Source: Oscillospiraceae bacterium
GTDB lineage: Bacteria; Bacillota; Clostridia; Oscillospirales; Oscillospiraceae
Direction of reading: 5' to 3'
DNA length: 35,316 nt
NCBI GenBank assembly: GCA_021771635.1
Contig: JAETOQ010000018.1
Span: forward strand, 1 to 35,316
Each line of letters starts with the position of its first letter. Position 1 is the first letter of the stretch. The position numbers and the translations under genes were made by a program. The notes beneath the pieces are model-generated. The model worked only from the letters and a program-made list of their open reading frames with translations, was not told the origin of the DNA and ran no database searches. Positions 1-35,316 of this stretch are shown here, piece after piece.

Positions 1-4
1 AACG

Positions 5-119
5 GGGGCTGGCAAGGCGGACGAGGCCGCCGGGCTGTCGCCCGGCAACGAGGACAACGCCGCCAGCATTTGTTTTAGCCCCGAAAAACCGTATTTCCCC
101 TTGTCAATCGATGGTAGAG
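5..119 (+). repeat. Dispersed repeat, left-edge copy
   Basis: This stretch aligns over about 115 bp with the reverse complement of the last 117 bases of the window (35198-35314). Shared blocks are GGGGCTGGCAAGGC, GGGCTG(T/C)CGCCCG, a TTTAG and, near the inner end, TTTCCCCTTGT(C/T)AATCGATG. The copies differ by substitutions and small indels, so they are old members of a dispersed family, not a recent duplication. No gene is evident inside. The inner end runs straight into the decayed HTH fragment at 111. Confidence 0.6.
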
Positions 120-299
120 ATGCGAAAAGCAGGAAAGACTCGGCAAGAGATGGCGGACTACTTTGGGGCGATCAAAAATTGGGTTACACGATACAACCAT
201 AGAGCCTCTTTTTTGTCCTGCCCGCACAATCTGGGGCGGTTCACGCTGACAGCGGCCCCGGACTTTTTTGCGCGTTTTGGGAGAGACTACCCTCGGTGA
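111..299 (+). pseudogene. Decayed HTH/transposase-like N-terminal fragment
   Basis: The first roughly 30 codons read like the helix-turn-helix start of an IS3-type OrfA or related DNA-binding protein (GKTRQEMADYFG, then IKNWVTRYN). Intact relatives usually have several residues between the YFG and the IKNWV, so a small internal deletion is likely. After RYN the reading frame becomes unrelated sequence and stops at 299. No good ribosome site precedes it and no second transposase frame follows. I interpret it as a remnant of a mobile element attached to the edge repeat. It could also be chance coding in repeat DNA. The rest of 120-300 shows nothing else recognisable. Confidence 0.35.
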
Positions 300-313
300 A
301 CGGAGCCGCCGGT

Positions 314-369
314 TTAACACAGACTTTACAAAGCGGTGGTGACGGATTTTACGTGGAGCTGTTTATACT
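314..369 (+). promoter_or_regulatory. Putative PhoP box and pstS promoter
   Basis: TTAACA (314-319) and TTTACA (325-330) are spaced 11 bp start to start. This matches the Gram-positive PhoP box pattern TT(A/C/T)ACA-N5-TT(A/C/T)ACA. Downstream is a -10-like TATACT at 364-369 with no convincing -35 (GACGGA near 341), which is typical of activator-dependent promoters. The first pst gene starts at 417 behind AAGGAG. This fits phosphate-starvation induction by the PhoB/PhoR pair encoded at 5575-7910. The PhoP-box definition comes from Bacillus; its use here is inference. Confidence 0.55.
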
Positions 370-416
370 ATGTCCGTACCTTCGGAAAACCAGGCAAGAC
401 ATATCAAAAGGAGATT

Positions 417-1292
417 ATGAAGATGAAAAAGGTAGTTGCACTTTTGCTGACTCTGACTTTGGCAATGTCCCTGCTGGCCGGCTGCGGCGGGCAGTCCTCC
501 GGCGGCGACAGTACGCCCGCTGAAGGCGATGCTCCCGCCGGGATACAGCTCAGCGGCAGCGTGTCTCTGAACGGCTCCACCTCCATGGAGAAGGTGGTGG
601 GCGCGCTGAACGAGCAGTTCATGGCCGACAACAGCGGCGTGAGCGTCACCTATGATCCCACCGGCTCCGGCGCGGGCATCGAGGCCGCCTCCAACGGCAG
701 CGCCGACATCGGCCTCAGCTCCCGCGCCCTGAAGGACGAGGAGACCGCCGCCGGCCTGACGGGCACCACCGTGGCCCTGGACGGCATCGCTGTCATCGTC
801 AATCCCGCCAACGGTGTGGAGGACCTGACCGTGGAGCAGATCGCCCAGATCTTCTCCGGCGAGATCACCGACTGGAGCCAGGTGGGCGGGCAGAGCGGCA
901 CCATCTCCTGCATCGGCCGTGAGGCCGGCTCCGGCACCCGGGACGGCTTTGAGTCCATCACCGGCACCACCGATGCCTGCAAGCTGGATCAGGAGCTGAC
1001 CTCCACCGGCGCCGTGATCGAGGCTGTGGCGGGCAACCCCAACGCCATCGGCTATGCCTCCCTGTCCTCCGTGGAGGGCAAGGCCACCGTCAAGGCCGTC
1101 ACCGTGGACGGCGTGGCCTGCACCGAGGAGACGGTTCTGGACGGCAGCTATGCCATTCAGCGGCCCTTCGTCCTGGTCACCAAGGACGGCACGGCTCTGA
1201 GCACTCAGGCCCAGGCCTGGTTCGACTTCGCCACCTCCGCCGCGGCCAATGACCTGATCACCGCCGCCGGCGCCGTGCCCGTGGCAAAGTAA
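417..1292 (+). CDS. pstS: Phosphate ABC transporter substrate-binding lipoprotein PstS
   Basis: This is the extracellular phosphate-binding protein of the high-affinity Pst transporter (291 aa). The ATG at 417 follows AAAGGAG with good spacing; upstream in-frame starts have no ribosome site. The N-terminus is basic (MKMKK), then hydrophobic, then a lipobox LLAGC, so it is predicted to be a membrane-anchored lipoprotein. The mature part has features typical of PstS: the start GSVSLNGSTSMEKV, the phosphate-loop motif DPTGSGAGIEAA, and GREAGSGTRDGFES. It opens the pstSCAB-phoU operon and lies behind a PhoP-like box. Alternative periplasmic-binding families are unlikely given the adjacent pstC, pstA and pstB. 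Confidence 0.96.
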   Translation: MKMKKVVALLLTLTLAMSLLAGCGGQSSGGDSTPAEGDAPAGIQLSGSVSLNGSTSMEKVVGALNEQFMADNSGVSVTYDPTGSGAGIEAASNGSADIGLSSRALKDEETAAGLTGTTVALDGIAVIVNPANGVEDLTVEQIAQIFSGEITDWSQVGGQSGTISCIGREAGSGTRDGFESITGTTDACKLDQELTSTGAVIEAVAGNPNAIGYASLSSVEGKATVKAVTVDGVACTEETVLDGSYAIQRPFVLVTKDGTALSTQAQAWFDFATSAAANDLITAAGAVPVAK

Positions 1293-1318
1293 GAGAACGC
1301 TGATCTCCCACTGGGAGC

Positions 1319-1348
1319 GCCTCCACCCACAGATAGGCGGGTGGAGGC
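1319..1348 (+). promoter_or_regulatory. Stem-loop between pstS and pstC
   Basis: A perfect 10-bp stem (1319-1328 with 1339-1348) encloses a 10-nt loop in the pstS-pstC spacer. There is no T-run after it, so it is probably not a full terminator. In many pst operons such a hairpin stabilises or partly terminates the transcript so that PstS is made in excess over the membrane components. That role is inferred here. Confidence 0.55.
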
Positions 1349-1396
1349 TGTTCCCGCGGAGAGGGGAAAAACCCTTTGGAAAAGGAGAACATTCCT

Positions 1397-2362
1397 ATGG
1401 AATACGAGATCATCACGGGGGCCGGAGCCGCAGGGAGCAGACGGCTCAACAGCAGCACCGGGCACGGTCCCTCCATGAAGCGCCGGAGCGGCCGGGAGGC
1501 CATGGAGCTGTTTTTCCACGTCCTGTTTCTGCTGTGCGGCGGAGTGGCGGTGGCCTTCGTGCTGTTTATCAGCATCTATCTGATCGTCTCCGGCCTGCCC
1601 GCCATCCGGGAGATCGGCCTGGCGGACTTCCTGTTCGGGCAGGTCTGGGCCCCCACCGCCACCACGGCGGAGCCGTCCTACGGCATCCTGCCCTTTATCC
1701 TCACCTCTGTCTACGGCACCGCCGGGGCCGTCCTCATCGGTGTGCCCGTGGGGCTGATGACCGCCATTTTCCTGGCAAAGGTGGCGCCGCCCAGGGCCGC
1801 CAAGGTCATCCGCACCGCCGTGGAGCTGCTGGCGGGCATTCCCTCCGTGGTGTACGGCCTGGTGGGCATGATCGTGCTGGTGCCGGCCATCCGGGACCTG
1901 TTCGGCCTCTCCTCCGGCGCCTGCCTGCTGGCGGCCATCGTGGTGCTGGCCATCATGATCCTGCCATCCATCATCAACGTGTCGGAGACGGCCCTCCGGG
2001 CGGTGCCCCGGGAGTATGAGGAGGCGTCCCTGGCCCTGGGAGCTACGGAGATCGAGACTTATTTCCGGGTGTCCCTGCCCGCCGCCGGCAGCGGCGTGGC
2101 CACGGCGGTGGTGCTGGGCGTGGGCCGGGCCATCGGGGAGGCCATGGCGATCATCATGGTCTCCGGCAACGTGGCCAACATGCCGGGGCTGTTCACCTCC
2201 GTCCGCTTTCTCACCACCGCCATTGCCTCGGAGATGTCCTATGCCTCCGTGGGCAGCCTGCAGCGCAACGCCCTGTACTCCATCGGGCTGGTGCTGTTCC
2301 TGTTCATCATGCTCATCAACGTGCTGCTGAACGTGTTCATCAAGAACAAAAAGGAGGACTGA
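1397..2362 (+). CDS. pstC: Phosphate ABC transporter permease PstC
   Basis: This is one of two membrane permease subunits for phosphate import (321 aa). The ATG at 1397 has AAAGGAG 9 nt upstream; a TTG at 1376 is in frame but would overlap that ribosome site. After a hydrophilic N-terminus it shows about six membrane segments. It carries the BPD-permease EAA-type loop (around EYEEASLALGATEIETYFRVSLP) and the motif ELLAGIPSVVYGLVG shared by PstC and PstA. It is followed 3 nt later by pstA, whose ribosome site lies inside the pstC end. Confidence 0.95.
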   Translation: MEYEIITGAGAAGSRRLNSSTGHGPSMKRRSGREAMELFFHVLFLLCGGVAVAFVLFISIYLIVSGLPAIREIGLADFLFGQVWAPTATTAEPSYGILPFILTSVYGTAGAVLIGVPVGLMTAIFLAKVAPPRAAKVIRTAVELLAGIPSVVYGLVGMIVLVPAIRDLFGLSSGACLLAAIVVLAIMILPSIINVSETALRAVPREYEEASLALGATEIETYFRVSLPAAGSGVATAVVLGVGRAIGEAMAIIMVSGNVANMPGLFTSVRFLTTAIASEMSYASVGSLQRNALYSIGLVLFLFIMLINVLLNVFIKNKKED

Positions 2363-2365
2363 ACC

Positions 2366-3214
2366 GTGGACCAGAGACTTTCCACCGGCCGCCGGGTCTA
2401 TGACAGGGGCCTGCGGGCCCTCCTGTGGCTCTGCGCGGGACTGACCTGCGCGCTGCTGGCGTTCCTGATCGGCTATATCTTCTACCGGGGACTGGGCAGC
2501 ATCACCTGGGAGCTGCTCACCACCCAGACCAGCTATATCAAGGACACCATCGGCATCCTGCCCAACATCCTCAATACCCTCTATATCATTCTGGTGGCCA
2601 TGGTCATCGTCCTGCCCCTGGGCGTGGGCGCCGCCATCTACCTGACAGAGTACGCTGAGGGCCGCAGGCTGATCTCCATCATTGAATTCGCCACCGAGAC
2701 GCTGACGGGCATCCCCTCCATCATCTTCGGCCTGGTGGGCATGCTGTTCTTCGTTCAGAAGATGAAGCTCCAGGCCGGTATTCTGGCGGGCGGACTGACG
2801 CTGGTGGTCATGATCCTGCCCACCATCGTCCGCACCACCCAGGAGAGCCTCAAGACCGTGCCCCAGTCCTATCGGGAGGGCGCTCTGGGCCTGGGGGCGG
2901 GGAAGTGGCACATGGTCCGCACCGTGGTGCTGCCCAACGCTGTGGACGGCATCGTCACCGGCTGCATCCTGGCGGTGGGCCGCATCGTGGGCGAGAGCGC
3001 GGCGCTGCTGTTCACCGCGGGCCTTGGCCTGGTGCTCAACGGCTTCGTCACCGCCCTGAAATCCTCCTCCGCCACGCTGAGCGTGGCCCTGTACGTCTAC
3101 GCCAACGAGCGGGGAGAGACCGGCGTGGCCTTTGCCATCGCCGCTATCCTGATGGTGCTGACATTCCTCATCAACCTGGCCGCCAACACGGCGGGCAGGA
3201 AACTGAAACAATAA
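2366..3214 (+). CDS. pstA: Phosphate ABC transporter permease PstA
   Basis: This is the second permease subunit of the Pst phosphate importer (282 aa). It starts with GTG at 2366, with AAGGAGG at 2351-2357 inside the pstC coding end, so translation is probably coupled. It has about six membrane segments, the conserved [15 protein letters not shown] segment and the EAA-type cytoplasmic loop ([23 protein letters not shown]) that docks on PstB. The C-terminal helix is followed after 11 nt by pstB. Confidence 0.95.
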
Positions 3215-3225
3215 CGGAGGCTCCT

Positions 3226-3981
3226 ATGGCAACGATTTTACAGGCAAAAGGACTGAACCTCTGGTACGGGCAGAACCATGCCCTCCACGATGTGAGCATC
3301 GACATCCCGGAGCACGAGATCACGGCCTTTATCGGCCCCTCCGGCTGCGGCAAGTCCACCTTTCTGCGGACGCTGAACCGCATGAACGACCTGATCCCCA
3401 TCGTGAAGATCACCGGGGAGGTGGATTACCGGGGACAGAATATCTATGACGGCGGCGTGGACCCCACCTGGCTGCGCAGGCAGATCGGCATGGTGTTCCA
3501 GAAGGCCAACCCATTCCCCATGAGCATCTATGACAACGTGGCCTACGGCCCCCGGACCCACGGTGTGCGCTCCAAGGTGCAGCTGGACGAGATCGTGGAG
3601 AACTCCCTCCGGGCCGCCGCCATCTGGGATGAGGTGAAGGACCGCCTGAAAAAGAGCGCCCTGGGCCTCTCCGGCGGCCAGCAGCAGCGGCTGTGCATTG
3701 CCAGGGCCCTGGCGGTGGAGCCGGAGGTGCTGCTGATGGACGAATCCACCAGCGCCCTGGACCCCATTTCCACCTCCAAGATCGAGGACCTTGCGGCGGA
3801 GCTGAAAAACAAGTATACTGTGGTCATGGTGACACACAACATGCAGCAGGCCGCCCGCGTCTCCGACAACACCGCCTTCTTCCTGCTGGGCGATCTGGTG
3901 GAGTTCGGCAAAACGGAGAAGCTGTTCTCCAATCCATCGGACAAGCGCACCGAGGATTACATCACCGGACGGTTTGGATGA
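3226..3981 (+). CDS. pstB: Phosphate ABC transporter ATPase PstB
   Basis: This is the ATP-hydrolysing subunit of the phosphate importer (251 aa). Visible motifs are Walker [10 protein letters not shown] at residues 37-45, Q-loop [15 protein letters not shown], signature LSGGQQQR near residue 148, Walker B VLLMDE near 168-173, D-loop SALDP and switch His in VMVTHNM. The residue after the catalytic Glu is Ser (DESTSALDP) where most ABC ATPases have Pro. This is a mild oddity that should not abolish activity. The start at 3226 follows GGAGG. phoU begins 15 nt after its stop. Confidence 0.97.
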
Positions 3982-3996
3982 GAAGGAGGAGAACAG

Positions 3997-4644
3997 ATGC
4001 GCAATCGATTTGACGAGCAGCTGAAACGGCTGCATGTGGAGCTGATCCAGATGGGCGCCCTCTGCGAGGACGCCATCTCCGCCGCGGCGGAGGCGCTGCT
4101 GAAAGGGGATGCGTCCCTGGCGGAGACCGCCATCGAAAAGGAGCGGGAGATCGACCAGGCGGAGCGGGAGGTGGAGAACCTCTGTTTGAAGCTGCTGCTC
4201 CAGCAGCAGCCGGTGGCCCGGGACCTGCGGGAGATCTCCGCGGCCCTGAAGATGATCTCCGACCTGGAGCGCATCGGCGACCAGGCGGCGGACATCGCGG
4301 AGCTGACGGAGCATGTGCGGATGCCGGACGAGAGCCGCGCCCCGCACATCGGAGACATGGCTCGGTCTGTGATCCGCATGGTGACGGACAGCGTGGATTC
4401 CTTTGTGAAGCGGGACCTGACGCTGGCCCGGTCGGTCTGCGACGCCGACGACCAGGTGGACGCCCTGTTTGAGCGGGTGAAAAAGGAGCTGATCGCCCTG
4501 ATCTCCGCCGACGCGGCCTATGGAGAACAGAGCCTGGACCTGCTGATGGTGGCAAAGTACCTGGAGCGGATCGGGGACCATGCCACCAACGTGGCCGAGT
4601 GGGTGGAGTACAGCATCACGGGGGTGCACCCGTCCAACAACTAA
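3997..4644 (+). CDS. phoU: Phosphate signalling protein PhoU
   Basis: This cytoplasmic regulator (215 aa) links the Pst transporter to the PhoR kinase and restrains signalling when phosphate is ample. It has the usual PhoU length and two related three-helix halves. Each half carries the metal-binding-type signature: DLERIGDQAADIAE in the first, YLERIGDHATNVAEWV in the second. The ATG follows AAGGAGGAG. The TAA stop (4642-4644) is also the left copy of the 3-bp direct repeat flanking the MITE-like element, so the element sits exactly at the gene end without visibly changing the protein. Confidence 0.95.
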   Translation: MRNRFDEQLKRLHVELIQMGALCEDAISAAAEALLKGDASLAETAIEKEREIDQAEREVENLCLKLLLQQQPVARDLREISAALKMISDLERIGDQAADIAELTEHVRMPDESRAPHIGDMARSVIRMVTDSVDSFVKRDLTLARSVCDADDQVDALFERVKKELIALISADAAYGEQSLDLLMVAKYLERIGDHATNVAEWVEYSITGVHPSNN

Positions 4645-4804
4645 GAGCTTATCCGTAAATTAGGCGTGCGCAGATTGCGCCGTCAGATTTTGCGTCAGAC
4701 GAGGCGGTTTTTCACAGGCGGGCTGGCGCCCGGCAAGAAAAAGCAGCGAAGTATGCCGCAAAATATGCAAGCAAGCTATGTGCGCATAATTTATGGATAA
4801 GCTC
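4645..4804. mobile_element. 160-bp MITE-like element
   Basis: Eighteen-bp terminal inverted repeats (4645-4662 and 4787-4804) match at 17 of 18 positions. They begin GAGCTTATCC and end GGATAAGCTC. The element is flanked by TAA on both sides (4642-4644 and 4805-4807), consistent with a 3-bp target duplication. It carries no reading frame of its own. A non-autonomous miniature transposon is the simplest reading; the transposase that moved it is not in the window. It separates phoU from the HD gene. Confidence 0.7.
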
Positions 4805-4810
4805 TAAACG

Positions 4811-4829
4811 GACGCGGCGGGGCCGCGTC
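4811..4829 (+). promoter_or_regulatory. Short GC-rich hairpin before the HD gene
   Basis: GACGCGGC (4811-4818) pairs with GCCGCGTC (4822-4829) around a GGG loop. It lies just upstream of the AAGGAGG of the HD-domain gene. No T-run follows, so it is more likely a 5' leader structure or a weak attenuator than a terminator. Confidence 0.35.
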
Positions 4830-4852
4830 TCCGACGCAAGGAGGAAGCGCGT

Positions 4853-5512
4853 ATGCTGACCTTTGAAGAGGTGAAGAACAACAGAGCCATCCGCACCTAT
4901 ATCCAGCGGGCGGACGAGTCCCTGACCGCCCTGGGATACACGGAGCACAGCTTTGCCCATGTGACGGCGGTGGCGGAGACCGCCGGGTATATCCTGGAGA
5001 CACTGGGCTATCCGGCCCGGACGGTGGAGCTGGCGAAGATCGCCGGCTACCTCCACGACATCGGCAATCTGGTCAACCGCATCGACCACTCCCAGTCCGG
5101 GGCGGTGATGGCCTTCCGCATCCTGGACAATCTGGACTGTGATCCGGAGGAGATCGCCACCATCGTCACCGCCATCGGCAACCACGACGAGGGCACCGGC
5201 CTGCCGGTGAATGCCGTGGCGGCGGCGCTGATCCTGGCGGATAAGTCCGACGTCCGCCGGAGCCGGGTGCGGAACACGGATATGGCCAGCTTTGATATCC
5301 ACGACCGGGTGAATTACTCGGTGAAGAAGTCTCAGCTGAAGATCAACGAAGAGCACACTCTGATCAAGCTGAAGCTGTTTGTGGACACCAAGTACGGCTC
5401 CGTGATGGACTACTTTGAGATCTTCATGCAGCGGATGATCCTCTGCCGCAAGGCGGCGGAGAAGCTGGGCCTGCAATTCAAGCTGATGATCAACGAGCAG
5501 CAGCTGATCTGA
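4853..5512 (+). CDS. HD-domain phosphohydrolase
   Basis: This is a soluble 219-aa HD-superfamily protein that probably hydrolyses a phosphate ester of a nucleotide or signalling molecule; the substrate is unknown. Metal-binding residues are visible: H32/H36 in EHSFAHV, H68-D69 in YLHDIGN, H111-D112 in NHDEG, and D129 in ADKSD. The ATG at 4853 follows AAGGAGG. It sits between phoU and the phoB/phoR pair, all on one strand. Its position suggests, without proving, a link to phosphate stress or nucleotide turnover. The C-terminal 80 residues look like an all-helical extension with no recognised motif. Confidence 0.8.
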   Translation: MLTFEEVKNNRAIRTYIQRADESLTALGYTEHSFAHVTAVAETAGYILETLGYPARTVELAKIAGYLHDIGNLVNRIDHSQSGAVMAFRILDNLDCDPEEIATIVTAIGNHDEGTGLPVNAVAAALILADKSDVRRSRVRNTDMASFDIHDRVNYSVKKSQLKINEEHTLIKLKLFVDTKYGSVMDYFEIFMQRMILCRKAAEKLGLQFKLMINEQQLI

Positions 5513-5574
5513 GACCGCGCCCGCGGGCGGGACCCGCCGCTCCCCGGAGGGGCGGTATACATCAGGAGGTTTCC

Positions 5575-6255
5575 ATGATCTACTTATTGGAAGATGATGC
5601 CAGCATCCGCGATTTCGTCGTCTATACCCTCAGCAGCCAGGGTATGGAGGCCCGGGGCTTTGAGCGCCCCTCGGAGTTCTGGGCGGCAGTGGCGGAGGCC
5701 GTGCCCGCCCTGGTGCTGCTGGACGTCATGCTGCCGGAGGAGGACGGCGTCTCCGTTCTGAAAAAGCTCCGGGCCGCGCCCCGCACGGCAAAGCTGCCCG
5801 TCATCATGCTGACGGCCAAGGGCACGGAGTACGACAAGGTGCTGGGCCTGGACGCTGGGGCCGACGACTATGTGGCAAAGCCCTTTGGCATGCTGGAGCT
5901 TCTCTCTCGCATCCGGGCGCTGCTGCGGCGGACGGCGGCGGAGCCGGAGGTCCTGCGCTGCGGCGCTTTGGCGGTGGACCCCGGCGGCCACACCGTGACG
6001 GTGGCCGGCAGGGCGGTGGCCCTGACACAGAAAGAGTTTGAGGTGCTGTGCCTCCTGCTGAACAACAGAGGCCAGGTCCTCTCCCGGGAGCGGCTCATCA
6101 GTGAGGTGTGGGGCTACGCCTTCACCGGCGAGAGCCGCACCGTGGACGTCCATGTCCGCACCCTGCGGCAGAAGCTGGGCGAGGCGGGGGCGTACATCGA
6201 GACCGTCCGGGGGTACGGCTACAAAATCAGCCAGGAAAGCCGGGATACGGTATGA
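5575..6255 (+). CDS. phoB: OmpR-family response regulator, PhoB/PhoP type
   Basis: This is a DNA-binding response regulator (226 aa), most likely the activator of the pst operon. The receiver domain (about 1-118) has acidic E6/D7/D8, the phospho-acceptor D50 in LLDVMLP, Thr in MLTAKG and Lys in VAKPFG. A winged-helix OmpR domain follows (about 130-222), with typical LTQKEFEVLCLLLNNRGQ and TVDVHVRTLRQKLG. The ATG follows AGGAGG. It overlaps the kinase gene by ATGA. Pairing with PhoR and linkage to pst-phoU support the PhoB (PhoP in Bacillus) assignment; the DNA target is inferred. Confidence 0.88.
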   Translation: MIYLLEDDASIRDFVVYTLSSQGMEARGFERPSEFWAAVAEAVPALVLLDVMLPEEDGVSVLKKLRAAPRTAKLPVIMLTAKGTEYDKVLGLDAGADDYVAKPFGMLELLSRIRALLRRTAAEPEVLRCGALAVDPGGHTVTVAGRAVALTQKEFEVLCLLLNNRGQVLSRERLISEVWGYAFTGESRTVDVHVRTLRQKLGEAGAYIETVRGYGYKISQESRDTV

Positions 6256-7910
6256 AGAGACATATTTTTCGGGCCATCCTGGCGGTGGCCCTGGCGGTGC
6301 TGCTGACCAGTCTGGTGCTGATCATGGGGGTGCTGTACGGCTACTTCCAGGACCGGATCACGGCCGAGCTGGCCCGGAGCACCGCGTACATCGCCCACGG
6401 CCTGGAGACACAGGGCATGGACTACCTGACCGGCCGCCTGCCGGGAGACAGCCGCGTCACCTGGGTGGCCGCCGACGGCACGGTGCTGTTCGACAACCGG
6501 GAGGACCCCGCCGGCATGGAGAACCACGCCGAACGGGAGGAGATCCGGGACGCCCTGCTGCTGGGCCATGGGACCGCCGCCCGATACTCCGACACCCTGT
6601 CTCAAAAGACGGTGTATTACGCCCTGCGGCTGGCGGACGGCTCCGTCCTGCGGCTGGCGGACACCCAGTACTCTGTCTGGACGCTGGTGCTTCAGGCCAT
6701 GCAGCCGGTGGCCCTTGTGACTTTGCTGGCGGTGTGTCTGGCCCTCTGGCTGGCGGGGCGGGTGTCCCGGCGGCTGGTGGAGCCCATCAACGCCATAGAC
6801 CCGGACGCCCCCGGCGAGACGGCTTACGAGGAGCTGGCCCCGCTGGTGGGAAAGCTCCGCAGCCAGAACCGCCGCATCCAGCGGCAGGTGGAGGACCTGC
6901 GGCGGCAGCGGGAGGAATTCAGCGCCATCACGGAGAACATGAGCGAGGGCCTGCTGGTCATCGACCGGGAGACACGGGTGCTGTCCTACAACACCGCCGC
7001 CCTGCGGCTCCTGGGCGCGGAGGGGCCTGTGAAAGAGGCGGAGAGCGTCCTGGCACTGGACCGGGAGGCGGGCTTCCGCCGCTGTGTGGAGGAGGCCCTG
7101 GCGGGCCGCCGCTGGGAGGAGCTGCTGGAGCGGGAGGAGACCTGCCGCCGAGTGCTGGCCAGCCCCGTGGAGCAGGACGGGGACCTCACCGGCGCGGTGC
7201 TCCTTGTGCTGGACGTGACGGAAAAGGAACAGCGGGAGGCCCTGCGGCGGGAGTTCACCGCCAATGTGTCCCATGAGCTGAAAACGCCACTGACGGCCAT
7301 CCTGGGCACGGCGGAGATCCTGGAAAACGGCATGGTGCGGCCGGAGGATATCCAACACTTCGCCGGGAACATCCACCGGGAGGCCCAGAGGCTGATCGGT
7401 CTGGTGAACGATATCATCAAGCTCTCCCGCTTGGACGAGGGCGGCTATGCCGCCCAATGGGAGACGGTGGACCTGTACCAACAGGCCGGGGACGTTCTGG
7501 ACCAGCTGGCCCCGGCGGCGGACAAGAAGCAGGTGTCCATGACGCTGGAGGGAGACTGCGCCCTGGTGCGGGGCGTGCCCCAGATCATCGAGGAGATCGT
7601 CTACAACCTCTGCGACAATGCGGTGGCCTACAACCGCCAGGGCGGCAGCGTGACCGTCACGGTATCCGCCGCGGCGGAGGGGGCCAGGATCGCGGTACGG
7701 GACACCGGCGCCGGCATTCCAAAGGAAGCGCAGGACCGGGTGTTCGAGCGGTTCTACCGGGTGGACAAGAGCCACTCCGGCGGGGGAACGGGGCTGGGCC
7801 TTTCCATCGTCAAGCACGGCGCCGCCTATCTGGGCGCCCGGGTGGAACTGGACAGCGAGCCTGGCAGGGGAAGCACCTTTACCGTCACATTCCCACCCGC
7901 CGGGACATAA
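6252..7910 (+). CDS. phoR: Sensor histidine kinase PhoR
   Basis: This membrane sensor kinase (552 aa) is the partner of the preceding regulator. The start is the ATG at 6252 overlapping the phoB stop (ATGA). It has an N-terminal membrane helix, an extracellular loop (about 35-145), a second helix (about 150-175), a short HAMP-like linker and a PAS-like domain (about 220-320). The HisKA box is FTANVSHELKTPLTAILG with the phospho-accepting H341. The ATPase domain shows the N-box EIVYNLCDNAVAYN and G-boxes DTGAGIP and GGGTGLGLSIV. Like other PhoR proteins it probably senses phosphate indirectly through PstSCAB-PhoU. Confidence 0.9.
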   Translation: MKRHIFRAILAVALAVLLTSLVLIMGVLYGYFQDRITAELARSTAYIAHGLETQGMDYLTGRLPGDSRVTWVAADGTVLFDNREDPAGMENHAEREEIRDALLLGHGTAARYSDTLSQKTVYYALRLADGSVLRLADTQYSVWTLVLQAMQPVALVTLLAVCLALWLAGRVSRRLVEPINAIDPDAPGETAYEELAPLVGKLRSQNRRIQRQVEDLRRQREEFSAITENMSEGLLVIDRETRVLSYNTAALRLLGAEGPVKEAESVLALDREAGFRRCVEEALAGRRWEELLEREETCRRVLASPVEQDGDLTGAVLLVLDVTEKEQREALRREFTANVSHELKTPLTAILGTAEILENGMVRPEDIQHFAGNIHREAQRLIGLVNDIIKLSRLDEGGYAAQWETVDLYQQAGDVLDQLAPAADKKQVSMTLEGDCALVRGVPQIIEEIVYNLCDNAVAYNRQGGSVTVTVSAAAEGARIAVRDTGAGIPKEAQDRVFERFYRVDKSHSGGGTGLGLSIVKHGAAYLGARVELDSEPGRGSTFTVTFPPAGT

Positions 7911-7968
7911 AGAGCCAGATGCCATGCGGGCCTGGGGAGAGGACTACAAGCAGAAGAACGCATAGAAA

Positions 7969-7998
7969 GATGCCTGCCGCGATTTCGCGGCAGGCATC
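7969..7998. terminator. Bidirectional terminator between phoR and the isomerase gene
   Basis: A 13- to 14-bp GC-rich stem (7969-7982 with 7985-7998) is followed on the + strand by TCTGTTTTCTT. On the - strand it is followed by a TTTCTATGCG stretch. It lies between convergent genes ending at 7910 (+) and 8015 (-) and can serve both. Confidence 0.8.
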
Positions 7999-8014
7999 TC
8001 TGTTTTCTTGGAAG

Positions 8015-8800
8015 TCAGTCCGCCATAATGGCCCGGACAGCCTCGGCGGTGGTGGTTTTGGGGAACAGCTCGTAGCCGATCAGGCCCTGGTAGCCCACCT
8101 CCTTCAGGCAGGCGTACACGCTGCGGTAATTGATCTCACCGGTGCCCGGCTCGTGGCGGCCCGGCGCGTCCGCCACGTGGACGTGGCCGATCTGGGCGCC
8201 ATAGGCCCGGATGTTGTCGCAGAGGCTGCCCTCGTTGAGCTGCATGTGATAGACGTCATAGAGGATCTTCAGCATGGGGGAGCCGACCAGGGCTGTCAGC
8301 TCCGCCGCCATCCGGGTGGTGGCAAGGAAATTTCCCTGGTGGTCTGTGGTGGTGTTCAGGGCCTCCAGGTTTATGCGGATGCCGGTCTCCTCAGCGATCC
8401 CGGCGCAGTCATGGAGGGTGTCGAACATGGCGCAGAGCTTTACTGTGTGGGACAGATCGTCACAGCGGTCCACCACCACGCCGCCCTCTCCCAGTGCGTT
8501 GGAGTGGATGGTGACGGACCGGGCGCCGATCCGCTGGGCCGCGTCGGCGCTCCGCCGCAGGAACGCCAGATAGCCGCCTCTCTGGGCCGGATCGATGAGG
8601 GAGAAGTCTGCGTCCCCGTTGAAGCCGGAGATGGCGATGCCGGCGCGTTCGGCGGCGGCCTTGACGCCGTCCAGGTCCTTGTCCGTCCAGCTCCAGAATT
8701 CCACGGCGCCGAAGCCGTCGGCCTTCGCCGCCTGAAAGCGGTCCAGGAAGGGAAGCTCCGTATAGAGCGTCTCGATGCAGGCGCATTTGATGAAGTCCAT
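8015..8800 (-). CDS. Hydroxypyruvate isomerase-like TIM-barrel protein
   Basis: This is a 261-aa xylose-isomerase-like TIM-barrel protein of the Hyi / sugar isomerase-epimerase group, probably cytoplasmic. Recognisable elements are GFGAVEFWSW near the N-terminus, INLEALNT (metal-ligand Glu region), ILYDVYHMQLNEG and IGHVHVADAPGRHEPGTGEINY, a hallmark of hydroxypyruvate isomerase relatives, then a late GYELFPK with a second metal Glu. The substrate could be hydroxypyruvate or another small ketose; sequence alone does not decide. The ATG is preceded by AAGGAGGA, which belongs to the end of repeat A. It is a single-gene unit ending at a shared terminator. Confidence 0.75.
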   Translation of the reverse strand: MDFIKCACIETLYTELPFLDRFQAAKADGFGAVEFWSWTDKDLDGVKAAAERAGIAISGFNGDADFSLIDPAQRGGYLAFLRRSADAAQRIGARSVTIHSNALGEGGVVVDRCDDLSHTVKLCAMFDTLHDCAGIAEETGIRINLEALNTTTDHQGNFLATTRMAAELTALVGSPMLKILYDVYHMQLNEGSLCDNIRAYGAQIGHVHVADAPGRHEPGTGEINYRSVYACLKEVGYQGLIGYELFPKTTTAEAVRAIMAD

Positions 8801-8808
8801 GGAAAAGA

Positions 8809-8987
8809 TCCTCCTTATACGAATTCTTCATAAAACGATGCAATCATTTTATGGGGCCGCAGAATGCGGCCCGGCGGCGCAGCCGCCAAGAATGTTGTCA
8901 ATACTTTTCTTGGCGCGCCGCAGGTGCGGCGGCGTTTCACGCCGCCAAAAAAAGATTTTCAAATCTTTTTATCAAGAAATAGTATTA
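8809..8987 (-). repeat. 179-bp multi-hairpin repeat, copy A
   Basis: On the - strand this copy runs from TAATAC at 8987 to the AAGGAGGA ribosome site of the isomerase gene at 8809. It matches copy B (23841-24019) over the same 179 bp with 7 differences. It folds into about seven successive palindromes, including a 7-bp CCAAGAA/TTCTTGG arm, GGGCCGCA/TGCGGCCC and an 11-bp arm pair near the gene. One difference from B falls in the last stem and turns a C-G pair into a U-G pair in the gene-sense RNA, so pairing is kept in that orientation. The stretch from here to 9103 holds no other feature. Confidence 0.85.
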
Positions 8988-9103
8988 GTGTCAACTGGCT
9001 CCAGTCTATCCAATCTTTTCAAGCTTTGCAATATAAAATCACGAAGCCCGCAGGAAACGACAACAAATTGAAATATCTGACGGAAATATGCCGTTTTGTA
9101 TGG

Positions 9104-9132
9104 GAATATCCACCAAATTCCGGCACATACTA
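9104..9132 (+). promoter_or_regulatory. Sigma-G-type promoter of spoVAF
   Basis: GAATA (9104-9108) and CATACTA (9126-9132) are separated by 17 bp. This exactly fits the Bacillus sigma-G pattern GHATR - 17/18 - CATHMTA used for late forespore genes, including the spoVA operon. The predicted transcript would start about 7 bases later, leaving a short leader with GGAGG before the ATG at 9155. The consensus is established in Bacillus; its use here is inference. Confidence 0.7.
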
Positions 9133-9154
9133 GGTCCATTGACGGAGGTGGAGC

Positions 9155-10573
9155 ATGGAGAGACTTGCAAATAACTACCAGGACAACGTGCGCCTGTTCG
9201 ACGAGGTGCTGGGGGTGGACCGCAGCTGTGATATCGTCAGCCGGGATTATGTCATCGGCGGGAAGCGGGCCAGGCTGTGGGTCATCGACGGATACGGCAA
9301 GGACGAGACACTGGAGCGGATGGGAGCTTTCTGGCTGTCTTTGGGAGCGGCGGACATGGAGCACCTGACGGAGATGCAGGCCTTTGCCGACCGTTTCATC
9401 ACCTTTTCGGAGACCAACGTCAGCTTTGATATAGATGATATCGTGACCTCGGTGCTGCTGGGCAAGAGCCTGCTGCTGATGGAGGGCCTCTCCGGCGGTG
9501 CGCTGATGGACTGCAAGGACTACCCCAGCCGCGGCGTGGGGGAGCCGCTGGACGGCAAGGTCCTCCGAGGCTCCCACGACGGCTTTATCGAGGCGGTGGT
9601 GCCCAACATGGCCCTGCTGCGCCGCCGCATCCGGGACCCCCATCTGACCATGGAGGGCCACAAGGTGGGCACCCGCTCCCGCACCGACGCGGTGCTGTGT
9701 TATCTAGACGACAGGGTGGACCAGACGCTGCTGGCGCAGATCCGCAGCAAGCTGGACAGCATCGACGTCAAGTCCCTCTCCATGTCCCAGGAGAGTGTGG
9801 CGGAGACCATCCGGCCCAAGCAGTGGTACAACCCCTTTCCCAAGGTGCGCTACACCGAGCGGCCCGACAGCGCCGCTGCCAGCATCATGGAGGGCAATAT
9901 CGTCCTGATGGTGGACAACTCCCCCTCAGTGATGATCCTGCCCACCACTTTCTTCGACTTTACCCAGGAGGCCAACGAGTTTTACTTCCCACCCCTCATC
10001 GGCACCTATCTGCGGCTGCTGCGGATCATCGTCTTTCTCATCTCCCTGTTCATTACCCCGGCCTGGTATCTGATGGTCAGCGAACCGGGGCGGCTGCCGG
10101 AGTGGCTGGAATTCCTGTCATCGCCGGAGCCGGCATCCCTGGGTCTGCTGTCCCAGCTGCTGGTGGTGGAGTTTTTGATCGATGTACTGAAGCTGGCGTC
10201 CCTGAACACGCCGGACTCCCTGTCCAACTCCTTCTCCATGCTGGGCGCCCTGATCCTGGGTGATTTCGCCGTCCAGGCGGGCTGGCTGGGGCCGGAGGTG
10301 CTGGTGTATATGGCCTTCGTGTCCGTGGCGGGCTTTGCCCAGCCCAGCTATGAGATGGGCTACGCGTTCAAGCTGCTGCGGGTGGCGCTGCTGCTGGTGA
10401 CGGCGGTGTTCGACGTGTGGGGGTTCGTACTGGGGGTGCTGGGCATCCTGGTTCTGCTGGCCACCACCAAGCCCATGGTGGGCAAGGGGTATCTCTATCC
10501 CCTGATTCCTTTCAACGGCAAGGCTCTGAAGAGGCTCATCTTTCGGGAGCCTATCAGCCGGGATAATACGTGA
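9155..10573 (+). CDS. spoVAF: Spore germination protein SpoVAF (GerA family)
   Basis: This is a 472-aa GerA-family membrane protein of the spore inner membrane, associated with germination and dipicolinate-channel function. It has a soluble N-terminal half (about 1-255) with MVDNSPSVMILPTTFFDF, then about five membrane segments. The C-terminal half has SpoVAF-type features: IGTYLRLLRI, LNTPDSLSNSFSMLGALILG, GPEVLVYMAF, a PSYEMGYAFK loop and a YLYPLIPFNGKAL end. These resemble SpoVAF rather than GerAA. It stands alone, away from any spoVA operon, behind a sigma-G-like promoter. The ATG follows GGAGGTGG. GerA-type receptor A subunit is the alternative. Confidence 0.82.
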   Translation: MERLANNYQDNVRLFDEVLGVDRSCDIVSRDYVIGGKRARLWVIDGYGKDETLERMGAFWLSLGAADMEHLTEMQAFADRFITFSETNVSFDIDDIVTSVLLGKSLLLMEGLSGGALMDCKDYPSRGVGEPLDGKVLRGSHDGFIEAVVPNMALLRRRIRDPHLTMEGHKVGTRSRTDAVLCYLDDRVDQTLLAQIRSKLDSIDVKSLSMSQESVAETIRPKQWYNPFPKVRYTERPDSAAASIMEGNIVLMVDNSPSVMILPTTFFDFTQEANEFYFPPLIGTYLRLLRIIVFLISLFITPAWYLMVSEPGRLPEWLEFLSSPEPASLGLLSQLLVVEFLIDVLKLASLNTPDSLSNSFSMLGALILGDFAVQAGWLGPEVLVYMAFVSVAGFAQPSYEMGYAFKLLRVALLLVTAVFDVWGFVLGVLGILVLLATTKPMVGKGYLYPLIPFNGKALKRLIFREPISRDNT

Positions 10574-10729
10574 AACAAATTTCGCAGGAAAAGCTGGAAA
10601 CGAACGGTTTGATCAAATCTCTGTAAATTTGCGATACGGCAACATTATATATGAAATAGTGGATTGTCAAACTCAGTGCAACAGGAAATAAATTCGAAGT
10701 TCCAGAGTTCCTGAGCAGAATGGAAAGCT

Positions 10730-10779
10730 AAAACCTTACGAGGCCTGGCGTTGATCAACGCCAGGCCTCGTAAGGTTTT
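10730..10779. terminator. Perfect 50-bp palindromic bidirectional terminator
   Basis: Two exact 25-base arms (10730-10754 and 10755-10779) meet without a spacer. The outer ends are AAAA on the left and TTTT on the right, so either strand gives a GC-rich stem followed by U residues. It ends transcripts of spoVAF (+) and the membrane protein (-). The right arm also encodes the last eight codons and stop of the - strand gene. The 10574-10729 stretch before it holds no gene I recognise. Confidence 0.85.
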
Positions 10780-11489
10780 GACTTGGGGGGCGCACCGGCA
10801 TCCCAGAAGTATTTGACGATCAGCCAGCCGATGCCCAAAAGAAGGGCGCAGAACACGTAGACCAGGTTGATTTCCGCGGAGCCGATGCCGGGGGAGGGGA
10901 TGGAGTCGTCGGAAGCTAGATAGTCCCAGGAATCCAGTTCGCTTCCATCGGCGTCGTAAAGATGGATATCCGGGAAATAGTCCCGGTCCGTCTCATGGAC
11001 ATGGAAAAAGGTGGGGGTGTTGATCGCTCCCTCGGCCATGAGGGTGGCGTCGTTGTTCAGATTGGCCTGGACTTTATAGCTGGCGATATTCTCAGGACAG
11101 TCCACGCCATAGACCACCCGAAGATCTTGGTCAGGGATCGTGGTGCTCTGGATCATCACTGGAGTCGCTTTATAGAAGGCACTGAGGGGCTGCCAGCCGC
11201 CCAGGACGCCCCGGCGGAAGCGGACGAAGCCCAGGAGCCCAGGAATATCGCGGTCCGTAAACACCAGAATGCGGCTGTTTTGGAACGTCTCGTCAAATTG
11301 GAGCACGGGATGGAGCACCGCCCGGTGGGGGCTGGGGTCCTCCGGATCGCTGGAGGCGTAGGAGACGATGGCGTTGACCTTCTGTTCCTCCGTGCGGAGC
11401 GTCCAGAAGTCGCCCTTGTATAACAGCCAGGCACCCAGAAGCGTCAGCACCGCCAAGAGGACGGCAAGCGCCCGGTAGAGCTTGTTCAT
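10755..11489 (-). CDS. Hypothetical membrane protein with two terminal helices
   Basis: This is a 244-aa protein of unknown function. A membrane helix (about 6-24) follows a short basic start, then a roughly 170-residue presumably extracytoplasmic domain. A second helix (about 209-228) and a short basic tail complete it. The outside domain contains QNSRILVFTDRDIPGLLGFVRF- and TFFHVHETD-like stretches but no catalytic motif I recognise. The ATG follows AAGGGGG. The last eight codons (SKPYEAWR) lie in the right arm of a perfect palindromic terminator. Convergent with spoVAF and co-directional with the hydrolase gene upstream of it, it might be spore- or envelope-related; that is only a guess. 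Confidence 0.7.
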   Translation of the reverse strand: MNKLYRALAVLLAVLTLLGAWLLYKGDFWTLRTEEQKVNAIVSYASSDPEDPSPHRAVLHPVLQFDETFQNSRILVFTDRDIPGLLGFVRFRRGVLGGWQPLSAFYKATPVMIQSTTIPDQDLRVVYGVDCPENIASYKVQANLNNDATLMAEGAINTPTFFHVHETDRDYFPDIHLYDADGSELDSWDYLASDDSIPSPGIGSAEINLVYVFCALLLGIGWLIVKYFWDAGAPPKSKPYEAWR

Positions 11490-11555
11490 GAGTTGATCCC
11501 CCTTTCCGTATTTACTATACCATACAACGGAGCGGGGGAAAACCCACGAAAAATT

Positions 11556-12836
11556 TCAGAGGCCGTCGATATCGTACAGGGCGTCCAGCACCAGCCAGGT
11601 CTGGGAGAAGGGACGCATCAGATTCCAGAACCCGGCGCCCTGGAAACCGTATTCGGCTACCAGGGACAGCTTGGCGGACATGCTGCGGGCGTCCTCGAAC
11701 CAGACCTCGTGGACCGTGCCGGAGGCGTCGGTGTAGTGGAAGAAGGGGGACTGGGCCGTCTCGTCGTACTGGATGGCGATATCGTGTTCCACAGCCAGCT
11801 CAATGGCCCGCTGATTGGAGATGGACTGGGCGCGGGTGACGCCCTGAACAAAGGGCAGAGGCCAGTCGTAGCCGTAATTGGGAACGCCGAGAAAAATTTT
11901 CGATGGAGGGATCTCTGTGACCGCATAGTCCAGCACCGCCCGGACATTGGGCAGGGGCGCGACAGCCATGGGCGGCCCTGCGGTATAGCCCCACTCATAT
12001 GTCATGAGAAGGACCGCGTCCACGGCGGCGCTGACAGCGGCGTAATCATGGCCCTCGTACAGAAGACCCCGCTGGGCTGCGGAGGTCTTGGGAGCCAGGG
12101 CGGCCCAGATGAACAGGCCCTGGGCATGGAGCAGGCGTTGAAGACGGCCTAAAAACGCGGCGTACGCCTGGGCCAGCTGTCCGGGGAGGTATTCAAAGTC
12201 CACGTCCAGACCGGCATAGCCCTTGGCGCGGACGGTCTGCAGGACCTCCGCGACCAGTTGGTCCTGCACGCTGAAATCCGTCAGGACCAGCTCGGCCCGC
12301 TGGGTGTCGAACTGACCGGATTCCGTCAGCGTGGACAGGTGCATCACCGGGCGGGTGCCCCGGCGCCGAGCGGAGGCCAGGAGGGCGTCGTCCTCCAGGG
12401 GGAGCAGGCCGCCGGAGGCAGTGATGCCGTAGGTAAAGGGGGCCATATAGGTCAGGTAGGGGAGCTGAGACGCCAGCAGGGCATCGTCGATGTAGGGATA
12501 GGCGTAGCCGTTGAAGGAGGCGGCTCCCAGCTTTTCCTCAAAGTAGGAGATCACCAGCGTCTGGCCGGGCACCAGACGCTCCATTCCGCCCAGGGACCAG
12601 TTGTTCCGCCAGAGCTGGCGGACCGTGACACCGTAGGCCGCGGCGATGGAAGACAGTGTTTCGCCGGGACGGACGGCGTGGATCTGGCGGGGAAAGCGGA
12701 CCACCAGAGTTTGTCCCACAGCCAGAGCGCCGCTGGCGGGGACGGAATTGTCGGCGGCGAGACGGGCGGGGTCCACGCCATAATACGCCGCGATGGAGCC
12801 GGTGGATTCGCCGGACTGGACCACATGGATCGTCAT
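11556..12836 (-). CDS. LysM and GH18 spore peptidoglycan hydrolase, SleL/YaaH-like
   Basis: This is a 426-aa protein with two N-terminal LysM peptidoglycan-binding modules (about 2-47 and 51-97) and a GH18-type barrel. The layout matches SleL/YaaH spore-cortex N-acetylglucosaminidases. The acid motif is LDVDFE with the likely catalytic E215. MTYEWGY, KIFLGVPNYGYDW and GFWNLMRPF are further family features. There is no signal peptide, as in other spore-coat-delivered SleL proteins. The start at 12836 is chosen because GAGGTG lies 9 nt before it; the ATG at 12845 overlaps that ribosome site. A weak sigma-E-like -10 (CATACATA, 12867-12860) precedes it. Confidence 0.88.
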   Translation of the reverse strand: MTIHVVQSGESTGSIAAYYGVDPARLAADNSVPASGALAVGQTLVVRFPRQIHAVRPGETLSSIAAAYGVTVRQLWRNNWSLGGMERLVPGQTLVISYFEEKLGAASFNGYAYPYIDDALLASQLPYLTYMAPFTYGITASGGLLPLEDDALLASARRRGTRPVMHLSTLTESGQFDTQRAELVLTDFSVQDQLVAEVLQTVRAKGYAGLDVDFEYLPGQLAQAYAAFLGRLQRLLHAQGLFIWAALAPKTSAAQRGLLYEGHDYAAVSAAVDAVLLMTYEWGYTAGPPMAVAPLPNVRAVLDYAVTEIPPSKIFLGVPNYGYDWPLPFVQGVTRAQSISNQRAIELAVEHDIAIQYDETAQSPFFHYTDASGTVHEVWFEDARSMSAKLSLVAEYGFQGAGFWNLMRPFSQTWLVLDALYDIDGL

Positions 12837-12986
12837 ATTGGACATCACCTCACAGAAAATATGTATGTGGGAGATGGGGGAATTAGAAGAACACAGAGGC
12901 GTTTGACAAACAGAAAATCCCCTTGCCTTTTGGAATCCCGTGGGATACCATAGAGCCAGATAGAATGGACGGATAGGGAGGAAGCC

Positions 12987-13877
12987 ATGAACATCCGAAA
13001 GTATGAGGCATATGTGCGGGCCGTGGAGCTGGGGAGCCTTTCCAAGGCGGCGGAGGAACTGGGATACACGCAGTCCGGCATCAGCCATATGATGCAGTCG
13101 CTGGAGGAAGAGGTGGGATTTCCGCTGATGGTGCGCACCCCGTCGGGCATTCTGCCCAATCATGAGGGCGAGCTGCTGCTGCCCATCATTCGCCAGCTGC
13201 TGAACACCAGTGAGTCCCTGGAACAGCACATCGCCAAGATCAAAGGCGCCGATACGGGACGCATCCGCATCGCGGCCTATCCCAGCGTGGCCACGTACTG
13301 GCTGCCGGGGATCATCCGGAACTTTCAGAAGGACTATCCCCGGGTGGAAATCCAGATCACCGAGATGGGGTCCGGCGCCATTGAGGAGATCATGGAGAAC
13401 CGGCAGGCGGAGCTGTGCATCTATGCGGGGGGCGAGAAAAAGGGCTTTGAATGGATCCCGCTGTGCCGGGACCGGATGCTGGCACTGGTGCCGCCCAACC
13501 ACCCCCTGGCGGCGGAGGAGGCCATTCCGCTGGAGGCATTTTTGAAGGAGGAATTCATCATGCCCATGCCGGATTACGACGGCGAGGTGCGGTTCATTCT
13601 GGACAAGCTGCCCCGCTGGCCTCATATTTCCTTCTCCGCTTGCAGCGATTACGCGATCATCAACATGGTGACGGAGGGACTGGGGGTGTCTATCCTGTCG
13701 GAACTGCTGCTGCAGAATTACAGGCATCAGGCTGTGGTACGGCCCATGGACCCGCCCCAGGAGCGCATATTGGGCATGGGCGTGCCCCAGATAAAGACCG
13801 CCTCGCCGGTGACTCGGAATTTTATGCGGTATGTACAGGAATATGTCCGGGACCTGAAGGAGGCCGCAAGGGGCTGA
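12987..13877 (+). CDS. LysR-family transcriptional regulator
   Basis: This is a 296-aa LysR-type regulator with an N-terminal winged HTH (about 1-60: AVELGSLSKAAEELGYTQSGISHMM split over two helices). A linker helix and a two-lobed effector-binding domain follow, with GRIRIAAYPSVA opening the first lobe. The ATG follows GGGAGG. It is divergent from the SleL-like gene over 150 bp. A possible promoter is TTGCCT (12923) - 17 - TACCAT (12946). The inducer and targets are unknown; the divergent hydrolase gene or its own promoter are natural candidates, but no clear T-N11-A operator stood out. Confidence 0.88.
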   Translation: MNIRKYEAYVRAVELGSLSKAAEELGYTQSGISHMMQSLEEEVGFPLMVRTPSGILPNHEGELLLPIIRQLLNTSESLEQHIAKIKGADTGRIRIAAYPSVATYWLPGIIRNFQKDYPRVEIQITEMGSGAIEEIMENRQAELCIYAGGEKKGFEWIPLCRDRMLALVPPNHPLAAEEAIPLEAFLKEEFIMPMPDYDGEVRFILDKLPRWPHISFSACSDYAIINMVTEGLGVSILSELLLQNYRHQAVVRPMDPPQERILGMGVPQIKTASPVTRNFMRYVQEYVRDLKEAARG

Positions 13878-13982
13878 GACGGGGAAAACGCGGGGACGTT
13901 CTGAATCGGTGATGGAAAGAATAAAGTGATATGGGCCTTCAGGACGCCGGAAAAAGAAAACAGAAGAAATCGGATGAAAATC

Positions 13983-14015
13983 GAGCAGGAGGCTGAGAGA
14001 ATCAGCTTCCTGCTC
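13983..14015 (+). terminator. Hairpin upstream of the ZIP transporter gene
   Basis: A 14-base arm pair (13983-13996 and 14002-14015), with a minor internal mismatch and a GAGAA loop, precedes GTGATGTTTC. It may terminate the LysR transcript or act as a leader structure for the transporter gene, whose ribosome site starts 11 bases later. The absence of a clean T-run lowers confidence in termination. Confidence 0.45.
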
Positions 14016-14038
14016 GTGATGTTTCAGGAGGGAGCTTG

Positions 14039-14773
14039 ATGGGAAATCTGGAGATGGTACTGCTGGTCACCGCGGCAGCGGGCATCGGCGGAACGGGAGC
14101 GGGAGGGGGACTGGCCTGCCTGCTCCGCAGGGACTCCAACCAGGCGGTGAGCCTGCTGCTGAGCTTCGCGGCGGGGGTGATGGTGTCCGTGGTGTGCTTC
14201 GACCTGCTGGCGGAGGCGGTTGAGGCGGGAGGGATCGCGGCTGTGGCGCTCTGGGTGCTGGCGGGATATGGCATCACGGCGCTGCTGAATGCTCTGCTGG
14301 AGCGGGAGCGGGGCGGAGCTTACAGCGGACTGTTTCTGGCGGGGCTGGTGATGGCGGCGGCGATCGCGCTGCACAATGTGCCGGAGGGAATGGTGATCGG
14401 GGCATCTTTTGCCGGCGGCACCAGCGCCGGAACAAACGGGTGGGTGCTGGCGGCGGTGATCGGACTGCATAACATTCCGGAGGGAATGGCAGTGACGGGA
14501 CCTCTGGCGGCAGGCGGAATGGGCAGGCTGCGGGCGACAGCCGTGGCGGCAGTCACCGGAGCGCCCACCGTATTGGGAGCGCTGCTCGGGTATTGCCTGG
14601 GGACGCTGGGAGGCGCGGCACTGGCGGGAGCGCTGGGCTTTGCCTCGGGGGCCATGCTGTATGTGGTGTTCGGAGAATTGCTGCCGGAGGCGGTGCTGCT
14701 GTGGAAGAGCAGGGTGCCGGCCTTGGCGGCGGTGATGGGGATCATTGTCGGGATGGTCATCACCCGCTGGTGA
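14039..14773 (+). CDS. ZIP-family metal cation transporter
   Basis: This is a 244-aa polytopic membrane protein of the ZIP family that imports zinc or another divalent metal. Two hallmark metal-site helices are present: ALHNVPEGMVIG and GLHNIPEGMAVTG. A later FGELLPEAV is typical of ZupT-like bacterial members. The ATG at 14039 is 6 nt from AGGAGGG; the TTG at 14036 is too close to it. It stands downstream of the LysR gene and is convergent with cstA. Exact metal specificity cannot be read from the sequence. Confidence 0.88.
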   Translation: MGNLEMVLLVTAAAGIGGTGAGGGLACLLRRDSNQAVSLLLSFAAGVMVSVVCFDLLAEAVEAGGIAAVALWVLAGYGITALLNALLERERGGAYSGLFLAGLVMAAAIALHNVPEGMVIGASFAGGTSAGTNGWVLAAVIGLHNIPEGMAVTGPLAAGGMGRLRATAVAAVTGAPTVLGALLGYCLGTLGGAALAGALGFASGAMLYVVFGELLPEAVLLWKSRVPALAAVMGIIVGMVITRW

Positions 14774-14782
14774 GAGAGAAAA

Positions 14783-14808
14783 CCCCGCCGCGGAATTCCG
14801 CGGCGGGG
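14783..14808. terminator. Bidirectional terminator between ZIP gene and cstA
   Basis: A perfect 26-bp palindrome of CCCCGCCGCGGAA and its complement is preceded by AAAA and followed by CTTTG. It lies between convergent genes ending at 14773 (+) and 14853 (-). Confidence 0.8.
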
Positions 14809-14852
14809 CTTTGAAAAGAGGGAGATACGAGGGGACCTCGTGATCTGCGGCG

Positions 14853-16361
14853 TTATTTTGCCAGACGGTTGGCGGAACGTCTCTTGCCGTACCAGAGAAT
14901 GACCAGTACATAGGCGGCGGCCGCCGCGGCGCCGATGATATAGGCGATGGTCCAGGGGATGTTGAAGCCGATCTTGGCGTTGGCGATGTAGGTGGCACAG
15001 ATGAAGCAGTAGAAGGCGCCGGGAGTCAGGGGGATCCAGGCGTATTTGCCCTTGCCGTGCTCGAACATCCAGATGGTGATGGCCAGGAAAGCGAACAGGG
15101 ACAGAGTCTGGTTGGACCAGGCGAAGTAGCGCCACAGGATGTTGAAGCCGTCGGAGTTGAACTTGGCGAATACCAGGATGCCGGCCACCAGGGCGAAGAT
15201 GACGGCGGACAGGCCCAGACGCTTGCCGTTGGTGCTCTGGTCGATGTGCAGGGACTCGGCCACGGTCAGGCGCAGGCCGCGAAGGGCGGTGTCGCCGGAG
15301 GTGATGGGCAGGACCACCACGCCGGCCAGGGCGATGATGCCGCCCACAGGGCCGAGAATGTCCTTGCAGATCATGATGACGGTGCTGGTGGCGCCGGCGT
15401 TGGCAGCCTGGAGACCGGCGTTGAAGACGCCCATGGCGCCGCCGGCCCAGACCATGGCGATGAAGCCCTCCAGGATCATCATGTTGTAGAAGGTCATGCG
15501 GCCTTCCTTTTCGCTCTTGATGGTGCGGGAGATGATGGCGGTCTGGGTGGAGTGGAAGCCGGACAGGATGCCGCAGGCCACGGTGACGAAGAACACGGGG
15601 AGGAAGTGGCCGTTGGCGAAATACTCACCGTAGCTGAAGGGAACCTGGGCACCGTCCACGGTCTGGAAGGCGCTGAAGGCAACGCCCTGCCAGTCGTCCC
15701 AGAGGTTCAGCAGGGGATAGCCCTTGACAAAGATGCCGATGAACACACCCACGGCGGAGAACAGCAGGATCGCGCCGAAGATGGGGTAGATCTTGCCGAT
15801 GATGGCGTCGATGGGGAATACGGTGGCGATCAGATAGTAGGCGAAGATCGCGCCATAGATCACCCAGGTGGAGACGGAGGTGGCGGCGCCGTCAAAGCCG
15901 AGAATGCCGGTGGCGGCGATGTCGCCGGGGGTGTAGATAAACACAGCGCCCACCAGCAGAAGCAGCAGGCAGACAAAGACGTTGTAGACGCGGTAGATGC
16001 CCTTGTTGCTGTACCTGCGGATCATGTTGGACATCTGGGAGCCGCCGTCCCGGAGGCAGATCATGCCTGAGAAATAGTCGTGCATGGCGCCGCCGATGAT
16101 ATTGCCGATGGGGATGGTGATGAAGGCGATAGGCCCGAACAGAATGCCCTGGATGGGGCCGAAGATGGGGCCGGTGCCGGCGATGTTCAGCAGGTTGATC
16201 AGCATGTTTTTCCACTTGGGCATGGGGATGTAGTCCACGCCGTCCTGCTTGGAGTAGGCGGGAGTTTCCCGGTCGTCGGGGCCGAAGACCTTTTCGCAGA
16301 ACTTGCCGTAAACGGCGGCGCCCACGAAGAGGATCACGAGGCCGATGATGAAGGTTGCCAT
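14853..16361 (-). CDS. cstA: CstA-family carbon starvation / peptide-pyruvate transporter
   Basis: This is a 502-aa polytopic membrane protein of the CstA family, known for pyruvate or peptide uptake during carbon limitation. Typical segments are HFxx-type INLLNIAGTGPIFGPIQG, MHDYFSGMICLRDGG, CGILSGFHSTQTAIISRT and ITSGDTALRGLRL. It is shorter than the E. coli CstA (about 700 aa) but in the usual clostridial range. The ATG at 16361 is 9 nt from AAAGGAG; the GTG at 16367 is too close. Upstream on the same strand lies the KdpE/KdpD-like pair, separated by a terminator, so co-transcription is unlikely. Confidence 0.9.
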   Translation of the reverse strand: MATFIIGLVILFVGAAVYGKFCEKVFGPDDRETPAYSKQDGVDYIPMPKWKNMLINLLNIAGTGPIFGPIQGILFGPIAFITIPIGNIIGGAMHDYFSGMICLRDGGSQMSNMIRRYSNKGIYRVYNVFVCLLLLLVGAVFIYTPGDIAATGILGFDGAATSVSTWVIYGAIFAYYLIATVFPIDAIIGKIYPIFGAILLFSAVGVFIGIFVKGYPLLNLWDDWQGVAFSAFQTVDGAQVPFSYGEYFANGHFLPVFFVTVACGILSGFHSTQTAIISRTIKSEKEGRMTFYNMMILEGFIAMVWAGGAMGVFNAGLQAANAGATSTVIMICKDILGPVGGIIALAGVVVLPITSGDTALRGLRLTVAESLHIDQSTNGKRLGLSAVIFALVAGILVFAKFNSDGFNILWRYFAWSNQTLSLFAFLAITIWMFEHGKGKYAWIPLTPGAFYCFICATYIANAKIGFNIPWTIAYIIGAAAAAAYVLVILWYGKRRSANRLAK

Positions 16362-16382
16362 ATACACACTCTCCTTTTCTCT

Positions 16383-16437
16383 TGCGGTCCGGTAAATTTG
16401 AGGAAACCCTAAGACCGCAGTCTACGATATTTACGAT
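16383..16437 (-). promoter_or_regulatory. Repeats in the cstA upstream region
   Basis: Two exact direct repeats TACGAT (16423-16428 and 16432-16437) lie 9 bp apart. Closer to the gene is an inverted pair TGCGGTC (16383-16389) and GACCGCA (16413-16419). These could be an operator and a leader stem controlling cstA. No regulator for them is identified; the adjacent KdpE-like protein is one candidate. The remaining 16438-16534 is AT-rich and probably holds the promoter. Confidence 0.35.
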
Positions 16438-16534
16438 AGCAGATTTTTAGAAGAACGGCTGTTAAAAGATCCGTAAAACCTATTTAGGCTGCATTAAAAA
16501 GAATACAATTTCGCAAAGAAACCGTTAAAGCGGC

Positions 16535-16565
16535 GAAAGGACCAGACGAACAGTCTGGTCCTTTC
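16535..16565 (-). terminator. Terminator after the kdpE-like gene
   Basis: A 13-bp perfect stem (16535-16547 with 16553-16565) and a 5-nt loop sit 14 bases past the stop of the kdpE-like gene. The downstream T content on the - strand is moderate (TTTCGCCGCTTT), so strength is uncertain. Confidence 0.65.
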
Positions 16566-16578
16566 AGAGAGGGACAAA

Positions 16579-17286
16579 TTATTTATCCTCAGCGAGGCGG
16601 TAGCCAACGCCTACTTCTGTGAAGAGATACTCCGGCTCGGCGGGATTTTTTTCGATCTTGCGCCGGATATTGGCCATATTGACGCGGAGGATCTGGTTGT
16701 CACCGCCAGCGCGGGGGCCCCAGAGCTCTTTGATGATGAAGTCGTAGGTCAGGACCTTGCCGGCATATTTGCCAAGCAGCGCCACGATACGGAATTCGCT
16801 GAGAGTCAGCTTCACGTTTTCACCCCGGACAAGGACCTGGTGCCTGTTGTAGTCGATCACCAGATCGCCCACGGAATAGGTGCCCTTTTGCGCGATCTCA
16901 TCATTGCCGCTGGCGGTGCGGGTGTGGCGGATCGCGGTCCGGACACGGGCCAGCAGTTCATCTGTGCCAAAGGGCTTTGTCAGATAGTCGTCGGCGCCCA
17001 GGTCCAGAGCGGTGACTTTGTCCTTTTCATGGGAACGGGCGGAGACGACCACCACCGGCAGACTGGACCAGCTCCGAAGCTGACGGAGGATCTCCAGGCC
17101 GTCCATGTCCGGCAGGCCCAGGTCCAGGATGATCAGGTCCGGGCAGTGGGAGGAGATCATGGACAGCGCCTCACTGCCGGAACGGGCCTGCATGGCCTCG
17201 TAACCGTTGCTGGTCAAGACGGCCGAGATAAACCGGGAGATGGGCTTTTCGTCCTCAATCACCAGAATCTTTTCTCGAATATTCAT
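16579..17286 (-). CDS. kdpE: KdpE-like OmpR-family response regulator
   Basis: This is a 235-aa response regulator with a receiver domain (phospho-acceptor D55 in LIILDLGLP, Lys in LTKPFG). It has an OmpR/PhoB winged helix ending in FTEVGVGYRLAED, the usual KdpE-like end. The ATG at 17286 shares its A with the TGA stop of the sensor gene (TGATG) and follows AAGGAGG, so the pair is translationally coupled. Overall features fit KdpE, which controls potassium uptake, but no kdpFABC or Trk gene is in the window. The nearest transporter gene is cstA. Confidence 0.82.
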   Translation of the reverse strand: MNIREKILVIEDEKPISRFISAVLTSNGYEAMQARSGSEALSMISSHCPDLIILDLGLPDMDGLEILRQLRSWSSLPVVVVSARSHEKDKVTALDLGADDYLTKPFGTDELLARVRTAIRHTRTASGNDEIAQKGTYSVGDLVIDYNRHQVLVRGENVKLTLSEFRIVALLGKYAGKVLTYDFIIKELWGPRAGGDNQILRVNMANIRRKIEKNPAEPEYLFTEVGVGYRLAEDK

Positions 17287-18362
17287 CAGATAGCCTCCTT
17301 GGACAGGGGCAGGCGAAAGAGAAACTCCGCGCCGCACTCCAAATTTTTTGCTTCCATAGCGCCGCCGTGCGCCCGGACGATGGCAAGACAGACGGACAGG
17401 CCAAGGCCCATATTGCGTTTGCCGTCGCCAATGCTGGAATCCGTATGCTTCAGCGTGCCGTCAAACAGGGCGGGCAGCTCTTTTTCAGGAATGCCCTGCC
17501 CGTTATCCCGCACGGAGAAGCAGGCGAAGCGGGCTTCTTCATAGACCGTGAGGTGGATCTCGGTGGTGGTCACACCATGAACAGCGGCGTTTTCCAGCAG
17601 GTTGGACAGGACCTGTTCGATCAAGATGGGGTCCATGGGGACCAGCAGCAGGTTCTCGGGGACAGCCACGGAGACACGGACCTGGGGGAACCGCCGGCGG
17701 AATTTTCGGACGGCTTCGCTGAGCACCTCCTCTGCGGCCTCCGGCTCCTTGGCGATGTGGGCCTGATCCTCACCGATGCGGGTGATGGACAGAAGGTTTT
17801 CCACGACACGGATCAGCCACTGGGCCTCGCTGCGGACGGTCTCCAAAAGCTCCCGCTGCTCCACGGCGGAAAGGGAGGAATCGTCCAGCACGGCGGAGGT
17901 GGAGCCGACGATGGAGGTCAGAGGGGTGCGGATGTCGTGGGAGACGGAGCGGAGAAGATTGGCCCGCATTTTTTCCTTTTCGTTTTCCGCCCGCAGGCGT
18001 TCCTGCTGTTTGGCCTGGGTGGTCAGCGTGGAGGTGATGATGGAGACCATCAGAAACGTGAGGAAGGTCAGGGGATAGCCGGAGATGGTCAGGTTGAAGG
18101 CCCAGTAAGGGTAGGTGAAGATGAAATTGACGCAGACCACGCCCAGCACGGCCGCGATCAGGCCGAAGAGGTAGCCTGTGGTCAGACGGGAGATCAGCAG
18201 CACCGCCAGCACAAAAACAGGAGAGGCGAACCCATCGCTGCTGTCCGCCATGCGCAGCAGGATACACAGCTCCACGGCACAGAACATGATGCCGGCGGTG
18301 ACCAGAGAGTCCCGCCAGGAGAATGGGAACAGCCGGGAAGTCACAGATTTTTTCACATGCAA
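17286..18362 (-). CDS. KdpD-like sensor kinase lacking the N-terminal KdpD domain
   Basis: This is a 358-aa sensor kinase with a DUF4118-type four-helix membrane block (about 20-115). A HisKA box follows, SVSHDIRTPLTSIVGS with phospho-acceptor H142, then an ATPase domain with the N-box VLSNLLENAAVHG and G-box RDNGQGIP. This resembles the C-terminal half of KdpD. The large cytoplasmic KdpD/USP N-terminal region is absent, as in many short clostridial homologues. The chosen TTG at 18362 is 8 nt from AAAGGAG; the ATG nearby is out of frame. It pairs with the overlapping response regulator. The signal is unknown. Confidence 0.8.
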   Translation of the reverse strand: MHVKKSVTSRLFPFSWRDSLVTAGIMFCAVELCILLRMADSSDGFASPVFVLAVLLISRLTTGYLFGLIAAVLGVVCVNFIFTYPYWAFNLTISGYPLTFLTFLMVSIITSTLTTQAKQQERLRAENEKEKMRANLLRSVSHDIRTPLTSIVGSTSAVLDDSSLSAVEQRELLETVRSEAQWLIRVVENLLSITRIGEDQAHIAKEPEAAEEVLSEAVRKFRRRFPQVRVSVAVPENLLLVPMDPILIEQVLSNLLENAAVHGVTTTEIHLTVYEEARFACFSVRDNGQGIPEKELPALFDGTLKHTDSSIGDGKRNMGLGLSVCLAIVRAHGGAMEAKNLECGAEFLFRLPLSKEAI

Positions 18363-18477
18363 AACAGAGGCTCCTTTCCGGATCCGAGCTTTTTGGGCTG
18401 AATTGTCTAAAAACCTTGCACCTTCCACCGGTACCGCCGCAGCGCACAGTGGAAATACGCATTGTAACAATGGCTGG

Positions 18478-18560
18478 ATCCCATAAAAGCGGCCTCTCTG
18501 AGCCGTTTATATGGGATTGCGCGGCTACCGCCGCGCGAATAAACCGCAAAGCGGTTTATT
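18478..18560. repeat. Cluster of three adjacent palindromes
   Basis: Three hairpins follow one another. The outer arms ATCCCATA/TATGGGAT (18478-18485, 18510-18517) enclose CGGC/GCCG. Then come GCGCGGC/GCCGCGC (18519-18536) and a 10-bp AATAAACCGC/GCGGTTTATT (18538-18560). They lie in the 359-bp gap between divergent genes at 18362 (-) and 18722 (+). Their style resembles the 179-bp repeat but the sequence differs. The rest of the gap contains TTGACA at 18609 and a TATGAT near 18669, but no properly spaced promoter pair I would defend. Confidence 0.6.
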
Positions 18561-18721
18561 CAGTAGACATTATTATAACAGACAATTCGTTAAATTGCCG
18601 CTAAAAACTTGACAAGAGCTTAACAAATCGGGGAAACGCTTTGTCAGCGGCTGAACGGGGGTTTCGTATATGATAGAAAGCAGGCGGAGAAACGCCGGAA
18701 TATGGAAAGGAGTCGGTAGAA

Positions 18722-19315
18722 ATGAATAGAAAGCAATCTGTGGAACAAGAACTTCAGGCTTACCTGCGGAACGGAGAGCGGGTTTGCTGGCAGGGAAAGA
18801 CGGAGAGCTTTCCTCTTTTGGAAAATGACGCAAAATGGTTGATCCTGGGAAAGTGGATCGGGACCGTTGTGGTGTCGTTTTCAATCCTGATGCTGTACAT
18901 CAGCAACAATCCGGAATGGAGCGTGAAAATGGTGGGCATGGTGCTGCTGGTGGCGGCGCTGCTGGTGGTCTCTCCCATCGTGGAGCGGAACAGCGTGCTG
19001 CGGCAGCAATACTGGATCACAAACCAGAGGGTGATCCTGATGACAAAAGACCGTTCTTTTTATTATATGGAGCTGTCTGCGATCGATGAGTTCCAGATCG
19101 TGAAGGGAAAGACGAACCACGACTGCCTGGTGATCGGAAGCTGCCTGTTCGAGGAGATCAACCGGCAGCTTCGCTGGCGGGCCTGCCATCCGAAGACGGA
19201 TGTGCAGAGCGATGGAAACGTTGACCAGGCACTGGGAATGGTCTTTTTCAATGTGAGCAATGCCGAGGGCGCGGCGGCGCATCTGCGCCAGCGGAAGAGC
19301 GGCACGGCAGCCTGA
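18722..19315 (+). CDS. Hypothetical membrane protein, PH-domain-like
   Basis: This is a 197-aa protein with a hydrophilic start and two adjacent membrane helices (about 38-59 and 64-83). A cytoplasmic domain follows beginning RQQYWITNQRVIL. The pattern of Y-x-ITNxRVI, short strands and a final helix resembles bacterial PH-like (YdbS/bPH) domains. ATG follows GGAAAGGAG. It is the last host-type gene before the phage block and has its own terminator. Function is unknown. Confidence 0.72.
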   Translation: MNRKQSVEQELQAYLRNGERVCWQGKTESFPLLENDAKWLILGKWIGTVVVSFSILMLYISNNPEWSVKMVGMVLLVAALLVVSPIVERNSVLRQQYWITNQRVILMTKDRSFYYMELSAIDEFQIVKGKTNHDCLVIGSCLFEEINRQLRWRACHPKTDVQSDGNVDQALGMVFFNVSNAEGAAAHLRQRKSGTAA

Positions 19316-19359
19316 CACGAGACGCCAGCAGATATTTTGAACAAAGAGAGAAAAAGAAG

Positions 19360-19379
19360 CACCGCGGGGGACCGCGGTG
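19360..19379 (+). terminator. Terminator before the phage-like block
   Basis: CACCGCGG (19360-19367) pairs with CCGCGGTG (19372-19379) around GGGA, and extends by AAGAAG/TTTCTT-type pairing. It is followed by TTTCTTTTT. This is a good intrinsic terminator for the PH-like gene. It separates host genes from the terminase genes. Confidence 0.82.
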
Positions 19380-19462
19380 TTTCTTTTTGCCTGTTTGAAA
19401 AATTTTTTTCGCAGATGCACAGCGCGGTGCAACTTTCGGGCGGGGGCGGCCATAGGTGTGAG

Positions 19463-19951
19463 ATGCTGACGGGAAGAAGGGTGAGTGTGAAGAAGAAAAC
19501 GGATGACGGGGCCTTTTGCCGGGCCTATCTGCGGACGATGGACCCGGAACGGGCGGCCGCAGAGATCGGCCGCCGAGACGGATTCGCGCTTTTGGGCAGG
19601 AAGAGCACCCAGGAAAAGCTGGACGGGATGCGGACAGCCGCATCGGGGCAGCTACGGCGGGATGACGCCATCCGCCGTTTGGCGCAGCTGGCCTTTGGAC
19701 GGGCCAACGACGCGGTGAAGCTGGCCCTGCATGCCGGAGAGGCGGACACGGAGGGACTTGACCTGTCCGCCGTGGCGGAGTTCAAGGTGACAGACAAGGG
19801 CGGTGTGGAGGTCAAGCTGGTGGACCGGGTGCGGGCGCTGGAGACGCTGTGCGGCCTGCTGGAGAACGGAGAGGAGCACGGCGCGGAGGATTTGTACCGG
19901 GTGCTGGCGGAGGCCGCCGGCGAGATAGAGGGGGGATGGGAGAACGGCTGA
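19463..19951 (+). CDS. Terminase small subunit
   Basis: This is a 162-aa protein at the usual TerS position directly before TerL. The N-terminal part FCRAYLRTMDPERAAAEIG is the typical DNA-recognition helix pair of Terminase_2-type small subunits, and the rest is helical (oligomerisation). In PBSX the matching gene is xtmA. It would select DNA for packaging. The start ATG 19463 follows AGGTG; GTG 19487 (MKKKTDDG) is a credible alternative. Its stop overlaps the open frame of the large subunit. No upstream phage regulator is present. Confidence 0.78.
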   Translation: MLTGRRVSVKKKTDDGAFCRAYLRTMDPERAAAEIGRRDGFALLGRKSTQEKLDGMRTAASGQLRRDDAIRRLAQLAFGRANDAVKLALHAGEADTEGLDLSAVAEFKVTDKGGVEVKLVDRVRALETLCGLLENGEEHGAEDLYRVLAEAAGEIEGGWENG

Positions 19952-19985
19952 GATCATACGGTTTTCTCCCAAGCAGCTGCGGGTA

Positions 19986-21194
19986 TTGTCCTGGTGGCAG
20001 AGGGACGACTGGGAGGCCATTATCTGTGACGGCGCGGTCCGCAGCGGAAAGACCTTTTCCATGGGAGTGTCCTTTTTCCTGTGGGCCCAGGCGCGGTTCC
20101 ACGGCAGGCAGTTTGGCCTGTGCGGCAAGACCATCGTCTCGCTACGGCGGAACCTGCTGACGGAGCTGGTGCCCTATCTGCGGCGGATGGGGATGTCCGT
20201 CCGGGAGAAGCGGGCCGAAAACCTGCTGATCGTAGGATTCGCGGGGCGGGAGAACCGCTTTTTGCTGTTTGGCGGACGGGACGAGTCCAGCGCGGCGCTG
20301 ATCCAGGGGTGCACACTGGCGGGCATCCTGCTGGATGAGGCGGCGCTGATGCCCCGGTCCTTTGTGGAGCAGGCGGCGGCACGGTGCAGCGTGCCGGGAA
20401 GCCGGCTTTGGTTCAACTGCAACCCGGAGGGCCCGCAGCACTGGTTTTACAGGGAGTGGATCCTGAAGGCAAAGGAGCGGCGGGCGCTGTATCTGCACTT
20501 TACGATGGAGGACAATCCGGCCCTTTCACCGCGTATCCGGGCGCGATACCGAAACGCCTATTCCGGGGTGTTCTACCGGCGGTTCGTGCTGGGAGAGTGG
20601 ACGGCGGCCCAGGGACTGATCTACGACTTTTTTGACCAGGAGCGGGACCCGGCGGACGTACCGGAGGGGCCATTTAGAGAGTGGAGGATCTCCGTGGATT
20701 ACGGGACGGCCAATCCAGCGTCCTTCGGCCTGTGGGGCGAAAAGGACGGTGTGTGGTACCGGACGGCGGAATATTACTATGATTCCAGGAGGAGCGGAAG
20801 GCAGCGGACGGACGCGGAGTATGCGGCTGACCTGGAGCGGCTGGCGGCGGGAAGGACGATCCGGCGGGTCATCGTGGACCCGTCGGCGGCAAGTTTCATC
20901 GAAGCTCTGCGGCGGCGGGGATTTGAGGTCGTGCGGGCGGACAACGATGTGGCGGACGGCATCCGCGTGACAGCGGACCTGCTGAAAAGGCGGCAGATCG
21001 TGATCTGCCGCGATTGCCCGGACTGCCTGCGGGAGATGGCGCTCTACTGCTGGGATGAGCGGGGCGGCAGGGACGCTCCGCGAAAAGAGAACGACCATGC
21101 CATGGATGAGATGCGGTATTTCGCCATGGACCTGGCGAGAGACGCAGGCGGCGGCTTCGCGGCGGTGGCGGTGGAGCGGCCTGGCGACAGGTGA
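19986..21194 (+). CDS. Terminase large subunit (packaging ATPase/nuclease)
   Basis: This is a motor ATPase and headful nuclease (402 aa from the TTG at 19986), PBSX XtmB type. The ATPase has Walker A GAVRSGKT and Walker B AGILLDEA. The RuvC-like nuclease has ISVDYGTANP, VDPSAASF and the C-terminal DHAMDEMRYF. The family-typical start (FSPKQLRVLSWW) extends upstream of 19986 to about 19959. The frame there is open back to 19929 but has no ATG, GTG or TTG. Either an ATA/ATC start near 19953-19956 is used, or ribosomes shift from the small subunit. The real protein is probably about 10 residues longer than given. Confidence 0.9.
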   Translation: MSWWQRDDWEAIICDGAVRSGKTFSMGVSFFLWAQARFHGRQFGLCGKTIVSLRRNLLTELVPYLRRMGMSVREKRAENLLIVGFAGRENRFLLFGGRDESSAALIQGCTLAGILLDEAALMPRSFVEQAAARCSVPGSRLWFNCNPEGPQHWFYREWILKAKERRALYLHFTMEDNPALSPRIRARYRNAYSGVFYRRFVLGEWTAAQGLIYDFFDQERDPADVPEGPFREWRISVDYGTANPASFGLWGEKDGVWYRTAEYYYDSRRSGRQRTDAEYAADLERLAAGRTIRRVIVDPSAASFIEALRRRGFEVVRADNDVADGIRVTADLLKRRQIVICRDCPDCLREMALYCWDERGGRDAPRKENDHAMDEMRYFAMDLARDAGGGFAAVAVERPGDR

Positions 21195-21215
21195 CGAAAG
21201 AGAGGAGACTTGGCT

Positions 21216-22361
21216 TTGAGATGGTTCAAACGAGCAGGGACGGCGGCACCAGCGGCTGTGCAGCTGCGCAATGGCACCCGGCATCCCTTTGGAACGCTGC
21301 ATGACTATGTGCCGATGCGAAACGGAGAGGTCCGGCTGTACCGGGCAATACGGGAGGCAGTACCGCTGGTGGACGCGGCGGTCTATAAGCTGATCCGTCT
21401 GACCGGCGGCGTGACGGCGGTCTGCGGAGACAAAGCGGCGGAGAGGGCACTGGGGGAGTTTTTGCGCACTGTACCGGTGGGACGGGGACAGTTTGGCATC
21501 AATGCCTTTATGGACTGCTATCTGGATTCCCTGCTGACCTGCGGCCGGGCCATTGGGGAGATCGTGCCGGCGCAGGGCGGCCGGGATATTGCCGCGCTGC
21601 TGTGCGGACGGGTGGAGGATATTGAGATCAAAGAGGGGGAAAACCCGCTGGAATCCACCATCTGCGGGCTGGATCAGAATGGCCGGATGGAGCCGCTGCC
21701 CTATCAGGAGCTGCTGCTGTTCACACCGCTGAACCCGGAGGTGGACAGCCCATATGGCGTGTCGATGCTGCGGTCACTGCCGTTTCTGGCGGATATTCTG
21801 ATGAAGATCTACCACACCATCGGCGTCAACTGGGAGCGGTGCGGAAATGTGCGATTCGCCGTGACCTGCCGAGGCGGCGAGGGCGTCCCGGCGGCGGAGC
21901 GGAGCCGCCAGCTGGCGGAGGAGTGGTCCCGGGCCATGCAGGACACCAGAAACGGCAGCGTGCGGGATTTTGTGGCTGTGGGAGATGTGGGCATCCAGGT
22001 CATCGGCGGGGATGCGCCGATTTTGGACAGCGAGGTGCCGGTACGGCAGATCCTGGAGCAGATCGTAGCCAAGACCGGCATCCCGCCCTTCATGCTGGGA
22101 CTGAGCTGGAATTCCACGGAGCGGATGAGCGCCCAGCAGGCCGACATGCTCACCACAGAGATCACGGCTATCCGCAGGACTCTGACACCGGCGGCGGAGC
22201 GCATCTGCCGGCTGTGGCTGCGGATGCACGGATATCCCTGCGCGTTCGAGGTGGTGTGGGATGACATCAACCTGCAGGACGAGGTGGAGGAGGCGAAGGC
22301 GGAACTCTACCGGGAGCAGGCGCGGAAGCTGCGGATCGAAAACGACGCGGTGGAAACATAA
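21216..22361 (+). CDS. Phage portal protein
   Basis: This is a 381-aa portal protein, the ring through which DNA enters the head and to which the tail attaches. Family-like segments are VDAAVYKLIRLTGG, TPLNPEVDSPYGVSML and the late TGIPPFMLGLSWNSTERMSA. Its position after TerL matches PBSX xkdE. The TTG at 21216 is 8 nt from GAGGAG; an upstream TTG at 21210 is too close. Its last coding segment (22314-22346) is repeated with synonymous changes after the gene. Confidence 0.85.
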   Translation: MRWFKRAGTAAPAAVQLRNGTRHPFGTLHDYVPMRNGEVRLYRAIREAVPLVDAAVYKLIRLTGGVTAVCGDKAAERALGEFLRTVPVGRGQFGINAFMDCYLDSLLTCGRAIGEIVPAQGGRDIAALLCGRVEDIEIKEGENPLESTICGLDQNGRMEPLPYQELLLFTPLNPEVDSPYGVSMLRSLPFLADILMKIYHTIGVNWERCGNVRFAVTCRGGEGVPAAERSRQLAEEWSRAMQDTRNGSVRDFVAVGDVGIQVIGGDAPILDSEVPVRQILEQIVAKTGIPPFMLGLSWNSTERMSAQQADMLTTEITAIRRTLTPAAERICRLWLRMHGYPCAFEVVWDDINLQDEVEEAKAELYREQARKLRIENDAVET

Positions 22362-22513
22362 GAGCCCCTGCGAAAACCCAGCAAAGCGGTTTTCGTGAGG
22401 AGAGGAGGCGCAAAGGAGCGGGCGGAGTTTTCGCCGGAGGGCGGAAACGGAGCAGAGCGGGTTTGACGCCGACGGGGGAACAGGCACGGAAGCTGCGGAT
22501 CGAGAATGATTGA
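22314..22513 (+). repeat. Synonymous duplicate of the portal C-terminus
   Basis: The 33 bases at 22314-22346, inside the portal gene, encode EQARKLRIEND. The 33 bases at 22478-22510 encode the same eleven residues with five differences, all at third codon positions, then a TGA stop. The second copy has no open gene upstream. The 22362-22569 spacer also has a hairpin (22371-22378 with 22388-22395) and no gene. It looks like the tail end of a related portal gene left by recombination. Confidence 0.8.
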
Positions 22514-22569
22514 AAGGACCAGCCGCGGATCAGCAAAGAGACCGCGGCCGGGAGAGGAGCCGAGGTGGA

Positions 22570-23454
22570 ATGATGAACAGCGAAGAATTTGAGAACGGGG
22601 GATGCGGGATGGACATGCGGGAGGAATTGAGGCAGATCAATCGATTTGCCAAGGGAGAACTGACGGCGGAGCAGGTGTATGCCTTCAGCGTGCGGCTCTG
22701 CGACAACGAGGTGGACCGGGATTTTGAGCGGTTTGACGGCAGCGCACTGGAACGGCTGGGAGAACTGTTCCTGGGAAAGAGCGGCATCTTCGACCACCAG
22801 TGGTCCGCTGAAGGGCAGACAGCCCGCATTTACCGGACCGAAGTGGTGCGGGAGCCTGCGAGAGTTACAGCCGCCGGGGACGAATACCGCTGGCTGAAAG
22901 GCTGGGCGTATCTGCTGCGGACCGAGAAAAACGCGGACCTGATCGCGGAGATCGAGGGCGGTATCAAAAAAGAGGTCAGTGTGGGCTGCAGCATGGGGCG
23001 GAGCGTCTGCTCCGTCTGCGGCGCGGAGAACGGCGGCTGCCAGCACGTGAAGGGACAGATGTATGGAGACAAGCTGTGCTTCACGGAGCTGCGGGAGCCT
23101 GTGGATGCCTATGAGTGGTCGTTTGTGGCGGTACCCGCCCAGCGGGAGGCCGGCGTTCTGAAAAAGCGGTTCGGACAGGAGAGGGGCGACATCCTGACAC
23201 TGCGGAAGCAGGCCGAGCTGGGGGCCAGGTATCTGAAGGGACTGCGGCAGGAGGTGGTGCGCCTTGCCATGCTGGCGGATGACGGCCTGGACGGTCAGGT
23301 GTTCGCCAAGGCGGCGGAGCGGCTGGAGGAACCGGAGCTGCTGGAACTGAAGCGGGCGTATGAGGCCAGAGTGGCCAAGCGCTTTCCGGTGATGCCGCAG
23401 CTGCGCGGAACCGCGGCGGCGGAGCGAAGCGATGAAACAGTATTCCTCGTCTGA
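22570..23454 (+). CDS. Prohead maturation protease (HK97 type)
   Basis: This is a 294-aa protein at the prohead-protease position (PBSX xkdF-like). A protease-like core (about 30-190) has a candidate catalytic His in FDHQWSAEG and Ser in KKEVSVGCSMG. A SFVAVPAQ end resembles the vtvPAn motif of U35 proteases. The remaining C-terminal half is charged and helical, suggesting a fused scaffold domain. A cysteine pair CSVCG with a later C-H (CQHV) could bind metal. Start ATG 22570 or 22573 is possible; GGAG lies about 11 nt upstream. It should process the capsid protein during head assembly. Confidence 0.75.
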   Translation: MMNSEEFENGGCGMDMREELRQINRFAKGELTAEQVYAFSVRLCDNEVDRDFERFDGSALERLGELFLGKSGIFDHQWSAEGQTARIYRTEVVREPARVTAAGDEYRWLKGWAYLLRTEKNADLIAEIEGGIKKEVSVGCSMGRSVCSVCGAENGGCQHVKGQMYGDKLCFTELREPVDAYEWSFVAVPAQREAGVLKKRFGQERGDILTLRKQAELGARYLKGLRQEVVRLAMLADDGLDGQVFAKAAERLEEPELLELKRAYEARVAKRFPVMPQLRGTAAAERSDETVFLV

Positions 23455-23483
23455 GAGACGAACGATAGATAAGGAGGACAACA

Positions 23484-23843
23484 ATGAAGGTTTCTTATGA
23501 AGGGATCGGCCAGTGGGCCGCTACTTTCGCCTGCACGGAGGCAGTGGAGGGCGAGATGGTCAAGATCAGCGGCAGCGGTGAGGTGAGCGCCTGCGCCGCA
23601 GGGGACGGCTTCTGCGGCCAGGTACTGTCCGTGGGCAGAGACGGCGAGGCTTGCGCGGTGGCACTGGGCGGCATGGTGACCGCGTCTTATTCCGGTGACA
23701 CCGCGCCCAGCCTGGACTGGTGTGCGCTGGTGGCCGACGGCGAGGGCGGCGTGCGGACAGCCGGAGATGACGATGACAATGGCCGCAGCCATTTGGTGGT
23801 GGATGTGGACACCAGCGGCAAGACTGTGACCTTTGCACTGTAA
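23484..23843 (+). CDS. Capsid decoration-type protein
   Basis: This is a 119-aa beta-rich acidic protein between the protease and capsid genes, the usual place of head decoration or stabilisation proteins. It has alternating glycine and valine strands (VKISGSGEVSACAAGDGFCG, then GDDDDNGRSHLVVDVD) and no transmembrane segment. The ATG follows AAGGAGG. Its TAA stop is the first three bases of the 179-bp repeat copy B. The assignment is by position and composition. Confidence 0.65.
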   Translation: MKVSYEGIGQWAATFACTEAVEGEMVKISGSGEVSACAAGDGFCGQVLSVGRDGEACAVALGGMVTASYSGDTAPSLDWCALVADGEGGVRTAGDDDDNGRSHLVVDVDTSGKTVTFAL

Positions 23844-24019
23844 TACCATTTCTTGATAAAAAGATTTAAAAATCTTTTTATGGCGGCGTGAAACGCCGCC
23901 GCACCTGCGGCGCACCAAGAAAAGTATTGACAACATTCTTGGCGGCTGCGCCGCCGGGCCGCATTCTGCGGCCCCATAAAACGATTGCATCGTTTTATGA
24001 AAAATTAGTATAAGGAGGA
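23841..24019 (+). repeat. 179-bp multi-hairpin repeat, copy B
   Basis: It runs from the decoration-gene stop to the AAGGAGGA of the capsid gene. Successive palindromes are TAAAAAGATTT/AAATCTTTTTA, GGCGGCGT/ACGCCGCC, GCCGCA/TGCGGC, CCAAGAA/TTCTTGG, GGCGGC/GCCGCC, GGGCCGCA/TGCGGCCC and CATAAAACGAT/ATCGTTTTATG. It matches copy A (8809-8987) over the same length with 7 differences. As in copy A, the gene it precedes is read away from its AAGGAGG end. It holds a perfect TTGACA in a loop but no -10 at the right distance. Confidence 0.88.
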
Positions 24020-24027
24020 GAGAGCAT

Positions 24028-25062
24028 ATGGCTTATCATTTTGAGAACATCAAGCTGGAAAAGGGCATGTATGGCCGCAGCGGACACAGCTTTTCCCAGA
24101 CATTGGAGGAGCTGGACCCCAGTGAGCATTACCGGGGCACGCCGCTGGAGGGGATGGACGCGTTCCAGCGCCAGCTGAAGCGCTTTGACATCAAGGTGAA
24201 GGGCGCGGGCAGCGATATGGTGGAGAAATTTTTCCACACCACGGATTCCGCCGTGCTGTTCCCTGAGTTTGTGTCCCGTGTGGTGCGCCAGGGACTGGAG
24301 GAGGAGAGCATTCTGCCCGCTGTGACCGCCACGGTAACAAATTTTGACGGCATGGATTACCGCTCCATCGCCTCTGTGCCCACGGAGGAGCAGAAGGCGC
24401 TCAAGCGTGTGGAGGAGGGGGCAGAGATCCCTCAGACCGCCATCCGCACCCAGGAGAACCTGGTGCGGCTGCACAAGCGGGGCAGGATGCTGGTGGCCTC
24501 CTACGAGGCCATCCGGTTCCAGCGGCTGGACCTGTTTTCCGTGACACTGCGGCAGATCGGCGCCTACATCGGCCGGATGCACCTGCAGGACGCCATCGAG
24601 GTCCTGCAGAACGGCGACGGCAACAAAAACGCCGCGAAGACCTTTACCATCGGCACAAGTCCCATCTCCGGCACAAAGGGAACGCTGTCCTATGGCGCGC
24701 TGCTGGACTTCTGGAGCCAGTTTGATCCCTATACCATGAATACCATGCTGGTGAGCAGCGATATGATGCTGGCGATGCTGAAGCTGAGCGAATTCCAGAA
24801 TCCGCTGACTGGACTGAACTTCCAGGGCACCGGCTCACTGACCACGCCTCTGGGCGCAAAGCTCCTGCGCACGTCCGCCATGCCTGCCAAGACACTGATC
24901 GGCCTGGACAAAAACTACGCGCTGGAACAGATCTGCGGCAGTGAGATCACGGTGGAGTATGACAAGCTGATCGACCGCCAGCTGGAGCGGGCGGCAATCA
25001 CCTCCATCTCCGGCTTTGCCAAGCTGTTTCCCGAGGCATCCAAGGTCCTGACACTTGGCTGA
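24028..25062 (+). CDS. Major capsid protein (HK97 fold)
   Basis: This is a 344-aa coat protein placed where PBSX has xkdG. The N-terminal roughly 60 residues are charged and probably a scaffold-like arm. Then come HTTDSAVLFPEFVSRVVRQGLEE, VPTEEQKALKRVEEGAEIPQ and a C-terminal segment rich in strands (AKLLRTSAMPAKTLIGLD), matching HK97-fold capsid proteins. It starts at 24028 behind AAGGAGGAG, which is part of repeat B. It would be the most abundant product of the block. Assignment relies on position and general pattern. Confidence 0.82.
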   Translation: MAYHFENIKLEKGMYGRSGHSFSQTLEELDPSEHYRGTPLEGMDAFQRQLKRFDIKVKGAGSDMVEKFFHTTDSAVLFPEFVSRVVRQGLEEESILPAVTATVTNFDGMDYRSIASVPTEEQKALKRVEEGAEIPQTAIRTQENLVRLHKRGRMLVASYEAIRFQRLDLFSVTLRQIGAYIGRMHLQDAIEVLQNGDGNKNAAKTFTIGTSPISGTKGTLSYGALLDFWSQFDPYTMNTMLVSSDMMLAMLKLSEFQNPLTGLNFQGTGSLTTPLGAKLLRTSAMPAKTLIGLDKNYALEQICGSEITVEYDKLIDRQLERAAITSISGFAKLFPEASKVLTLG

Positions 25063-25119
25063 GCCGCACGGCGGACAGCTTTCCCTGCCGCGGAAAAAAC
25101 ATAAGTGGGGAGACCGAAT

Positions 25120-25485
25120 ATGAACGAGACGATTTTGGAACTGGCGAAGGCGGTGTCCGGCGCCGGAGAGGCGGAGGAAACACTGCTGGCGCTGCTGTGC
25201 GCGGCGGCGGAACAGAGATGGACCGCCCGGCTGCGCGACGGTGTGACGGTGGAGAAATGCGGCACGGCCTTCCGCTGCGCGGCGGCATTCACGGCCGCAG
25301 CGGACCTGATGGCGGAACGGGGCGGAGGCACCGTCTCCGCCTTTACCGCCGGAGAGATCTCCGTTTCAGGAAAAGGGAGCACGGAGCGCGCCGGATCGGC
25401 GGCGGAGCTGCGGCGGGCGGCGGAGCGGCTGATGGCGCCCTATGCGGAGTCCGATGACTTCAGCTTCAAAGGAGTGCGGGGATGA
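25120..25485 (+). CDS. Head-tail connector protein, XkdH-like position
   Basis: This is a 121-aa small helical protein directly after the capsid gene, where PBSX-type clusters carry the adaptor that lines the portal. It is alanine-rich with a conserved-looking centre (AFRCAAAFTAAADLMAERGG) and a late SDDFSFKGVRG. The ATG at 25120 has GGGGAG about 8 nt upstream. Its stop overlaps the next start (ATGA). No catalytic motif is visible. Confidence 0.6.
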   Translation: MNETILELAKAVSGAGEAEETLLALLCAAAEQRWTARLRDGVTVEKCGTAFRCAAAFTAAADLMAERGGGTVSAFTAGEISVSGKGSTERAGSAAELRRAAERLMAPYAESDDFSFKGVRG

Positions 25486-25802
25486 TGGACTGGGTACGGG
25501 AGGTGCTGGCCCGGTATGGGCAGGAGACTGTGGTCCGAACGGCGGAGGGAGAGACAACTGTCCGGGCATTTTTGCAGCCGGTGGCGGAAAAGCGGGAGCA
25601 GGTCCCCGGCACAATGACTGCCATCGGGTGGATCGACGAGCGGCTGTGGCTGTATCTGGGGCAGGCGGCGGTCTCCGAGGGAGATACCGTGCGGTGGAAG
25701 GACATGTCTTTTCGGGTGCGGAGCAGCCGGCCCTATTATATCGGGGAGACGATGACACACTGGTGGGCCGCTTTGGAACGGGAGAAGGAGGCGGCGGAAT
25801 GA
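25482..25802 (+). CDS. Head closure / neck protein, XkdI-like position
   Basis: This is a 106-aa mixed-sheet protein. Its middle, IGWIDERLWLYLGQAAVSEG followed by DTVRWKDMSFRVRSSRPYYI, resembles head-closure proteins that seal the connector. The ATG at 25482 overlaps the upstream stop and follows AAAGGAG. The next gene begins in its ATGA. Assigned mainly by order between connector and sheath. Confidence 0.58.
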   Translation: MMDWVREVLARYGQETVVRTAEGETTVRAFLQPVAEKREQVPGTMTAIGWIDERLWLYLGQAAVSEGDTVRWKDMSFRVRSSRPYYIGETMTHWWAALEREKEAAE

Positions 25803-26293
25803 AGGAACTGATGCAGGTGCGGGACGCGGTGATATCCGCACTGAACAGCGTGGGCGTACCGGCACTGGCGGCATTTCCCGCCAGCCGGGCAAAGCAGTAC
25901 AGCGGCGCGGTGGCGGCAGTTGCCGTGGGCGCTGCCGAGGGAAAGGCCCTGGGGTTCTGCAATTACCTGGGCGAGGTGTATGACTCGGAGGCGGGAACGG
26001 TGCGCGAGCTGTATGGAAAACAGCTGGAGTGCGTGATCACCGTGGACGTCCGGGCGGAACGGGCCGCGGACTGTGAAAAAGCCTGCGGGACAGCGGCGGA
26101 AGTGCTGCTGGGCGGACTGCCCAGCGGCATCCGCCCCGGTGAATTGACCTGGGAGGCTCTTTGCTGGGAAAAGGAGACGGGGATGTTTCTGCGGCGGGGC
26201 GGCCTTCAGTGCCGGGCGGTATTTACAGCACAGGAACAGGAGGACAGAGCAATGTTCCTGGACTTTATTTTGAGAGGAGTCATGACGAATTGA
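25799..26293 (+). CDS. Tail completion / neck protein, XkdJ-like position
   Basis: This is a 164-aa protein that overlaps the upstream gene (ATGA) and the sheath start by 4 bases. The pattern RDAVISALNSVGVPALAAFPASRAKQ then VITVDVRAERAADCEKAC resembles tail-terminator proteins, which cap the tail tube under the head. The ATG at 25799 follows AAGGAGGCGGCGGA. Function is inferred from order and overall pattern. Confidence 0.58.
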   Translation: MKELMQVRDAVISALNSVGVPALAAFPASRAKQYSGAVAAVAVGAAEGKALGFCNYLGEVYDSEAGTVRELYGKQLECVITVDVRAERAADCEKACGTAAEVLLGGLPSGIRPGELTWEALCWEKETGMFLRRGGLQCRAVFTAQEQEDRAMFLDFILRGVMTN

Positions 26294-27351
26294 GCGAGAG
26301 CAAGCATGAACGGCCGGGAGTCTACTCGGCCTACGACGCGTCGGCGGTGGTGTCCGCCGGACAGGCCGGCAAGACCATCGGCGTGGCAGCCAAGGCGGCG
26401 CGGGGGACTGCGGGAGAGGCGGTGACCATCACCGGCTATGCCGCCGGTGTCGCGGCGTTTGGCGAGGATACCACGCCGGGGATGAGCGCCATCCTGCGGC
26501 TGCTGTTCGCCAATGGCGCCGCCACCGTAGTCGCGGCGCGCGTGGCCGACGCGGGCGGGCTGGCGGACTATCAGGAGGCGTTTGAGGTCTTGAGGCGGCA
26601 GGATGTGCAGATCATGGTCTGTGACAGCGCGGAGCAGACAGTCCAGCAGGCTCTGCGGACCTCTGTGGAGGACGCCTCCGCAGGGCGCAGAGAGCGCATC
26701 GCCGTGGTAGGCGGCGACGGGGACACGGCGGCGGAACTGGTGAGCCGGGCCGCCGCGCTGAATAGCGAGCGCATGGTGCTGGTGGGACCTGACGCACTGG
26801 ATGGCGAAGGAGAAACGCTGCCCGGCGTGTTTGCCGCGGCCGCGGCGGCAGGTGTCATTGCATCGGGACGGGATCCGGCGGTGCCGCTGAACGGCGCGGA
26901 GGTGAAGGGCCTCGGAGGGCTGGCGGTGGATTACAGTGACAATGACATCGACCTGCTGGTGCGGGGCGGCGTCACGCCCTTGGAGAGTGTGGCGGGAGTG
27001 GTCTCCCCGGTGCGGGGGATTACCACCCGGACCACCACCAACGGGGCCTCGGACACGACCTGGCGGGAGCTGACCACGATCCTGATCGTGGACGATATCA
27101 TTCCGGCGGTGCGGTCGGCGCTGCGGAGCAAGTTCTCCCGGACCAAGAACACCGTCCGCAGCCGGGGCGCCATCCGCTCCCAGGTCATTGTGGAACTGGA
27201 GAAGAAGATCGCGGCGGAGATCATCGACAGCTATGGCGAGGTGAGCGTCACCGCGTCTCCGGACGATCCCACGGTGTGCCTGGTGGAGTTCGGCTTCGCA
27301 GTGGCGCACGGACTCAATCAGATCTATCTGACGGTCCACATCACAGTGTAA
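26290..27351 (+). CDS. Contractile tail sheath protein
   Basis: This is a 353-aa sheath protein, showing that the particle has a contractile (myovirus-type) tail; compare PBSX XkdK. It begins RPGVYSAYDASA, typical of sheath N-termini. The C-terminal part VELEKKIAAEIIDSYGEVSV and FAVAHGLNQIYLTVHI is typical of the sheath core and tube-binding strands. The TTG start at 26290 lies 10 nt after GAGAGGAG and overlaps the previous stop. No truncation is seen, though it is shorter than many sheaths (about 450 aa). Confidence 0.88.
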   Translation: MSESKHERPGVYSAYDASAVVSAGQAGKTIGVAAKAARGTAGEAVTITGYAAGVAAFGEDTTPGMSAILRLLFANGAATVVAARVADAGGLADYQEAFEVLRRQDVQIMVCDSAEQTVQQALRTSVEDASAGRRERIAVVGGDGDTAAELVSRAAALNSERMVLVGPDALDGEGETLPGVFAAAAAAGVIASGRDPAVPLNGAEVKGLGGLAVDYSDNDIDLLVRGGVTPLESVAGVVSPVRGITTRTTTNGASDTTWRELTTILIVDDIIPAVRSALRSKFSRTKNTVRSRGAIRSQVIVELEKKIAAEIIDSYGEVSVTASPDDPTVCLVEFGFAVAHGLNQIYLTVHITV

Positions 27352-27363
27352 GGAGGACGGTAC

Positions 27364-27753
27364 ATGGAAATGAAGGGATTTCCCACCAGCGCGGACATCT
27401 ATCTGGAGCTGGACGGCAAAAAGGTGGCGGTGGTGCAGAGCTACACCGCAAGGGCGAGCAAGTCCTCCCAGAGCGTGGAGGCCTTTGGTGAGAGCGAGCC
27501 GGTGGCGACCATCGAAGGACAGAAGAAGTATACGCTGGAGTTGACACGGCTGTACGCGACGGACGACGCGGTGTCCGACGGCATCAACTTTTATGACCTG
27601 CGGGATTTTTCCCTGGTCATCTGCAAGCCGGACCGGAAGATCATTTACAGCGGCTGTGAGTGGAGCACCATCCACGAGGAGGGGCAGCTGAACGCCATGG
27701 TGGCGGAGAAGATCACGGTGGTGGCCTCCAAACGGATCGAGATCACGGCATGA
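27364..27753 (+). CDS. Tail tube protein
   Basis: This is a 129-aa tube subunit with the usual size and order directly after the sheath (PBSX xkdM). Typical features are the SADIYLELDGKKVAVVQSYT start and the long two-sheet core ending SGCEWSTIHEEGQLN. The ATG follows AAGGAGG. The stop overlaps the next start (ATGA), indicating coupled translation. Confidence 0.85.
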   Translation: MEMKGFPTSADIYLELDGKKVAVVQSYTARASKSSQSVEAFGESEPVATIEGQKKYTLELTRLYATDDAVSDGINFYDLRDFSLVICKPDRKIIYSGCEWSTIHEEGQLNAMVAEKITVVASKRIEITA

Positions 27754-28061
27754 GAGACATCGACGAGCTGCGCCCCATGACAGCGGGACGGCTGCTGGAA
27801 CTCTGGCGGGAGAGCCGGGAGGCGGCGGAGGACGGACTGGAGCGGACCTTGCTCTGCAATGCCCGCGTGCTGGCGGACTGCTGCTTTTTCCAGGGGGAGC
27901 CGGTGTACGGCGGAGAGACGGAGGTGCTGGCCGATCTGACGGGGCGGCAGATGGAGACGCTGCTGAGGCGCCTGGCAGAGGGCGGCGCTGCGGCGGTGCA
28001 GCGTGAGACAGTGAATCCGGCCTTTGACCGGGAGCGGTTCGAGACGCTGTGGGGAGTGTGA
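27750..28061 (+). CDS. Tail assembly chaperone-position protein, XkdN-like
   Basis: This is a 103-aa acidic, mostly helical protein in the place where PBSX-type phages encode the tail assembly chaperone that binds the tape measure. It includes AGRLLELWRESREAAEDGLERT and MGR-like short strands. It overlaps the tube gene by ATGA. In many phages this chaperone extends by -1 frameshift into the next frame; the next frame here is indeed -1 but I found no convincing slippery heptamer in the short overlap. Confidence 0.55.
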   Translation: MRDIDELRPMTAGRLLELWRESREAAEDGLERTLLCNARVLADCCFFQGEPVYGGETEVLADLTGRQMETLLRRLAEGGAAAVQRETVNPAFDRERFETLWGV

Positions 28062-28066
28062 CGGAC

Positions 28067-28678
28067 ATGGACTACGTGAGGGAGGAGCTGGCGCGGCAGC
28101 GGCTGGCGCTGGCCCTGCTGATGATGGGCGAGCGGACACGGGAGCCCGTGGAAGAACGTATGGGGACAGGGGAACAGGAGCCTCTGTCCCCGGCGGAGGA
28201 GTATATGGGGACGGAGGAGCGGAGGCACCCGTCCCCGGAGAAACAGCGGATGTCCGGAAGCGAAACGGAGGATAGCGGTGTTCCTCAGCTCTGGCGGCAG
28301 ATGGAGGACGGCGGACGGTTCCATGGCCCGCGAGACGGGGCGGACTTGAACTGGACAGCTTCTCTGCGGCGGGATGCGATGGGGGAAGCACGTCGGGCTG
28401 AACAGGCCTTTCATGGGGAGGTACTGGGCGGGGGCCCGATCAAGGGACTTCTTGAGGAAAGACAAATGAGCGCCGGAGGGACCGGGATGGCTGGCACCGG
28501 AGATCTGGCGGAGAAGATGAAAAAGCGGGAAAATGTGCCGTTGGATGGCGAAGCCATGGAACGGACGGTGACGGAGATCCTGTGGACGGGATCTGAGGAA
28601 ACGCTGGGCCCCGGGGAACTGTCCCGGACATTCCAGCGGGACGCACGGCGCTATGACGGCGGCTTTTCCCTGTACTGA
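28067..28678 (+). CDS. 203-aa protein of unknown function in the tape-measure slot
   Basis: It occupies the position where PBSX-type clusters place the very large tape-measure protein, but is only about 203 aa. The N-terminus is helical (MDYVREELARQRLALALLMMGERT). The middle is low-complexity, with two in-frame palindromic repeats. The C-terminus is LSRTFQRDARRYDGGFSLY. No hydrophobic tape-measure core is seen. It may be a degenerate tape measure, a C-terminal remnant, or a chaperone extension. GTG 28049 and 28058 are alternative starts; ATG 28067 is chosen. Function unknown. Confidence 0.5.
   Translation: MDYVREELARQRLALALLMMGERTREPVEERMGTGEQEPLSPAEEYMGTEERRHPSPEKQRMSGSETEDSGVPQLWRQMEDGGRFHGPRDGADLNWTASLRRDAMGEARRAEQAFHGEVLGGGPIKGLLEERQMSAGGTGMAGTGDLAEKMKKRENVPLDGEAMERTVTEILWTGSEETLGPGELSRTFQRDARRYDGGFSLY
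28158..28242 (+). repeat. Two tandem palindromic repeats inside a coding gene
   Basis: Two roughly 42-bp units follow one another in frame (28158-28200 and 28201-28242). Each is a hairpin with arms GGGGAC.../...GTCCCC (28162-28167 with 28186-28191; 28207-28213 with 28230-28236). They encode similar peptides, MGTGEQEPLSPAEEY and MGTEERRHPSPEKQ. They look like REP-type sequences inserted in the tape-measure-slot gene. Confidence 0.65.
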
Positions 28679-28693
28679 GAGGAGAGATCGGAT

Positions 28694-29281
28694 GTGCGGC
28701 TGACACCTATGCGGTATAAGAATTTTACATGGCCACACAACCCGGAGATATATTCCGTGGAGTACCGGCGGCAGGTGGCGGCACACAAGGTGCCCTTTGG
28801 GCGGTGTGTGCTGCAGGACCTGGGCTGCACCTATCGGGTCTTGCGGGGAGAGGGCGTTTTCGCGGGGGAAAACGCCTACCGGCAGTTTCGGGAACTGGCT
28901 GAGGTGTTTCAGGAAGGCGGTCCTGGGCTGCTGGTGCATCCCGTGTGGCAGTCGGAGCGAGTCTACTTTGTGGAGCTGAGGGTGGAAGAGAGACCGCTGC
29001 CGGACTATGTGCGGTACAGCTTTACCTTTTGGGAGGACTGGAGCGGGTACAGCGGCGGGCTGACGGAGAGCAACGACGGAGGCACCGCGTCCTGGACAGG
29101 CGGCTGGACGGAAGCTGACACGGAGGAGGCCGCGGGGACGCTCTATACTGTGCGGAAAGGAGATACCCTGTGGGGCATCGCGAAGCAGTATGATGTGACG
29201 CTGGCTTCGTTGATCGCCGCCAATCCACAGATCAAAAATCCCAATTTGATCTATCCGGGGGACAGGGTGAGACTTCCATGA
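28694..29281 (+). CDS. LysM baseplate protein, XkdP-like
   Basis: This is a 195-aa protein. The N-terminal roughly 120 residues form a baseplate-hub-like domain, and the C-terminus is a LysM module (about 145-193: YTVRKGDTLWGIAKQY, then NPNLIYPGDRVRLP). PBSX XkdP has the same build and position. It probably joins the tape-measure end to the hub and binds peptidoglycan. Start GTG 28694 is 7 nt from GAGAGGAGAG. Its stop overlaps the next ATG. Confidence 0.8.
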   Translation: MRLTPMRYKNFTWPHNPEIYSVEYRRQVAAHKVPFGRCVLQDLGCTYRVLRGEGVFAGENAYRQFRELAEVFQEGGPGLLVHPVWQSERVYFVELRVEERPLPDYVRYSFTFWEDWSGYSGGLTESNDGGTASWTGGWTEADTEEAAGTLYTVRKGDTLWGIAKQYDVTLASLIAANPQIKNPNLIYPGDRVRLP

Positions 29282-30225
29282 CTGGACGTATTTTTACCAG
29301 CGAACACCGCGTCTTTGATCTGCCGAAGCCTCTGTCCTGGAGCGTGACACATACGGGAACAGTGCCCTGCGACAGCTATTCCATCACCTGCCTGTATGAC
29401 AAGAGCATGGCGGAGGTATTGCATCTGGCGGCGGGCTTCGCGGCCATGGAGGATGGGGTGACGATGCTGCGGGGCATTGTGGATGAGTACACGATAGACC
29501 TGGGAACGGAAGGCTTGACGGCCACTGTGACGGGGCGGGGATACGCGGCCCGGCTGCTGGACAATGAATCCCGCCCGCTGACGTATCAGGACGCAACGCT
29601 GGCGGAGATCGTGCGGTGCCACGTGACGCCCTACGGCATTTCCTGTGAAGAAATGGCGGATGTGCGGGCCGGCTCCGTATACACTGTTGCGGCAGGAAGC
29701 AGCCAGTGGAAGGCGCTGGAGGGCTTTTGCCGGACCTACGGGGGCTTTTCGCCCCGGTTCAGCCGGGATGGAAAGCTGCTGGCGGCACCGGAAAAGGACG
29801 GCGGGCGGCGGATCATGATCGGGGATGAAGATCCGGTGCTGTCCTGCACGTTGCGGGAGGACCACTACGGTGTGCTGACGGAGGTGCTGGTCATCGACAA
29901 GACCCGGAATGTGTCCTATGACGTGAAGAATCAGGACATGATCGACCGCGGTGGACAGTGCCGCCGCGTGGTCTATACCCCGGGACAGAGCACTTGGGCG
30001 GCCATGCGGTATACCGGGGAGTATCAGATCGAGCGGTCGAAAGAGGAGGAGAAGTCCATCGTGCTGCGCCTGCCGGGGAGCTTCTTGGCCTTCCCGGGGG
30101 ATATCGTGGAGCTGAACATGGAGCGGATGGGACTGACGGGAACCTTCCGGGTGGCGGAGGCTGAAAACGAGTTCTCCGCAAAGCAGGGCGCTGTTGTGAC
30201 ACTGACGTTGAAGGAGAGAAAATGA
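29278..30225 (+). CDS. Baseplate hub protein, XkdQ-like
   Basis: This is a 315-aa protein of the XkdQ/gpD (gp27-like hub) group, forming the central ring of the baseplate. Segments such as GIVDEYTIDLGTEGLTATVTGRGYAARLLDNES are typical of this family, and the C-terminal FPGDIVELNMERMGLTGTFRV is an OB-like strand region. The ATG at 29278 overlaps the previous stop (ATGA). The order after the LysM protein matches PBSX xkdP-xkdQ. Confidence 0.78.
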   Translation: MTGRIFTSEHRVFDLPKPLSWSVTHTGTVPCDSYSITCLYDKSMAEVLHLAAGFAAMEDGVTMLRGIVDEYTIDLGTEGLTATVTGRGYAARLLDNESRPLTYQDATLAEIVRCHVTPYGISCEEMADVRAGSVYTVAAGSSQWKALEGFCRTYGGFSPRFSRDGKLLAAPEKDGGRRIMIGDEDPVLSCTLREDHYGVLTEVLVIDKTRNVSYDVKNQDMIDRGGQCRRVVYTPGQSTWAAMRYTGEYQIERSKEEEKSIVLRLPGSFLAFPGDIVELNMERMGLTGTFRVAEAENEFSAKQGAVVTLTLKERK

Positions 30226-30226
30226 G

Positions 30227-30637
30227 ATGTGGCTTTCCAAACAGATGAAACAGGCGATGCCGACGGCTGATGCGGATCTGGGCATGACGACGATCGCCGG
30301 GGACAGCGTGGGAGTCGTGACCCGGGGCGAAGTGCGGGCGCTGCCGGTGTATGGGCCTGGCGGTTATGTGTGGCTGCCGGAAAACGGCGCGGCGGTGCTG
30401 GTGATCAAGGGAGGACCCGGGGGCGAGGAGCAGTGCGTGGCCGGAATGAAGCAAATGCCTGCACCCAAAGGGATGAAGCCTGGAGAGGTCATGGTATACG
30501 GCCCCCGGGAGAACGCCGTCTATTTGAAAAAGGACGGGACTGTGGAGCTGCGGGGAACGAAGATCGCCATCGAGGGCTATCTGACGATCAACGGAGTGCC
30601 TTATAAACCCTGCACCTGCGGTGAGATGGAGGCGTGA
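30227..30637 (+). CDS. Baseplate spike-like protein (gpV/XkdR-like position)
   Basis: This is a 136-aa beta-rich protein. Its second half, EVMVYGPRENAVYLKKDGTVELRGTKIAIEG, shows the repeating-strand pattern of cell-puncturing spike proteins, and it ends with PCTCGEMEA. Position after the hub fits the gpV/gp5-like spike at the tip. It begins 1 nt after the hub stop. There is no lysozyme domain. Assigned by pattern and position. Confidence 0.65.
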   Translation: MWLSKQMKQAMPTADADLGMTTIAGDSVGVVTRGEVRALPVYGPGGYVWLPENGAAVLVIKGGPGGEEQCVAGMKQMPAPKGMKPGEVMVYGPRENAVYLKKDGTVELRGTKIAIEGYLTINGVPYKPCTCGEMEA

Positions 30638-30638
30638 G

Positions 30639-30992
30639 ATGGAACTGCAGCTGAAAAACGGAGATTATGTTCCCAACGGCGCCGGCGGACTGCGGCGGGT
30701 GATGGGAAACGAGGAACTTTTGCAGCGGGTGTTGTTTAGGTTGACGGCCCGGCGGGGGAGATTTCCCTTTTGGGAGGAGCTGGGCAGCAGGCTGTGGCAG
30801 CTGGGACAGGTGCCCGCCGCCCAGCGTCAGAGCGCCGCGAAGCAATACGTGACGGAGGCACTGGCGGACGAGAGCGGACTGCGCGTGGAGGCTGTGGAGC
30901 TGACGGCAAAAGATGACGGTACGGCGGAGCTGACGGCGGAGCTGTCTTACGGGGGAGAGCGTTTGTCGGCGGCACTGGATATCCAATTATGA
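30639..30992 (+). CDS. Baseplate protein, XkdS / gp25-like
   Basis: This is a 117-aa protein with a helical centre (RFPFWEELGSRLWQLGQVPA) and a VTEALADESGLRVEAVELT pattern like gpW/gp25 and XkdS baseplate wedge proteins. It starts with the ATG just after the spike-gene stop (TGAGATG) and ends 13 bases before the gp47-like gene. Position between spike and gpJ supports the call. Confidence 0.75.
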   Translation: MELQLKNGDYVPNGAGGLRRVMGNEELLQRVLFRLTARRGRFPFWEELGSRLWQLGQVPAAQRQSAAKQYVTEALADESGLRVEAVELTAKDDGTAELTAELSYGGERLSAALDIQL

Positions 30993-31005
30993 GAGGTGAT
31001 GACCG

Positions 31006-32064
31006 GTGAGGAGCATCGAAGAGATCTATCAGGAATTGCTGGAGACATTTGGGACAAGGGCGGGATTCGTGCCGGAGGACAGCTGCGACATGGCGGTACG
31101 CCTGTGGGCTGCAGCGGCACAGATCCAGGCACTGGGCATCCAGGCGGACTGGGTGCTGGACCAGAGTTTTCCGCAGACGGCCCAGGGCATCTATCTGGAC
31201 CGCCACGCGGCCATGCGGGGCCTGCATCGGGCACCGGCCTCCAAGGCTGTGGGAACGCTGCGGTTTTTCGTGGAAATGGCGCCTTCCGCGGATATCACGA
31301 TCCCGGCGGATACGGTGTGCATGACAACAGACGGGGTGCGCTTCCGCACCTCGGAGGCAGTGGTTTTGAAGGCGGAAACGCTGACTGCCGACGCGGCGGC
31401 GGAGGCGCTGGAGGGCGGGAGCCGCGGCAACGCGGTGCCGGGAGCGGTGGCGATCCTGACAGCCTGCCCCATCGCGGTGACAGGGGTGACGAATCCCGCA
31501 GCCTTTACCGGCGGCAGTGACGCGGAGGACGACGAGGCGCTGCGCCAGCGTATTTTGGAGAGCTACCGGCGGCTTCCCAACGGGGCCAATGCCGCGTGGT
31601 ATGAACAGACGGCCATGGCTCATGCCGGTGTGGCGGCGGCCAGGGCTGTCGGCAGGGCCAGGGGGACCGGCACGGTGGACGTGTATGTGGCCGGGGAAAG
31701 CGGCCAGCCTACGGCGGAGCTGCTGGCGGAGCTTCAGGCGGAATTGCAGGAGAAGCGGGAGATCGCCGTGGATGTGCAGGTAAAGGCACCGACGGTCCAG
31801 ACGGTGGATGTGGCGGTGGAGGTAGCCGCCGGAGAGGGTGCGGACTTCACCGCGGTCAAGACGGCGGCGGAGCAGGTGATCGCAGATTTTTTCGGGGGCC
31901 GTCTGCTGGGCCAGCCGGTGCGGCTGGCGGAGCTGGGCAGCCGGATCTATGCACTGGAGGATGTGGCGAATTACCACTTTTCCGCACCTGCGGCGGACCT
32001 GGCGGGGGACGATACGGTCCTGCCTATGCTGGGGACGCTGACGGTGACGGAGATGGAGGCGTAA
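31006..32064 (+). CDS. Baseplate J / gp47-like protein
   Basis: This is a 352-aa protein of the baseplate J family (PBSX XkdT, P2 gpJ), the outer wedge connecting to tail fibres. It shows the long N-terminal helix region, GIYLDRHAAMRGLHRAPASKAVGT, and DAEDDEALRQRILESYRRLPNGANAAWYEQTA, a hallmark of this family. A C-terminal sheet region follows. It starts with GTG 31006, with GAGAGGTGAT upstream. No truncation is seen. Confidence 0.88.
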   Translation: MRSIEEIYQELLETFGTRAGFVPEDSCDMAVRLWAAAAQIQALGIQADWVLDQSFPQTAQGIYLDRHAAMRGLHRAPASKAVGTLRFFVEMAPSADITIPADTVCMTTDGVRFRTSEAVVLKAETLTADAAAEALEGGSRGNAVPGAVAILTACPIAVTGVTNPAAFTGGSDAEDDEALRQRILESYRRLPNGANAAWYEQTAMAHAGVAAARAVGRARGTGTVDVYVAGESGQPTAELLAELQAELQEKREIAVDVQVKAPTVQTVDVAVEVAAGEGADFTAVKTAAEQVIADFFGGRLLGQPVRLAELGSRIYALEDVANYHFSAPAADLAGDDTVLPMLGTLTVTEMEA

Positions 32065-32067
32065 GGG

Positions 32068-32640
32068 ATGTATGAACAGTATCTGCGGGATCTGTTGGCG
32101 CCGCTGGGTATCTATGACCTGAAAGATGGGACCATCAACAGCGTGGAACTCTATGCGCTGGGCGCGGCGCTGGACACGGTGAGTGGGCGCATGGAGACCG
32201 TGGAGCGGGAGGCGCTGACGGCGACGGCGGAGAATGAGGGACTTTCCCGCCGGGAGGCGCTGTTTGCCCGCCGCCCTGCGGCAGTAACGCCGGAGGAGCG
32301 GAGAGCGGCTATCGCGGCGTTGCTTCAGATCAATGGAGACAGCCTGACACCTGAGGAGATCAACCGGACGATTCGGGGGTGCGGGATCCGGGCCAAGGCG
32401 CTGGAGATGGGCGGCGGAAACCTTCGGGTGATCTTTCCGGAGGTGGCCGGTGTCCCGGCGGAATTTGAGCAGATCCGGAAGATTATTCTGGATATCCTGC
32501 CCTGCCACCTGGCGGTGGAATTCTATTTCCGCTATCTGACCTGGGAGGAATGCGAGCAGGCGGGCTTCACCTGGGCGGCTGTCGAGGCGGCGGAACACAC
32601 ATGGGAGAGCTTCCAGTTGGCGGTGCCGCCGGAGGACTGA
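32068..32640 (+). CDS. gpI / YmfQ-like baseplate protein (XkdU)
   Basis: This is a 190-aa protein of the YmfQ/DUF2313 group (PBSX XkdU), next to gpJ as in P2-like phages. Typical features are the start YLRDLLAPLGIYDL and the C-terminal LPCHLAVEFYFRYLTWEECE. It is the last recognisable structural gene. In other contractile phages a large tail-fibre gene follows; here an 80-bp gap and a deacetylase gene follow instead. Confidence 0.8.
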   Translation: MYEQYLRDLLAPLGIYDLKDGTINSVELYALGAALDTVSGRMETVEREALTATAENEGLSRREALFARRPAAVTPEERRAAIAALLQINGDSLTPEEINRTIRGCGIRAKALEMGGGNLRVIFPEVAGVPAEFEQIRKIILDILPCHLAVEFYFRYLTWEECEQAGFTWAAVEAAEHTWESFQLAVPPED

Positions 32641-32720
32641 CGGTTTGGCATCTGCATAATCGGTGCGCAGATGCACAGAATGAAGACAGTGCATTTTGCT
32701 GAAATAGGAGGTATCTGCAT

Positions 32721-33551
32721 ATGTTTCAAATCCGCCGCCGGTATGTGGTGATGATCATGGTGCTGGCGCTGGTCCTGTTTATTGCAGGAAATCTTTACCT
32801 GTGGGACCAAAGGGAGGCGTTCGTGACGGTGGCCGGTGACGCCGCTGTGCCCGCGTCCGTGGACAACTGGGGGCTTTCCTTTCAGACGGAGGGCGAGGCG
32901 CCCGTGGGCAACGCCAGCGTCTCGGACCTGGCGCGGTATGACGCCTATTATCTGGGGGACACCTCGAAAAAGGTGATCTATCTGACCTTTGACTGCGGGT
33001 ATGAGAACGGGTACACGGAGAAGATCCTGGACGCGCTGAAAAAGCACAATGCCCCGGCGGCCTTTTTCGTGGTGGGCAATATGATCGAGACAGCGCCGGA
33101 CATCATCTGCCGCATGGCGGAGGAGGGGCATATCGTGGGAAACCACACCTTCCACCACCCGGACATGTCCGCCATCTCGGAACAGGCGGCGTTCCAAAAG
33201 GAGCTGGACGATCTGGCGGCGCTGTACCGGGAGACGACGGGGCAGGAACTGCCGAAATTTTACCGGCCGCCCCAGGGGAAGTACAGCGAGGACAATCTGA
33301 AGCAGGCGCAGGCGCTGGGATACCGGACGATCTTGTGGAGCCTGGCCTATGTGGACTGGTACGTGGACGACCAGCCGACGGCGGAACAGGCCTATGCCAA
33401 GCTGCTGCCCCGCATCCACGATGGAGCCATCGTCCTGCTGCACTCCACGTCCAAGACCAATGCGGATATTCTGGACGAGCTGCTGACCAAGTGGGAGGAT
33501 ATGGGGTACACGTTTGCGTCCCTGTATGATCTGCCGGCACAGACACACTGA
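32721..33551 (+). CDS. pdaA: PdaA-like polysaccharide deacetylase
   Basis: This is a 276-aa NodB-fold deacetylase of the PdaA (delta-lactam-biosynthetic) group, which removes the acetyl group from peptidoglycan MurNAc so that spore cortex muramic lactam can form. An N-terminal membrane helix (about 9-26) anchors it. The catalytic motif is TFDCGYENGYT (D91), the metal histidines are H142 and H146 in NHTFHH, and RPPQGKYS and ILWSLAYVDW follow. Bacillus PdaA has Asn where Cys92 sits (TFDNG). ATG follows GGAGG. It sits between the tail genes and the lysis genes. Confidence 0.9.
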   Translation: MFQIRRRYVVMIMVLALVLFIAGNLYLWDQREAFVTVAGDAAVPASVDNWGLSFQTEGEAPVGNASVSDLARYDAYYLGDTSKKVIYLTFDCGYENGYTEKILDALKKHNAPAAFFVVGNMIETAPDIICRMAEEGHIVGNHTFHHPDMSAISEQAAFQKELDDLAALYRETTGQELPKFYRPPQGKYSEDNLKQAQALGYRTILWSLAYVDWYVDDQPTAEQAYAKLLPRIHDGAIVLLHSTSKTNADILDELLTKWEDMGYTFASLYDLPAQTH

Positions 33552-33557
33552 ACGGCG

Positions 33558-33598
33558 AGCAGGTCCGCCGCGGGATCGAAACCCGCGGCGGACCTGCT
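33558..33598 (+). terminator. Hairpin after pdaA
   Basis: A 17-bp perfect stem (33558-33574 with 33582-33598) encloses a 7-nt loop. It is followed by GATGTGG rather than T residues. It probably terminates or processes the pdaA transcript, or separates it from the lysis genes. Confidence 0.6.
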
Positions 33599-33678
33599 GA
33601 TGTGGAATGAATGCGTGATCAAATGCGGTGAGCGGCAGGGATACGGAAAACGATCATGACGAACGAAGGAGAGACATA

Positions 33679-33960
33679 TTGTACATTTCTATCGAAACCA
33701 TTCATGATGCCGCCAAGCTGCTGGGCAGCCTGGCTGTGATCGGCACGGCTCTGCTGGCACTGTACAGGTTTTTCGAGCGGGATAAAAAACAGGGGAAGAT
33801 CATCCGAGACATTCAGGAGGAACAGACGCTGCTTTGCTATGGCATCCGGGCGTGCCTGCAGGGACTTGCGGAGCAGGGGTGTGATGGACCGGTCCATGAT
33901 GCGCTGGACCGGCTGGATAAGCATTTGAATCAAAAGGCACACCGTGAGACGGCGGAGTAG
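33679..33960 (+). CDS. Small phage membrane protein near holin region
   Basis: This is a 93-aa protein with one membrane helix (about 10-27) and a helical charged tail (EQTLLCYGIRACLQGLAEQGCDGPVHDALDRLDKHLNQKAH). The tail is of a type common next to holins in clostridial prophages. It starts with TTG 33679, 6 nt from AAGGAGA. Probable role is in lysis or its control; function is not established. Confidence 0.6.
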   Translation: MYISIETIHDAAKLLGSLAVIGTALLALYRFFERDKKQGKIIRDIQEEQTLLCYGIRACLQGLAEQGCDGPVHDALDRLDKHLNQKAHRETAE

Positions 33961-33976
33961 GTGGAAGCGAAAGGCT

Positions 33977-34258
33977 ATGAGAAGGAAGAAATGGACCACG
34001 AGCAAGACCATCGCTATGGGAATTTTGCTGGTGGATGGAAGCGCTACATATATCGTTCTGGGGTTGTGCGGCATTGCTATCCTCCGGAATTTCAGCGGAG
34101 CACTGCCCTATCTGACCACGCTGATCGGGGCGCTGCAGGCGGCCGCCGGATATGTGCTGGGGGCCTATTTTAGAAAAAGCGGCAGGGAGAACACAAGGGG
34201 CGGCATCGTTTACGACGCCGCGCTGAACGCATGGAGTCCCAATGACAGTGACTTATAG
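33977..34258 (+). CDS. Two-helix membrane protein, holin-like
   Basis: This is a 93-aa protein with two predicted membrane helices (about 14-34 and 39-61) and charged ends, a holin-like topology. ATG 33977 is chosen; the ribosome site is weak (AAAGG). The C-terminal end (DAALNAWSPNDSDL) overlaps nothing. It could be the pore-forming holin that releases the CHAP endolysin. Confidence 0.55.
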   Translation: MRRKKWTTSKTIAMGILLVDGSATYIVLGLCGIAILRNFSGALPYLTTLIGALQAAAGYVLGAYFRKSGRENTRGGIVYDAALNAWSPNDSDL

Positions 34259-34267
34259 GAGAATGTT

Positions 34268-34486
34268 ATGAAAGAACTTATCATCAGGCGGATGGCCAAT
34301 CTGGTGTCCGTCAAATCCGTTGTGACGCTGGTACTCACCGGGGTATTTGCCTATATGGCATGCCGCGCGAAGATCTCCCAGGATTTTATGACCATTTACG
34401 CGGTCATCATCGCATTTTATTTTGGCACCCAGAGTCAGAAGATGCAGGACGCGGTGGACAAGGCGGCGGATAATGGCGGCCTGTGA
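34268..34486 (+). CDS. Small holin-like protein
   Basis: This is a 72-aa protein with two short hydrophobic segments (about 16-32 and 41-53) and a charged C-terminus. It begins 9 bases after the preceding stop and overlaps the endolysin start by 14 bases. It forms a three-protein membrane set with its neighbours. Exact role unknown. Confidence 0.55.
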   Translation: MKELIIRRMANLVSVKSVVTLVLTGVFAYMACRAKISQDFMTIYAVIIAFYFGTQSQKMQDAVDKAADNGGL

Positions 34487-35192
34487 ACAGCTGCTGCGGA
34501 TCGCGCAGGGAGAACTGGGCGTCAGAGAATTTCCAGCCGGAAGCAACCGGGTGAAGTATAACACGGCTTATTATGGCAGGGAAGTTTATGACACGGAGAC
34601 CGCCCAATATCCGTGGTGCGTGACGTTTATCTGGTGGCTTTTTCAGAAGGCGGGAGCGCCGGAATTGTTTTTTGGCGGAGGAAAAACAGCCAGCTGCGGC
34701 GTGTTGATGGATCATGCCAAGGCACACGGGCTGTTTGTGTCTGGAAACTATCAGCCGGGCGATCTGGTGTTTTTCCGCTTTCAGGGCAAGGGAGGCCCGC
34801 AGCATGTGGGGTTGGTCAAAGAGGTGCGGGCCAACGGAGACCTGGTGACGGTCGAGGGCAATACGGGGTCGGACAACGACGCCAACGGCGGCCAGGTCCA
34901 GCAACGGGTACGGAACGGCGCGTTGGCTGTGGGCGGATACAGGCCGGAATATGAGGAGGACAAAGTGAAGACATATGAGAAGCTGAAGGATGTACCGGAA
35001 AAGTTCCGGCCTGTCATAGAGCGACTGATGGATGCGGGTGTCATTCAGGGCGACGGCTCTGATCCCACCGGCAATGGAGATGTGATCAGCCTGACACACG
35101 AACAGGTGCGGACGCTGGTGTTCGTCTACCGGGGCGGCGGCTTTGACCGCCGGCTGACGGCGGCCGGAATGGAACCGGCTGTGAAAGCATGA
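34473..35192 (+). CDS. CHAP-domain endolysin
   Basis: This is a 239-aa cell-wall hydrolase. The CHAP/NlpC-like catalytic domain (about 1-155) has nucleophile C49 in YPWCVTFIWW, H111 in QHVGLV and a third polar residue near E128-N130. It is followed by a helical C-terminal region (about 173-239: KLKDVPEKFRPVIERLMDAG) that may bind the wall. No signal peptide, so it needs a holin. The start overlaps the preceding gene. It ends 5 bases before the right-edge repeat. Confidence 0.85.
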   Translation: MAACEQLLRIAQGELGVREFPAGSNRVKYNTAYYGREVYDTETAQYPWCVTFIWWLFQKAGAPELFFGGGKTASCGVLMDHAKAHGLFVSGNYQPGDLVFFRFQGKGGPQHVGLVKEVRANGDLVTVEGNTGSDNDANGGQVQQRVRNGALAVGGYRPEYEEDKVKTYEKLKDVPEKFRPVIERLMDAGVIQGDGSDPTGNGDVISLTHEQVRTLVFVYRGGGFDRRLTAAGMEPAVKA

Positions 35193-35197
35193 GAATA

Positions 35198-35314
35198 CTC
35201 TACCATCGATTAACAAGGGGAAACACGCCTGCCAGCGGCCTAAATAGGCGCTGGACTTCGTTCTCGGATTTGGCGGGCGGCAGCCCGCCTGCATCCTGCG
35301 GCCTTGCCAGCCCC
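35198..35314 (-). repeat. Dispersed repeat, right-edge copy (inverted)
   Basis: This is the reverse-complement counterpart of 5-119, with the same ordered blocks and small indels. It immediately follows the endolysin gene, so the phage-like block ends at this repeat. No gene is evident inside. Confidence 0.6.
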
Positions 35315-35316
35315 TA

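Follow-up and report, generated by a model that had tools for sequence, protein, structure and literature searches.

The structural genes of PBSX from Bacillus subtilis run in a defined order from the terminase genes to xkdU. Diffocin and the R-type contractile bacteriocins carry fibres and are without head and terminase genes. RcGTA is vertically inherited. According to passages of PMC7296036, RcGTA uses a short protein as its tape measure, made up of a 113-residue helix plus 83 and 20 residues, and has a tail tube of five discs. In Faecalibacterium, passages of PMC12946183 describe FpGTA I as 10.5 kb long, with lysis genes in a second operon and no replication genes, and FpGTA as podovirus-like, without an identifiable tail. 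The same passages assign three of 25 GTA-like packaging events in human faeces to Oscillospiraceae (Onthomonas), and report no gene cluster for them.

Here, we describe a block of phage-type genes from the genome of a gut bacterium of the Oscillospiraceae. Judged from its sequence, the block is a strong candidate for encoding a naturally occurring gene-transfer particle; the most likely product is a gene transfer agent whose contractile tail is reduced to a stub. The window analysed is the whole of contig JAETOQ010000018.1 (35,316 nt), and the block lies on its plus strand at 19463-32640. The genes follow phage order, from TerS, TerL, portal and head proteins to sheath, tube, baseplate and spike, with a putative lysis cassette 3' of the gpI end. 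The Pfam curated cut-off was used to separate firm matches from sub-threshold matches in the expected place. Terminase_6N, Phage_capsid_4, Phage_sheath_1, Phage_sheath_1C, LysM, DNA_circ_N, Baseplate_J, Polysacc_deac_1 and CHAP stand above the cut-off; Terminase_2, Phage_portal, a gp44-like hub, Sheath_initiator and Mu Gp48 fall below it; and PHROGs adds a baseplate hub, small terminase and endolysin. The first-pass annotation had likened the order from terminases to gpI, with intact frames, to PBSX, and the domain matches, which fall in that order within open frames, bear this out.

At the head end, the small terminase TerS (162 aa; 19463..19951) matches Terminase_2 below the cut-off (3.6e-4, profile positions 59-128 of 141) and phrog_51, terminase small subunit (1.4e-6, residues 17-129 of 162). 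The large terminase TerL (402 aa; 19986..21194) matches Terminase_6N (4.2e-12) and has ATPase and nuclease motifs; among 48 TerL proteins of the family, Walker A was present in 47, Walker B in 44 and the nuclease motifs in 46-47. Synteny and a Phage_portal match below the cut-off (4.1e-6) identify the portal (21210..22361). The next head protein (22510..23454), at the XkdF or scaffold/protease position, matches phrog_16951 (1.8e-126, unknown function) and no Pfam family. It is followed by a head decoration-type protein (23484..23843; phrog_4588, virion structural, 8.6e-30) and the major capsid protein, MCP (24028..25062; Phage_capsid_4, 3.9e-17). Two head-tail connector positions, at 25105..25485 and 25482..25802, were assigned from synteny and weak matches to phrog_541 (head-tail adaptor, 0.024) and phrog_939 (0.013), respectively. 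The 164 aa protein in the tail completion/terminator position (25799..26293) has no Pfam match; it was placed by position and is matched in 44 of 54 loci, the window counted.

The tail sheath lies in an open frame at 26161..27351 (Phage_sheath_1C, 2.6e-11; Phage_sheath_1, 6e-11), matches the phage sheath 5li2 (phmmer, 2.6e-5) and probably starts near 26290. Internal stops in 16 sheath rows of relatives all fall at positions 4-92, which we read as an upstream extension of the query frame. The tail tube (27364..27753) was assigned from its position and from matches to phrog_27038 (5.1e-67, unknown function) and phrog_985 (2.2e-5). The gene at the XkdN-like tail-assembly chaperone position (27660..28061), with a coding part that probably starts at about 27753, is matched in close relatives and has no family match in Pfam or PHROGs. 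Further along come an XkdP-like baseplate protein with LysM (28694..29281; LysM, 9.2e-17; DNA_circ_N, 1.9e-7), an XkdQ-like baseplate hub (29278..30225; phrog_177, 4.1e-40) and, at the XkdR position, a membrane-piercing spike (30227..30637) that matches Mu gp45 (9ki1, E 6e-5) and P2 gpV (3qr8, E 4e-4) in fold and the Mu gp45 profile at 3.2e-5. The baseplate genes end with the gp25-like sheath initiator XkdS (30621..30992; Sheath_initiator, 3.2e-5, below the cut-off), gpJ or XkdT (31006..32064; Baseplate_J, 1.4e-51; diffocin TRI-2, 4.8e-14) and the Gp48-like gpI or XkdU (32068..32640; Phage_Mu_Gp48, 1.2e-5, below the cut-off).

The tape-measure slot (28049..28678) holds a protein of 209 aa if translation starts with the GTG at 28049, or of 203 aa if it starts with the ATG at 28067; the shorter form, at 28067-28678, is the 203 aa gene placed there by the first-pass annotation, which had seen no gene of tape-measure size. 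The protein has a short N-terminal helix, a low-confidence, disordered-looking middle and a conserved C-terminal RDxRRYD motif, and the confident helix spans only 22 residues. No tape measure of XkdO size is present in the block. In relatives, the tube-LysM gap is at most 1544 nt and its longest closed frame, over 167 loci (duplicates counted), is 311 codons, which leaves no room for a phage-sized one. Five other contractile loci of the family (L089-L093) have tape measures of 681-829 aa, with a LysM match beside the tape measure only in L090 and L093; L089, with 829 aa, is a second contractile element in the source genome itself. Loci L350-L352, from outside the order, have MCP, decoration and XkdF-type genes that match the head module of the block; L351 has a tape measure of 1761 aa and L352 an unscanned frame of 1781 aa. 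They were dropped as outgroup proof of tape-measure loss because no sheath-sized frame was seen between capsid and tape measure, and L089-L093 were used instead.

Strong gpJ matches were found in 67 of 200 family genomes, as a single copy in each and with a clear gap to weaker matches; the other 133 had none. MCP was present in 57 of 86 genus genomes (one counted by a 48-residue fragment) and in 32 of the 42 of good quality, and O. valericigenes Sjm18-20 is a completely sequenced carrier. Of 53 family loci, 47 contain both TerL and gpI, and in 46 of these the span from one to the other was 11.2-14.0 kb. Gene order was never broken in 160 further loci, of which at least 11 are repeat genomes of the first set and from which minus-strand matches were left out. 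Frames were mostly open in the 53 loci checked: single-row stops lie mostly near an end (L080, L043, L059, L084, L050, L048, L061 and L053), L065 has lost sheath and tube, L067 gave no sheath match, and the only clear break is a frameshifted TerL in O. valericigenes An860 (L036/L144).

The block is under purifying selection. Compared with its closest relative (L126), the median dN/dS of 19 genes was 0.157 and the maximum 0.534, with values of 0.076 for MCP, 0.110 for TerL and, the lowest in the block, 0.058 for the tail tube; over 24 relatives (24 pairs) the medians were 0.15-0.38. We therefore consider it highly improbable that the block is a decaying, functionless remnant of an ancient prophage. 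Missing phage genes, patchy presence and the one TerL frameshift would fit such decay, but the low dN/dS of the 19 genes, a gene order maintained across more than 100 loci and the mostly open frames argue against it.

In 25 family genomes, the block tree and the RpoB tree had 18 of 22 splits in common (shuffled maximum, 3), with a Spearman correlation of 0.755 that none of 9999 permutations reached. The RpoB frames were picked by a conserved motif that we take to mark this protein. The block is vertically inherited with its host within the family Oscillospiraceae, and seems to have passed down with the host family instead of spreading as a virus. A KdpDE-flanked chromosomal site, marked in the window by a response regulator and a DUF4118 histidine kinase (KdpED-like; 16579..18470, minus strand), recurs in Oscillibacter-type genomes; beyond this genus group, the largest common flank cluster comprised 12 of 54 loci. 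Of the checks proposed with the first-pass annotation, conserved synteny and dN/dS below 1 were both found in the relatives, whereas a fixed chromosomal site was found within the genus group and not beyond it.

The recognised genes in the 19 kb to the left of the block are all host genes (a Pst-type transporter, PhoU, two-component genes, GerA, LysR, ZIP, and the DUF4118 kinase and regulator), among several frames without a family match. To the right, where PBSX has the tail fibre gene xkdV after xkdU, no such gene was recognised. Instead, gpI is followed by a polysaccharide deacetylase (32721..33551; Polysacc_deac_1, 7.6e-37), which adjoins gpI in L126, L127, L136, L233 and L358 and is possibly a resident host gene rather than a block member. 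Next comes a small membrane-type protein in a holin/XhlA-like position (33628..33960; phrog_1009, 5.8e-7, unknown function), with a counterpart after the block in L126 and L127. The putative holin (33944..34258) has no holin family match; it was recognised by size, hydrophobicity and place, and a counterpart follows gpI in L126, L127 and nine further loci, among which some organisms may be represented twice. A CHAP endolysin (34422..35192; CHAP, 6.7e-12; PHROG endolysin, 3.5e-30) ends 124 nt before the contig does, so that the right flank is unreadable in the source genome. No integrase, replication gene, tape measure or fibre was recognised among the 40 main frames scanned, in agreement with the first-pass annotation on integrase and replication genes and on the fibre after gpI. 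Host genes or lysis genes come after the block in relatives, and no integrase or replication gene belongs to their clusters, among the matches listed; the recognised flank genes are mostly host (first 25 families per listing).

These flanks bear on the possibility that the block belongs to a temperate phage or satellite, active but incomplete, with its integrase, replication genes, tape measure and fibre encoded elsewhere in the genome. The contig end cuts the right flank, the tape measure of L089 is at hand in the same genome, and integrases occur somewhere in 29 of 30 genomes checked. In most of these, however, none lies beside the block among the matches listed; one is 7.7 kb away in G104 and another 29 kb away in G082. 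The vertical descent, the single strong copy per genome and the recurrent site in the genus group argue against such an element, as does the comparison with named phages, none of which comes close in capsid, portal or sheath. TerL is less distinctive, with relatives at 50-52 per cent in named phages; a passage of PMC13432834 reports that a Faecalibacterium phage carries a terminase of PBSX type. An XkdT-named relative occurs in BalMu-1. Overall, we regard an incomplete phage or satellite as very unlikely.

A PBSX-type killing particle, which would package host DNA without delivering it and serve as a bacteriocin that kills neighbouring cells when it contracts, deserves more weight, yet we still consider it unlikely. 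Such a particle would account for the PBSX gene order, for the presence of spike, sheath and baseplate, and for the putative holin and endolysin, which would give release. The tail genes are also constrained at least as much as the head genes (mean dN/dS against L126 of about 0.18 and 0.19, respectively), and because head genes are no more constrained than tail genes, constraint alone cannot single out packaging. On the other hand, the block has no recognised tail fibre, there is too little space for a tape measure of phage size, and TerL, portal and MCP are all under constraint. Moreover, several order-level relatives keep TerL, portal and MCP with no sheath or tube seen, the reverse of the pattern in tailocins.

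The reading we favour, and consider probable, is that a contractile phage module has here been domesticated, is inherited vertically and kept by selection, and works as a GTA-like particle. Domestication is supported by one strong copy per genome with strong RpoB-tree agreement, by dN/dS below 1 with a recurrent site in the genus group, and by the lack of both a named phage close in capsid, portal or sheath and, in relatives, space for a tape measure of phage size; the proposal of a domesticated contractile particle made at first pass is thereby strengthened. Its suggestion that the particle is perhaps GTA-like stands as the best reading of the block, with packaging and transfer predicted from the gene content. 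As for a gene transfer agent, we found a phage-derived structural and packaging cluster, vertical inheritance (25 family genomes), purifying selection and a cluster free of recognised integrase and replication genes (40 frames, and relatives' flanks among the matches listed). In this model, TerL would fill small heads with host DNA, while tube, sheath and baseplate would build a contractile tail of stub length with no tape measure to guide them, the chaperone and slot protein acting as assembly aids. Holin and endolysin would lyse the producer cell, the spike and LysM-bearing baseplate would dock on the cell wall of a relative close by, and sheath contraction would deliver the DNA. The receptor-binding part may be encoded outside the block.

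The order-level tree, in which sheath-less and sheath-bearing versions interleave, raises the question of whether related phages were captured repeatedly and independently, rather than domesticated once. Chromosomal sites that differ between genera would also fit repeated capture, but the 18 of 22 splits in common with RpoB within the family speak against it, and we find this explanation very doubtful. Tentatively, and at somewhat less than even confidence, we propose that a single contractile phage became domesticated close to the root of the Oscillospirales and has been host-inherited since, with stepwise loss of the tail: from a stub tail without a tape measure in Oscillospiraceae, through a baseplate on a head without sheath and tube in other families, to the most reduced form in the Faecalibacterium GTA. 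If true, this would be an order-wide, contractile gene-transfer system of gut bacteria whose descent can be traced across the family, and an instance in which a tail assembles with no tape measure.

As a GTA-like particle, the block offers a concrete candidate cluster for the faecal packaging seen in Oscillospiraceae. Because roughly one in three of the family genomes sampled has it, the completely sequenced Sjm18-20 among them, the question can be put to a direct test. The known gene transfer agents would gain a contractile member, and tail formation in the absence of a tape measure would call for an explanation. Many short 'viral' database contigs may, likewise, be resident host loci.

Among described systems, PBSX resembles the block in the order from terminases to gpI, the LysM-bearing XkdP-like protein and the lysis genes after the tail genes, a likeness of layout rather than of compared sequences; unlike PBSX, the block has no XkdO-size tape measure and no recognised XkdV-type fibre or adjacent repressor. 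Diffocin shares a baseplate J-type protein related to TRI-2, and R-type contractile bacteriocins and P2 share the spike fold, as in pyocin R2 and P2, whereas, in contrast to tailocins, the block keeps TerL, portal and MCP, all constrained. The protein that acts as tape measure is short in RcGTA as well, but RcGTA combines siphovirus-like tail proteins with a tape measure that opens with a long helix, where the block has a contractile tail and a confident helix of 22 residues. A layout resembling the published description of FpGTA I is seen in order-level relatives L206, L207, L209, L213 and L215, in which TerS, TerL, portal, XkdF-type protein and MCP were matched and little else. Compared with FpGTA, in which no tail was identifiable, the block retains sheath, tube, spike and baseplate.

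The block genes of the window, an entire contig (G000:C9) of 35,316 bases in a draft genome of 2.80 Mb, all lie on one strand, beginning at 19463. The head part runs TerS, TerL, portal, XkdF-position protein, decoration-type protein and capsid. It is followed by two connector-position proteins, a terminator-position protein, sheath, tube, a chaperone-position frame and a slot protein in the place of a tape measure (28049-28678), and then by the baseplate part, comprising an XkdP-like LysM protein, hub, spike, gp25-like protein, gpJ and gpI. The first-pass annotation had described a PBSX-like order from the terminases through gpI, which is borne out by Pfam, PHROGs, position and the spike fold; five Pfam matches of the block fall below the curated cut-off, and these assignments depend in part on position. 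By predicted fold and profile, the 136 aa product of the gene following the hub is a membrane-piercing spike: its model (pLDDT 79) is closest to Mu gp45 and P2 gpV, and its profile match is to Mu gp45 (3.2e-5). In the 19 kb 5' of the block the recognised genes are host genes, and the nearest neighbours are a DUF4118 kinase, its regulator and a 197 aa protein without a family match.

This anatomy is conserved. Loci with flanks were fetched for 53 of the 66 other family genomes with a strong gpJ match, and the sheath was matched in 51 (exceptions L065 and L067). In all but one of the 47 family loci holding both TerL and gpI, the stretch from one to the other measured 11.2-14.0 kb. Locus L065 (genome G116, Oscillospiraceae) spans 7.9 kb, with nothing seen between capsid and LysM, and has apparently lost sheath and tube independently. 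The synteny expected among Oscillospiraceae relatives was found, with no gene out of order in 80 named-genome and 80 IMG/VR loci, a count made after removal of minus-strand hits; at least 11 of the named loci come from genomes already in the first set, and many loci are incomplete.

The reported lack of any gene of tape-measure size extends to the relatives. The gap between tube and LysM was 315-1544 nt in the first family set, where measurable, and 488-1537 nt in two other sets (67 and 47 loci). No closed open frame within it exceeded 311 codons, the maximum over 167 loci that include the window and some duplicates. Five other contractile loci from the family served as a control: they encode tape measures of 681-829 aa that PHROGs recognises, adjoining the LysM match in two of them (L090 and L093). 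One of the five (L089) is a second contractile element in the window's own genome (G000:C60), with a PHROGs-recognised tape measure of 829 aa.

The slot protein itself is 209 aa long (203 aa from ATG). A motif of the type R-D-x-R-R-Y-D ends 132 of the 158 last frames before LysM, and in a wider scan was present in 143 of 167 loci and absent in 24. Motif-bearing slot proteins are 102-304 aa in length, with a middle rich in A, E, G, R and P. The AlphaFold model (pTM 0.23) has a confident helix at the N terminus (residues 4-25), then a structureless middle of low confidence and a weak helix at the C terminus, and the dN/dS of 0.53 is the highest in the block. Because, in addition, 32 of 167 loci have the motif in a single uninterrupted frame that begins at the chaperone position, we infer that the slot protein is a chaperone-type extension, comparable in logic with the T part of phage lambda GT, and not a shortened ruler. 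A protein of about 216 residues can nevertheless fill the RcGTA tail of five tube discs, according to sections of PMC7296036; that protein starts with a 113-residue helix, whereas the only confident helix predicted for the slot protein is residues 4-25.

Among the best 80 of 520 confirmed database stretches, named relatives of the capsid belong to Oscillibacter, Dysosmobacter, Flavonifractor, Pseudoflavonifractor, Intestinimonas and other Oscillospiraceae; two same-genus genomes, O. valericigenes An860 and Oscillibacter sp. PC13, carry the block. A gpJ match (E < 0.001) occurs in 87 of 200 family genomes. The scores are bimodal, with a strong set (E 5e-49 or better) in 67 genomes including the window's own, always as a single copy, and the next match at 4e-30; weaker matches include other contractile elements, such as C60. 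The remaining 133 genomes have no strong gpJ. The capsid was found in 57 of 86 genus genomes (32 of the 42 of good quality; one match being a 48-residue fragment), in 71 of 394 order genomes (exactly one match in 69) and in 11 of 391 class genomes; eight of these 11 belong to the order, and the three outside it are weak (E 3e-59 to 2e-31).

In 50,697 phage records, close relatives of capsid, portal and sheath were confined to faecal scaffolds labelled 'Bacteriophage sp.' that are unverified or unannotated (five records for the capsid, five for the portal and two for the sheath), and the tube matched two faecal scaffolds and nothing else. Against named phages, identity peaked at 28 per cent (capsid, portal) and 34 per cent (sheath). 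TerL is less distinctive, matching 1214 records, with named phages reaching 50-52 per cent. Scaffold MT835508.1, deposited as a human-faecal bacteriophage, is bacterial chromosomal DNA, since Rnf-type subunits, ABC transporters and SecY surround its head-gene cluster. In IMG/VR, 293 stretches encode capsid relatives; most of the 80 retained are on contigs of 4-15 kb, the largest being 55 kb. Judged by these comparisons, the block is not a known phage.

Descent was assessed in 25 family genomes with full-length RpoB and ten block proteins, five of 30 having been dropped for partial RpoB; four loci (L036, L043, L059 and L080) with stop signs or a frameshift in one block protein were retained, that protein being X-masked or shortened. 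Of 22 splits, 18 are common to the block and RpoB trees (1000 label shuffles: mean 0.24, maximum 3), and block and RpoB distances correlate at 0.755, a value reached in 0 of 9999 permutations. RpoB identities across the sample are 71-99 per cent, and the association between block and host is therefore old. The anticipated dN/dS below 1 was also observed: against L126, an uncultured Dysosmobacter and the closest named relative, the median over 19 genes was 0.157 and the maximum 0.534 (capsid 0.076, tube 0.058, TerL 0.110). Nei-Gojobori medians over 24 relatives were 0.15 to 0.38; 28 were tried, four had too few usable genes, and L036/L144 (An860) and L037/L132 (PC13) are the same genomes. Head genes were no more constrained than tail genes against L126 (averages ~0.19 and ~0.18). 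In 48 family TerL proteins, patterns devised for this analysis recovered Walker A in 47 and Walker B in 44; the nuclease motifs were present in 46-47 (37 for a stricter first nuclease pattern). In An860, TerL is broken by one frameshift at residues 229-233, either an assembly error or a real loss.

A fixed chromosomal site was supported only in part. Of 80 named loci, 15 have a KdpD-like gene (66-87 per cent identity) 5' of the terminases, and nine of these also have the 197 aa neighbour; the KdpD-like gene recurs in large contigs of genomes G667, G749, G671, G748 (L135) and G688 (L152). Between genera the site differs, with flanks including the host genes RecG (four members), GidA and ribosomal protein L1, and lies elsewhere in the complete O. 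valericigenes Sjm18-20 genome (G747; 4,410,036 bases); the largest shared flank cluster holds 12 of 54 loci. In another family of the order, HflX-ArgG-ArgH host genes neighbour the block in four of 20 loci (L216, L218, L219 and L222). Among the matches listed for 30 genomes, an integrase lay within 30 kb on the block's contig only in G104 (7.7 kb) and G082 (29 kb); the flank scans took in 85 of the 123 candidate frames upstream and 117 of the 131 downstream, with the first 25 families of each, so a lone integrase could escape.

Downstream of gpI the window encodes a polysaccharide deacetylase, two small membrane-type proteins and a CHAP endolysin ending 124 nt from the contig end. All four recur in L126 and L127, and the second membrane-type protein and CHAP directly follow gpI in L148 (Sjm18-20), L152, L240, L243, L246 and L251; L148 and L240 appear to be the same organism. 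The deacetylase (32721-33551) adjoins gpI in the window and five related loci, and could be a host gene or a particle accessory. At other loci either host genes follow or the 117 downstream proteins scanned include holins (three), M15 lysins (three), GH25 lysins (two) and CBM5/12 proteins (three), the last being possible wall binders in a few genomes. As first annotated for the window, no tail-fibre gene was recognised after gpI, nor was one among the downstream families listed for the relatives.

Twenty loci came from other families of the order, three of them (L223-L225) cut by contig ends; absent matches may conceal diverged genes here, save where spacing leaves no room. Sheath and tube were matched in L208, L210 and L211 (family f26) and in L225, and sheath in L223. 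Loci L216, L218, L220 and L222 (family f23) have LysM to gpJ or gpI, with no sheath or tube match and only 0.75-1.6 kb between capsid and LysM. In L219, a single open frame (capsid +1285 to +2013) encodes both a connector and a tube-like domain and may represent an intermediate stage of tail loss. In a tree built from TerL, portal and capsid of 37 loci, family f1 groups together, and forms with and without a sheath are interleaved in f23 and f26, which suggests several losses. TerL of the G506 type occurs in 72 of 128 f26 genomes (E < 1e-30).

RpoB tree agreement, dN/dS and the single strong copy per genome bear out the earlier proposal of a domesticated particle, and domestication is well supported and very probable. 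Gene transfer appears the most likely function, by analogy, from the kept and constrained packaging genes and from published packaging in the family. Because function rests on these three bases, we put the whole reading, a domesticated, vertically inherited contractile module acting as a gene-transfer-agent-like particle, at reasonably probable. No description of the block was found among the open-licence PMC papers listed for gene transfer agents, PBSX-like elements and domesticated prophages. PMC12946183 assigns 17 of 25 GTA-like packaging events to Ruminococcaceae and three each to Oscillospiraceae (Onthomonas) and Christensenellaceae, and reports a strong candidate operon in only one Faecalibacterium MAG of four MAGs searched. 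The Faecalibacterium agent is described there as having 40 nm heads, ~9 kb of DNA and no identifiable tail. Five order-level loci (L206, L207, L209, L213 and L215) match from TerS to capsid and little else, with three more unmatched frames and then apparent host genes in L209 and L213; their layout resembles that of FpGTA I.
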